In this document: piece after piece, positions 1 to 64,000 of the stretch
How positions within the stretch are numbered: the first letter of the stretch is position 1
Layout of the letters: every line of letters starts with the position of its first letter
Assembly: GCF_026151205.1 (NCBI RefSeq)
Contig: NC_087074.1
Coordinates: forward strand, 5,394,001-5,458,000
From: Bolinopsis microptera
Taxonomy: Eukaryota; Ctenophora; Tentaculata; Lobata; Bolinopsidae
DNA: 64,000 bases
Direction of reading: 5' to 3'
Program-made: the position numbers and the translations under genes
Notes under the pieces: generated by a model
Seen by the model: only the letters and a program-made list of their open reading frames with translations
Told to the model about the DNA's origin: nothing
Database searches by the model: none

Positions 1-312
1 CAGTGGGACCCCCAGACACACATCTCAACTTGAGAGAATGTGTCTGTTCCAGAGAAACATGTCGCTAACCAATCTCGACCTGCTTCTCCGGACATGACTA
101 GAGTCATGGGGCTGGCACAAGGAGTCAACTACTCCCCCCACTGTGACCCCCCTTAGTGTAAGGGAGATCGTCTAAAATCATCATCTAATTTGGTGTAAAA
201 TCGTAGGGTCGCTGTAGTCCAATCTTCCTTAACATAAGGAACTGAACTACAGTCGACAGTGGTATAAAATCCTCATCCTTGGTGTAAATTGTGATGGTAG
301 TCCACGATCCAT

Positions 313-726
313 TTAGCCACTGATGGGCAGTACAACGTCTCCAGAAAGAGCCGGTCGCACCATGAGTGGAGGCAAACTGTTCTTTCTTTCCAGATCAGTC
401 TGGCTTTCTTCATCTTTTGTTTGGAGACCAAGCTCCAAATCAGGTTGGTCAGTCTGTGACCAGTTGTGGAACCTTTTGTTGCTTCGGGTTTTCATAAACA
501 TGAACTTCATGCTTCTATCCAGGTGGTGCTGGAATTCGCCGAACGTCCTTTCGGTGGCATTATCCAGCTGCTGGATCATCATATTGCAGGTTCTAAGCCT
601 GGTGGTGGCAGTCCTGCTGTCTGCCTTCGTGGCCACCAACAAGTGGACAAAGAGTCCGAGTAGGCAGGACGTCAATATCAGAGTAAATATTGCCGCCACT
701 AACATGGAGTCTTTGTCAAGTACCAT
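313..726 (-). CDS. small single-pass membrane protein, unknown
   Basis: A 137-residue open frame from ATG to stop. Residues ~8-33 form one strong hydrophobic segment (AAIFTLILTSCLLGLFVHLL), followed by a long polar, basic and acidic tail with no second membrane segment. The likely topology is a short N-terminus, one helix and a cytosolic tail of about 100 residues. I recognise no family. The opposite strand is also open over the same stretch, so coding by either strand is not certain; the antisense reading of this strand gives the cleaner membrane protein and was preferred. It could be the last exon of a longer gene or a chance ORF. Confidence 0.35.
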   Translation of the reverse strand: MVLDKDSMLVAAIFTLILTSCLLGLFVHLLVATKADSRTATTRLRTCNMMIQQLDNATERTFGEFQHHLDRSMKFMFMKTRSNKRFHNWSQTDQPDLELGLQTKDEESQTDLERKNSLPPLMVRPALSGDVVLPISG

Positions 727-739
727 ATTAGTGATGTGA

Positions 740-1478
740 GTTGGATGATCAAAGTTGAGATCAAATTGCGAATCGAAGCGAATTCAAAGAGAGTTCTAAC
801 AGATTGGCTGCTGTGCAAACGTGTTGCTAGGTTTTATAGATAAAACTGCACGTGCGACACTATTTTCATCTGTGCTTGCCAAAAAATAAAAGTCGTGCGT
901 GCAATTACTAATTTTACGGCTTGTCGCCTAGCGACGTATCTTCAAGGTATCCTGACGAGTTTGTGGGTGGATAAAGAGGAGTTGGGTGATATTTATGCGG
1001 ATTTTTGGATAGACGCGGAACCACTCTATCGTATTATATAATACACTCTAGCTTTAGAAAACTTTAGTGTAATTGATCAATAAAATAATTAATTATGACG
1101 CCGCGCCATCTTGTATATATTGGATGCGTATGGTTCCCGCGCTCAGCCGACCTTTTTTCGAATTCCCAATAAGAACACCATGTCGTGGGTAGAAAGTAGA
1201 AACATAGTCACGTTTGGACTAGTCGGAGTACATATTGTATAAAACAACTTTTTATCCTTTAATTGACGATGCACGCAATACCCAGATTTAGGTCGAGTAC
1301 TCTTAGAAGAAGAGTTTATTTTTAGAATCCTTAGTTTCAGAGAGAGTATTCGGTAAATTATTTTCATGAAGGTGACACAAAAGGATCTTGCACCCCGGTC
1401 CGCAATTGTTAAATTTTTGCACCTGTATTTGTTTATGAGGGATTCTCTACTTATTTAATCTAGGTACCGAAGTAATGT
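740..1478. other. intergenic, no gene seen
   Basis: Upstream side of the small membrane ORF. A TATA-like tttatagataaaa lies near 834 for the minus-strand gene. No convincing coding exon or RNA gene was seen. Bases 1-312 also show nothing I can name. Confidence 0.5.
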
Positions 1479-1486
1479 CCTCTAGC

Positions 1487-1787
1487 CAGTGGCGTAACAA
1501 AGGGCCCCGCCGACCAGCTGTGTTGGGGGGGGGGGGGGGGGGGGGGACATATGGAGACAATTTCGAAAAACTTAACTACGGTACTAGAAAAACTGCGCGT
1601 TTTGATCTAGAAACACACTTTTTTGAGATTCTACCGGCGTATCCTCTAAGATCAACAAATTTGTTCAATTTTAGGGAGTGGCGCCAATAGGGGAGGAGGC
1701 GTCAACAGGGGGGGGGGGGGGGGGGGGGCTTTTTCCGTGGGAGGGGGGCCGGGGGTGGGGGTGCCAATAGGCAACGTTACACCACTG
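1487..1787. mobile_element. hAT-like MITE, copy 1
   Basis: Terminal inverted repeats CAGTGGCGTAAC and GTTACACCACTG bound a 301-bp element with no coding capacity. An 8-bp direct repeat flanks it (CCTCTAGC at 1479-1486, CCTCTAGG at 1788-1795, one mismatch), the target-site length of the hAT superfamily. The interior has two long G homopolymers. A related copy lies at 4126-4433. Confidence 0.7.
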
Positions 1788-1795
1788 CCTCTAGG

Positions 1796-2423
1796 CCAAT
1801 TAGTGGGGCAGAGTAAATGGTATTTCATCACAGCTGCTGTACAATATTATGTAACCAACAAAACAGTAAATTGGTTATTCTTTGTGGAGCAATGGTATTA
1901 ATCTTTGTTCTTTTCTATAGTCGTTTCAAGCCCGGCGAAGCTTTCTGCCGACTGAGGTATAGGCACAAAACATCCTCGATCACTAATACCAAACAGATTT
2001 TAACTCTAAATAAACTATAATGATGCAATGAAAGATAAGTTATTATACTTGTTCTTTTCTAAAATTCCTGCGATTTAAACCATCTTCAAACTTCACAAAC
2101 ATTTTGATGACCTACTGTAAGTATCTGCAAGAAGTAAGAAGCGATTGGGGACTGGTTGATTACTTATACTTTCGGGCCTACATTCTGTAGACACCTGTTA
2201 TCTTTATCAGCTGCAGTTTCTAGTTTAATGAATCCAGTATAAATCGACTCTTGCAACATTTCAAGGTAGGCTATATTGTTTTGTTGATCAAGAACTGTTT
2301 ATTAGTGTTAAAGTTTCGTTGGATTCACTTCTAAAATGTTTGGTACAGTAAATACTATAAAACAGCTTATAAAAATGCTTTATTAATTAAATCTTCTACT
2401 ATCATGTAGCACAGCGTCACTAT
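1796..2423. other. upstream region of GPCR gene 1
   Basis: AT-rich spacer between the first hAT-like MITE and the first GPCR. An acceptor-like catgtag ends at 2409, 14 nt before the ATG. No other gene was seen. Confidence 0.4.
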
Positions 2424-3428
2424 ATGAAGATCTCAGACAACTTCACAGATTACGGTTTACACAGAGACACGGAGAGGTACTTCTGGTTCAGCTACCTGAC
2501 GATTGTTCTCATATCTTCAATAATTGGAAACTCTATAATCCTGGTAGCATCAACAAGATACAACGCGCTGCGAATAAACAAGTGTATTGTAGCTGTGTTG
2601 CAGCATATAGCAGTTTGTGATCTGGTAGCATGCTTTGGTTATGTGCTGCCGACTATGATATCACTGATAACTGATCAGTGGGTTTTAGGTGATGTTATCG
2701 CCCATATTCACTTGTATCTAGATTATTTTAGTAGTCAAGTTAACAGTTTTCTAACAGTTTTTCTAGCTTGCAGTAAAATGTTGATATTGAAGTACCCTTT
2801 AAGGACAAAAACTTGGACTAAGAAAAGGGCTCATATTTTGTGCGCTTCCATCTGGATCTTTGCCAACATCTACCCAATTTTACGTTTTATTCTGGACAAG
2901 AACGGACTTGTCTTCAGCTATATTAGTTATAACATTAACTTTGGTCTCTCTTCAAACTCTTCAATAGCAGAGCGGATCGTAGCTTACTCCTTCACTGTGA
3001 TCACCAAAGACATTCTCACATTGATCATATTCATTGCTTCTTTCTTTACCCTCCTTTGTTTGATGAATTCAAGAAAAGTAGCAAAGAGAAGTGGAGGGAC
3101 AGTACGATGGCAGGGAGTTGCTACAGTAATAGCTACAGCAACAGTTTACACCACAACTGTCATACTGGACAGAGTTGGGTATTATATTGCTATCACAGTT
3201 AAATCTAGGCACTCTCAAGAATCAGACTTCAACAGGATCTCAGAGTTTCTGAAAACGATAAATATCATTTCCAACTTTTACATCTACTGTATAACACTTC
3301 CTAGTTTTAGGAGCTTCGTCAAGATGACAGTTGTCAAGTTATTTACAAACATCAGACAGTTTATTTTAATTGAACCTGTTGTAGTCCCGGGTGATGTTGA
3401 GTCCAATGATCAGGTGGATACACTCTAA
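2424..3428 (+). CDS. orphan class A-like GPCR 1 (paralog of 4852-5910)
   Basis: A single-exon frame of 334 residues with seven hydrophobic segments. TM1 (~22-45) carries the conserved GN, TM2 contains HIAVCDLVACFGYVLP, TM3 ends in SKMLILKYPLRT where classical receptors have DRY, and TM4 follows TKKRAHILCASIW. TM7 (~275-295) has NFYIYCITLPSF in place of NPxxY. It should be a plasma-membrane receptor; the ligand is unknown. Lack of DRY and NPxxY is typical of lineage-expanded cnidarian orphan receptors as I remember them. The ATG follows an acceptor-like tag by 14 nt. Two tracts are almost identical to the neighbouring GPCR 2, while the rest is clearly diverged. Confidence 0.85.
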   Translation: MKISDNFTDYGLHRDTERYFWFSYLTIVLISSIIGNSIILVASTRYNALRINKCIVAVLQHIAVCDLVACFGYVLPTMISLITDQWVLGDVIAHIHLYLDYFSSQVNSFLTVFLACSKMLILKYPLRTKTWTKKRAHILCASIWIFANIYPILRFILDKNGLVFSYISYNINFGLSSNSSIAERIVAYSFTVITKDILTLIIFIASFFTLLCLMNSRKVAKRSGGTVRWQGVATVIATATVYTTTVILDRVGYYIAITVKSRHSQESDFNRISEFLKTINIISNFYIYCITLPSFRSFVKMTVVKLFTNIRQFILIEPVVVPGDVESNDQVDTL

Positions 3429-3488
3429 CTTGGTATACTAGTAAAACTACTTATCTTATTATTGATAACTGTGTTTGAATTATCTAAA

Positions 3489-3581
3489 TACAGAGTGTAC
3501 CACAGAAAGTGTGACTATCAATTCAATTATATTTCTGACAAAATGTGGAAGAAAGTCACACTTTATGCGGTACACCCTGTA
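3489..3581. mobile_element. short mariner-like MITE
   Basis: A 93-bp imperfect palindrome: TACAGAGTGTACC at the left, GGTACACCCTGTA at the right, with AAAGTGTGACT/AGTCACACTTT continuing the stem inward. TA at both ends and CAG(G/A)GTG termini resemble Tc1/mariner MITEs. It lies just past the stop of GPCR 1 and is followed by a C homopolymer near 3626. Confidence 0.55.
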
Positions 3582-4125
3582 CATGGAGAATTTGATATAA
3601 TATTGCATCAATTCATGTGTCATTGCCCCCCCCCCCCCCCCCCGCTTCAACAAAATAAAGGTCACCTTAAATAAACTAATAAAGTAGAATTAGCTTGCTA
3701 AGCTCGTTTGATATGCCAGCCATGATATTTCACAGATATCTCAACTTAACTTGAATTCTTCCATTTGTATCAAATTATTTTACGAAATATTGTCCACTTT
3801 ACCACGTGGTTTCTTTTCTACTACCGGTTAATTCGATTAATTTCGCTCAGCTGTTTCACAGAAAATTAAGTAATTGTTCACAAATTTATTCTTTGCAGAG
3901 GACTATATTTCAGTCATCAAATTTCCATTGCACAGGTTGATAATTTTCGCAACGCTACAGGTACCTAATTCTGTAAACTATAACATTGTGAACAATCGTA
4001 GGGTGGTCAAATTCGCAGAGACACATCAATTTTACTTTTATATTCTAAAGAATACCAATTCTGGATTTTCAAAGTTAATGTCGCTACGTCATAATGTTGT
4101 TAATCGTAGATATTGTGGCCAAGGT

Positions 4126-4433
4126 TAGTGGCGTAACGAAGGGGGGCGCCAAATCGTCGTTTGAATGTCAGAATGTGGGAAAATTTTGAAAAACTAAAGT
4201 ACGGTACTAGCAAAACTGCGCGTTTTGCTCTAGAAACACACTTTTTTTGAGATTTTACCGGTGTATCCTCTAAAATCATCTAATTTGTTGAATTTTAGGG
4301 AGGGGCGCCAAAAGGGGAGGGGCGCCAAAAGGGGAGGGGCGCCAACAGGGGGGCGCTTTTTCAGCGGCGGGGGTGGGGGGGGGGGGGGGGGGGGCGGGGG
4401 GCGGGGGCGCCAACAGGCAACGTTACGCCACTG
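4126..4433. mobile_element. hAT-like MITE, copy 2
   Basis: Same family as 1487-1787: termini tAGTGGCGTAACG and CGTTACGCCACTG, shared interior text including tacggtactag, aaaactgcgcg and tagaaacacac, and a long G homopolymer near the right end. Flanks GGCCAAGGT and GGCCAGGT look like an 8-bp target duplication with one indel. Tandem ggggaggggcgccaaaa units lie inside. No ORF of note. Confidence 0.65.
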
Positions 4434-4851
4434 GGCCAGGTGCTATCAATAGTTTACATAACATCAACAATAGACCACAGAACCTCAGAACCGGAGTAGA
4501 AGTAAGCTTCATTATCTAGTTAGCTATAGACAATAACAGAAGTACACCAGAACACCTGATATCTTGTCGAATATAAAGTAACATTGAAGTGAAACATTGT
4601 TTTTCGGAAGGTTTCTCACTAATATTTATCACCTGGTCTCTCATTCTGTTATACAGCATCACTTTACGTTCCACAGTGATTAATTAACGATTGTTTTTTC
4701 TGCGGGAGCTCTGGAAAAATACGATTGATAAAATAATTTGTTCTGAAGCTTTTATTTAGAATTTCCCCCAAACACTAGTTTATATGCTTAATTAAACCTT
4801 CTTGATGCAGATTAATCAAAGAGGATTATAAACCTATGCCCCAGATTCAGA

Positions 4852-5910
4852 ATGAGCATTTCAGACGACTACGCAGACTACGCAGACTACGCAGACTACG
4901 CAGACTACGCAGACTACGCAGACTACGCAGACTACAGGATAAGGAGTAATGCAGAGCGTTACTTCTGGGCTGGATATCTAACATTTGTTCTAGTTTCTTC
5001 TTTACTGGGAGACACGATTATCCTGGTAGCTTCAACAAGATACAACGCGCTGCGATTAAACAAGTGTATTGTAGCAGTGTTGCAGCATATAGCAGTTTGT
5101 GATCTGGTAGCATGCTTTGGTTATGTGCTGCCGACTATGATATCACTGATAGCTGATCAGTGGGTTTTAGGTGATGTTATCGCCCATATTCACTTGTATC
5201 TAGATTACTACAGCTGCCAAACTACCAACTGTCTAACGTGTGCTCTAGTCTGCTGCAAACTCCTCCTGCTCAAGTTCCCTTTTCGGACGAGAACTTTTAC
5301 TAAGAAAAGGGCTCATATTTTGTGCGCTTCCATCTGGATTTTTGCCAATATCTACCCAATTTTACGTTTTATTCTGGACAAGAACGGACTTGTCTTCAGC
5401 TATATTAGTTATAACATTAACTTTGGTCTCTCTTCAAACTCTTCAATAGCAGAGCGGATCGTAGCTTACTCCTTCACTGTAATCACTGAAGATATCCCTA
5501 CACTCACAGTTGTGATAGCAATCTGTCTGACTCTCCTACATCTGCTCAAATCTAGGAGATTTGCTAAACGGAGTGGAGGGAGGGTAAGATGGCAAGGTAT
5601 AGCTACTGTAATTGCTACTGCTTCTGTTTACTGCATCCCCATTATTCCACACAGAGTGAGTTACTATATCGCTATCACGGTGTCACAGAGGTCGTTAAGG
5701 GAGTCCAGTGTTAACAGGATATTAGAACTTTTAACTAAGCTCAATATCATGTCTAACTTTTACATTTATAGTTTAACTGTGGCAAGTTTTAGGGAGTTTA
5801 TCCGATCTAAAGTTTTACAAATCTCCGCGATGTTGAGGGGTTGTTTTACAAAACCAGACGACCAAGAAGGACCTCAACTTGTTGAACTAAAAATCAGTCA
5901 AAACAATTAA
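4852..5910 (+). CDS. orphan class A-like GPCR 2 with (DYA)n N-terminus
   Basis: A single-exon frame of 352 residues, the tandem paralog of GPCR 1, with the same segments: TM1 from ~38, TM2 HIAVCDLVACFGYVLP, TM3 ending CCKLLLLKFPFRT, then TKKRAHIL, and TM7 NFYIYSLTVASF. No DRY or NPxxY. The extracellular N-terminus carries seven tandem Asp-Tyr-Ala units encoded by a 9-bp minisatellite; GPCR 1 has a single DYG there. Acidic residues beside Tyr could be tyrosine-sulfation sites (inference). An acceptor-like attcag ends one base before the ATG. Tracts 5033-5207 and 5299-5480 match GPCR 1 almost base for base. Ligand unknown. Confidence 0.85.
   Translation: MSISDDYADYADYADYADYADYADYADYRIRSNAERYFWAGYLTFVLVSSLLGDTIILVASTRYNALRLNKCIVAVLQHIAVCDLVACFGYVLPTMISLIADQWVLGDVIAHIHLYLDYYSCQTTNCLTCALVCCKLLLLKFPFRTRTFTKKRAHILCASIWIFANIYPILRFILDKNGLVFSYISYNINFGLSSNSSIAERIVAYSFTVITEDIPTLTVVIAICLTLLHLLKSRRFAKRSGGRVRWQGIATVIATASVYCIPIIPHRVSYYIAITVSQRSLRESSVNRILELLTKLNIMSNFYIYSLTVASFREFIRSKVLQISAMLRGCFTKPDDQEGPQLVELKISQNN
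4867..4935 (+). repeat. 9-bp coding minisatellite (gactacgca)n
   Basis: About seven perfect copies of gactacgca, in frame, encoding Asp-Tyr-Ala in the extracellular N-terminus of GPCR 2. Perfect copies suggest a recent expansion. Confidence 0.9.
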
Positions 5911-7845
5911 TCAGAAAATGCAGGTTCCTACTTCCTATTATCAGAGACTAACCTCCTAACTACTTTGGGTTTATAATCCGAACTCTTTTACTAACAATTC
6001 AAAGGATTTTAATGATTTTGTGTCATTACAGACATGTACCACAGTTTAAAACCTCAATAGTTCGTATCTAATTTTCACGAACCCCAACTTTATTGCGATT
6101 AATACGATTATGACGATCTGTGCTCATGTTTAATATGGAGCGAAATTAAAAAAAAATCATATATAAAAACATATATATGTTTTTATATATGCGTTTTTAT
6201 ACTTATAAGTATAAAAGTATAAAGCCAGTACATTTTGCAGATAAAAGTTATAATTCACATGGGAGGTCTGAGAACTATAAGTCATGACAGTAACATTAGT
6301 CTCGAGGTTACACGAGGCTCACAAAATGGGTGCTGCTCAATACCATTTAAACATTAGCCAGGGTCCAGCTTGAGTCTCCAGGAAGTGGCCAGGGTTAAGC
6401 TTGCCGACCTAGCTCATTAGCCTTCAGCCTTAAGGAAGTAAGAGCCTGTGATCTGTGCCCACACGGCTAGCAGAGTAGCAGATTGTGTTGTTTTGATTTG
6501 GAATTGCTTGCCTTTTTGATGTTTAAATTTGATAAGGAATGGTTTTGTTGTTGTGATGTAATCGTTGCGTAGTTCGTAAATGTTCATTACAAAATTTAAT
6601 CCATTAAATAAAATCAATGATGTTAAAAGGTTGAATTGCAAATTTTCATTGCAAAAAAACTTGTATTAATGTTCGAGCATTTTGTCGTTTTCTCATCTTT
6701 TTTAATGATTACAGAAAGAAACAGTGTCAGTAAGGATTTCCGACATTTAGGGAAAGATTGAAGGCCGATACCATCAATATTAGACATAAAACATCATTTC
6801 ACAATTATTGGTAGGATATTGTTCAGCAAATCAGAACTCAAGTTTTTAACAATTCTGAGATTAATTTTATTAAGTTACCGAAATGTGACGAGAGCAAATA
6901 AAGTTATAATATTTTTTTGTGACGAAATTTATACATTTTTACCATGTTCATTGTTCAGGAGTTAAAATTTTGCCAATGTTAACATGTTACTGCCGTGTAA
7001 TAATTTATATGACCGGCGTGGGGTTGAAATATTGTTAATAGATCCATAGTACGTAATATAGGGTGTTTAAGTTGGTATACTAATATTTGTTCAATTTCAC
7101 ACGTCATGTTGAGATTCATAAAAATATATGTGACAAAGTTTACCTATTTCTGCCTTCTTTATTTTTATTTGCTTATAACAATGAGATATGTTAACAATTC
7201 CCAACACATTCAGCTCACAAAATAATGCTAGACTATTCGGCATTTCTTGTCAGGAGGTCATAAACATCCCTCATATAAATTTCTTAAATGTTTGACAGAA
7301 TTTACATGTTGATGCCATTTAACGGAAAAAGTCGCTAAATATGTAGATAATGGTCATATGGAACTATCCTATGAACTGGAAATTCGAAAATTTGGTCAAA
7401 GACGGCAGCTAGGGACCATGTAAATTGTAAACTCTGTCACGTTTTTATAATGTGACAAAGTTTACAACTCACTACCGGCCGAATTTTAACGATATCTCAT
7501 CATCTGATAAAGATATCGTTATGCGACAAAGTTTGCCCAGAGCATGAGACGATTATCCTAGCCATTGAGGGTTTCTATAGTTTCATAGTGTGGCAAATTT
7601 TACTCCATCACACCATTTAATAGGATCACTAATATTTACCAATATCCTCAAACTTCAATGAACGTGTCCATACATCATACGATTATGATGATCTGTGCTC
7701 ATATTAAATAGTAGTAGCATCATCAACACATCTTACTGAGTTATGAGCCTTGTGCTCCGTTCTCCGTTACTAAGGACAAGCTGACTAACTTTTATCGGGA
7801 GAAACCTCTCCTTTAACCATTACCTTGCTATGTGGACCTTATGAA
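5911..7845. other. intergenic; A+T-rich, scattered repeats
   Basis: No gene seen. A palindromic acatatatatgttttt lies near 6170. The word (t)g(t)gacaaagttt(a/g)c recurs four times between about 7130 and 7540, suggesting an old repetitive element. The phrase acgat(t)atgacgatctgtgctcat occurs near 6110 and again near 7680. From ~7730 the sequence matches the region upstream of lectin unit C (from ~17000), so the duplicated segment starts about here. Confidence 0.45.
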
Positions 7846-8100
7846 GATTAATGATCTAGACCCCATTCCTTGAGCCATCGGCTGCAAACCATCTAATAGT
7901 CTTAAAAAGTAGCATCATCAATACCATTAGCAGATTAATGATCTAGACCCCCATTCCTTGAGCCATCGGCTGCAAACCATCTCATAGTCTTAGAAAGTAG
8001 CATCATCAATACCATTAGCAGATTAATGATCTAGACCCCAATTCCTTGAGCCATCGGCTGCAAACCACCTCATAAATTCTCTTCTACCGTGCCATTTTCT
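7846..8100 (+). repeat. ~88-bp tandem repeat, 3 copies
   Basis: Units starting gattaatgatctagacc at 7846, 7933 and 8021. The same unit occurs five times at 17284-17720, upstream of lectin unit C. It is absent upstream of unit B. Confidence 0.85.
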
Positions 8101-8653
8101 TAAGAAAAACTGGACCTAGTTAACAGCTGCAAATGCTGAAAATTTTAAATTTCCCTGACATTCTGTCACAGTGAAAACAGGTACATTATTGTCAGGTATT
8201 TTCAGTTTAAAGGTCTTATTCGGAATTCTGCTTCGAATTTCATAACGATCCCATTAAAGCTCTAGGAAAAGTAGATGATACTAACCGTGCGTCCTTCACA
8301 AAGTACTTACATTGATACTTTGATGAGGTTTAGCAAGCAGTTAGGCCTAAGTCCTAACGCAGAGTTAGGCCTAACTTTGGCTCCCCTTGTCCCGATAATA
8401 TTGTAGTAAAATCGGGAATCTGTATCATCATCTTCCACAACACCTAACTAATGTACTTGTAAACGTTGTATTGATGCTTTTCATACAAAGTTAAAACAAA
8501 TTCTTCATGTCCTGCATCCTGGGTTTGCCGTTTGGACAGGATATGCCCGCTTAAAATATTTCCATCACGTTACATTACATAATTCTCAATAAATGTAATA
8601 GATTTGTAGTGTTGTAATAAGTATATTAAAAACTAAAGCTATACTGTTGCAGG

Positions 8654-11233
8654 ATGAATCGTTCAATCAAACTGTTTATTGTGCAATGGTTACTCGGTTT
8701 TCTTGTAGTCACTCAATCACAGCTTACAGGTGAGCTAATCGTATTATTAGTGGTCGATGCGATATTTTATTTATTGATGTCATAAATGAATAGAAATTTA
8801 GATTAGAGGATTCATCATTTAAACAGCAAATTGGGAGTAGAATGTATCTATCTGATATCGGGTCTAATATAATATCGTTGTAGAGCCAAGGTCAGAGGAA
8901 GCAGAAATAACTCCGACAGAAGTTACACACGGAAAAACGCACAATAACAATGAGGAACGTTATGCAGCAGCACATGCAGTTGATAAAGACCTCTCAACTG
9001 TAGCAGCCACTGAAACTGATACCGAAGCAGGCTGGTTAAAACTAGACTTTGATAGAATCCATTTTATCCACAAGGTTCAAATCTACTGGGTGTTCTACAC
9101 TAACTGGTACCTGCCAAATGATAACTGTCAAAGAAGTGAAGCTAACTTTAGGGGATGTGTGGATAATTTTAACAACGTGGATGTGTCAGTGTACCAGGGA
9201 ATGGTAAAACAGGGGTCTTGTGGAACACTCCAACTAACATACGGACTAGAGCAGGTAGACCAGATCTACACACTGCTCTGTAACACTGAAGGAGATACTG
9301 TAAAACTCAGTAAGACAACAGGACATTTGCTGGTATCCGAAGTTGTTGTGACCGGAACAGGTACTTCAATAAACACTTTGTAAATAGTTTGTAACTTAAT
9401 TCTAGGAACTCTACTTAAATCATTGAACATATTTTTAATCATTCTGACACAAACGTAAAATTAATAAATTTACAGTAACATTCAAGTATAAAGAAGCAAT
9501 CAAGCTAGCATTTAGTAAATTTAACTTCGTATTTCAGTTCGGAGACGAGAAATATTCGAGATAACTCCAACAGGAGTTACACACGGAATAACATTCAATA
9601 ACAATGAGGAAAGTTTTGCAGCAGCACATGCAATTGATAAAGACCTCTCAACTGTAGCAGTCACTGAAACTGATAACGGAGCAGGCTGGTTAAAACTAGA
9701 GTTTGATAGAACCCATTTTATCCACATGGTCCTTATCTACTACCGGTTCTACATCAACTGGTACGACCCTGATTATTGGTGTGTAAGAAGTGAAGCTATC
9801 TTTAGGGACTGTGTGGATAATAGTAACAACGTAGATGTGTCAGTGTACCAGGGAGAGGTAAAACAGGGGTCTTGTGGAACACTCCAACTAACATACGGAC
9901 TAGAGCAGGCAGACCAGGTCTACACACTGATCTGCAACACTGAAGGAGATACTGTAAAACTCAGTAAGACAACAGGACATTTGGTGGTATCCGAAGTTGT
10001 TGTGACCGGAACAGGTACTTCAATAAACACTTTGAAAATAGTTTGTAACTTAATTCTAGGAACTCTACTTAAATCATTGAACATATTCTTTAATCATTTT
10101 GACACGTACGTAAAATTAATAAATTTACAGTAACATTCTAGTATAAAGAAGCAATCAAGCTAGCATTTAGTATTTAATATAACTACGTATTTCAGTTCGG
10201 AGACGAGAAATATTCGAGATAACTCCAACAGAAGTTACACACGGAAAAACGTACAATAACGAAGAGGAATTTTTTGCAGCAGCACATGCAGTTGATAAAG
10301 ACCTCTCAACGTCGGCAGTCACTGCCACTGATACCGAAGCAGGCTGGTTAAAACTAGAGTTTGATAGAACCCATTTTATCCACATGGTCCTTATCTACTA
10401 CCGGTTCTACACCAACTGGTACGACCCTGATTATTGGTGTGTAAGAAGTGAAGCTATCTTTAGGGACTGTGTGGATAATAGTAACAACGTAGATGTGTCA
10501 GTGTACCAGGGAGAGGTAAAACAGGGGTCTTGTGGAACACTCCAACTAACATACGGACTAGAGCAGGTAGACCAGATCTACACACTGCTCTGTAATACTG
10601 AAGGAGATTCTGTAAAACTCAGTAAGAGTACTGGAAACATAGCAGTCTATGAAATTGCAGTGTTCACAGGTAATTGGTCTCTTTCGTGGATCGCGCATTT
10701 GAGCAAGCTAGCGTGGCCTAAATTTTATAAAATAGTGAGCGATGTTTTCATCACGTAAATTTTGTTTGGATGTTGATGTCTAACACGTCACAGAGCATGG
10801 GTGACAGGCGACATGGTTATTTTCCATGCAATCCTCTACTCTTCTACTAGTACGCGACTGATTATGATGCAGCGAACAAAATTTACACACTTAATCAACC
10901 ATTAACTTAGATATCAAATTAATAAAATATCTTCCCCATGCCCATGGAGCGGAAAAACGCTCAGTCGAATAAAATAAATGACAAAAAAACGTACTCAATC
11001 TGTTTTAATTGAAAATAGTCTCTTAATCACTGACCAAATAAACAAATTCAATTCAATTATTTAAAGACCATCCTAGTGTTATGTCACTAACGATGTTATA
11101 ACTAAATGGTTAATTCTTCCAGTCATAACGTTCCTTTTAACTTTTTAAGTGCAATGAAATTCTTTTTCTCCTCCGCCTCTAAGAGAGTAACCAAAGGTAT
11201 GAAAATCTACATTCAAGGCACACAGATAAATAA
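8654..11233 (+). CDS. secreted F-type-lectin-like protein, unit A (three domains)
   Basis: Five exons read by hand: 8654-8729, 8884-9360, 9538-10014, 10196-10669, 11184-11233, all GT-AG, all phase 1. Exon 1 encodes a signal peptide (KLFIVQWLLGFLVVTQS). Exons 2-4 each encode one ~158-residue domain resembling fucolectin/F5-8 type C folds: an AHAVDKDLST start, a WLKL(D/E)F strand, conserved Cys pairs, GSCGTLQLTYGLEQ, and a final L(L/I)CNTEGD and V(V/A)V(T/F)TG. The usual F-type fucose motif (HxxR-RxD region) is not evident, so sugar binding is unproven. Exon 5 gives a short basic tail ending RHTDK. Without it, translation would run through the intron to a stop at 10758. An acceptor-like gttgcag ends one base before the ATG. 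Confidence 0.8.
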
Positions 11234-11269
11234 CAGGAACAGTGTACGGGTAGTACCAATTGAACATCT

Positions 11270-12020
11270 GCCCCCCCCCCCTCCCTCCCCCGCCCCCTCC
11301 CTCCCCCCCGCCCCCTCCCGCCCCCTCGCCTCACCTGCAGTGTGACATAATCATGATTGAGTCGATCCAACGGTCATTAACTACAAAAATAGCAGGATAC
11401 AAGCATCTTAGCTACTGGGAGCGCCTGAAGCAGCTTGATCTCTACTCCCTACAGCGCCGCCGCGAGAGGTACATGATCATCCTTGTCTGGAAAATTTACT
11501 ACGGTGAGATTCCCAACAGTGTAAACATTACTTTCCAACACTCTCAAAGAAGAGGAGTTACATGTCTTCGTCCTCTTGGTGGATCAAAATACAAAAGCAC
11601 CAACACCATGAGGTTTCATTCTTTCCCTTCAGTGGCCTCTGCTTTGTATAACGCTGTGCCTCACGACATCAAGTCTATCCCAACCTTCCCAAAATTCAAG
11701 GCAGCACTTGATCGCTTTCTTCATACCGTCCCCGACACCCTTCCTACCCCTGGATATACAGGGGCTAATGGCAATTCAATCTTGGAATGCAAATGGGCTG
11801 TGAGCAAGACCTGATAACGGAGACACCGGTGGTGGAGACGCAAGATGTCTTGGCATGGGCGTGCCAGCCCGAAACGAACCCAAAGTACCCAAGGTAAGTA
11901 TCCCTCCCCCTCCCTACCCCTCCCTCCCCCGCCATCCTCCATCCCCCACCCCTCCCCCCCCCCCCGCCCCTGCCCCCCTCCCCTCCCTCCCGCCTTCTTC
12001 CCCTGCCCCTCTCCCTCCCC
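11270..12020. repeat. C-rich simple sequence interrupted by a LINE fragment
   Basis: Polypyrimidine tracts made of ccctccc(c)g at 11270-11335 and 11898-12020 flank the LINE fragment. Matching shorter C-rich tracts occur after the terminal lectin exon in units B (15608-15660) and C (20687-20742), so unit A expanded or was interrupted here. Confidence 0.7.
11341..11893 (+). mobile_element. LINE fragment (C-terminal reverse-transcriptase region)
   Basis: An open frame to 11814 encodes a tail typical of Jockey/CR1/RTE-group LINE ORF2 proteins, after the catalytic domain: IESIQRSLTTKIAGYKHLSY, then ERLKQLDLYSLQRRRERYM, an ILVWKIYYG segment, a basic RGVTCLRPLG stretch, and SVASALYNAVPHDIK followed by FKAALDRFL. 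No catalytic YxDD is present, so it is 5'-truncated and inactive. It begins right after a C-rich tract ending cctgcag and ends at acccaag followed by gtaagtat, so it looks bounded by a splice acceptor and donor. Confidence 0.75.
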
Positions 12021-12318
12021 CGATTTATGCAATTAAAATCACTATACACCCATGATCATATGATCAAAACACAAAGCTTTGAAATATACTTTTTTCTGTT
12101 TGAGATTTGAATAACCTAATAACGTTACGGTACTGTAATGTTCCAAATTATATTTTAAATGATCAAATGTTCACAAGCACACTAATACTATGAGATTAAT
12201 AGCATCAGTTTTAGATGCACGCTTTATTGGTGCTAGCAAAGAATATTTCTTGTGAGCTTCTCTATTCTCTCGATCCAACCCCAATAAGTTGTTGGGGTAA
12301 GGAACATCATTTATATTC

Positions 12319-12694
12319 ACTAGCAGGAACCCGTCTAACCCTAAAATGGTGTCAAGACTCAAGAGACTAAAACAATTATTACCTATCTAATTCGCGTTTT
12401 TGACACCACTTGGGGTACCAAATTTTGGGCTCTAAAACTCCTATTTCTTGGCCAATTTTTTATTTTTTCATGCTGATTTGGAGGCCATTAAAGCATTTGA
12501 CCCAGTCAAAAAAGTTTCAGTTGTATATCTTTTACGGTTTTTGCAGAAATTCGCGTTAAAGTTGATGCCGTGGTGTCAGTAAAATGGCAAGGATAAATGT
12601 ATATATATATATATTATATCGTCTCGCTTTATATAGTAAGATATTATATATATGAATCCGTGCCATTTTACTGAGAATACGGGTTCCTGCTAGT
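12319..12694. mobile_element. 376-bp MITE, TIR ACTAGCAGGAACCCGT
   Basis: Perfect 16-bp terminal inverted repeats (ACTAGCAGGAACCCGT at 12319-12334; its complement at 12679-12694). The interior is noncoding and includes a ta-dinucleotide run near 12600. Superfamily not assigned; no clear target duplication. One end of the same family recurs at 60016. Confidence 0.75.
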
Positions 12695-13622
12695 ATATAG
12701 AATTTACCGTCTTCGCAAAAACCATATTCTGTGAATCTGTGTAAAACATCTCAGTTCATTATTTCCTAACAGTACTTTACCTGGGGCTATTACCCCAGGC
12801 TATTATGTTAAAATAGAGATTCTGAACGCCGCACAGTAAAACAGCACTGTGTGTCCCTTTGCTTTGTCCAGGCGGGCCTAATCGGTCTTCATTACTGCAC
12901 TCGGCAAATGTCAGCCTCTTCCACCAGAAATCGTAATAGCTCGTGGGGTATAGGAGGGACGAATGGAGGATTTCTGGAAGAGGCGATAAAGATTCTCGAC
13001 AGCTCAGTCCTAATCACACAATGGGCTGAATTTAGTGAATAGAATGGCGCAGTTATATAGGAAACGATTAAAACTCACATAGAATCTCTTGTGCACTCCT
13101 TTAGCTTTACTTGCTCTATTTCCTAACAGTGCACTGACTATTTGTCAGACTCATCATCTTTTCGTTGACGAGACAGTGAAGGTACAGCATTCACGATCCC
13201 TCACCTTTATTCTTTTATTGCATGGCTTTTGCAATGTACTGTAAAGCTCTACGGCCTGGTTTTCTGGAAACAATTAATATTCATATAATCAAATCTGCTA
13301 TACTATTAAAAGGAGATGAGACCTGATTCTCTCACAAACCAATGGGCTGCCCCAACTCATGAGCTTAATCGTGTATTACTACTAGCTTATCTTTAAAAAC
13401 CTCGCAAAAAGCAATAAGCATCGGGTGGGTGCAAGGCGATGGGTGCACGTGACACAAAAATATCACCTCGGTCCTTTTTTCGTAGATCAGTACACTATTA
13501 GTATTTAAGGGTTAGAGTCATCAAACTGATACTATTTGTAAATCTACGCTCAGGATCCACACCACCTGACTAATGTACTTGTGAACGTTGTACATCAAAT
13601 ACTAAAGCTATAATGTTGCAGG
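12695..13622. other. spacer before lectin unit B
   Basis: No gene supported. A short hairpin acctgggg...ccccaggc lies near 12780. Homology with the other lectin units begins only from about 13555, so unit B has a much shorter duplicated upstream region than units A and C. Confidence 0.45.
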
Positions 13623-15570
13623 ATGAATCGTTCAATCAAACTGTTTATTGTGCAATGGTTACTCGGTTTTCTTGTAGTCACTCAATCACAGCTTACAGGT
13701 GAGCTAATCGTATTATTAGTGGTCGATGCGTTATTTTTTTTAATGCGATATTTTGTTTATTGATGTCATAAATGAATAGAAACTTAAATTATAGGATTCA
13801 TCATTTAAACAGCAAATTGGGAGAAGAATGTATCTATCTGATATCGGGTCTAATATTTATATAATATCGTTGTAGAGCCAAGGTCAGAGGAAGCAGAAAT
13901 AACTCCGACAGAAGTTACAAACGGAAAAACGCACAATAACAATGAGGAACGTTATGCAGCAGCACATGCAGTTGATAAAGACCTCTCAACTGTAGCAGCC
14001 ACTGAAACTGATAACGGAGCAGTCTGGCTAAAGTTAGACTTTGATAAAACCTACTTTATCCACAAGGTCCTTATCTACCACCGGTTCTACACCAACTGGT
14101 ACGACCCTGATAATTGGTGTGTACAAAGTGAAGCTAACTTTAGGGCCTGTGTGGATGATAGTAACAACGTAGATCTGTCAGTGTACCAGGGAGTGGTAAA
14201 ACAGGGGTCTTGTGGAACACTCCAACCAACATACGGACTAGAGCAGGCAGACCAGATCTACACACTGATCTGTAACACTGAAGGAGATACTGTAAAACTC
14301 AGTAAGAGTACTGGAAACATAGCGGTCTATGAAGTTGTTGTGACCGGAACAGGTACTTCAATAAACATTTTGAAAATAGTTTGTAACTTAATTCTAGGAA
14401 CTCTACTTAAATCATTGAACATATTTTTTTAATCATTCTGACACATACGTAAAATTAATAAATTTACAGTAATTAACATTCAAGTATAAAGAAGCAATCA
14501 AGCTAGCATTTACTAAATAGTACTTCGTATTTCAGTTCGGAGACGAGAAATATTCGAGATAACTCCAACAGGAGTTACACACGGAAAAACGTTCAATAAC
14601 GAAGAGGAATTTTTTTGCAGCAGCACATGCAGTTGATAAAGACCTCTCAACGTCGACAGTCACTGCCACTGATAACGGAGCAGGCTGGTTAAAACTAGAG
14701 TTTGATAAAATTCATTTCATCCACAAGGTTCAAATCTACTGGGGGTTCTACACTAACTGGTACCGCCATGGTTATTGGTGTGCACTCAGTGAAGCTAACT
14801 TAAGGGGATGTGTAGACAGTGATAACAACGTAGATGTGTCAGTATACCAGGGAGTGGTAAAACAGGGGTCTTGTGGAATACTCCAACTAACATACGGACT
14901 AGAGCAGGCAGACCAGATCTACACACTGATCTGTAACACTGAAGGAGATTCTGTAAAACTCAGCAAGAGTACTGGAAACATAGTGGTCTTTGAAATTGCA
15001 GTGTTCACAGGTAAATGGTCTCTTTCGTGGATCGCGCATTTGAGCAAGCTAGCGTGGCTAAATTTTATAAAATAGTGAGCGATGTTTTCATCGCGTAAAT
15101 TTCGTTCGGATCTTAATGTCTTTCTTAAGACATACTAACACGTCACAGAGCATGGGTGACAGGCGACTTGGTTATTTTCCATGCAATCCTCTACTACGCG
15201 ACTTATTATGATGCAGCGAACAAAATTCACAAACTTCATCAACCATTAACTCAGATATCAAATTTATAAAATATCTTGCCCATGGAGCGGAAAAAAAACG
15301 CTCAGTCGAATAAAATAAATGACAAAACAACGTATTGATCATCTCTTTTGGTTGAAAATAGTCTCTTAATCACTGACCAAATAAAAAAATTCAATTCAAT
15401 TATTTAAAGACCATCCTAGTGTTATGTCACTAACGATGCTATATAAATAAATGGTTAATTCTTCCAGTCATAACGTTCCTTTTAAGTGCAATGAAATTAT
15501 TTTTCTCCTCCGCCTCTAAGAGAGCAACCGAAGGTATGAAAATCTACATCCAAGGCACGCAGATAAATAA
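13623..15570 (+). CDS. secreted F-type-lectin-like protein, unit B (two domains, frameshifted)
   Basis: Exons 13623-13698 (signal peptide, same as unit A), 13876-14352 (domain 1), 14536-15010 (domain 2) and 15521-15570 (tail ESNRRYENLHPRHADK). Domain 2 is 475 nt where units A and C have 474: a T run after gaagaggaa has seven Ts against six in unit A. This +1 change breaks the frame inside domain 2. It may be a real loss of function or a homopolymer error in the assembly. One domain exon fewer than unit A, in line with whole-exon duplication or loss between phase-1 introns. Convergent with the antisense gene at 15701-16579. Confidence 0.7.
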
Positions 15571-15700
15571 CAGGAACAGTGTACGGGAAGTACCAACTGG
15601 ACATCTGCTCCCCCTCCCTCCCCCGCCCTCCCCAACCCTCCCGCTGCCGCCCCTCCCTTAGTATATTGTTGATATATTGATTGTACCCCGTCAAACAGCC

Positions 15701-16579
15701 TCAAGTCATAATAAGCTGGGAAATCTGTCTGGAAACAAGTTCAGCGGAGGAAACCCTCGTAAAGTGAGTCACTGGTTTTCCGGAGGGATCTAACAAGTAA
15801 TAACAGGTATCTGAGTGCTGCTCCGCATGCAATTCACTGGGCTGCTCCGCATGCAATTCACTGGGCTGCTCCGCATGCAATTCACTGTGCTGCTCCGCAT
15901 GCAATTCACTGGGCTGCTCCGCATGCAATTCACAACAACGAATGAATAAACTCTGTAACCAGTCACCACTGCCTTGCAGCACAACTACATTTGATAATTG
16001 TCTATTCGCAGTGTTATCCAGAGCCATGTCTTGAGTGTCTGTTAAAACTGCTGACTGAAACTGAAATTTCTCCAGAGAATCCACTTTTGGTACGACCATC
16101 ATCCTCCCATCACACTCAATTAATTCTGCATCTGAACATGATTCCAAAGAAAGTATAGCGGTAATTTCTGTCAATAACTCGAGATCAAGTTTACTTACTC
16201 GAGTAATAGATTGATGATCGAAACAAACTAAAAACCACTTTTCAAGGAAATCTCCGCCGACCTGTTCAGTTTGTCCATCATCTCCAACCAACATGAAACC
16301 CTCCAATGGATGAAGATCAGAGTTTACAACATTTCTTTTGAAGATTGATCTGACCTCAAATATGTAGTTTAATAACGAGAGAAGGAGAACAGTACTGCTA
16401 CAAACTATAAACGTTGCTTTGTAGAAATAGTTTCCTCTTTTTTCTTCTCTGTGGTTGAAAGTTGAAGTTATAGTTCGAATTGAGGTTACTGCTGCAGGAT
16501 TGAAGGATATAATATGATGGTATGCTAACTTTCTGTTGCAGATACAGGCTCTATGATGATGAGATCTGATTAGTGTTAT
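15701..16579 (-). CDS. last exon of TMEM268-like membrane protein, unit B
   Basis: A 293-codon exon, phase 0, preceded on its strand by the acceptor cacttcag and ending in TGA. Residues ~55-80 (YKATFIVCSSTVLLLSLLNY) form a membrane segment. Then NSDLHPLEGFMLVGDDG and LEKWFLVCFDHQSI, which remind me of the cytosolic part of human TMEM268 (TNTDLRLAA..., LWFVYFDLENC). This is a memory-based, tentative match. Near the end are five 8-residue repeats (ELHAEQPS or ELHAEQHS) from a 24-bp minisatellite, then DTCYYLLDPSGKPVTHF. Upstream exons were not found before unit C begins, so this copy may be a partial duplicate. It is convergent with the lectin gene. Confidence 0.55.
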   Translation of the reverse strand: MTLIRSHHHRACICNRKLAYHHIISFNPAAVTSIRTITSTFNHREEKRGNYFYKATFIVCSSTVLLLSLLNYIFEVRSIFKRNVVNSDLHPLEGFMLVGDDGQTEQVGGDFLEKWFLVCFDHQSITRVSKLDLELLTEITAILSLESCSDAELIECDGRMMVVPKVDSLEKFQFQSAVLTDTQDMALDNTANRQLSNVVVLQGSGDWLQSLFIRCCELHAEQPSELHAEQHSELHAEQPSELHAEQPSELHAEQHSDTCYYLLDPSGKPVTHFTRVSSAELVSRQISQLIMT

Positions 16580-17283
16580 CTGAAGTGATGATGCCAGGAT
16601 TCTCCCGATGAGATTACTGATTGGGTGACGAAATTACTGATTAAGTGCCGAGATCACGTATCTGCAATATCTTAAAAGGGTCATAACTAAGTAAAATTGT
16701 GAACAACCAACTTGAAATTTTGGGAAAGCACTTCAATTATCAAACCAAATGTGTCTAGAAACTTTGAAGTTCCTAGCTGAAAGTTTTCTCTTTTTATGGT
16801 GACAATAGCGAAAAAGAGGGAGTGGCGTGCCACACCCACTGTAATTAATTAAATTTGACGAAACTTTCAGGAAATCTAAGTTTGACCCATATCTATAATC
16901 TCTGAAATTTCTGTGCAATTCTAAGAAGAATTATGTGAGTTATTAAAGGGGTTGCGTGTGGGCAGTTTCTTTTGGGCCACCCTGTGTATAAAAACATACA
17001 TCTTACTGAGTTATGAGCCTTGTGCTCCGTTCTCCGTTACTAAGGACAAGCTGACTAACTTTTCTCGGGAGAAACTTCTCCTTTAACCATTACCTTGCTA
17101 TGGTGGACCTTATGAAGGGGGCTGAGGCGTCGTGGTTTATCGCCACCTATCAGGAGACAGGAACCAAGCCTCACCCGCAAAACATCAAAGTCTAGTCATC
17201 CTCCTGAGTATGGTATTGTGCTTTATGAATGAAGCTTTTGACATGTTGACATTTCAAAAAGTAGCATCATCAATACCATTAGC
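16580..17283. other. spacer with mariner-like end
   Basis: No gene seen. A sequence ending gggccaccctgtgta near 16984 is like a Tc1/mariner terminus (CAGGGTGGCCC on the other strand). From ~17000 homology to the upstream flank of lectin unit A resumes. Confidence 0.4.
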
Positions 17284-17720
17284 AGATTAATGATCTAGAC
17301 CCCCATTCCTTGAGCCATCGGCTCCAAACCATCTCATAGTGTTAGAAAGTAGCATTATCAATACCATTAGCAGATTAATGATCTAGACCTCCATTCGTTG
17401 AGCCATCGGCTCCAAACCATCTCATAGTCTTAAAAAGTAGCATCATCAATACCATTAGCAGATTAATGATCTAGACCCCCATTCCTTGAGCCATCGGCTG
17501 CAAACCATCTCATAGTGTTAGAAAGTAGCATCATCAATACCATTAGCAGATTAATGATCTAGACCTCCATTCGTTGAGCCATCGGCTCCAAACCATCTCA
17601 TAGTCTTAAAAAGTAGCATCATCAATACCATTAGCAGATTAATGATGTAGACCTCCATTCGTTGAGCCATCGGCTGCAAACCACTTCATAAATTCTCTTC
17701 TACCGTGCCATTTTGTTAAG
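17284..17720 (+). repeat. 88-bp tandem repeat, 5 copies
   Basis: Units start at 17284, 17373, 17461, 17549 and 17637, each beginning gattaatgat. Same unit as the three copies at 7846-8100 upstream of unit A. Confidence 0.9.
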
Positions 17721-18251
17721 AAAAGCTGGACCCAGTTAACAAATGCTGACAATTTTAAATTTCCCTGACTTTCTATCACAGTGAAAACAGGTACATTATT
17801 GTCAGGTATTTTCAGTTTAAAGGTCTTATTCGGAATTCTGCTTCGAATTTTATAGCGATCCCATTAAAGCTCTAGGAAAAGTAGATGATACTAACCGTGC
17901 GTCCCTCACAAAGTACTTTGATGAGGTTTAGCAAGCAGTTAGACCTAAGTCCTAACGCAGAGTTAGGCCTAACTTTGGCTCCCCTTGTCCCGATAATATT
18001 GTAGTAAAATCGGGAATCTGTATCAGCATCTTCATTCTTCCACAACACCTGACTTATGTAATTGTCAACGTTGTATTGATGCTTTTCATACAAAGTTTAA
18101 AAAAATTCTTCATGTCGTGCATTCTGGGTTTGGACAGGATATGCCCGCTTAAAATATTTCCATCACGTTACATTACATAATTCTCAATAAATGTAATAGA
18201 TTAGTAGTGTTGTAATTAGTATATTAAAAACTAAAGCTATAATGTTGCAGG

Positions 18252-20649
18252 ATGAATCGTTCAATCAAACTGTTTATTGTGCAATGGTTACTCGGTTTTC
18301 TTGTAGTCACTCAATCACAGTTTACAGGTGAGCTAATCGTATTATTAATGGTCGATGCGATATTTTATTTATTGATGTCATAAATGAATAGAAACTTAGA
18401 TTAGAGGATTTATCATTTAAGCAGCAAATTGGGAGTAGAATGTATCTATCTGATATCGGGTCTAATATAATATCGTTGTAGAGCCAAGGTCAGAGGAAGC
18501 AGAAATAACTCCAACAGAAGTTACACACGGAAAAACGTACAATAACGAAGAGGAACGTTATGCAGCAGCACATGCAGTTGATAAAGACCTCTCAACAGTA
18601 GCAGTCACTGAAACTGATAACGGAGCAGTCTGGTTAAAACTAGAGTTTGATAGAATCCATTTTATCCACAAGGTTCAAATATACTGGGTGTTCTTCACTA
18701 ACTGGTACCTGCCAAGTGATTTATGTGCAAGAAGTGAAGCTTACTTTAGGTTCTGTGTGGATAAAAGTAACAACGTAGATGTGTCAGTGTACCAGGGAGA
18801 GGTAAAACAGGGGTCTTGTGGAACACTCCAACTAACATACGGACTAGAGCAGGCAGACCAGATCTACACACTGATATGTAACACTGAAGGAGATTCTGTA
18901 AAACTCAGTAAGACAACAGAACTTTTCATGCTGGTATCCGAAGTTGTTGTGACCGGAACAGGTACTTCAATAAATACTTTGAAAATAGTTTGTAACTTAA
19001 TTCTAGGAACTCTACTTAAATCATTGAACAAATTTTGCAATCATTCTGACACGTACGTAAAATTAATAAATTTACAGTAACATTCAAGTATAAAGAAGCA
19101 ATCAAGCTAGCATTTAGTAAATAGTACTTCGTATTTCAGTTCGGAGACGAGAAATATTCGAGATAACTCCAACAGGAGTTACACAAGGAAAAACGCTCCA
19201 AAACAACGAGGATCTTTTTGCAGTAGCACATGCAGTTGATAAAGACCTCTCAACGTCGGCAGCCACTGAAACTGATAACGGAGCAGGCTGGTTAAAACTA
19301 GAGTTTGATAGAACCCATTTTATCCACAAGGTCCTTATCTACTACCGGTTCTACACCAACTGGTACGACCCTGATAATTGGTGTGTACAAAGTGAAGCTA
19401 ACTTTAGGAACTGTGTGGATAATAGTAACAACGTATATGTGTCAGTGTATCAGGGAGACGTAAAACAGGGGTCTTGTGGAACACTCCAACTATCATACGG
19501 ACTAGAGCAGGCAGACCAGATCTACACACTGATCTGTAACACTGAAGGAGATACTGTAAAACTCAGTAAGAGTACTGGAAACATACTTGTCAATGAAATT
19601 GCAGTGTTCACAGGTAATTGGTCTCTTTCGTGGATCGCGCATTTGAGCAAGCTAGCGTGGCTAAATTTTATAAAATAGTGAGCGATGTTCTCTTCAAGTA
19701 AATTTTGTTTGGATGTTGATGTCTTTTTTAAGACATACTAACACGTCACAGAGCATGGGTGACAGGCGACTTGGTTATTTTCCATGTAATCCTCTACTAC
19801 GCGACTGATTATGATGCAGCGAACAAAATTCACAAACTTCATCAACCATTAACTCAGATATCAAATTAATAAAATGCCCATACGGAGCGGAAAAACGCTC
19901 AGTCGAATAAAACAAATGACAAAACAACGTATTGATCATCTCTTTTGATTGGAAATAGTCTCTTAATCACTGACCAAATAAACAAATTCAATAATTCAAT
20001 TATCTAAAGACCAATGACCATCCTAGTGTTATGTCACTAACGATGCTATATAAATCAATGGTTAATTCTTCCAGTCATACACATAACGTTTCTTTTAAGG
20101 GGGCCGGGGGGGGGGGGGGGGGGGGGGGGGGGTCTTCATCAAAATTCTCTCGAAATTGACTTTATAGTTGTTTCTGGTAGAGGGGAGTGATATCTACCAG
20201 CTGCTTTTGGTCCCATCGAAAAATATTGTTCCTAGCCGAAATTATCGCCGGTCTAAGGTCAGCGCTTATGTGTAAATTGTATTAAAAATCTATCTCCTCC
20301 TACATTTTTTGAGCAATCACCCTGAAACTTTCAGGATATGTTCTAGGGACCATTTAGAAGATTTGATCGAGCCAAAATTTTGAGATAGGCCTTTAAAAAT
20401 TTTTTGTTCAATTTTGAAAATCTTGGACCTCGTTTTTTTACGATTTTTTCAGGTCCAAGATTTTCAAAATTGAATATATGTATATCATTCCCTTCTACCA
20501 GAAACAACTATAAAGTCAATTTCGAGAGAATTTTGATGAAGACCCCCCCCCCTGGCCCCCTTAAGTGCAATGAAATTCTTTTTCTCCTCCGCCTCTAAGA
20601 GAGCAACCGAAGGTATGAAAATCTACATCCAAGGCACGCAGATAAATAA
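18252..20649 (+). CDS. secreted F-type-lectin-like protein, unit C (two domains)
   Basis: Exons 18252-18327 (signal peptide), 18482-18961 (domain 1, one codon longer than its homologs), 19140-19613 (domain 2) and 20600-20649 (tail ending RHADK). All junctions are phase 1 and the frame is intact, so this and unit A look functional. Domains match those in unit A: AVDKDLST, GSCGTLQL, CNTEGD(S/T)VKLSK. Probably a secreted binding protein of mucus, matrix or innate defence (inference from family). The last intron carries a 462-bp TTAA-type MITE ending 39 bp before the terminal exon; the polypyrimidine tract and acceptor remain intact. Upstream flank (17000-18240) is homologous to 7730-8640. Confidence 0.8.
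20099..20560. mobile_element. TTAA-target foldback MITE (piggyBac-like)
   Basis: TTAA at 20095-20098 and 20561-20564 flank inverted repeats starting GGGGGCC(G/A)GGGG and continuing ~80 bp (tcttcatcaaaattctctcg on both arms). The interior holds a second palindrome, 20408-20476, around caattttgaaaatcttgga. The same sites in units A (near 11147) and B (near 15483) read cttttaagtgcaatga with no insert, which proves the insertion and its TTAA duplication. Noncoding. Confidence 0.85.
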
Positions 20650-20780
20650 CAGGAACAGTGTACGGGAAGTACCAACTGGACATCTGCCTCCCCCGCCCTC
20701 CCCCGCCCTCCCCAACCCTCCCGCTGCCGCCCCTCCCTTAGTATATTGTTGATATATTGATTGTACCCCGTCAAACAGCC

Positions 20781-21632
20781 TCAAGTCATAATAAGCTGGG
20801 AAATCTGTCTGGAAACAAGTTCAGCGGAGGAAACCCTCGTAAAGTGAGTCACTGGTTTTCCGGAGGGATCTAACAAGTAATAACAGGTATCTGAGTGCTG
20901 ATCCGCATGCAATTCACTGGGCTGCTCCGCATGCAATTCACTGGGCTGCTCCGCATGCATTTCACTGGGCTGCTCCGCATGCAATTCACAACAACGAATG
21001 AATAAACTCTGTAACCGGTCACCACTGCCTTGCAGCACAACTACATTTGATAATTGTCTATTCGCAGTGTTATCCAGAGCCATGTCTTGAGTGTCTGTTA
21101 AAACTGCTGACTGAAACTGAAATTTCTCCAGAGAATCCACTTTGGGTACGACCATCATCCTCCCGTCACACTCAATTAATTCTGTATCTGAACATGATTC
21201 TAAGGACAATATAGCGGCAATTTCTGTCAATAACTCGAGATCAATTTTAGTAACTCGAGTAATAGATTGATGATCGAAACAAACTAAAAACCACTTTTCA
21301 AGGAAATCTCCGCCAACCTGGTCTGTCTGTCCATCATCTCCAACCAACATGAAACCCTCCAATGGATGAAGATCAGAGTTTACAAAATTTCTTTTGAAGA
21401 TTGATCTGACCTCAAATATGTAGTCTAATAACGAGATAAGGAGAACAGTGCTACAAACTGTAAACGTAGCTCTGTAGAAATAGTTTCCTCTTTTTTCTTC
21501 TCTGTGGTTGAAAGTTGAAGTTTTAGTTCGAATTGAGGTTACTGCTGCAGGATTGAAGGATATAATATGATGGCATGCTAACTTTCTGTTGCAGATACAG
21601 GCTCTTGGATGATGAGATCTGATTAGTGTTAT
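20781..21632 (-). CDS. last exon of TMEM268-like membrane protein, unit C
   Basis: A 284-codon, phase-0 exon, preceded by the acceptor caccttag, nearly identical to the unit B copy: same membrane segment, same LEKWFLVCFDHQSI stretch, and four rather than five ELHAEQ-type octapeptide repeats. Reading past the acceptor meets an in-frame stop, which supports the splice site. No upstream exon could be found in 21633-22670. Resemblance to TMEM268 is tentative and from memory. It faces the lectin gene tail to tail, as in unit B. Confidence 0.55.
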   Translation of the reverse strand: MTLIRSHHPRACICNRKLACHHIISFNPAAVTSIRTKTSTFNHREEKRGNYFYRATFTVCSTVLLISLLDYIFEVRSIFKRNFVNSDLHPLEGFMLVGDDGQTDQVGGDFLEKWFLVCFDHQSITRVTKIDLELLTEIAAILSLESCSDTELIECDGRMMVVPKVDSLEKFQFQSAVLTDTQDMALDNTANRQLSNVVVLQGSGDRLQSLFIRCCELHAEQPSEMHAEQPSELHAEQPSELHADQHSDTCYYLLDPSGKPVTHFTRVSSAELVSRQISQLIMT

Positions 21633-22670
21633 CTAAGGTGAGGATGTCAGGATTCTTTTATAGTGACCACTTAGTAACATGACCTGAGTACATTGGTGGT
21701 TTAAAACCTATTGTAAGTGGTAAGTTAGTCTGGTCATTTTTAAGTAGTCACTCGTTGTGTTCAATGTCTCGACTTTTGAATATCACGATATTTCTTTTGA
21801 AATATTTAGTATTTATTTGATTGCCACAAATTACTTGATTGTAGGTGAGCGTTCTTGTTGAGAGTTCGTAAAGTTAGATTGTGGATGAAAATAATATCAA
21901 AAAGTTTATTATGTGAAAGGTTCGTCCGTTTTCTTTCAAAATTAACATTTACATGATTGAAGACATTCAAACAAATTGATGAAGTTTACCAAATTCGAAA
22001 TATACAAAAAAAGATGACAAAAAATCAAAAATAACACATTTCATAACACTACATCTGGTTTTTTATCATAAAAATCGCACAAATATCATACAATATAACA
22101 TATTCAACAGTGATGAACAAATCCATGAATTGATGCAAGAATTTAAAAATATAGTTCACCTCGCAACCACAAGTCAACAAGTCAATAGCCTAATTTCTTA
22201 ATACATACCTTAATTTGAAATGTTTAGTGTTTAGTTTTAGTTTTAGTTCACATTCCACGGCTTATCTGAAAAGTGTACTTATTCATGTTCTCAGTCCAGG
22301 ACGACATTTCTTTTTTAAGTTAATCTTTTTAATTATTGTATCACTGATAAAGAGTGTTTGTAGGTACAGACAATACGCAACATCCATTTTACTCGGCAGA
22401 TAAGAGAATTATGGGAGTTTTTAAGATATATAAAATGCTGGTTTGAATCGCTGGTTTGAATGTTCCTTACATTCTAGGGTCGAATTTCCTAACTTTCAGT
22501 CTTCAAATTACAAGCAACATGTTTCCAACCAAAAAGTCAAGAAACTTTCATATATATTTTCTGATTTCAACAAATCTCAGCTCATAATCCACGTCTACGT
22601 GGTTTTACTCGTGGAATCAGCACCAATTATCTAATTAGCAGCACATTATCTGCAAGAACTCTAAATCCCT
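21633..22670. other. spacer, end of duplicated units
   Basis: AT-rich, no gene supported. 5' exons of the TMEM268-like gene would be expected here or beyond but none shows membrane or family-like coding. Confidence 0.4.
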
Positions 22671-25600
22671 CTAATTAGCTCTGAGACTGCCATCAAGTAG
22701 AGGTTGTGATCCCTCGAAATCAGCTGATATCTCAGCAAACCCAGTTGTGCGAGGGGAGGCGATGCACTTGATGTAGATAATCTCGTTGTAGAGCAGGGTT
22801 CCTAACATGAGCAGAGCAAACCCGCCAATCTGTACAAACCCGTACCTGAAATAATAGAGATTAGAGCAAACCTACCGATCTGTACAAACCCGTACCTGAA
22901 ATAATAGAGATTAGAGCAAACCTGCCGATCTGTACAAACCCGTACCTGAAATAATAGAGATTAGAGCAAACCTGCCGATCTGTACAAACCCGTACCTGAA
23001 ATAATAGAGATTAGAGCAAACCTGCCGATCTGTACAAACCCGTACCTGAAATAATAGAGATTAGACGCAATACTTATCTCAATACAATTGCTATGTACGT
23101 TCTTTCTACCAACTGATAAAGTCCTAAGACTTAACCCATTAGGGACGATAGGGTCGTTTACGACCCACCTTTTCTAGAGGCTATAGAGGACAAACCAAAA
23201 TACCAAACGCCACGAATCTTTCGCACATATGCTCAAAATTTATTGGGCTACATTATTGACTTTCCAGTCGAGACCCAATTAATCACAAACAATTAAATAA
23301 TTAGACTAATTAGTCGTCATAATTGGAAAATATTTCACTTTACTTCTTGCCTTGATTGGGACATAAAAACTTTATGTAGGCTTATTTTTTTGAGAACAAA
23401 ATAGTTGCGGGCAACGATTTTCTTTAGACAAATGAAAAGCTCGTGATAATCAAATGTTCACAAACAGAGCTAGACACTGTTTACTGACTGCGGTCGCATA
23501 CGACCCTCTCGTCCGGGTCGCAAACGACCCATCACAGTTTTTCGGCTTTAACTTCTGAAACAAAGACGTTAGGATAAAATAAAAACTGTAGCATAAGTTA
23601 AAAACATATGATCAATACTGTGTGACTCTAATTTTTTAGAAATAAAGAATTTGGGTCATTAACGACCCACTCGGCTCACTTGCTTATTACTACATATGTC
23701 CATGTAACTTCTTGAATTCAGCCTAAAACATGACATCATAAGTGCAAACTCGCCTCTCAGCAAGTTATTTTCATCATAAACTGCGAAAAATCGGTTAAAT
23801 GGGTCATTAGCGACCCACTAGGACCACAAAATTGATTAATTAAATACAATGTTGTCAAACTTTTACAAATATTAATATAAAAACATATTATCTCTTGGTC
23901 ATTACTCCTGTACGTTGATTTAACTTTTAAAATCGATCAACTGGGTCAATAACGACACACTCGGGAGTTGAACCACGTCATTAATTATCATGCTGTTCCA
24001 CCATCAAGAAATCTCATTAAACTATTATATATATATAAAAAATAAGTATAAAGAATAAGGAAAAGGAACGGGAATGAAGCCAATACCAGAAGTGAAACCC
24101 CACCAAAGAATAATTGATCCTTAGGTAGACCTGGTGAAATAAAGTAACTGAACTGTAAGTATAAGAAAAGACGGAGGAATAAAGGAGAGAGGAAATAATA
24201 TTATGTGAACATCATCAGCAGATGACTTGGCACACCGGTTTCGGGGGTTTAACACCTGTTTAATGTGCCAAGACCCCCTAGCAATCACTCGTCAGTGATC
24301 ACCTGTCCACGTTAAATGTGATGTCAAGGATGTCGCTGACATCAAGTATACTGTATTTGTACAGAATACTAGGATACACTCGTAGGTCTTAATTCCACAC
24401 AAACCACATTGGCTGACAACTAGCCCTTCTGAGATCCAGGGCCAACTGAAGGGCAGTCATCACTCATCAAAGAACTGCGAGAATAATACGACTGCATATA
24501 CCTGGAGTTGCGTCCTGACTATGGTGCGTTGAAATCTGTACCGAAAGGACCGTGGCCGTGTCGCAAAAGAAAAGAAGATCGGCCCTCGTTCCTAACTTGC
24601 TAGGTAATAGCCATACTGTTGTTGTTGCTTATTAGATTCCGTTACCTTTTTCGTCAATTTCGAATCTTGGTAAACGACCTGCTACAACCCACCGCTTGAG
24701 ACCTAGGGTCCCAAGGTGATCAGATCATTTCACTCAAGAAAAATCCCCTGAACGAAGTATACGAGATATGCTGTAACCTCGGGTAAATACTGAAAGAAGA
24801 GCGGTCAAATTGCATATTCTAATCCAACATGCCAATCTAATCTGTTTGACATTCCTAGAAAGTACGAGAATAACTAAACAACTGCTGCATTTAGATGGCT
24901 ACATCTACAGCTCTGTGAGGAAAGACAAGGAAAAAGCCCCCCCGGCCCCCCTGGCGGTGCTGCAACCTGTAATCTCTCAGACAACTACTTCGTTGTGGGT
25001 AACAACCCCGTAACAACGAGGCAGCATTCAAAACGAAACCAAGTATTACGTAATCGGCCGAGAGGGATGGGGGTTTCCAAATGATTTTGATTACGCTAGT
25101 GTAATTTTGACATAATAGCTATGTGGTGGGGTGAGGGGGGGGGGGGCGGGGTAAAAATTGTCCAATAAGTGATTACGTAATATGTGAACGGCCCCTAAGA
25201 AGCAAAGAAAGGAAGCTGCGAAATGAGTAGATGCAGCCATCTGAAATCTGAATCCAGCAGTTGTATAATTCTTCTTAGACTTTCTATGAATCGGGAAAAG
25301 ATAGGCACGTTGTTTGTTGTCTCACGACATTACGGTTGTGTACTAACAGCTGATAAACTTACCTACTTATCAATCCAATTCTGCCCATTATTCGTCAGTG
25401 ATTGGGTGACGTGATCTGCAGAGTGCAGATCACCTTGAGACTCCAGATCTCAGGAGGGCTAGTGGTCATCCACCCGTGGTTTGTGTGGAATTAAGACCTA
25501 TGAGTGTCTTTCTTGATGTTGGAACAGCATGATACTGATAATTAATGACGTGGTTCAACTTCCGAGTGGGTCGTTATTGACCCAGTTGATCGATTTTAAA

Positions 25601-28600
25601 AGCTAAATCAACATGCAGGAGTAATGACCAAGATATAATATGTTTTTATACTAATATTTGCAAAAGTTTGACAACATTCTATTTAATTAATCAATTTTGT
25701 GGTCCTAGTGGGTCGCTTATGACCCATTTAACCGATTTTTCGCAGTTTATGATGATAATCACTTGCTAAGAGACGAGTTTGCACTTATGATGTCATGTTT
25801 TAAGCTGAATTCAAGAAGTTACATGGACAAATGTAGTAATAAGAAAGTGAGCCGAGTGGGTCGTTAATGACCCAAATTCTCTATTTTTAAAAAGTTAGAG
25901 TCACACAGTATCGACCATATGTTTTTAACTTATGCTACAGTTTTTATTTTATTCTAACGTCTTTGTTTCTGAAGTAATAACCGAAAAACCGTGATGGGTC
26001 GTTTGCGACCCGGACGAGTGGGTCGTATGCGACCATAGCTGTATCTTTTAAAGTAAACGAGATACAGATTAGCTTTTTTGGATATCTCATTTTTGCTGTA
26101 AAGTGACCTAGTGTGTTAAACGGCATCAAAATCGGCAAACTTTAAAACTCGTCGTCCCTAATGGGTTAATCTGTCGTATTCGAGATTTCCATTTAGAATT
26201 AAAACAAGTCCTTCGTATTGTGGAGCCAGAAATCTGATAATTTATATTACATATTCCGATATTACATGTCAGGATTCATCAGAAATTCAGGAACCTAGCG
26301 ATTATAAAATTCAGATAACATTGCTGGTTACTCTTCTATGCCGTGTTCAGTATTTTCAACTTTTCAATACCAGAATTTTTCAATGAACCAGAAATCTGTT
26401 AATTTATATTGCATATTCTGATATTAAACGGGTAGCTGATTTTGATAAAACAACATCGTGATCCGGCATGATCAATTATTTTAATTAAAGTACAACGGAT
26501 GCACCCCTGACTTTTTAACTTAATAAGAGACGTATATCTTAGGACATTTGTAATTTGATAAAATTTAAAGTTTTGGTGTGTGAATTAAAGGTCTTTAAAA
26601 CAAAACATATTACATGTCAGGATTCATCAGAAGTTCAGAAGCCTAGCGATTATAAAATTCAGATAACAATTACTGATTAATCTTTTATGCCCTGGAAGTA
26701 AATTAGCAGGACACAGTGGCCCTCGGGTCTTTAAAACAAAACATATTACATGTCAGGATTCATCAGAAGTTCAGAAGCCTAGCGATTATAAAATTCAGAT
26801 AACATTACTGATTACTCAAGTTTATGCCCTGGAAGTAAATTAGCAGGACAAAGTTTGCCCCTTGTAGTCCAAATTTACATTACCTCATTGCTAGAATTCA
26901 TTCCTAGAATCCATTCCTTAATTTAACAAATTTTCCAAGAATTCTTCCAGTTTCTCCCTCCTTGCATGTTGTACCCTCTTTGAGAGTGAGACCTATTACT
27001 GTTAGCATATTTTTCAAAATTTGCAGGACTTTTCCTTTGACCCTTAATTAAATTGGCACAACAAAATCTTTCTGGATTTATCATTTCACATTGTTAGATT
27101 TCAATTCTGGAAGCAAATTTCCTGTAATTTGTTTCGAGAGAATGCAATATGCATCCCTTTTTCGAACTACACTTATTTCGCAAGAGCTGCTTGCAGGCCC
27201 TAATATGCATTTAAGATCGTATTATTTTAATCGTTCTTGAAACTGTGATTGAAAATGATCTCTATTGCCAAATTGTTCAGCTAGGCCTATTACACGTTTT
27301 GCTGTTTTTGAAATTCAGGCTGTGGCCATAGCGCGTGCTAAATTTGAAAAACTCTAAGATTTTGGCACCCTCATGAAGAAAATCATTCCTACACCCCTGA
27401 TTCACACCGTGGTTTGGTGGACGACCTGCATCCGACCAAATCGGTCCCCACTGGTAAATTGGTAATCGAACCCCGGTCGTCTGCGTGGGAAGCAAATGTA
27501 TTAACCGCTAGTACTACACCACCCGGCCGACGTGACAGCACTTGCAATTTTCACTATTTTGATACCAACTGTCATAGTTTGTTTAGAGGTCGAGCCTAAA
27601 GTCATGACAAATGGCACAGTGTGTTTAGAGGTCGTGCCTGTACTCGCGACAACAGTCATAGTATGGTCGGGCCCTAAAACATGTTTTCCAAACAAATTTT
27701 CCAGGTTCTAATTCTCTCTCCAAAACCCCTAAGTTGGCACAACAAAATCTGGATTTATCATTTACTACAAATACAACGTGCATTCCTTCTCCCGTTCCTT
27801 TTTACGAACACCACTTATTTCGCAAGAACTGCTGGCAAGTCCTGATATTCATACACCCCTGCTACTATCCACTTATTTCGCAAGAACTGCTGGCAAGTCC
27901 TGATATTCATACACCCCTGCTACTATCCACTTATTTCGCAAGAACTGCTGGCAAGTCCTGATATTCATACACCCCTGCTACTATCCACTTATTTCGCAAG
28001 AACTGCTGGCAAGTCCTGATATTCATACACCCCTGCTACTATCCACTTATTTCGCAAGAACTTCTGGCAAGTCCTGATATTCATACACCCTTGCCACTAT
28101 CCACTTATTTCGCAAGAACTTCTGGCAAGTCCTGATATTCATACACCCCTGCCACTATCCACTTATTTCGCAAGAACTGCTGGCAAGTCCTGATATTCAT
28201 ACACCCCTGCTACTATCCACTTATTTCGCAAGAACTTCTGGCAAGTCCTTATATTCATACACCCCTGCTACTATCCACTTATTTCGCAAGAACTTCTGGC
28301 AAGTCCTGATATTCATACACCCCTGCTACTATCCACTTATTTCGCAAGAACTTCTGGCAAGTCCTGATATTCATACACCCCTGCCACTATCCACTTATTT
28401 CGCAAGAACTGCTGGCAAGTCCTGATATTCATACACCCCTGCTACTATCCACTTATTTCGCAAGAACTGCTGGCAAGTCCTGATATTCATACACCCCTGC
28501 TACTATCCACTTATTTCGCAAGAACTGCTGGCAAGTCCTGATATTCATACACCCCTGCTACTATCCACTTATTTCGCAAGAACTGTTGGCAAGTCCTGAT

Positions 28601-31600
28601 ATTCATACACCCCTGCTACTATCCACTTATTTCGCAAGAACTGCTGGCAAGTCCTAATATTCATACACCCCTGCTACTATCCAGTATCGGCAATTATTTC
28701 ACCTAGTTACACTTACACCACTACTTGCTCGTGAAGGTAATTGATTTAAATTAGTTTACGATACTCACTATCGTAATCCATCATATTGATATATTTTACG
28801 ATACTGCTCATCATGCGTTATTCGTCTTTGCTCCACAACGACTCTTGGCTGGCGACACTTTTTGTCGAGAGTCAATTTAATACATAGTATTTGATCGGTC
28901 GCTATACGGCTGGGTGAGTGTAGAGTGAGAACGTGCGAGTACTTGTGAGTAGGCACAGTTTACCACAGCCCCGTAAGACTAGTCTAGTTGAGCCTCTCTA
29001 TTTTACACCAATTGTTTGATCTTTTATCTATCTTGGCAGGTATAGATAGTATCTCTCCTCCTCAATAATTAACTATTTTAATACTTTGTCAAAATATTTA
29101 AGGAATAATAAGGCGGAAGGAATAAGGCGATGACAATGAATACAAGAGTGTTGCAGATTGTTGGTCTGAGCTTGCTCCTCCTGACACCCTCCACGGGGAA
29201 TGAGACGAAGATGATAAAAGATCACTACGGGAACACCCCTACCAACCCTCCACCATGTCTTCTCACCTGTGTAGGATCCACGGGACATGGTGCAACAACG
29301 TGGACTGGAATTCCAGGACGACTATCTACAACGGTTGATATCTCGGAATGCCAGTTCGTCAGTACACCTATCGTTACCACCTCTATGAATGGTGATATTG
29401 ATTCATCGCACTACTACATGGTTGGGATGACCTCGCCTCAGGGTATGACAAAGGACAAGTTTGATATTGTAGTGATGGGATATGTTAAGACTGCTTATAA
29501 TCCAGAGATTGGATATAAACCAACAACGAGTGATGCAAACTACCGGAATTGGAACATCAACTGGATAGCAGTGGGGTTCACATGTTAACGTGAGAGGAGG
29601 CATAATTTGGTGACGGTGATCAAGGAATCGAAACGTTTGCCGTATATCTCCCGCACTTAACTTGGCTGGTGGCATTTTGTTGTTGTATTTATAAACCGAT
29701 TTCATTTCTTGAAATAATACGTCAGAAAAATAACAATTAAAATAATATTGTGTTTCATCTCAACTCTCAAGACAAAACTAAAAATCTTAGGTTAGAGAAA
29801 CGTAGTGCCGATTAAACGAGACAAAGTAAACTTACAGAGGTCTCTAAAAATGAGGTTTAAAATTAAATCGTGCATGTTCATATTTTTACTTTCCCCTCAA
29901 CATTTCTTTAGATTTTATCATAAAACTACCATTCTCTTGGGAATTGTGTCAGTCAATTGTGACTATTTTTACAACAGAATACCATATGTATTTTACAATG
30001 CATGCAATTTTAGAATGTAACGTTATATTTTTGCTAAATACTTTCCGAGGAATGAACAAAACAATTGTTTGAGTACGCTTTCGATCTGAGGCCTACTCTA
30101 AATTTTATGGATAGGAACCTTGGAGTAGTATAAACTAAGGGTTTGCAAATTAATGAATTGTGAAAAAATCATAGGGGGCATCCTATTATATTACATAATA
30201 CTCAAATTATTTGTTACAAATATATTACATTATAGCTATAACAATAGTTGTAAATAATTTTATATTCCCTTTACCTAATACAGAATTCGGTTATCACAGC
30301 ACAGTTCCATACAACACGTGACACTATTAACTATATACGACTGTTTGAGGTGCTGTATGTTGGAACACAGTACATGTTGCACTGGTTTATACTAAATTAT
30401 ACATGTGCGATTGTACAAGTAATCTAGTCGTCAGCACAATCCGGTCCCAGAAAAGTTGAGAACCTTGTTATATATATATATTATGTCGTTCATAAAAGCC
30501 TGGTTAACCACTCTCTTTACTTCGCCATAAAACAATTATTTCACCAGGTGTTTTAGCGAATCCTTCGAACGCGCTGATCTGATTTTATAATTAATTTATG
30601 TAAGTTCTTATGGCTGCCGTCATGTATTTGATTGTACCTCATTGCGCGATTCTAGTTTCAAAACAGTTTGAAATTTCCATATTTATCCGTTCAGGAGTTT
30701 ATAATATATAATGTACAATTTACCGTGAATTGAATTTAATGGTAAAATTCCTTCTGTCAAGCCAGGAGGGTACTTACCACAATCAACGCGATAACCTAAC
30801 TAAAGCTTTACTGCCCGGAGAGACCTACTATAGTTGTAGGCCGTTACACATCAGGTCATGTTATCCAGATCCAAGGGATCTGTTGATAATGATAGATGGG
30901 TCCTGGTGTGCCCAATAATATGGTACTAGTAATTGGTGTGCACCGGACTTGTATTTGGTACTCTTGAATACTTTGTTCTGATCCTTAATTGTTTTTACTG
31001 TATTTATTTTTCAGTCTTGGTGCTTGGCCGCTTGAAATTTTGTAAATACCAGGTTGTATACTACATGGCATAGTGTAGTAGTTTTGTTTGTGAGCACTGA
31101 CTGACCTTTGGTATTTCGGAGGTCATGGTTCGTTTGTCAGGCTGTTTATTATGTCTTGTACAGGTATTGACATAATGAACGTGTGGATGACTTTGTGTGG
31201 GGGTTAGGGAACACCTGCCCTCCTCACGGCAGATGTTCAGGTTCCCCCCTCAAACTTCTCCTGTAACTTGGGCTGATAAGTTCTTCTTACCCTGTGTATG
31301 TTTTGTAGTACAAACACTATGGCTGTCTTCAAGAGACAGACCTGTCTGGCAAGGAAACAGGGAATCTCACCTTTCACAGAGTCTCTGAGAAGGGACACCT
31401 GTGAAACCCTACGATAATGCGACTGTGCTTGTTATTTACTGCTTATATTTACTGTGTAAGATAGATATAGATAATTGAATCCTCTTTTAGCCTACCTTAC
31501 TCGGGAATATTATAGCGGGTTAATTTATGACTGGGAAAATTAATAACCGGGAAAAATATAGCGGACTTTCCCAAAACCCGCCAAATTATCCCGGTCATGT

Positions 31601-34600
31601 ATTTACCGGTGGCCGACCTTTCAAGTTTTTTTTTCAGAGGTCAACAAATTTTCAACCGAAATTTCTGTTTTTGTTACTTGTTAAATAAAAGAAGTTATTT
31701 CAATTTACAGTAATTACTGATATTACTCATAAATAGAAAAAAAAAGACACGTCTAGTATTTAAAGGAAAATAAATCTATAGCAATAATAAGTCAAATCTT
31801 CATTAAAGCGTATTCTCATTCTCATTCTCATTATCGCTAATGTCCCCTCCATTATCATTATTGATATCCCCCTGCTGCTGACCGTCAAATTCGAAGTTGT
31901 ATTGTTGTCTTAACAAGACTTTCATTTTGTCCGCTAATGGGGCTACTGCTCTGAAGGTCAGCCGGAGCTTAATTTCCTGCCCACCGCTTGGTATTGGGGA
32001 AAGTCTTGGCTTTGCATATTCAACTGCTCCAGTAATCAATCCACCGTGGACCATGAAATAGTGGCACAGTTTACTCACTTCATGGGCAAGAAAAGTGAGA
32101 ATCACGGTCCACCCTGAAATCTGATTTCTATAACCAAATTGTGATTTTTATAACGAAATTATGGTAGCAACCGCCAATAAAGTTACAGCCCTCCATCCAC
32201 TGCTTCAAAAGTCTTCTCTAGCACATATGAGACTTCAGGTAAAATATGATGATCACCACCCCCTTGGAACCCCATAATCTGAGTCGGCGGGTTTTTTATG
32301 ACTGGTAAAATTGTTGACCGGGAAAAATATGGCGGAATCTTCCAAAACCCACCACTTTATCCCGGTTATAATAATCCCGAGTAAGGTAATCAATTATTTC
32401 GTACTGTTAACTGTTTTACTCTAGCAAGTTGTTTTATATATTTCTAACTGTTATTTTATGTCGAACTGATGCCCTGTTCGGTGTCTTACAGGCAGAGAAT
32501 AACTAACAAGTAACTTTTTTCTTTTTTTAACTTTAACATAACGTTTTAAATAAATACAGGATTACAACATGGACATGACAACTCGCATTACTGTTACAAA
32601 CTCCCTGAAACTGGATGCGAAAGAGCACTTTAACCAGACAGCAGATGTTATCTACGGCTCTATATGCTGTCTGTGTTTCCTTATTGGAACAACAGGAAAC
32701 ATCGTGAGCTTCCTCTACTTCAACTCAAAGAAAAGGGACATGTCCAGTGTTATCTACATGCAGATAACAGCTAACGATGTGCTGGTCAGCCTAACCGTGT
32801 TTCCTGTTGGGTTTGTGTTCCTGTCTGAAAGAAGTGCTGGTATCGTATTCAGTACGAGTGTAGGCTGCGAAACTTGGTCTTACCTATGGGAAACAGTAGT
32901 TGCTCAGAGCAACTTCCTGGTCACGTGTCTGTCTATAACAAGAACAGTTTCACTGCTCCGACCATTCACACAACAGAAACTGAGTCACGTGATAATAGCT
33001 CCAGTAATATTCCTCGTGCTAAGACTAGCTACTATAGTAGCAGTACACTTCATAGACCAGGGTATGGAGGCCCGGTTCTACCCTCGCTTTGCACGCTGTG
33101 ACTTTTATCTTAACGAGACCCTAATTAACGAAGCTATACATCACAGCTTGCTAGTCAGCACTAACTTAGTCTACACTGCTCCCGCTTTTGTTGTGGGTAT
33201 AAGTTGTGTTATATCTGCTGTGTTGCTCACCAGAACAAGTGAACATGTCCAACAAAGACAGCTGCAAAAGACCAGGAACAGAGCCACAGTGACTATTCTA
33301 CTGTTCGCTCTACTGTACGTGGTCTGTAACGTTCCCTTGGTTGTTAACTACATCTTGCAGACGTACGCGGTGTACAGTGACAACAAACACTGGTACTTTA
33401 CGTTGTACCAGTTTGATACCCACATGTACTTCAACAATGCTATGAGGACTCTACTTCTGGCTGCTAACTCTGCTGCTAACCCGTTACTCTACTGGTGGAG
33501 GATGCCTCCTTTGAGGGGGTATATTAGGAGGATATTGGAACTGCAGAGAGAGAGGAGGAGAGGATGCCTCCTTTGAGGGGGTATATTAGGAGGATATTGG
33601 AACTGCAGAGAGAGAGGAGCAGAGGATGCCTCCTTTGAGGAGGTATATTAGGAGGATATTGGAACTGCAGAGAGAGGAGGAGAGGATGCCTCCTTTGAGG
33701 GGGTATATTAGGAGGATATTGGAACTGCACAGAGAGAGAGAGGAGGAGAGGATGCCTCCTTTGAGGGGGTATATTAGGAGGATATTGGAACTGCAGAGAG
33801 AGAGGAGGAGAGGATGCATCCTTTGAGGGGGTATATTAGGAGGATATTGCACACAGAGAGGAGGAGAGGTCCAAACTATGTCCTAGAAGGACGATCTAAT
33901 TGTAATGTTGTTCATAACAACAATGTTGAATCCACGTTTTAAGCTTGAATAATTAACTAATGACTAACCGGGTTTATAATTATATATATTTTAATTATAC
34001 GCGCTAATGCAGCAATGCTTCAAAGCAAACTTTTCATCATAATTTATGTCAAAATATTGCTTGAATCGTTCTATAAATTGTCGCATTGAGGCTTGAAAAG
34101 AATGGTTTGAATATTTCATTATTATTGCCCCATTATTTTTAAGTCCAGACACACATCTGCAGAAGCAGTGCGGTATTATAAAAAGGAATATATCCATAGT
34201 ACTAGCTACCTGGTCAAATGATTCAACATCTAGTTCACCAGGTGCCTTGACCCCGGTAATCACATATAATTAAAAATGCGTTTTTATCTTAAATAATTTA
34301 TATAATGTCTGTTTTTTTATGGCTGGCTTCATGTCTTTGCTTCTTGAGAATTGCAATAGCGCAATTTTAAATGCTAAAAGCTTGAAACCTTCGAACTTTA
34401 GTTCTGGCTGACTGATTTGAGGAACTCTAATCGGTTAATGAAAAATGAAACGTCCAAATAATTTACAAACCAAGTGACAAATGTCCGGTTATTAGAAACT
34501 CACGTCATATCAAAAGCTTCCCCGTAGGAGCTGAGAATGCAGTAATGAATGATGAGGTCTATAACCCAGACTAGCATAGTCCTGCAGGCGTCTATTAGAG

Positions 34601-37571
34601 TCCTGTGTACTGCTGTCAGTGACTGAGAAAGGAGGGTTTTAGGGGATAAATACTGATATAAGAGGAATTCTAGTGGGTTAGGATAATATATTCAACTCTT
34701 TGCTTCAAGTTTATTTTGAGATCATAACGCTCCAATTTTACATTATAATACAATGATAATTCAAACAGTTGAGTAATAAGATAATTTAACATGAACAGAA
34801 AAACCAACCTTGGTAACTGAAAGTCCAAAGTAGTTGTAGAATGCTATGCTGAACAAATAAGCTAATCCGAACCCCAATATAGCCGGGTTGTTCCACATCT
34901 GAAACAATACCATAAAATATATTATAAACAACTGTTAAAAAAAAGAGTCATGAAAAACATGAATTTAACTGATTCTAATAAGTCTAGCTGTATAAATTTC
35001 TTTAATTTCACTTCAACATTTTAGTATAAAATAATAATCTAAGTTATGTATCTAACCTGAGAGATGGCATCTAAAGAATTCTCATAGCTGCCATGAGGGC
35101 CATTACCAGGAATGAAGTAACATACTGGTAATACTAACAGAGTCATGAACAACACACCAAAACATCCCTCCATTCCTACTACCTGGACACATTATACATT
35201 ATACATTATACATTATACATTATACATTATACATTATAAATTATACATTATACATTATACATTATACATTATAGAGGTTGTTAATTGGGGATATATGATA
35301 TCGTTATTGTGTTTTCTTTGTAGTGATAGTTAATTGTAACATCACAATTAATTACACATTATAGAGGTTGTTAAACAACTTGGCACTTTATTGTGTGTTC
35401 TTTGTATTAAATACAAGTTCTTAACAAGGGATAGTTAAAAGCAAACGCCCTTAAGCCTAATCTTTCTCTAAAACGAATAATTAAATGTCAAAACTTCACT
35501 TTACTCTTTGTAGTGAGGATTAATTGTTACATCAGCATTAATTATGCTACACAGTGAGAATGTTGCCACATGATCCGTACGGAGTTATGTACTACTAGTG
35601 TAACCCTACGGCCGGGATTTCACTGCCGCAGTTAAAAAGGGTAGGAGTAATTACCCGCTGAGTCAAAACCCGGATTAGGCGAGCAATTGTATTTGGAGTG
35701 CCCTCACGTATCCAATAGTATGCTTAAAAAATTGTAATTCTTAATCAATAATCAATAGAAATTAACCCTGCACCACACCAGCCTATCATATTTGTCAACA
35801 TGCATTACATTGTCGTATGAAAGTATGAACTCTCTCTACAGTCCAAACAGACCGTTTGAGCACTCCCTCCCCTAATAAGTTTATAGTATCATATGACCAT
35901 GTAATATATACGCCATGTATATATACGCTACATATGCAGAGAGAGAGAGAGAGCTAGCCCCGTAACTCTTGCCGTTCTTCTCAAGCCATTTTATGTAACA
36001 TATTTTGTGGTACAAAACCATCAATTAAACCACTTACCATCGGCCGATTTAAAAAAAATTTGCTTATGGGCTTCATCAGAGTTTTGTCGGGACTATACCG
36101 AAAAAACCAGTCCCGTAACTATTACCTTTTTTTTTGTATAACCGTTCGGAAATTACACACAGACAGACAGACACACAGACAGACACACATTCTGGTGTTA
36201 TTAAGTTGATAACTGCTAGTATAATTGTAGCTGCCAATAATTCACAACAACACAATATAATGTATATATGAAGTATGAACGTATGGTCAGATGTGTAGAG
36301 AATACATGCCATTCGATTAATAATGTACAATGTACAATGTACAATAAGGTACATTACTACGCTGTGTACTAACCTGTATTGGCTGAACATTGTGTTTCTT
36401 AATGAATATCTCCTCCACAATCATCTGAGATGCACTAACCAGCTGAGCAGATAATATCAGTACTATTCCCAATAACATCTCCCCTGAGGAGAACAGTGGA
36501 GGGTCAATCATTTGGAACTTAAAGCGGAATGTACTAAACATATCAAGATACAACTTTAGTTAAATGTATAGTCAGTAAATAGGGTATAAACAATGAACAT
36601 CACGAAAATATCTACCATCTACGTACCATGAGATACTCCATCTGTGCTGGATCCTTGAGAGAGGACAGAAGAGAGCCCCACCGTAGCTAGACCTGCCATT
36701 ACTACACCCATACCTATCCAGTTAGTTGCGTACATCTTACGCTTCAGAAATATTACCTGCGAGAAAACGTAGCTTACAGGAAGGGAAAGGTGAATTTAAA
36801 CAATCAAAAAGAAAATAGTCGCCGAATAGGAAATCGTGTCGCTGCTCAGTGGTCCAAGCATTATCAACCAAATCAATAATTACTGTAAATTATTATAAAC
36901 TTCATTTTGATAATCAGAGAAACAAAACAACATGCCCACATCAGAGAAACAAAACAACATGCCCACCGATAAGATTCCCGCGAAGATGATGATAGCCCCA
37001 CGTAACATCTGCCACACAGACGCAGGGACGTAAAGGAGGCCTATACCAGATAGTGTGGTCCCTATCAGATCACATATTGTAGGTACTACGAATATACCCG
37101 TTAATACCCGTCTGAAAATAATAATCATGATACATAATATGTAGTTATCATGGTCAGGTCACTGTGTTGCTGTTCAAGGGTTATGGTTAAGGGATCTAGA
37201 CTTCATTATATTTTGAAGCATTTCAAGACGGATAACAGCACACACCTAGAAGAAAAGCAAGTTAAGAATACAAGTTAATGAGATTAAACTAACTCTGGTT
37301 CAGATTGAGTAGGGTTATCCTCATTATCCTGAATCTGATTATCCAGCTCCTTCCTTGCCCTCCTCCTCTGCCACTCGTAAACAATCAGACATATCGCCTC
37401 CCCGTAAAACATTAACAGGGTCTGGAACCAGGGGTGGTTGAACTTGTGGTTCTCTCCGAAGATCCCACGTGCACTTGACTGGTTCTGGGCTTTCTTGGTG
37501 AGGGTGTTGAGGGAGCCGGTGATTAGCATGCCTGCTACCAGGATCGTGGTGTACATTCTAAAGTTAGCCAT
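22671..37571 (-). CDS. SLC35F6: SLC35F6-like nucleotide-sugar/drug-metabolite transporter
   Basis: Eight exons: start at 37571 (or 37586) to ~37290, then 36967-37111, 36627-36756, 36374-36483, 35057-35182, 34809-34898, 34504-34622 and 22671-22845. Exons 2-8 join in frame with GT-AG ends; the donor of exon 1 is uncertain. The protein (~395 residues) matches SLC35F6 throughout: AGMLITGSLNTLTKKA, ICDLIGTTL with VWQMLRGAIIIFAG, WIGMGVVMAGLATVGL, QMIVEEIFIKKHNV, SIAFYNYFGLSVTK, DACRTMLVWVIDL, and FALLMLGTLLYNE near the end. About ten membrane helices. In mammals SLC35F6 is a lysosomal/mitochondrial multipass protein of the DMT superfamily with unclear substrate. The last intron is ~11.7 kb and holds two genes on the other strand. 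A 27-bp duplication repeats the exon 2 donor. An acceptor-like tgatcag ends 7 nt before the inner ATG. Confidence 0.85.
22826..23062. repeat. 50-bp minisatellite carrying a splice acceptor
   Basis: About five units containing tgtacaaacccgtacctgaa. Each includes, on the minus strand, the acceptor ttatttcag and the first ~30 bases of SLC35F6 exon 8. The array spans the exon 8 boundary. The unit is not a multiple of three, so only the acceptor next to the exon body keeps the frame. Confidence 0.9.
23135..26165. mobile_element. 3.03-kb piggyBac-type non-autonomous element
   Basis: Flanked by TTAA (23131-23134 and 26166-26169) and ended by CCCATTAGGGACGA / TCGTCCCTAATGGG. Long imperfect inverted arms: about 23493-24011 and 24376-24440 on the left pair with 25430-26030 on the right. 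The left arm has ~365 bp (24012-24375) with no partner, probably an insertion. Both arms are studded with GGGTC-N6-GACCC palindromes. The centre (~24440-25430) has no transposase-like frame. It includes 25050-25197, which ends gattacgtaatatgtgaacg, a phrase also at 62220, perhaps a nested element. It lies inside the last SLC35F6 intron. Confidence 0.8.
26262..26850. repeat. three dispersed copies of a ~65-bp sequence
   Basis: The stretch from acatgtcaggattcatcag to aaaattcagataaca occurs near 26263, 26610 and 26748; the second and third are nearly identical and share longer flanks (tatgccctggaagtaaatta). No gene in this intronic stretch. Confidence 0.7.
27454..27530 (-). mobile_element. tRNA-Gly-derived SINE head
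   Basis: On the minus strand a tRNA-like sequence starts gccgggtggtgtagtact and has a box-B-like ggggttcgattacc. The loop ttcccac would put CCC in the anticodon position, as in tRNA-Gly(CCC). The acceptor stem does not close and the sequence continues into a non-tRNA body towards ~27300, so I read it as a SINE and not a tRNA gene. It is intronic within SLC35F6. Confidence 0.6.
27811..28683. repeat. 58-bp minisatellite, ~15 copies
   Basis: Tandem units starting cacttatttcgcaagaactg with single-base variants (gctgg/tctgg, tgctact/tgccact). A single diverged ancestor-like unit lies near 27170. Contiguous, with no spacers. Intronic within SLC35F6. Confidence 0.95.
29130..29588 (+). CDS. secreted H-type-lectin-like protein
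   Basis: A single-exon frame of 152 residues nested in the last intron of SLC35F6, opposite strand. Signal peptide at residues ~5-22 (RVLQIVGLSLLLLTPSTG). The mature part has CLLTCVGSTGHG, then a domain with ISECQFVSTPIVTTSMNGD, SSHYYMVGMTSP, FDIVVMGYVKTAY, and a final WNINWIAVGF. The last motif and the FxxTP start are typical of H-type lectin (discoidin/agglutinin) folds. Four Cys suggest disulfides. Expected role: extracellular carbohydrate or surface binding (family inference, not shown). A second ATG lies two codons in. Confidence 0.7.
   Translation: MTMNTRVLQIVGLSLLLLTPSTGNETKMIKDHYGNTPTNPPPCLLTCVGSTGHGATTWTGIPGRLSTTVDISECQFVSTPIVTTSMNGDIDSSHYYMVGMTSPQGMTKDKFDIVVMGYVKTAYNPEIGYKPTTSDANYRNWNINWIAVGFTC
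29589..31492. other. intronic/intergenic, no gene seen
   Basis: A+T-rich stretch after the H-type-lectin-like gene. Short ORFs only; none has recognisable domains. Nothing else supported. Confidence 0.4.
31493..32388. mobile_element. TIR element with palindromes and small antisense ORF, copy 1
   Basis: Ends TACCTTACTCGGGA and TCCCGAGTAAGGTA, possibly with TA target duplication. Two palindromic blocks (~31530-31600 and ~32285-32370), each containing cgggaaaaatat(a/g)gcgg and cccggt, sit inside the ends as direct copies of each other. Between them an antisense frame at 31803-32105 (100 codons) contains RLSPIPSGGQEIKLRLTF followed by KMKVLLRQQYNF and an acidic Asn/Asp/Glu-rich tail. The module is homologous to one in the element at 62453-63119. 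No transposase domain and no family recognised. Confidence 0.65.
32569..33576 (+). CDS. orphan class A-like GPCR 3, tail altered by repeats
   Basis: A single-exon frame of 335 residues in the last intron of SLC35F6, opposite strand. Seven segments: TM1 (~27-52) FLIGTTGNIVSFLYF, TM2 with NDVLVSLTVFP, TM3 ending CLSITRTVSLLRPF (a DRY-position variant), TM6 with LLFALLYVVCNVPLVVNY, and TM7 ANSAANPLLYWWRMPP, which keeps NPxxY. N-glycosylation sites lie before TM1. The tail after TM7 runs into a 62-bp minisatellite that also encodes it; reading stops in the second unit after RRRGCLL. Past the array lies what looks like the older tail. An acceptor-like aaatacag ends 9 nt before the ATG after a T-rich tract. 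Ligand unknown. Confidence 0.85.
   Translation: MDMTTRITVTNSLKLDAKEHFNQTADVIYGSICCLCFLIGTTGNIVSFLYFNSKKRDMSSVIYMQITANDVLVSLTVFPVGFVFLSERSAGIVFSTSVGCETWSYLWETVVAQSNFLVTCLSITRTVSLLRPFTQQKLSHVIIAPVIFLVLRLATIVAVHFIDQGMEARFYPRFARCDFYLNETLINEAIHHSLLVSTNLVYTAPAFVVGISCVISAVLLTRTSEHVQQRQLQKTRNRATVTILLFALLYVVCNVPLVVNYILQTYAVYSDNKHWYFTLYQFDTHMYFNNAMRTLLLAANSAANPLLYWWRMPPLRGYIRRILELQRERRRGCLL
33501..33868 (+). repeat. 60-66-bp minisatellite over the GPCR 3 C-terminus
   Basis: Six units start gatgcctcctttgag at 33501, 33563, 33625, 33685, 33751 and (variant gatgcatcc) 33813. Each encodes, in one frame, MPPLRGYIRRILELQRER. Steps of 62, 62, 60, 66 and 62 give 312 bp in total, a multiple of three, though single units are not. 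Confidence 0.95.
33869..34503. other. intronic stretch with an orphan antisense ORF
   Basis: Between GPCR 3 and SLC35F6 exon 7. A 90-codon minus-strand frame at 33991-34263 (containing FIIPHCFCRCVSG and FKQYFDINYDEKF) has natural-looking composition but no family I recognise; it may be a decayed exon or element. Confidence 0.3.
35187..35275. repeat. (ttataca)n 7-bp simple repeat
   Basis: About twelve copies of ttataca directly upstream of SLC35F6 exon 5, starting only a few bases past its acceptor on the minus strand. Confidence 0.9.
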
Positions 37572-37586
37572 CCTTGTTCTGATCAT

Positions 37587-38179
37587 ATGATTGGTTAAAA
37601 ACAGATTTGTACTAGTAATTGAAAATAAAATAACTGCATAATATTAGGAATGTTATTTTTAATGTTTTACTTCTTGCGACCTTGTTAAAGTTAGTTATAA
37701 CTGTCCACAAAATCAATTTGAAGTTGCAATATCGGAAAGGGAAGACTTAGACAACAGACTATTCACATTATTCGAACTTAAGTTTGAATAAACTTTAAGA
37801 CAATGAATCACAAAACAATCTGACTTACAATTACACAAACAAATCATAAAAACACAAAAATCATCATTAAAAAAACAAGACTGCAAACTTTTCCCGATAA
37901 AAGAGCACAAGTATGATCAATAACATACAGTCAAGAAGATATAACCCGGTAGTATAAATGATAAAGTACAATACTGTGCATGTCTTATCTCATGGTTGGA
38001 GGGTGTAATGTTACACCTCATGCTCCTTTGGAAATTAATTCTTATTACGATATCATACTTCAGAGAGTTTATCATGTGCAAATACTCAAAATTGGGTTTC
38101 AAATACTCCCGAAATGTATGGTGTCACCTTTAATGTCAAGAGGTGGTTACTGTCACAATATGAAACTTGTAAATATAGC
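37587..38179. other. intergenic between SLC35F6 and COMMD6-like genes
   Basis: About 590 bp without a supported gene; contains the upstream side of SLC35F6 and the 3' side of the COMMD6-like gene. Confidence 0.5.
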
Positions 38180-38546
38180 TTAACTTTGAGAATCCATCGC
38201 TAATTTAGCCTTTTCCATCTCTAGTAGAAACTCGTAGTATTGCTCCAAAGTCATTTCCACAGTCACATTCTCCTTTTCGTTATTCTCATCCTTCAGTTGC
38301 AGATTGAGCTGAAATGAAACAGGATTTTAAAAAAAAATATTCGATGGACTGTGTTGTGGGCGATATAAAATACAGAAAATTTGTTGGAACCATGGTAGAC
38401 ACAATATCTAACCTTTAGTTAGGAAAGTTTGAAGATGACGGAGCAAGAAGTTGTACCTGTAAATGTGTATCAGCTTGGTTGGACAGTTTCTTGGAGGCAA
38501 CAGTTATACCCCATTTCCACTCAACGTTACATACTTCTTTTGACAT
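38180..38546 (-). CDS. COMMD6: COMMD6-like COMM-domain protein
   Basis: Two short exons, 38457-38546 and 38180-38308, joined in phase 0 with GT-AG ends, give a 72-residue protein. It starts MSKEVCNVEWKWGITVASKK, which matches the COMM-domain start of COMMD6 (VDFQWKLGMAVSS), and ends VTVEMTLEQYYEFLLEMEKA, the classic COMM-domain C-terminal strand and helix. Its short length, a COMM domain with almost no N-terminal domain, is special to COMMD6. COMMD proteins form the Commander complex in endosomal recycling. An acceptor-like ctcctcag ends 7 nt before the ATG. Lies 380 bp downstream of KDM8 on the same strand. Confidence 0.8.
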
Positions 38547-38924
38547 AGTACAGCTGAGGAGCTTATAAATTTATAGAAATTAATAACACAATCTTACTGC
38601 AAAATGTAAATAAATTTGGCGGACTGCATAATATAAGATAGCCATAGATACATGTTGCATCATTGTGGTTCTAATAATATATGAGGGCACACCACTTGAT
38701 AGTTTCATCTGAGTTCTCATCTTTCGATTCTTGTTATTTTCTAAATTGTGCTTCTAAATGCAACAACTTTCATATATTAGGTAAATTGCAATTCAATGGG
38801 AATAATAAATAAATACAGTATGATATAGTTATAAAAAAAGATTTAGAAAATGAAATTAATTAATATTGAATCTATCAAATACAATTGGTAATTAAAAACC
38901 GCATAATAAAACTGAAATTAAAAC

Positions 38925-40130
38925 TCATTTCTTCCACCACAAACTGACACTGAAACTGACAGACAGTGACCTGACATGATGCCACCAGTGTAGAGGAAGA
39001 TACAACACATCCCCCGGTCCCAAATCAGCAATCCAAGCTGTTTTATCAGCAAGGTCAGGGAAATCTCGTAGAGCATTTGGAGACTCAACGTCAATTTGAC
39101 TTGTATTTTTTAATAAGTGATGCTGATGAGGGTGCATGTTGTCATGACTATCAAACATTATGAAGCGCTTGTATCCATAAACCTGACAAAATAGATTCTG
39201 ATAATGATCATGATGCAGGGGGGAGACGGTTCCTTCTGGACCAAACCAACAGTTTGTAACGACATCAGATTCAGAAACAGCACAATAATCAAGAGGGGTG
39301 ATGTCCTCTTTCAATCTAGTAATGTGATTGAATAGTTCATATTGGGCCAGGTACGCGACCTCATTTGAGCTTGTCAACATATAGGTTCTAATGAAGTCTT
39401 TTAATTTCAACAGTTTCTGAGACCATTGTTCGCTAGTGTATGATGAACCAATTTCGATTGGTACAGTTCTTTCACCGTGATTCTGTATTAGATATGATGG
39501 ATTCCATTTTTTCATAGCTGGCCAATGATCTATGACATTTTTCATGATAAATGGGGTGCTAGGGTTTAAGAGCTCGATGAATTTCTCTAAGGATGGTGCA
39601 TTGACTTGTGGAATTTCCTTATGATTTGACAAAAAAGGAAGGGGAAATTCGGCCTTTCTAACAGGTTCATGCTCGGTTTCACACAGGCTATCAATACTTA
39701 CATGCTGGCTTAGGAAGTCAGCAAGTTCTTGAACAAAGAGTTCTTCCCCAAAAGGAGCTCCCATGATTAATCCCATGTCACAGGACAGTATCGCCTCTGC
39801 GATTCGATCATCCCATGAAAGATTAACACTTTTTATAAAACAAATTGATCGATAGAGCTGCCTCCAAAATACGTCAACATCTTTCCAGTGCCCAATATTG
39901 ATAGTCTCCCAAATAAGATGTAATAAAATATCACAATCTTGAAGCACTTGTTTTCTAACGTTCACATCATAATCTTTAATCAGATGAGAGGTTCTCCCAA
40001 GTATTCCTCCATAGAGATCTTTTTCTTTACTGCAATAAAGTCTTGAAAATTCCTCTGCGATGACACTGCATGTAGAATAGAAGTTTGTAGCTACATGAAA
40101 GTTTTCATACGACAAACTATTAACGATCAT
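38925..40130 (-). CDS. KDM8: KDM8/JMJD5 JmjC-domain oxygenase
   Basis: An intronless frame of 401 residues from ATG at 40130. The N-terminal half (~1-180) is the helical JMJD5 N-terminal region. The C-terminal JmjC domain contains TPFIMKNVIDHWPAMKKW, RTVPIEIGSSYTSEQWSQ, YLAQYELFNHI, the Fe(II) motif LHHDHYQNL (HxD), HLLKNTSQIDVESP, and LPLHWWHHVRSLSVSFSVSL with the third iron ligand. These match human KDM8 closely and length is near its 416. Known activities are arginyl 3-hydroxylation and disputed histone proteolysis or demethylation; it acts in the nucleus with Fe(II) and 2-oxoglutarate. An acceptor-like ttgctag ends 8 nt before the ATG. No introns, unlike the vertebrate gene, so intron loss or retrocopy is possible. 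Confidence 0.92.
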   Translation of the reverse strand: MIVNSLSYENFHVATNFYSTCSVIAEEFSRLYCSKEKDLYGGILGRTSHLIKDYDVNVRKQVLQDCDILLHLIWETINIGHWKDVDVFWRQLYRSICFIKSVNLSWDDRIAEAILSCDMGLIMGAPFGEELFVQELADFLSQHVSIDSLCETEHEPVRKAEFPLPFLSNHKEIPQVNAPSLEKFIELLNPSTPFIMKNVIDHWPAMKKWNPSYLIQNHGERTVPIEIGSSYTSEQWSQKLLKLKDFIRTYMLTSSNEVAYLAQYELFNHITRLKEDITPLDYCAVSESDVVTNCWFGPEGTVSPLHHDHYQNLFCQVYGYKRFIMFDSHDNMHPHQHHLLKNTSQIDVESPNALRDFPDLADKTAWIADLGPGDVLYLPLHWWHHVRSLSVSFSVSLWWKK

Positions 40131-40241
40131 ATTGTTGACTAGCAAATAATAATTAATAAAAGCTAATTTACGGTGTAACTGATGTTTTTAAAGATAGGTA
40201 TAACACGGTATTGGGAACAAATTCAAAACAAACGAATCTTA

Positions 40242-40711
40242 TTGTAGCGCTCGATTCGTTTGAATAACAAATAGTCGCAATGGAGGGGTTGCGCGGCGCG
40301 CGACGCCAGTTTCAGTATCTAAAATTGAAAATAAATCAAAACAGTTTGTGAAATATTTTATTCCAGAACAAAAAACATTTAAGTCGCTAAAAACTGAATG
40401 ATAACTTTAATATTTCATTAAATAGGAAAATTTTGTTGTTTTTAATAAAAAATTATGTCATTTAATATTAACTAGTAGTTTTGTTAACTACTCATATTGA
40501 GCTGAATTTTTAAAACATTGATTTATTATTAAACAAAATTATGTTGTAACAATAAAACGAAAAACCGTAATGCATAATTTTTGTAAAAAATGTGCAAATT
40601 TAATAATTTCATGTTAAAAGTAGTTTTTTAATTTGCGCGGCGTAGTGGTGAGGAAGTTCGTATAATATATTACATATTATGATGATCCTAAAAAGGAATC
40701 GAGCGCTACAA
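40242..40711. mobile_element. 470-bp MITE, TIR TTGTAGCGCTCGATTC
   Basis: Perfect 16-bp inverted ends (TTGTAGCGCTCGATTC at 40242-40257, complement at 40696-40711). Noncoding, AT-rich inside but with CpG-rich gcgcggcg near each end. No clear target duplication; family not assigned. It sits between the divergent starts of KDM8 (112 bp away) and the + strand gene at 41080. Confidence 0.7.
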
Positions 40712-41079
40712 GCATAGCAGATTCCAGCGCACGTTGCATATTTCGAATTGTTGATCAATTTTGCTTGTTGGAATCCTTCTCGTCCTTCTATTGAAGGTAA
40801 CAGCTATTAAGTACTTGAGCCTATTTACGTATTTCTTCTTCGTACGTCACAATTACAAGCTGCTTCAATCAAGCAGCAAGCTACTGCCTCGGATACGGGA
40901 CCGGGCTGACTTTCAGCCAGCATTTTTCTGCTTTAATGATTTGTGTGGTTCTTGTCTTGCTGTTAATTCACGGCTGAATCATGATTCTTTTCTGTTGCCG
41001 GGCTTTTATATGTCGTGAATTCTTGCTCTTTAAACCTATCCTCTGTTAGTAAGCTACAGAATTCTGAAATGTGTGAATA

Positions 41080-44000
41080 ATGGAAGAAGAAAAGGAACTA
41101 ATAGTTGATTCCGAAACTCTCCCAATTAAGGTTGATTCTGAAACTGACCCTAAAGTTGATCCCGAAACTCTCCCCAAAGTTGAATCCGAAACTGCCCCAA
41201 TGGAGGTACGGTCACTTATAACCTTCGATACGACTTTTTTTGTTGTTATTCACATCAGAAACAAAAGAGTCTACACCCTTTTATCTTACGGGTTTTTACA
41301 CGAAAGGCTATTGATTCGGCCATTTATCACGTGTTCAAAGTTAACATCTCATTTTCAATCTTCCACCAGGACGAACCAGAAATCAGAAGTGTAGATTTTA
41401 AAACCACGCCAACAAAAGTAAGTAGAATTTTCAAAGTAAGTAGAATTCTCATTTGGAAATAAATAGCTTATAGCATGCACTTAAATGTTCGTTACAAATA
41501 TACGTATTAATATGTACATACCTTCCCATGTGTATACCTCCTCATTTGAAGTTATGTATATTATGTAGTCTTAACTACCTCAGATAAAGTTAGATTTTAA
41601 CGAAGATGAGCCGGAGGACCTAGCCCGGATAACCCCCAGCTCCCGTACACACAGTACAGACTGGTTAGATGTGGATAACACCAACAGATGGTTCACTGAA
41701 CCGGCCCATCTCAACCTGAACGGGTCGAGGAGGGCTGATAATATGGTACGTTTTAGTAGATGTGGTGTTCTTAGCTCATGCTTGAACGTGTGTGATACAA
41801 TATTCGCATATTTAGATTAGATGTGAGAGGTGTTTTGACACGTGACAGGGATACTTGGATTTTATTGTCGGGTAATAGCTGGCATGTGTCCAAACAGACT
41901 CGCTCCACCTCCCTGCTATTTTACACACGCTAGAGTGCCTACTGGCTGCTTTAATGGACCGGTAATCGGTATGTGACTGGTATGTTACCGGTATTTTACC
42001 GGTTTCTGGACTAGGTTCTAGACCAAGTTCTGGAACAGGTTCTAGACCAGATTCTAGATCAGGTTCTATATCAGGTTGTAGACCAGGTTGTAGATCAAGT
42101 TCTGGAGACCAGGCTCTGAACCAGGTTCTAGATCAGATTGTAGACCAGGTTCTGGACCAGGTTCTAAACCAGGTTGTAGACCAGGTTCTTTATCAGGTTG
42201 TAGACCAGGTTGTAGATCAAGTTCTGGAGACCAGGTTCTGGACCAGGTTCTAGATCTAGATCAGATTGTAGACCAGGTTCTGGACCAGGTTCTAAACCAG
42301 GTTGTAGACCAGGTTCTATATCAGGTTGTAGAACAGGTTGTAGATCAAGTTCTGGAGACCAGGTTCTGGACCAGGTTGTGCAACATTCCCAGGAATTGTG
42401 GACTGCAGACTTGTACCAGGCCAGTGCGGACTGCTGAGCTGCTGTGAATTTCTGCCAGTGTCTAAATTTTCGAGGTAACTCTAAATGTGTGCGAGGTCTA
42501 AATTCTGATGGATTGATGAGTTGCCGTCTGAAGGCAGGTGTTTTGTAAATTATAACGATAGAGTCAGGTCATCAGGTGCTCTTACTGTTGCAATGACAAC
42601 AGTTGTTTTAACAGTTTTCATTTCCAGCACCCTCTGACTCAATCATTTGAAACTACATATTTTCCTCGCCATTATTCTGTCATGTCGTGTCGTCACAACT
42701 TTTATATAATCCACAATGAGAAAGTTGACCTGACCACCGTACATCAGATTTATGGTAATTATCTAGTTAATTTGCTGCGCTAACTCCTGTTGTGTGTAAT
42801 CCTGGATGCAGCATCTTGCTTGTATATTCCCTTCTGAAGCTTGTTTATAGTTTGCTGACAGGAGATATTATACCTTCTTTCTCTTTTGTATTCGAGGTTG
42901 TATTCCGCAAATTAGGGGACTCCTCTCCAACCTGGATCGTTGTTATTACCCAGGGCCAGTTATTTAACTCTAATTAGCTAAACATTTGGAGTTCTGGAGT
43001 TCTGGCTCGCTATCAAATGTGATGTCTAGAGACCCAGAAACCTTTCTTCTTCCATACCTCTTTAATAACAAAAGAACTACCAACTAATTAACTTCCACTC
43101 ATAAACTTTACAATTAATTGTGAACAATTAACTTTAGGCTTACGTAATTTGTACTAAGTAAAGAGAAGCTCCCAATGTCCTATTATTAGAAACCCTCCTG
43201 TACACAGTAAATCGGTAGACTCCAGAAAGTAGAGCTCCTTTACTGTAACTGTATTAACTACTATTATAAAAACCCCAAGATCTATTGTAATAGTAACTGA
43301 ACACGGTAGACATTAATTATAGACAAGGGTAGACACAAGCGATGAAACCATTACTAGCTCCTTTACTCTCCTATAATTATAAACCCTCCTCTCCTGAACA
43401 CTGTAGAACTGCAGACTGGATGTAAAACAGATAATTAGTTCCTGTACTGGCTGTCTACCAATACAATATCCAGTGCAGAGTAAGAGTACAGAGCTACATC
43501 AGTGCTTATTGGGCAGCAGCGCTGTGTTTAGTATTTTGGGATTAATATCTGCGGAACTCAGGCAGAATAACCGACTAAATGTTTAGCTTGCCTTCATAGA
43601 CCATAGTACATATTTTAAGCCGCATATTTTCGTTTGTTTTGTGTATTGTTTTGGCTAAACTTGGATAATTCCTGCTTTGTAGATCATTTTGGGGACAGGG
43701 TGAGTTAATATTGAGCGCTTTTTTCAGAAATCTGAAGAAAAAGTGAGAACTAGAAATAGTGATTTCGTGTTGATGTTAAAGACATTTAAAAGGAAATACG
43801 CAAGTTTTAACAATTACCAAGACAATCATCAGTAACCACTAATCATACAAATTAACGGCTAATTATCAATATCCAACCGGATGTGTGTGGTAGAAAGTTT
43901 CAGAACTTAAAAACAGACTTTTAAATCTTCACAAATCATATAGTTTACGCTTGTTTCTTGTTTGTTTACGATAATTATAAATCACTACAGCTGAAGCGAC

Positions 44001-47000
44001 GTTAACTGAAGTGACAGCTTATAAATATTCAAACCAAGTCGACCAGGCGTTTTCTACTTATGAGCACACATTCTTGTCATAGTCCTGATAATATTTCAAT
44101 AAACGTTTACCCTGTGGTGATAGTCCTTCATTTCCTTACACATCATGATAGAAAGATCACATACCGCACTTTTCTGCTGAAGAGTTTATCATTCTGACAT
44201 AATTTCTATTAAGAGTGTTGGAGTTTATTGAACAATTATATATTCTTATCAAAGGTCCTCAGAAGATCCTGTAGTAATCTGGTACTCTTGTTGATTTTAT
44301 AACTATTGTCTCCTCAGCACGATTTATCCCTGAAATAGTTTTAATATTTAACTATTAACGTTTCCGTACTGTATATAATATGCACTGTACACTCAGTACA
44401 ATGCTTTAAATTAACGTTAAAAATTTTAAAAGAAAACATGACGTTCATAAATACCCCGCTTATAACGAACCTATATTTTGACTCTGCCAACACGTCTTTG
44501 TCTCGCCCCCTGGTTAACATTGTTAGGCTTACCCCTCCTGCTACTCCCCTGCTTATCACTCAGCAGGTTAACCCCCGTCTTGTTACAGAAATAGATCACC
44601 GGGTCCAGTAAGCTGCTGATAGTAGGAAGGAAGATGATGTAGAGCGGTCCTAGGATGTGGATCTTATCATTCAGGTCGAATATCATCCCCTCCATGTCGA
44701 GGTCAGTGTAACGGTGGAGGGTCTGAACCAGCCATACGTAGAAGAATACACTGTAGAATATCGTGATGTTGAGCGCTACTAGGATGCTGGTTTTCAGCGC
44801 TCTCAGGCTTTTACCACTCGAGTTCTGTTTTCTTAGGTCCATCCTCTTTTGGAGAGACTTGTTCAGGTGTCTCTTTATGAATCCTCCTCCCAGGTTCAGA
44901 CCCAGCAACACAAAGTCTTTCCTCACCGTCTGCTCTGTTCTCGACCCTTTCCTCTTCTTCTCGTTGAAGTCCGTCAGAGGATCTGTCCGTTTTGTCAAGT
45001 TGGGATACTGAGAACTGTCTATGAAGTAAGGAGCTTTCCTCTCGTATCTCCTCAGAAGGGGATCAAACCCTCCCTCACCATCAGGAGACTGCTCAAACTT
45101 GCTTTTAGCCCCTTTTTTAGTGCTGTTTTGAGAAGGTTTGGAGACAGAACTTCTGTCGGGTCTCTTGTTCCACATGGGTATGATGTGGGGCTGGTTCTTC
45201 TTTTGATGGGTCCTGATGAAGTTCTGTGCTGCTTCTATGTCCCTCTCTGTTTCCGTGTCGTATGTCAAGTCACTACTGCTTAGTCTCAGAGGAGAGTCCA
45301 TAGTCCCCGAACTGTCTCCAGCTACCATGGCCGTTCTCTTGAATCGTAGCCTAGAAAGTAGACTTGGTTTTGTTGGGGCATTTAAAGTTGAGTATTTGAG
45401 GGCGATCACATCCACAGATTGACTTATAGGTGCTGATCTGGGGACAGTATCATTTTCCTCGTTTGACAGTTCCTTCTTCGAACAACCAGAGCAGTTCGAT
45501 TGATCTGAGGCGTATCCGTCTCTGGCCACACTGAGACTCAAGCTCTTAGCTGATGAGTCTGAGTTCTGCCTATTTACAGACTGGTTGCTACTCAGACCCG
45601 TCTGATCCGAGTGCTGTCTTGATAGTTCTCCTATGTTGGGTGAAAGCTGTGAAGGTTGTGCATTTGTGGACGCCCGCCGTCGAGCCAAGCGTTGCTCCCT
45701 CGCTAATGCTCGCGCGGGGCTGCGCGGTGGCAAAGTGCTGCTCTGTCGACCTCCTGGAGCTAACCCTCCTGATGTTGAACCTCCCGGTGCTAAACCTGCA
45801 ACCTGGTGCCCTCCTACGTGCAGGAACTGCTGGCTGCTGGGTGCTGAGAAGATGGTGGTCTGGATGGTAGGTGGACTGTCGGGGGAGTCTAGCTGCTGAA
45901 CCACACTAGGCCCGATCACTTTCAGAGTTAGCTTCTGTACTGTAGGAGTGAGGGAAGAGGTCCTGGATCCCAGAGGGGTCAGGGTTCCGTCACTGGTGGT
46001 GGGTGTTGTTGGTGCCACGACGATATCTGGAACTGTCGTAACTATGCCTTGTTGGGGTCTTATCGTGATCCCTGAAACGTCCATTACGGAGATGCTTGGA
46101 TTGGTGCTCATGTGTTGCAACTTCTGTCTGTGTACCTCCTCTACTTTTACTCTTGTTATCCTCCGGACTTGTTGCTTTGTCATTGGCTTCCTAGGTTGGT
46201 TCAGCAAGCTCATACTACCTGATCGCTGGAGTAAATTCCCTGCTGAAACTGTTCGGGTTTCCAGGCGAGGCTTTCTTTTGTCTCCGACACTAGATACACT
46301 GAATTGACCGTCTATAAAACTAACCAAGGTTACTGAACTCCTCTTCACGGATGATGGGGAGGTTGAGTTCACACTTGAAGTGTTGCTGAACTTGCCAACG
46401 AGTCCTTCCATTAGCGAGTGTCTCTTCTGACCGATCATGCTGAATCTGTCAGGTCTGATACTAGCGACACTTACTCGGGAGGGTCGTCTAGAAGCAATGC
46501 TGGCTATGCTTACCAGACTATGCTTCTTTTGGAGGTATTTCTTTAAGCTCCTGTATTTGCTGGCTGTAGCTTGGATATCCTCCGACGAGCCGAAATCTAG
46601 AGAGGTCACTGACAATCTGGTAGGGTTCATCCCGGTCTGGTTTAGACTTGTAGTAGAAGAGAATCCTGAGCGCTCACCGTCAGTATTGAGACTTGAAACA
46701 GATTCAAAATGAAGCTCAACCTTAGACTCCTCCGCAATACTACCACTTATCTTAGAGCTCATCCCACTTGCATTGCTATCAACACTAGCGTTACGTCTGT
46801 AAGGGAACTGGGATGTGTTCATTATCGGCTCAGATTGGGAAGCGGTGATGTTATTCCATGATTTAGATTTACCATATTGACCCATGGTGTTGGAGGGTGT
46901 AGATCGGGGGCTGTTTGAGGAGGAGCAGATGGAGGGGAGATTGTAAGGGTTGTTAATAAGAGGGTGGGTGGTGTACGCTACACTGTGTGCTCGTATCCTC

Positions 47001-50000
47001 TTGTGCTTGTGTTTAGTTCGACCCCCAGTTACATTGATCGTAGCTGTAGATGGTTGTGACTGAGTGAAGCACTGCAGGATTATTGGTTCTGATTGAGACG
47101 ACAGGGGGTTGAACACTTCTGCTACAAAGTTATCAGGCAACTTGGAAACTTTCACTCTACTCTTCTTGACCGCCTGCATTGCTGCTCTCATTAGAGCCTG
47201 CCTGTCTGCATGTCTTTGTTTCACCTTCAGTATCAGTACCACTGTAAACAACAAAGTGAACAAGATGGGGAGATTCACCGTCAGACCACCCATAAAAATA
47301 AAGTTGTAGCTCTGAAAGTAGTCCCCAGCCACACAAACTGTTAGATCAGCCCAGTAGTCCGACCCGAACATAACCTGCCTTGCAAAGGAGTACAATATCT
47401 TGTAGACCCACACAAACACCACAATACCCAGGGTGGACTTGTACCTGATGAGCTGTTTAGACCGGAGAGGCATGTAGAACACAACACACTTGATACCTAG
47501 CACGTACATGGTGATAAAGAGACCCATGGCAGGGAGGATCTCCACACAGGAGGCACTGATCGGACAGAACCAGGCTAAGGAGACTGGGAGGACTCTGTTG
47601 TTGAGGAGAGTGAGAGCGGAGAGAGAGGAGACGAGACCTTGGAGGAGGTCACAGATACCCAGGTTTATGTAGAGGATTGTGGTGGAGTTCTTGCCTTTAG
47701 AGGTGTCACGTGTGAGGAGGAGGAGGAGGTGGAAGAGGGAGATTCCGTTAAAAAGGGTCGTCAGGAAACTCACTAGAGCTGTTATAACCCCAAAGTAGAG
47801 GTTTGCCACGGAACCTACCCCAGGCTCATAATTCCTCATTGCTGGTTGCCAGGGGCCAGATTGTTCCGGAGAGGTTCAAGCCAAAGCCCTCGGGCCAGTA
47901 GGCCTCGGATAGGTAGAGGAGCTGAAGTAAGACCTGGATGAGTGTAACGAAGAATTTGAAAATCAACACACAAAACGGCAGTTTTTCCCAAGGGCTGATA
48001 ACTTGAGCTCGCATCTATGAGAAGGGGAGTCTGGGACTCAAGAATAAGGAGTCTGGGACTCAGGAACAAGGGAGTCCAGGACTCTTGAGTGAGGAGTCTG
48101 GTAGTCAGAAAGTGGAACTTTAATCGGTACTCGGAGTCATGTCAACGAAATGTTCTTAGCAATGGGATTCTGATTAAAAGAATAAATGAACCGACTGGCC
48201 GAGTCTTCCCACTTTGACTATTCTAAAATAATAAATTAATTAAGTGATGGGGGAAGATATACGCATGCTTAATTAAACCAGTTTTGTGCGGCCACAGAAA
48301 TTCTAACATATTCCTTTAATGCCATTACCCGGAAAAAGTTTAGTTGTGCCGCCTAATTTAGGACCCAATTAAGAAAGTCGACTTTGGCAAGTTGAGAATT
48401 AACTGTCAGTTGATGGATTTTCCACCGCGAATCAGCATCCTGGAACGTGCGACTCTTGTGATCAAAATTGGGAGACAATTTCCTAAAAAAGGTTAAATTA
48501 GCGATTAAATTTTAAAGAATTATCATTAGAATTACATCCTGGGAAGTTTCCTATCAATTTATCCGTCAATTATACCAATTTATGCCATGGTTTCCCATGA
48601 ACATTTCACGCTTGAAATTTCATTCAAAATAGCTTTAGAACCGCAAAAATAATCAAAAATCACAATCTTGAAAAACGTCAAGAGACATTTTGGCAGAGTT
48701 ATTAATTACTTATCCCTGATTCATGGCAAGAAACAGTGTTAATATTGACAAAATCAAGAGGTCATCCAAGATAGCAAGATGAACGTCATCATGCTTGCTG
48801 AGACTATTAAAAGTCAAGTAATTCACAAAGCCTCTCACTTGATTAAGTAATAAGTAATTATCATGATAAAGCAATTACCACGCACGTGCACACATCTGAG
48901 TAGAAGTGGAGAAAGTGTAGTACATATCTAAACTAACAAGCAGCTGAGTACACCAACATGTAAACAAATCCAACTTTCTCACTTTCTCTCACCTAAACAA
49001 TTAACAATGTGCTGGAGTCAGAGAGAGAGAGACATAGTAGTAGTTGAGTCAGCACACAGCGCCGCTTTCTCAGCGCTTTTGACTTTGTTTCGCAGTTGCA
49101 AACAGAGACATAGTAGTAGTTGAGTCAGCACACAGCGCCGCTTTCTCAGCGCTTTTGACTTTGTTTCGCTGCACAGTTGCAAACGATCGGTAGCAGATTG
49201 TGCAGTTGTTCTGCAAATGGTTGGTCTTTATGCGCCGTTTAATGCTTCTTAATGGATGAAAGCTTGTTATTTCCAATATTTCTTTACTATCTTTGTTGTA
49301 TAAATATGTGTGATTGAATTTGGGGTGGGTTATTGTCAGTTGTTATTGGGAGGGATAATTTCAGATAACTTTGGTCTCCAACCAAAGTTCCTAGCCTCTG
49401 GATTTTTCACCCTGAATCATGATTATACTAAAAGTAAAGGGAAGTAAAGTGCCAGTGCCCAGTGGTGAAAAATATATAAAACATTTGACCGAGTGAGAGC
49501 TAACCCTGTCCTCTATAAGAGCTGCTGATGACAGTGTCCCTGTACGAGAAGACATATAACGATTACCTGAAAGAGCACCGCCCCTGGCTCCACTCCGGTC
49601 GCCCCTCCTGGTCCTACTACTACAGACCCTGGCTCTACTACCCCTACAATAGGAAGTACTATGAAAAGTACAGGTTCTACGATCCTTACTACGATATCTA
49701 CTACAATGATTACTTGGATCACACTGTGCCCAGATACAGATACACGCATCTTCCAGTACGTTGGCATGGTTACAAGCACTGTTTTGGTAGAATGTTGAGA
49801 TTTGTTGAGAATTTTGCAAAACGTATCTTCTTAATATCCCTCAATAAAGTCTTAAACGTCTGTACTAAAATTCTCTAACCATTCTGAACTTGTATACTGT
49901 TAACTCATAATATGGTCATGTTGACCTACAGTGGCTCGGTAGGTACCCACGTATACATTTGTTGAGATGTTACACTTCGTGCTCCTAAAAACCCTGTCTT

Positions 50001-53000
50001 TGAAAATGAATTACTCCTGTAGTTGATACAACCCCGTAAATAGAGAGGAGTTTTGGTGGACCTGTTAATTGTTAGTTACACATTACAAGTTCCTCAACAC
50101 GGTAGTTTGGAAGTACGGTTTAACCTGTATGGCTGAAGTAACATGTCTCCACTTTTGAACAATAATTCCTAAATTCCAGCCCCTTACTTCCTTCTAATCC
50201 CCTCTAATCCTCACTCTTCCTGCAGGACTCGAGCGCAGTGGAAGACTACCTGAAATCTATTGACAAGATGGACAACATCCGTCACAGTATAGACACACTC
50301 CATACAGATCTGAACGTCAGTGAACTCCGGGACGATATCAACCGGACTAGACGGAAACTTAAGAATGATTTGGAACTGTCCCGATCGGCTAGATTGTAAG
50401 TCAGTCGGTCTGCTCCTTGCAGTATAACCTACAGTTTAATCGTACTGCAAACCCAGTATAACCTACAGTTTAATCGTACTGCAAACCCAGTATAACCTAC
50501 AGTTTAATCGCACTGCAAACCCAGTATAACCTACAGTTTAATCGTACTGCAAACCCAGTATAACCTACAGTTTAATCGCACTGCAAACCCAGTATAACGT
50601 ACAGTTTAATTGTACTGCAAACCCAGTATAACCTACAGTTTAATCGTACTGCAAACCCAGTATAACCTACAGTTTAATCGTACTGCAAACCCAGTATAAC
50701 CTACAGTTTAATCGTACTGCAAACCCAGTATAACCTACAGTTTAATCGTACTAGAAACCCAGTATAACCTACAGTTTAATCGTACTAGAAACCCAGTATA
50801 ACCTACAGTTTAATCGTACTAGAAACCCAGTATAACCTACAGTTTAATCGTACTGCAAACCCAGTATAACCTACAGTTTAATCGCACTGCAAACCCAGTA
50901 TAACCTACAGTTTAATCGCACTGCAAACCCAGTATAACCTACAGTTTAATCGCACTGCAAACCCAGTATAACCTACAGTTTAATCGTACTGCAAACCCAG
51001 TATAACCTACAGTTTAATCGTACTGCAAACCCAGTATAACCTACAGTTTAATCGTACTGCAAACCCAGTATAACCTACAGTTTAATCGTACTGCAAACCC
51101 AGTATAACCTACAGTTTAATCGTACTGCAAACCCAGTATAACCTACAGTTTAATCGTACTGCAAACCCAGTATAACCTACAGTTTAATCGTACTGCAAAC
51201 CCAGTATAACCTACAGTTTAATCGTACTGCAAACCCAGTATAACCTACAGTTTAATCGTACTGCAAACCCAGTATAACCTACAGTTTAATCGTACTGCAA
51301 ACCCAGTATAACCTACAGTTTAATCGTACTGCAAACCCAGTATAACCTACAGTTTAATCGTACTGCAAACCCAGTATAACCTACAGTTTAATCGTACTGC
51401 AAACCCAGTATAACCTACAGTTTAATCGTACTGCAAACCCAGTATAACCTACAGTTTAATCGTACTGCAAACCCAGTATAACCTACAGTTTAATCGTACT
51501 GCAAACCCAGTATAACCTACAGTTTAATCGTACTGCAAACCCAGTATAACCTACAGTTTAATCGTACTGCAAACCCAGTATAACCTACAGTTTAATCGTA
51601 CTGCAAACCCAGTATAACCTACAGTTTAATCGTACTGCAAACCCAGATCTATATTTCCTCTAATATTTATCTAAACTGAGCTATCTCCCCGTGCAGATTA
51701 CAAGAAGACATAGATCGCAAACGGAGAGTCAGGGAAGATCTGGAACTTTCTCGGTCTTATAGATTGTAAGTCTCACTTATAGGGACGGAGATTAATTCAT
51801 GTATTCAGGGTGGTCTGTTCTTAGTTAAGAAAATAGGTCTTGATCCTGTTAAAACTCTTCTAAACAAGACACATTCATTTCCAAACTGAACTTCCTCCCC
51901 ACCCAGAGCCTCGGAGCTAGAAGACATAAGATCGAGCACACTGAGAGCCGAGTTGTTGAGTGAAGCTGCACTCCGACCCTCCTCCGCTACCCCGTACGGG
52001 GACTACATCAGCACACTGAGACTCAGGAGCCTGAGACTGGAGGAAGAGCGACTTCTGGAAATAAGACGACTTCAGGTAGGAAGAGAGTATTATCTGTATA
52101 GCTCTTCGGCTGGTTATGAAATCTTTCCCATAATGAATTTGAAATTTAAATGGATATAACTTGTGATTTATATTAACTGATAACCACCAACCATGGTTAC
52201 TTGAACTGGTAGTATTGGTAACATTGATTGGTAACCATGGTTACTTGAACTGGTAACCATGGTACTTGAACCGATATCCTTTTGATAGTCCAGAGCTAGA
52301 GCGCTGAAACTCTATTGAAGAAGTGGGACTAATATGGTAGGTTATGAATCGCCCCTCAAAGGACTATCAATGGAGTTGTTTGTAGTTACCCGTTCCTTGG
52401 TAGATCGTAAACTTTACAGAGAATTCTGCTACGCATGGTCAACCCAACTTGTCAGTACATATCGAGCATCTTCGTTGTCATAGCAACCATGACTACAGAC
52501 TAGGTTTTATGTTAATGAACGTAGTTTTGCATCTCAGTTTGTAAACTCGTAACGTAAAATACTCTAGCCTAATCGTGATAGCCCAATGTGTAGTAATATG
52601 AATGTTAAATGTAGCAAATTCAAGTTCTTGAGATTGACATAATATTGCATAATATTATGAGCTACATTCCCGCTATAACATTGCTTCATAATGGATCAAT
52701 TAGTGTTCATGTCTTGACGTTATAAACTACATGTACATCAGCAAGCCACCTGGATTGTAGCCATTTCTTAATGTTGATGCTACCTTTTGACTGTCACATT
52801 TCGGAAACTGGGGGCTAAAAGTTAAAACCTATGTGCATAAATCTTACATGATTCGTTATGCTCCTGGAAGCTGTTACGTTTCGAAGTTTCGTTTGAAGAC
52901 GGGTTTCTGAACCTCATTTAATTTCGGATTTCGTTAACTATGACGTATAAAAAAGGCAGTAAAGTAAAGTTACAGATTACCATTCACTGGATTGAATGAG

Positions 53001-53398
53001 AGGACCTACCACATGTATCTGCAAGCACTTTGTACTTCTCAAGAGAAATTCGTGGCATAAACGTCGCACGCGCTGAATTTCTAGCAGAGATTGCACGTAC
53101 GAATTTATTGATGTATTGTTAGAATTTAAGAAAGAGCACATGCTTTGGAGGAATCCATCATGTATTACCTCCATTAGATTAACACCTGATAAACTGATAA
53201 CATTTCCCGAATCAGGAACTGGAACGGTTGAGAGGACCCCAGCCGAAGTGGTACGAACTGAAAACCCCCCAGTTTCACGTGGAAGCCCGGAAGAACAACG
53301 AGCTGATAGCTGCAAAAAAGCAGTGGCACGACCTGCGGGACTACACTGAGTCTGTTTGGAGGAGTAGGGACTTATCACGGAGTGCCACACACTCATAA
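41080..53398 (+). CDS. unrecognised acidic / Tyr-rich / coiled-coil protein, 8 exons
   Basis: Exons 41080-41205, 41370-41417, 41584-41745, ~49523-49755, 50226-50395, 51697-51765, 51907-52075 and 53216-53398. All junctions keep frame. N-terminus: VDSETLPKVE-type acidic repeats, then TDWLDVDNTNRWF. Exon 4 is strikingly aromatic (RPSWSYYYRPWLYYPYNRKY, YRFYDPYYDIYYNDYLD). Exons 5-7 are heptad-like and charged, with a repeated LKNDLELSRS / REDLELSRSYRL motif, then LRLRSLRLEEERLLEIRRLQ. Exon 8 ends RDLSRSATHS. I know no such family. Aromatic plus coiled-coil make-up suggests a filament-associated structural protein, with faint likeness to flightin/myofilin-type proteins (speculative). Exon 4 also starts with ATG at 49528, so a short isoform from an internal promoter is possible. 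The 7.8-kb intron holds an antisense GPCR. Confidence 0.6.
42000..42385. repeat. 12-bp-based degenerate repeat (accaggttctag)n
   Basis: About 30 degenerate copies of (g)accaggtt(c/g)t(a/g)g, with a higher-order repeat of ~130 bp (phrases such as gatcaagttctggagacca at ~42090, 42215 and 42345). Intronic. Open in some frames but not bounded by splice sites or conserved. Confidence 0.85.
42386..44470. other. large intron, no other gene seen
   Basis: Part of the intron between exons 3 and 4 of the + strand gene and the 3' flank of the antisense GPCR. Small ORFs only. Nothing else supported. Confidence 0.4.
44471..47839 (-). CDS. very long orphan GPCR-like protein, ~800-residue third loop
   Basis: A single-exon frame of 1122 residues. 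TM1 ~14-40, TM2 ~54-78 with INLGICDLLQGLVSSLSAL, TM3 ~92-118, TM4 ~132-152, TM5 ~180-206 (TVNLPILFTLLFTVVLIL). Residues ~207-1018 form one huge cytosolic loop rich in Ser, Thr, Asn and Arg (many RxxS sites, SRRPSRVSVASI, SPDSPPTIQTT, an RRxS-rich stretch). TM6 ~1022-1046 (LVALNITIFYSVFFYVWLV), TM7 ~1064-1086 ending LLDPVIYF, a DPxxY form of NPxxY. There is no DRY after TM3 (LGIKCVVFYMPLRS). The loop suggests heavy phosphorylation and scaffold binding (inference). The gene lies antisense within the 7.8-kb intron of the + strand gene. Closest family not identified. Confidence 0.8.
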   Translation of the reverse strand: MRNYEPGVGSVANLYFGVITALVSFLTTLFNGISLFHLLLLLTRDTSKGKNSTTILYINLGICDLLQGLVSSLSALTLLNNRVLPVSLAWFCPISASCVEILPAMGLFITMYVLGIKCVVFYMPLRSKQLIRYKSTLGIVVFVWVYKILYSFARQVMFGSDYWADLTVCVAGDYFQSYNFIFMGGLTVNLPILFTLLFTVVLILKVKQRHADRQALMRAAMQAVKKSRVKVSKLPDNFVAEVFNPLSSQSEPIILQCFTQSQPSTATINVTGGRTKHKHKRIRAHSVAYTTHPLINNPYNLPSICSSSNSPRSTPSNTMGQYGKSKSWNNITASQSEPIMNTSQFPYRRNASVDSNASGMSSKISGSIAEESKVELHFESVSSLNTDGERSGFSSTTSLNQTGMNPTRLSVTSLDFGSSEDIQATASKYRSLKKYLQKKHSLVSIASIASRRPSRVSVASIRPDRFSMIGQKRHSLMEGLVGKFSNTSSVNSTSPSSVKRSSVTLVSFIDGQFSVSSVGDKRKPRLETRTVSAGNLLQRSGSMSLLNQPRKPMTKQQVRRITRVKVEEVHRQKLQHMSTNPSISVMDVSGITIRPQQGIVTTVPDIVVAPTTPTTSDGTLTPLGSRTSSLTPTVQKLTLKVIGPSVVQQLDSPDSPPTIQTTIFSAPSSQQFLHVGGHQVAGLAPGGSTSGGLAPGGRQSSTLPPRSPARALAREQRLARRRASTNAQPSQLSPNIGELSRQHSDQTGLSSNQSVNRQNSDSSAKSLSLSVARDGYASDQSNCSGCSKKELSNEENDTVPRSAPISQSVDVIALKYSTLNAPTKPSLLSRLRFKRTAMVAGDSSGTMDSPLRLSSSDLTYDTETERDIEAAQNFIRTHQKKNQPHIIPMWNKRPDRSSVSKPSQNSTKKGAKSKFEQSPDGEGGFDPLLRRYERKAPYFIDSSQYPNLTKRTDPLTDFNEKKRKGSRTEQTVRKDFVLLGLNLGGGFIKRHLNKSLQKRMDLRKQNSSGKSLRALKTSILVALNITIFYSVFFYVWLVQTLHRYTDLDMEGMIFDLNDKIHILGPLYIIFLPTISSLLDPVIYFCNKTGVNLLSDKQGSSRRGKPNNVNQGARQRRVGRVKI
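47840..49500. other. intronic stretch upstream of the large GPCR
   Basis: Short gagtctgggactca repeats at 48020-48110 and a 75-bp tandem duplication at 49030-49170. No other gene seen. Contains the promoter side of the large GPCR and perhaps an internal promoter for exon 4 of the + strand gene. Confidence 0.45.
49030..49178. repeat. 75-bp tandem duplication
   Basis: Two near-identical copies beginning agacatagtagtagttgagt (49030 and 49105) and containing the short palindromic cagcgccgctttctcagcgc. About 350 bp before exon 4 of the + strand gene. Confidence 0.85.
50417..51646. repeat. 34-bp minisatellite, ~36 copies
   Basis: Tandem cagtataacctacagtttaa units with few variants (cgtact/cgcact, gcaaacc/gaaaccc). 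It fills almost the whole intron between exons 5 and 6 of the + strand gene, starting ~20 bp after the donor and ending ~50 bp before the acceptor. Very uniform copies suggest recent expansion. Confidence 0.97.
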
Positions 53399-56300
53399 AC
53401 ACTAGCTGTATATTAAACTATGTGCTGATTATCACGTATAAATACTGTGCTAATTATATGGCAATAAGTAGGATCAACTGATCAGGTTATCTATGTTGAT
53501 TTCTTTGTTATTTTGTCTGTTTTTGGGTCATTTGACGAATTTAAAGCTGGCTAACTTTTGTGATTTGTTTATTCTTAAAGTACAAACTAAGTTAAATTGG
53601 ATTTTAGGAGCCCCAACTGGCAACTGTTTCCGTAAAAATGTCACATAGCAGCCTGCAGCTGCTGATTTACCGCGGTTGCAGCATTTGTTAGCAGTCGTTG
53701 CCATGGCAACCGATCTCTTTTAGCAGTATCAGATTACACAGATCTTACTATAAACCACTATTTCTAAAGTACCCTTATTAATCTGTATGAATATGTAATT
53801 AGATTTTAGCGATTTAGAAAAATAACTTTAAGCATTGATTTTGAGGTGTTTAACAATTTTGTATAAATTATGTACTGTATTTACTATTGATCTATTGATT
53901 GTATGTACATATTATTATGTATATTATCCCCATATATACTCGGAGTATTATTGCGTATCTTTGAATATGTAGTATATGAACTGTATGTATAATTAATCAT
54001 AGTATACTCATTTAAATAATATCACTTATATGTTTTTAACCCAACTCCATTCATTTAAATAAATTTGGATATCACACATTCAAGCAATTTGCACTCAACC
54101 ATTGAAATCTCAAAATGTTCACTCAACCTTATCACATAACTCACTAGCACGATCAAAAGAAACTGTTCCGGATAATCCCAATCTCCTGAGAACTGTCTTG
54201 GAGACCGTTAGTCTACTGATGATGGAGGGTTGTCATGGTAACGGCTGATGATGACCCATTGACCCTTTACACGTAGGTTTGTGATTCTTATGAATTTCTA
54301 AAAATAGTTCCTTAAGTATTGGATTATGAAACTAAAGCTTTCATGTCTGGTTCTGCATTATTTTGATCGTATTCAAGTATCACGCCACTAAAAATGCTTA
54401 GTGTAAGTAAAAAGGCGAATTTTGTCCACCGAATGAATTTATTCGGGGTTACAGTAATCTGCATTGTTCTGAACCGGACCCGGCTTAATTTGCCAAGGAA
54501 AAACGCGCAATGACTACCCTGAACAGTGTAAGAGTAAGCCCAACTTTATTACCGACACCATTAATATTATGCAGACAACTTAATATCATTAAACGCAAAA
54601 CTACATTAAACGTATCACTCCTCCTCGCAGTAATGCAGACCGAGGAATTAATATTACTGTTTTAGTATTCGTTATTAGACTAGTTTACTGTTAAGTGCGT
54701 GTTCCACTTTATGTTGTGTGTGTGTTGCACCTAAATTAAATTTCCTCCACAACTAGTTCACCCCAGTGTAAACCGTGACCACGTGGGGCTAGTTGGGTGG
54801 TACAATTGTCGTTTAGAGGTGGGCAAACTTTACTTTCTCCGGTCTTGAACTGTTTTTAACAAGCTTCCCTGTCTTTGAGATGGTGTGAAAAGTGCAGGTG
54901 TCCTGTAAATACCCTGCTTCTTACGTATACTGTTAGTTATGCTCTGGTTCTATTTCTTGTCCGTTCAGGTCTTCTAGAAAGGTGTTTTTAGCTCAGATAA
55001 TGGCTGTTGCCCTGCCGCACCCAGACCACCCAGACCATGGCTATCTTCCAGGGTTTTCTGCGGGTTCTGAGGCACTACCAGGAACGGAGATTTAGGTATT
55101 ACGATAAGGGAAATCGTAGTCAACCAACAATTACTATAGGAATAGGAATAGTAAAGTAATATTATCGACTTAAGAGCGTGTTCTATAATTGTGGTAGAAG
55201 AGCTGATCCCTCAACCTAGCTTAGAAACTATTTACTTTGACAAGGTTGGTAAGAATATATTTAGACAGTAGGTAGACATATTTTAATAATGATATTTTGT
55301 GATTTCTTGAACAAGTAAATCTGTCCAAGCCTTACTAGTACTAGTTCTTATAAACGCGTTTGAGTCATTCGTTCAGTAAATATAATACTGAATACCAATT
55401 AATTATTCTACTTAGACGAACTCTTTGAAGAGTACCACTTCTAAGCCTCTAAGCCCTAAGGTCGAGCCTAGTGGCACTAGTTTTTGATGCCATTTAACTT
55501 TTACCCTTTGGCCTTTGCATTTGTTATATAATATAGTGTCGGTGTCGTTTCTTAGCACCTGTGTTCTCACAACCGCAAATCTTCATATACTCGTAGTCGT
55601 GGGAAGCCCTTCAATATTATAATATCCTTATTTTTAGTTCAGATGAATAGTTTTGACCTGTTTCACCGACAATAAAATACCTTCTATCATTTATTGTTTT
55701 TGCTTCAGCTATTTCTCTATTTTAGTCGTTCTCAAAGTTCAACTCTGCAATCGTCGCCGTTAAAATCCGATATATTTTCTCAAAAGTAGGTACACTGTGA
55801 TACTAATAAATACTAATAAATACTAATTGGCGAGTGAAAATGGCGAAATTTCAATGAAATTTTACGAATTATTCCGCTTAGCTTAGTTGGACCACTAGAA
55901 TAACTCGTTTAATTAAAATTAGTCACACTTTTACTTAGGTGTAGTAATTGGTCAGAGCGCACCAACACACGATTTTACGTTTTACTAATACGCAGAGTTT
56001 CCAATAAACTATTAACTAAAACGACACTAGCCAACCTCGTTGAATTAATGTACACCTGCTACCTGCTATCAGATCCTTATTATTTACAATTGACAATTAC
56101 AACGCAAAACTTGTCTATTAGTTTGATGGTTCGGAATTTTTACATTTTACATTTTCCAGTGGCTTTTTTTATCCAGACGTACCTTAATTAAATTTTAAGT
56201 AAACTTTCACCCAACTTAGCTTTTCACGATACATAACATTTATAGGTATACGTGTACTGTACATCTGAATCAAATCCTAAATTGAGTTTGCAGTTGAAAA

Positions 56301-57124
56301 TAACAAAAACAGTTTAACAGTTGATAAAGATTATATTATTTAAGAAGGATAGTTGAATATGCTATACCAAACATTTAAAGTTCAAATATTCTATTTTGAA
56401 AGTTGGTTAATCTCACATCTTCTATTCAGAACAAATATGAAAAAGTTTTAAAATCCAGTGCAATATCTATTGGACAATATAGTTGTTATTTAAGAATAAT
56501 GTTTTTGAATTATGATTGATCTTTTCGACTTATAATCTGCTTTGTAGAGGAGATCGCATTCTCATCAGCTTCACCTGAAAACAGTTGGAGGTACAACAAG
56601 AATAAGAGTTCATTTTAGTTCATAACTTATATTGTTAGATTATATCAATGTATTGTTTTTGTATATTAGAAGTTACCTATATACTATGGTTTTCTCGAAA
56701 GTATTTCCTTGTATTTGACTTTCGTCAAGAAAGTACTGTTACTTTCGGTTCAAATGTTACTTGTTACTTGCTAACGTCATATGCTTGACGTGTTTAGAAT
56801 CTAGATGACAGGGGGGGGGGGGGGGGCACAGGGGGTGGGGTATTTCGGTCTTTGAACTTACTTACATCGAAGACAACTTGTTTACTTTTTGTTTCTTAAT
56901 AGAATCCTGTGCAATCTTTCCCGCGTTCAGGCGTCCTTTAGTTTTCGTTGTTTTATTAACTTTGAAATCGTACCTAAATTCTGATATCTAAGTTAAAATA
57001 AGCTGATGTTTTCTCAACTTGGTAGCAGCTTTTGTTTCTTTGTTTCAGACACTTCATCTCTTCGTATATACTTATATACCAATATGCAATATATACCTAC
57101 ACTTACGTATGTACCGCTAAAATG
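53399..57124. other. 3.7-kb intergenic region
   Basis: No gene supported. A 41-codon frame from ATG at 55036 (MAIFQGFLRVLRHYQERRF) is worth noting but has no context. Near 56812 lies a G homopolymer. The rest is AT-rich. Confidence 0.45.
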
Positions 57125-59756
57125 TTATTGTATTAAAAGATATTTGCATATATTTCTTGATATAAATGTTATGTAATGATATGTAATAATATTGTGAACT
57201 TTGTAGTGAACTGTGACTAGTTGTGTCAGTAGAATCTTACTCGGACATGGGAGGATAAGGGTATCGTAACTCCGCGTTTCTGTAGCTGATCCCTCACATT
57301 GTTCTCCACCGTGTTCAGGAGTAGGGTTGGTACAGGATCTAGTTCGGGTTTGTGTTCCTGTACCACACTCTGTACAACAACCGGGCCATTCTTCGAAATC
57401 AGTCCATCCACCATTCACAGGACATCCTTGTGTGTTGCATTCCCGAGTCTCAGTGCTACCTCCCTCACATTCTTTTCCACCGCGTTCAGGAGTAGGGTTT
57501 GTGCAGGTTCTAGTTCGGGTCTGTGTTCCTGTACCACATTCTGTACAACAACCGGGCCATTCTTCGAAATCAGTCCATCCACCATTCACAGGACATCCTT
57601 GTGTGTTGCATTCCCGAGTCTCAGTGCTACCTCCCTCACATTCTTTTCCACCGCGTTCAGGAGTAGGGTTTGTGCAGGATCTAGTTCGATTCTGTGTTCC
57701 TGTCCCACAATCTTCAGAACACTCAGACCAACCACCGAAATCACTCCATCCACCATCAACTGAAATATGTGGTTCTGATAGACAGTATTAGTAATACATA
57801 TTATAGTGATAGTATCATAGTTGTATATTGAAAACTTAACCAAATTATTGCAAATTCGCTCATTGCCAAATTAGAGCGGAATTTGAAATATTTCTCCACT
57901 TTAAACTTTTCCAAAGTTAAGAGATCGGTCCGATCTCTTAACTTTGGAAAACTTTAATTGCTTATCTTAAATGTGGATAGCGGAAATTGTAGCCTTAATC
58001 CTTTATGGTATTTGGGGATTGTTTTCATCTCCTTATTTTATAAATGTAAGTCCTTACCTGTCGATGGGAGGACTTTTCGGCAGTAAACAGTGGTATCTGC
58101 GGGGCTATCAGTCCAGATGATTTGTTTATTTGCTGACATCGAGCTCCATGGTGCTCCATCGGGGATATAGCCAGAGTTGCTGTAAGATGCTGCATATTTC
58201 CAGTTGTCTCCTTCAACAAAGTCCGCTTTCTCCCACCCATCATCAGCTGTATTTGAGCAACTCCAAGAGTTGTCAGTCATGAGAACATTGTCCCCTGCTG
58301 CATCTTCGACGGCGGCCATAATCCCATAACCCCCTCCTATGTTAACACATTTAATCCCTAGCACCTGAGTGGTCGAAGGAATGTTAAGAGTAGACACCTG
58401 GTCGTAGACCCCTTGCCCATCTACGTCTATCTGAACTCCATCAACCCAGAGTGTCATCTCATCGTCACAAACCACCTTCATCGTGAATTGTTGCTCTGAA
58501 ACGAGTAATTGCGGATAAAATGAGCTTATTAATGGTTATTATTGATATTTGCTCGGATTGCATAACATGGAAAATGAAGGAAATAAAGCTGTCGATAAGA
58601 AGAATTAAAATAATTTGATAAACTAACCTACACGATCATGAAATTAATAAGTAATCAACTAATTAACGCAGTTAACCTCCACATTTGAGATTTCTGCTGT
58701 TAACTCCTGCCATATCCTGAGGATTAGCACCGAACTCTTTGTTCTTCAGCCAGCACCGGGAGGTGGCTGGTCGGTGGGTGACTGAAACACAGCCAGTCTG
58801 GTCATCACACAATGCTGTACAGTCCTCTATGGACACCACGTTATCAACCTGAGATGTGGTTCGGGTCGAGAAGATGATTGGACTTTTGGTGTTATTTTCG
58901 AAAATGTTGGCTTGTTTTATCTTTACTGACGCTGTAATATGCCTAAACGTAGAAGACTTCAGTCGATAGTTCGATATCTCTCGAAATCAGTACCGCTCAG
59001 ATTATTAAATATATCATACCTGTTTGATGTCAGCTCCATTGAAATCGTAGCTTTCTTTAACACATCCCTCTTCGACTATAAAGATTCCGTGGTTATTATT
59101 AGAAGGACGATTGTCACAATGGGAGAAGATTTTTATTCCGGCTAGTAGCTTTAGATTGCTAATAGATTTTGTGCCTCAAAAAACAAATGTCCACTTACGA
59201 TTTAAGAGTCTTAGGTGTTGCTATAGAGTAAGATCAAGTTTTGTAATTTTTGAGTTGTCACCATGAAAAACAGGCCTTGTCAAATGCTCCAAGATCTACT
59301 TTATACTGTACATTATAACATTTAACCAAATCTCTGTAAAATCTTTTTGGGTTGCTTTCGAGCCGATACCCAGTAATTCGGGATAAAGGCGGTTATTAGT
59401 GTCCAATTAGCTAAGATTTATCGAATCGTTATTGCCGAGTACAGCTGCCTTCGGGTAGTGCTCCTTTGTCTATTACAATTGTAAATGAATGGGAAAAGCG
59501 AGCGACCGATTGTATTCTCCGTATAATTTTGCATTTGAGAACGGTCATTCAAATTAATATCATTTCTTTTTGGGAAAGAAAGATACTGGCAGCGGTCCAT
59601 TCTACCCTGACCCATGATTATGGGTTTGGTAAAATAGTTCACAATGCAATTTATTTTTTACTTAAAATATCAAAATATTTCCCTGTAAAATTGTAGCTAA
59701 CCTTCAGCATGAGCCAATAGAGAGAGGGCGAGGAGACAAAGCTGAGTGCGAATCAT
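57125..59756 (-). CDS. secreted Apple / galactose-binding-like / TSP1 x3 protein
   Basis: Four exons: 59702-59756, 58677-58925, 58058-58495, 57125-57759; all junctions GT-AG, phase 1, frame kept (~458 residues). Exon 1: signal peptide MIRTQLCLLALSLLAHA. Exon 2: a PAN/Apple-like module with IEDCTALCDDQTGCVSVTH, RCWLKN and a final LKCG. Exon 3: a beta-rich domain with FTMKVVCDDEMTLWVDGV, VLGIKCVNIGGGYGIMA and a DNSWSCS motif, like galactose-binding-like extracellular domains. Exon 4: three thrombospondin type 1 repeats (GGWTDFEEWPGC, CGTGTQTRTRTCTNPTPERG, ECNTQGCP). The second and third share nearly identical DNA. The last repeat lacks its final Cys and runs into an unrelated tail, so a further exon or a truncation is possible. 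Probably matrix or mucus. An acceptor-like aatgcag ends 6 nt before the ATG. Confidence 0.8.
57907..57951. repeat. perfect 22-bp hairpin, 1-nt loop
   Basis: ttttccaaagttaagagatcgg and its exact complement separated by one t, in the intron between exons 3 and 4 of the TSP1 gene. About 60 bp further, tatttggggattgttttcat resembles 62577-62600 next to the TIR element, so both may be remnants of one family. Confidence 0.85.
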
Positions 59757-60015
59757 CGAAGGCTGCATTCAAACAAACATATACTGGAATTAAAAATTAA
59801 GTTAAAATAAATTCCCGATATCATCTTCCCTTGAAGAAGACACTGACAATATTAAATGTATGCTAAGCAAGAAATTAATGCATAGAATTAGAGATGTAAG
59901 GTTGAAATTGATCGGTCATTGTTGTTAATTTGGATTATGAGCTGTAAGGGCTGCATATATCAAGACCATATTTGGCCGCAATTTTCTGGAGAGCTTTGAT
60001 ATAGATTATAATAAC

Positions 60016-60344
60016 TATAGCAGGAACCCGTCTAACTCTAGAGTGGTGTTCAGCAGATTAAAAGCAAATGGAAGGTGAATGACGGAGGAACCTATATCGA
60101 TAGAAGTAGAACAGGCAACTATGTAAAGAAGAGTTGACAGATTTCGTTTTTTTGTGATGACGAAATATCTCAAAGGTAGACAGTTTCCAGGCAGTCCGAT
60201 CACAAAGCAGGCAAAGAACCCGAACGCTAGCAAGCCATAATAAATTCTGTACATACATAAGTAGGTCAATATATGGAAAGTTTCTCGGACTACTTTATCA
60301 CAAACGTACGTTAAGACCTTTAAGAACTGAATAAAACTGATCAT
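60016..60344 (-). pseudogene. GPCR fragment joined to a MITE end
   Basis: The minus-strand frame encodes only TM1-TM2 of a class A-like receptor: YYGLLAFGFFACFVIGLPGN, then TKKRNLSTLLYIVACS and SSVIHLPFAFNLLN, very like the start of GPCR 3-type receptors. It then runs directly into TTLELDGFLL and a stop, which is the TIR of the MITE at 12319-12694 read backwards (tagcaggaacccgtctaac at ~60018). TM3-TM7 were not found on either side. A dead copy, or a receptor piece carried in an element. Confidence 0.7.
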
Positions 60345-60753
60345 TATTTAAAGCTGTGGCTCGGATCGCACTGGCCCACGGTTACTTTTATCTATTTATA
60401 ACCTAGGACACCGGTATAGTAGTAAAATAATTAATGAGGGAACAACTCATAAGCCGAGGCAGCGGGCTGATGGTTCGATGGTACCTAATTAAACGTTTAA
60501 ACGTGTAATTTTGATAAAATCGTAATACTATTTACTTAATCCGGCAAAGATAAATGTGTGCAGGAGCCATGAATACATTTATATAAGAATATAGGTGACC
60601 TTCACTTGTATCCTACAACGGGTGGACTCCTTAGTCGCCAACCTGTTACTTAGCCTCGATTAAAGTAGAGTTAGTGCCACAACAGCACAACTAATATCAA
60701 ATTTTATAAGTGCCTGAATTATTATAATTAAAATCGAGCTACAGATTCGAATA

Positions 60754-61908
60754 GGGTAAAGCACATAATTTTGTCATTTTTTGGCAATTTTCCGACTGTC
60801 TGATATAAACCATGGGTTTTAACCTCGTCTGAAATTCCGATTTAGATGAAACCTCCACCATGTTATAGTAGACAGTCTAGGCAAGTTCTAACACAAAAAT
60901 GATCGAAATTGCTGGGGTTGAAGATGTTCAAAAAAATTATTTTGAAAAAATGACAAAATTAGGTGACTTTACTTAATTTTGTCACCCCGAACGTAATTTT
61001 GTCACTTGAAGATTGTGCAAAAAGTAACCGTTTCTCGGTATTTTAGACTACCTGGATGCATCATTCGAGCGCTTTTTTACCAACATTGACCTCAAAAATC
61101 CCAAAGATATGATATTTTCATAGTTTTGTAGCTTGATGAAAAGATGACACTTTTTGGGTATCTAATCTTAGAAAATAGCCCCGAATGCCCCTGAAACCAC
61201 TGGCATCTTGAAAAACGATTGGTTCTAGGCCTAGGTTGAAATTTTCATGTCTGTAGATAGATCACTTGCTTAGTAATTTCATCAAATATTTTTTTAGTCA
61301 TTTTAGATTGAAAAAATCAGATTATCCACCTAATATTTCTCGGCGAAAATATGCTATTATAAGTGTTATGCTATTATAAGTGCCTTATACATATCCTATG
61401 GGCAAAAAAACTTCAGAATAGTTGTATAAGGCCATTTTCAACACAATCTGTGATTTACAAGAAATTTGAGAAAGGTCGATTTTTTTGACAAAATTAGGTA
61501 CTTTTGGCAAAATCGAACCTAATTTTGTCACCCTCTGTAACTTGAACAATCATTGCGCTAGAGACTTGAAAATTTGTACGTATACTTCTGCTGTAGAAGA
61601 TATTTGAAATATGCAATGGCATGAAGCTAGCTCAATTACTTTTGAAATAGCAATAAATCAAAATTTTGAAAATTCCTTAAGAAAACCTTAAGGATCTTAT
61701 TTATTTTTCGGGTTAACAGTTTCCCCTTCATTTTTGACACAGATGCAAAAGAGCTAGAAACTTAAACTTTGTACGAGCAGTTTCAGCAAAGTCTAAGCTT
61801 TCTTTTTATACACAATCCTTTTCTTTCAAGCTGAAATTCCGAGCCGAGGCAGTTTTTCAGAGCAAAATGACAAAATTAGGTACCCTGACAAAATTATGTG
61901 CCTTACCC
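60754..61908. mobile_element. 1.16-kb TIR element with internal ACAAAATTAGGT motifs
   Basis: Ends GGGTAA(A/G)GCACATAATTTTGTCA and complement, flanked by TA on both sides, as in Tc1/mariner-type insertions. Inside, tgacaaaattaggt or its complement recurs near 60950, 60980, 61485, 61530 and 61868. No transposase-like frame. Superfamily tentative. Confidence 0.65.
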
Positions 61909-61910
61909 TA

Positions 61911-62452
61911 AGGATAAATAGTTTTATAAGTATTAAGTAGTTAATATTCTTTATCAAATTAATTAAAGGTCTGGCCAATCCTTATTTAATAACCAATTTG
62001 TAATGAATAATAATTTTAATTAACCCTGCTGTGATTGGGTTTGATTTGTGATATGATAAAATAATATCTGTTAGTTTATCCAATAGAATATAGTATTGCG
62101 ATTACTGCATAAATCTTATCTGTAAAATTTAAATTAGTTATACAGCAGTGACCCACATATCCCCAAATTGCAAATTAAGATGATATAAGGGGTTTCACAA
62201 ATTCTTACTTAAAAGATTGATTACGTAATATGTGAACGACCCCTAACGCAAAATGAGAACGCTGCCAAATTCGGATTGAAATTATGCAAGTGTTTTTTCA
62301 TACATTTCTCGTCGATCTTTATTTATTTTTTCTAGTATCTCTGTTTTAAAAAATGCCAATTTTTCCCTATTGGTAAATTGCAGCTATTCATTTCTATATC
62401 CAATATCCATAACATTTCAACCAAATGTGCAATTTGTATAAAAATATAGAAT
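61911..62452. other. spacer between two TIR elements
   Basis: No gene seen. Includes gattacgtaatatgtgaacg near 62219, also found at 25169 inside the piggyBac-type element. Confidence 0.4.
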
Positions 62453-63119
62453 TACCTTACGAGACATATTTCATTTTATAATCGACATAATTCCGGTGAC
62501 CTAAATGATTTGGGGACGAAAATATGGGATTTGTTTCCGAAAACCACCGCATTTCGTACCCCAAATTAAATCATGGTATTTGGGGATTTTTTTCATTTCT
62601 TTATTTTACAAAAATAAAACCCAATATTTGAGAAAATCAATAAAATAAAATATGAAATTTGAAAAATTAGAAGTCAATTTCTTCTTGATCTTCTGGTTCA
62701 GGGACGTTTCTCTCTCCAGTGTAGTCCCAGGTGTAGGCACCTCTAACAAGCTGTTTCATCTTATAAGTAGTTTCTCCGGCGCCTTTGAAAGTTAGTTTTA
62801 ACTTGACTTCCAATCCTCCAGACGGAATAGGAGACCGCCGGTGTTTGTTATCCTCCACCACTCCCGAAATTTCTTAAAATCATTTTTATTTCATTCATGA
62901 TCGAATACTAGCTTTCATTTGTTAGATGAATCATATTTATAACTTAGTACTTACTATATTGATAGTAAATCGACTAAGTCATAATTAAAGAGAATACGTG
63001 AAAAATAATTTGGGGAAAATAATGATGCTGACCTAAATTTTGGTAGTCCGAAAATATGGTGTTTTTTTCGGAAAACCACCGACTTTCGTACCTTTTAAAT
63101 ATGTCTCGTAAGTTAGGTA
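62453..63119. mobile_element. TIR element with palindromes and small antisense ORF, copy 2
   Basis: Ends TACCTTACGAGACATATTT and AAATATGTCTCGTAAGTTAGGTA (a 4-bp extra near the right end). Two palindromic blocks (~62510-62565 and ~63045-63092) share cgaaaatatgg and ggaaaaccaccg. Between them an antisense frame (62667 to ~62873) contains RRSPIPSGGLEVKLKLTF and KMKQLVRGAY, homologous over ~55 residues with the frame in 31493-32388. Same layout, same TACCTTAC start, clearly diverged DNA: two members of one family. Product unknown. Confidence 0.65.
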
Positions 63120-63771
63120 GAATAATAGTGTCAGCCTTGTAAAAATCTAGGCTTTTGAGCGTAATACCTAAGGATGATGAATAATGGCTGAACATTGATT
63201 CTATCTCTGCAACTGAAACTCATTAGTGATTCGTCACGTCCGAGTCCACTGCAGTCATATCGCGTCTTTTACTCTCCAATTTGTCCTTTTCTTTGGCTGA
63301 TTTACACTGTCAGATTGTACAGAAAAAACTAAATTACTGATCTTCAAGACACGCCGTATAGACAAAAGACCTTTATCAGGATTATATTTCAAGGTCATAT
63401 TATCACATACAAACCCACCTAAGATAGTTTATGCTAATCGCCTCATTCAGAGATAATAATGCCGGAAATGCAGTGTATCGATGGTGTCCCGCTCTTTTTG
63501 AAACATTTCCGGCCGCTACCCCACCCTGGACAGTGTCCGCAGTCCGGATGAAGGATCATGAGTAATCTGGTAACAGGACGGCAGTTTTACTTTTTCCCCT
63601 CCCTAATATCCGGTGGACTAATATCTATTAAGGGGAAAATACTTTCCATGATCCGATGTTTCGAATTTAAGAGGCTAACTCAATTTCACGTCGGCTTCGA
63701 TCGGGTAATGGTATCTATTCATGAAAAAGGAGCCTTCCAGTGAGATCGTGATTAGATTTCACAGCCTCACA
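63120..63771. other. spacer, no gene seen
   Basis: No supported feature. Short ORFs only. Confidence 0.4.
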
Positions 63772-64000
63772 ATGTGGGTTAATAGGAGCGTGGAGATTAA
63801 ATCAGTGCGAACTGGTACGGTGAATCAACCTCTTCAGGCCACTCTGAGCCGTGCTGTCTACGAATTATCACTCTCGCTAGTTTGCTGCCACTGCGAGGTG
63901 GTGCTGCACACTGTGCTCTTCTACGGCATCCCGTTTAATGCTGCTTCATTATTATGCGTTAGTGTGAGTTTAGCTGTTTCGACTCTCCCGCTTTCCACGC
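63772..64000 (+). CDS. partial membrane-protein frame cut by window end
   Basis: Open from ATG at 63772 to the window end (76 codons). After a polar start (VNRSVEIKSVRTGTVNQPL) it has two hydrophobic stretches, VYELSLSLVCCHCEVVLHTV and FNAASLLCVSVSLAVSTLPL. The layout loosely recalls XK-related or other multipass proteins, but I cannot assign it. Start and completeness unknown. Confidence 0.3.
   Translation, partial: MWVNRSVEIKSVRTGTVNQPLQATLSRAVYELSLSLVCCHCEVVLHTVLFYGIPFNAASLLCVSVSLAVSTLPLST

Follow-up and report, generated by a model that had tools for sequence, protein, structure and literature searches.

The window, that is the whole stretch of 64,000 nucleotides of the ctenophore Bolinopsis microptera that was analysed (contig NC_087074.1, positions 5,394,001 to 5,458,000), contains two short inverted-repeat elements, each carrying on its minus strand the remnant of a small gene (Table 1). 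Among the nine open frames scanned in the window, three have above-threshold matches to 7tm_1 receptors, and another encodes a Cupin_8/JmjC protein whose N-terminal, KDM8-like match falls just below its cut-off.

Table 1. Coordinates of the two elements and their parts in the window.
Feature	Position	Strand	Remarks
Element 1	31493..32388 (TA included at both ends)	.	non-autonomous, probably an internal-deletion derivative of a HIRAN + DDE_1 transposon
Element 1, left terminal inverted repeat	31493..31519	+	begins TA/CCTTACTCGGG
Element 1, right terminal inverted repeat	32362..32388	-	
Element 1, subterminal block, left copy of 75-nt direct repeat	31524..31598	+	84% to right copy
Element 1, subterminal block, right copy	32295..32369	+	
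Element 1, HIRAN gene remnant	31872..32081	-	~ residues 90-159 of the 177-aa family A protein; tblastn E 3.3e-24, 57%
Element 1, open frame around the remnant	31806-32147		from L001:1814-2155
Element 2	62453..63119	.	older, probable derivative; family A order: left end, HIRAN 3' part, right end
Element 2, left terminal inverted repeat	62453..62471	+	TA/CCTTACGAGACATATTT
Element 2, right inverted-repeat arm	63097..63115	-	end broken by 4 bp; TA = 63118-63119
Element 2, subterminal block, left copy of 74-nt direct repeat	62487..62560	+	76%
Element 2, subterminal block, right copy	63019..63092	+	
Element 2, HIRAN gene remnant	62706..62873	-	~ residues 104-159 of the 177-aa protein; tblastn E 1.8e-24, 73%
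Element 2, open frame of the remnant	62670-62873		from L029:1501-1704

Structure of the two window elements

Both elements are real inverted-repeat DNA transposons inserted at TA sites with like ends, their arms being 89% complementary over 27 nt in element 1 and 95% over 19 nt in element 2. Element 1 bears TACCTTACTCGGGA at both termini (chance expectation in the window: 0.35 matches with at most two mismatches), and the right end of element 2, TACCTAACTTACGAGAC, is the same end split by 4 bp. The terminal motif given by the initial annotation, TACCTTAC, is present and could be refined into a TA target followed by CCTTAC, the TA belonging to the target site and not to the element (TA/CCTTAC...GTAAGG/TA). 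The two internal blocks that it had described were also recovered, as direct repeats near each end rather than palindromes, and those of element 1 represent a putative protein-binding site.

The antisense peptide was found in both elements with a full-length family A relative as tblastn query, and it is common to the two although their DNA has diverged so far that it can be aligned over 11 bp only. Both remnants start inside the HIRAN domain, at the equivalent of residue 90 (element 1) or 104 (element 2) of the 177-aa protein, the N-terminal half being absent; the PF08797 profile returned no match to the remnant of element 1, and no transposase match was detected in either element.

Copy number, age and target sites

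Searching the genome (264.65 Mb, 232 contigs) with the ends and the peptide yielded many further copies, so that the two-member family initially proposed is in fact far larger. Element 1 occupies at least 40 near-full-length places (40 of 783 candidates scored), and its 21-nt end occurs exactly 303 times, vs 0 for the reversed control, while the 19-nt end of element 2 occurs 118 times, again vs 0; both counts were equal on the forward and reverse strands, and each was taken as a single set of places. Among 100 of the 303 element-1 ends that were listed, 27 neighbouring pairs lie within 8 kb of each other and the other 46 ends are unpaired; the pairs are spaced by 125 bp (five), 242 bp (seven) or 1,031-1,091 bp (six), with nine further sizes seen once each between 358 bp and 5.9 kb, including 872 bp.

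Twenty exact-end copies of element 1 differ from their consensus by 0.1-2.2% substitutions, which indicates that it was mobile recently; this set derives from 28 loci, 24 of which yielded an element, 20 distinct, under a script that required TA. A first statement that all element-1 copies are TA-flanked was withdrawn, as this script had itself imposed the dinucleotide. When the search was redone without this requirement, both ends were located in 22 of 24 distinct places, with TA on both sides in 20 of these 22, CA on the left in the other two, and differing outer flanks. Element 2 is older than element 1: 600 or more of its 667 bases are covered at five other places, with identities of 74-87%.

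A complete element with two genes

Longer frames, including that of locus L063, were reached by searching the genome with both window peptides. L063 holds the one complete copy of family A that was found, an element of 3,486 bp (3118-6603) bounded by TACCTTACAAGACATTTTT ends in which 24 of the first 30 nt are alike. Near its left end, on the minus strand, lies a small HIRAN gene, whose frame spans 207 aa and whose product counts 177 aa when read from the ATG. The plus strand carries a transposase gene in two open stretches, 4389-5405 and 5560-6171, joined over a GT...AG intron read from the sequence only. Once joined, these exons match DDE_1 (PF03184) over the cut-off at E 7.6e-14, as does the transposase of a second family, B, at E 1e-9. 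The catalytic triad of A consists of D244, D361 and D397, 35 residues separating the second and third (DD35D), and the same three aspartates are found in B. For the DNA-binding domain, no Pfam match was obtained in A, and the transposase of a third family, C, gave sub-threshold HTH hits (E 0.16-0.2). A fold assignment for the transposase was abandoned, the model being too poor (pLDDT 45.5) and the profile search of solved structures returning one opsin at E 0.57.

Element 2 is colinear with this complete element, matching its left end (A 1-182, 65%, E 0.009), the 3' part of its HIRAN gene (A 268-428, 77%, E 1.5e-31) and its right end (A 3340-3486, 72%, E 6.7e-17). It thus has the ends of a larger transposase-bearing element and no transposase of its own, as expected from a MITE. 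The only clear match of element 1 lies in the HIRAN part (A 338-470, E 1.6e-13), its ends matching weakly (E 0.14-0.5), and its status as a MITE refers to ends of the same kind as those of A, not identical to them; it is from this HIRAN-part match, together with the similarity of the ends and the corresponding location of the remnant, that we infer an internal deletion. Both elements look like internal-deletion derivatives from which the transposase and the 5' part of the HIRAN gene were removed, and they would have been moved by the transposase of complete elements. The initial annotation had offered the remains of a larger element as its fallback, and it is this reading that the colinearity of element 2, and the HIRAN part in both elements, bear out.

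Two other candidates for longer elements were discarded. The 870-aa frame of L061 that runs into the peptide is a reverse-transcriptase (RVT_1) frame and not a transposase, and the 3.9-kb interval between element-2-type ends in L072 holds long frames that look like a nested LINE, with no transposase found. Nested insertions are observed elsewhere in this genome as well, with a repeat of ~540 bp in L074.

The small protein as a HIRAN domain

The peptide, left as an unrecognised module and recommended for a profile search of its fold by the initial annotation, corresponds, on the evidence of a Pfam profile and a structural model, to the C-terminal half of the HIRAN domain (PF08797). This profile matches the full-length proteins of families A (E 4.4e-4, 20.4 bits) and B (E 6.6e-5, 23.1 bits) below the curated cut-off of 24.7 bits and that of family C above it (E 1e-5, 25.7 bits), and no other Pfam domain passes its cut-off in the HIRAN protein. 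Scanned against the genome, it retrieves 14 places (10 of them over the cut-off), 13 of which have frames of 178-234 aa.

An AlphaFold model of the family C protein was built from seven unaltered translations, with a mean pLDDT of only 57.4 and block means of 71-83 for residues 31-100. The five best PDB matches of this model in Foldseek are all HLTF HIRAN domains (E 4.4e-4 to 9.1e-4, prob 1.00, TM 0.57-0.66 by target length, rmsd 5.1-5.5 Å), followed by the bacterial protein 3k2y and then by Rad5 of K. lactis. A three-family profile searched against the PDB retrieved only HLTF chains, weakly (all five hits, E 0.35-0.48), and single-sequence searches of solved structures missed HLTF, giving three unrelated hits for A and avidin at E 0.0073 for C. 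Family C keeps the motif NNPYD, and with it the NN pair and the tyrosine of HLTF, family B keeps NN only and family A has neither. The C-terminal tails are acidic, with 13 D+E vs 4 K+R in the last 40 residues of A and 14 vs 2 in those of C.

Recurrent pairing of HIRAN and transposase genes

The genome contains two-gene, TA-targeting DNA transposons that combine a DDE_1 (pogo-like, DD35D) transposase with a separate, uninterrupted small HIRAN gene. Ten transposase places were matched over at least 345 codons, namely one in family A (its two exon matches counted together), three in B, four in C, one in D (C3:1230746) and one decayed. The transposases of the four families are mutually 32-50% identical, B being 38-39% identical to A, C 32%, and D 36% to A and 50% to B. 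Transposase and HIRAN searches gave separate lists that were then compared, and a HIRAN frame occurs within 2 kb at nine of these ten places, at a distance of about 0.4-1.5 kb; the tenth is the decayed copy at C9:10823035 (three stops), which lacks such a neighbour. Families A, B and C have the two genes in divergent orientation, family D on one strand. Both were read within one pair of ends in A and B, the matching ends of family B being TACCTTAGGTG(C/T)AAAAAATTT; family C has TACCTTAGTGCAAG as its right end, its left end, like family D, being known by coordinates only.

Taking all 89 transposase rows, 13 have a HIRAN start within 2.5 kb among the matches listed: eight of the long places, two rows from A, two tails of transposases next to HIRAN copies of family B (C1:470832 and C6:5687906), and one fragment near an element-1 copy (C1:17742604), 2.4 kb apart, which is probably a chance neighbour and was rejected as a pair. 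The other 76 rows, all but one short fragments, have no HIRAN within 2.5 kb among the matches listed. As 19 rows match only about the last 160-185 transposase codons, the notion that short derivatives preferentially retain the HIRAN end was considered as a functional sign and set aside; these rows may be derivatives or last exons. Seen from the 14 PF08797 places, a transposase match lies within 2 kb at nine (one of them just a 3' tail) and ~5.1 kb away at one (C2:12084464, excluded from the family count), and four have none, three of these being family C derivatives. Six places, among them that of the query, share the HIRAN stretch of family C at 99-100% identity over 982-989 bp, suggesting recent activity and making this family open to experiment.

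Selection on the HIRAN gene

Selection on the protein, read initially from the conserved peptide, holds between lineages and is not apparent within the short copies. Where it could be measured between lineages, dN/dS is about 0.2: 0.21 for family A vs element 2, with 15/13/33 differences by codon position, and 0.23 for L062 vs element 2. Less strict values were obtained for element 1 vs L064 (0.48), for A vs its own short derivative L062 (0.71) and for C vs A, L062 and element 2 (0.34, 0.62 and 0.63, at dS 1.4-2.1). pN is lower than pS in all 28 between-lineage pairs, 16 of which are saturated at synonymous sites.

By contrast, the eight element-1 copies ranked by DNA show 25 distinct substitutions (3 synonymous, 4 nonsynonymous, 1 stop and 17 noncoding) vs 1.7, 5.5, 0.3 and 17.5 expected under neutrality; short copies look neutral, 25 changes giving low power. 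When 12 copies ranked by protein are added (20 in total), the counts become 11/6/1/66 vs 6.3/18.0/0.9/58.8 expected, in the same order. This low nonsynonymous rate (ratio 0.11 in a set of 24 copies) was rejected as a sign of selection and attributed to ascertainment, since most of those copies had been picked by protein rank. An in-frame stop interrupts the peptide stretch at 7 of 40 element-1 places, matched by eye to translated-search rows, the frame being open at the other 33. Altogether, this is the pattern expected if full-length genes are under selection and short copies hardly or not at all. The idea of elements below 900 bp that encode a functional protein other than a transposase can no longer be maintained, as the peptide begins within the HIRAN domain and the DNA-ranked copies look neutral.

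Possible roles of the HIRAN protein

The anatomy of the two-gene elements and of their short relics is nearly certain, and the account as a whole, with two-gene transposons, short elements as their deletion derivatives and the HIRAN protein as an accessory factor, is probably the best explanation. A very different account, in which the small elements stand alone, encoding the short peptide and depending on it, would agree with the many open frames and with the shortage of nonsynonymous changes in the 20 copies; however, this shortage comes with the selection of copies by protein match, the DNA-chosen copies look neutral, half of the domain is missing, and the 125- and 242-bp copies with the same ends are too short for the peptide, making such units highly improbable. 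It is extremely improbable that the HIRAN gene represents another mobile unit inserted into the transposon, an idea to which the LINE in L072 and the repeat in L074 lend a precedent, but which conflicts with the single pair of matching ends enclosing both genes in A and B and with a pairing that recurs at 0.4-1.5 kb in diverged families.

HIRAN also occurs in host proteins (HLTF, Rad5) and transposons do capture host DNA, and the gene might then be a host exon that was captured and travels as passive cargo. We regard this as very unlikely in view of its position next to transposases as distant as those of the four families, of the long frames kept at 13 of the 14 PF08797 places and of the purifying selection between lineages. 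Regulation or protection of the element, the HIRAN protein acting as a repressor at the subterminal repeats or as a decoy for host repair or silencing, is unlikely, though a serious candidate: the gene is separate and divergent in three families, the tails of A and C are acidic, and the subterminal repeats should be bound by some protein, but the HIRAN domain of HLTF is described in excerpts of PMC4666394 as having no affinity for duplex DNA, which does not speak for a site-specific repressor.

The preferred reading of the HIRAN protein as an accessory factor leaves room for several modes of action. Tc1/mariner-type excision leaves short 3' overhangs, and as an accessory transposition factor binding DNA 3' ends, the HIRAN protein might hold or present the 3' ends of the transposon or of the donor site; alternatively, it might guide the transposition complex to 3' ends at forks or breaks. 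According to the same excerpts, the HIRAN domain of HLTF binds single-stranded and fork DNA and holds a single-stranded dinucleotide between Y72 and Y93; NN90,91 and Y93 are DNA-binding residues, the NN90,91 mutant binding none of the tested substrates, and the binding of 3' DNA ends by HIRAN figures in the title of a cited reference (PMC4666394). By analogy, a 3'-end-binding accessory role is a tentative proposal whose chances we place somewhat below even. The wider idea that pogo-like animal transposons encode their own 3'-end reader, kept in at least four families and steering integration or donor-site repair to forks or breaks with a TnsE-like logic, is speculative and distinctly unlikely.

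Comparison with known systems

Tc1/mariner and pogo elements are generally held to need one protein. A conserved second protein with the DNA-gripping fold of human HLTF would then count as unusual for an accessory factor in eukaryotic DNA transposons, and it would give direct access to the way these elements exploit DNA ends, forks and repair. Among the matches listed for HIRAN with transposons or transposable elements, no HIRAN-bearing eukaryotic transposon appears in titles or abstract openings, Repbase lying beyond this coverage, and the literature search combining HIRAN with pogo found none. Excerpts from the literature on HIRAN and Nematostella name HIRAN only as possibly of mobile bacterial origin, and the excerpted pogo survey mentions no accessory protein for pogo.

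The elements described here resemble the pogo group of IS630-Tc1-mariner in their DDE_1 domain, their D-D-D triad with a spacing of 35, their TA target, their short inverted ends and their length of 3.5 kb, the range of the group including a DD29-56D triad in the excerpted text of PMC7386202. They depart from it by a second gene for HIRAN, the pogo literature, as excerpted, describing one or two frames that encode transposases. With the HIRAN of HLTF and Rad5 they share the fold match, the PF08797 profile and, in family C, NNPYD, but here HIRAN forms its own small protein inside a eukaryotic DNA transposon. In working, and as a hypothesis only, an accessory target factor would recall TnsE of Tn7, which binds recessed 3' ends and the sliding clamp, while the Drosophila pogo transposase interacts with PCNA (excerpts of PMC5371812); this is a likeness of logic and not homology, TnsE being bacterial and associated with another transposase class. 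Finally, elements 1 and 2 are short and TA-flanked like Tc1/mariner MITEs, element-1 ends being paired at 125, 242, 872 and 1,031-1,091 bp among other spacings; unlike these MITEs, they have kept a readable relic of an accessory gene and not of the transposase.

Candidate partners of the HIRAN-bearing elements

Among the end matches listed, termini resembling those of element 1, one of the window's two short transposon derivatives carrying a HIRAN gene remnant, bracket four intervals of 2.9-5.9 kb, which are known by their coordinates and are candidates for its autonomous partner (Table). Three of the four enclose a HIRAN match among those listed. Three frames resembling receptors (7tm_1) and a JmjC/Cupin_8 frame in the window are ordinary host genes; the receptor frame at 32569 starts ~180 bp past the end of element 1.

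Table. Host frames (window positions) and element-1-type intervals (genome contigs C1 and C3)
Feature	Position	HIRAN match
Receptor-like frame (7tm_1)	2424-3428	
Receptor-like frame (7tm_1)	32569-33576	
Receptor-like frame (7tm_1)	44471-47839	
JmjC/Cupin_8 frame	38925-40145	
Element-1-type interval	C1:12911696-12915618	
Element-1-type interval	C1:21515508-21520113	C1:21519440
Element-1-type interval	C3:2759181-2762052	C3:2761075
Element-1-type interval	C3:3041979-3047880	C3:3046404

Matches of the element-2 type occur in every unit of two tandem arrays, C1:6394000-6403900 (unit ~4.5 kb, with a 636-aa frame in the units) and C7:17867203-17877995 (unit 3.5-3.6 kb).

Further HIRAN frames and associated sequences

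Two HIRAN frames of equal score and 178 aa each, both above the Pfam cut-off (C13:9465989-9466234 and C2:12084464-12084709), may represent a fifth family. A transposase match lies ~5.1 kb from the C2 frame; none is near the C13 frame among the matches listed.

An insertion of a ~540 bp repeat (~2484-3024) separates HIRAN from the right end of one family C copy (L074); the repeat recurs at 31 further places with 95-100% identity within the scored list. Long reverse-transcriptase-type frames also lie in or beside these transposons, at L061:2457-5066 (an RVT_1 match) and L063:1-2937 (979 aa, assigned by reading).

Judged by eye, the family A transposase start MSLHRYF (L063:4389-5405) and a short upstream stretch in family B, RTDIRHFF (L073:2815-3420), look similar to the PCNA-binding box Qxx[ILM]xxF[FY] except that the Gln is missing; family C fits it more poorly.
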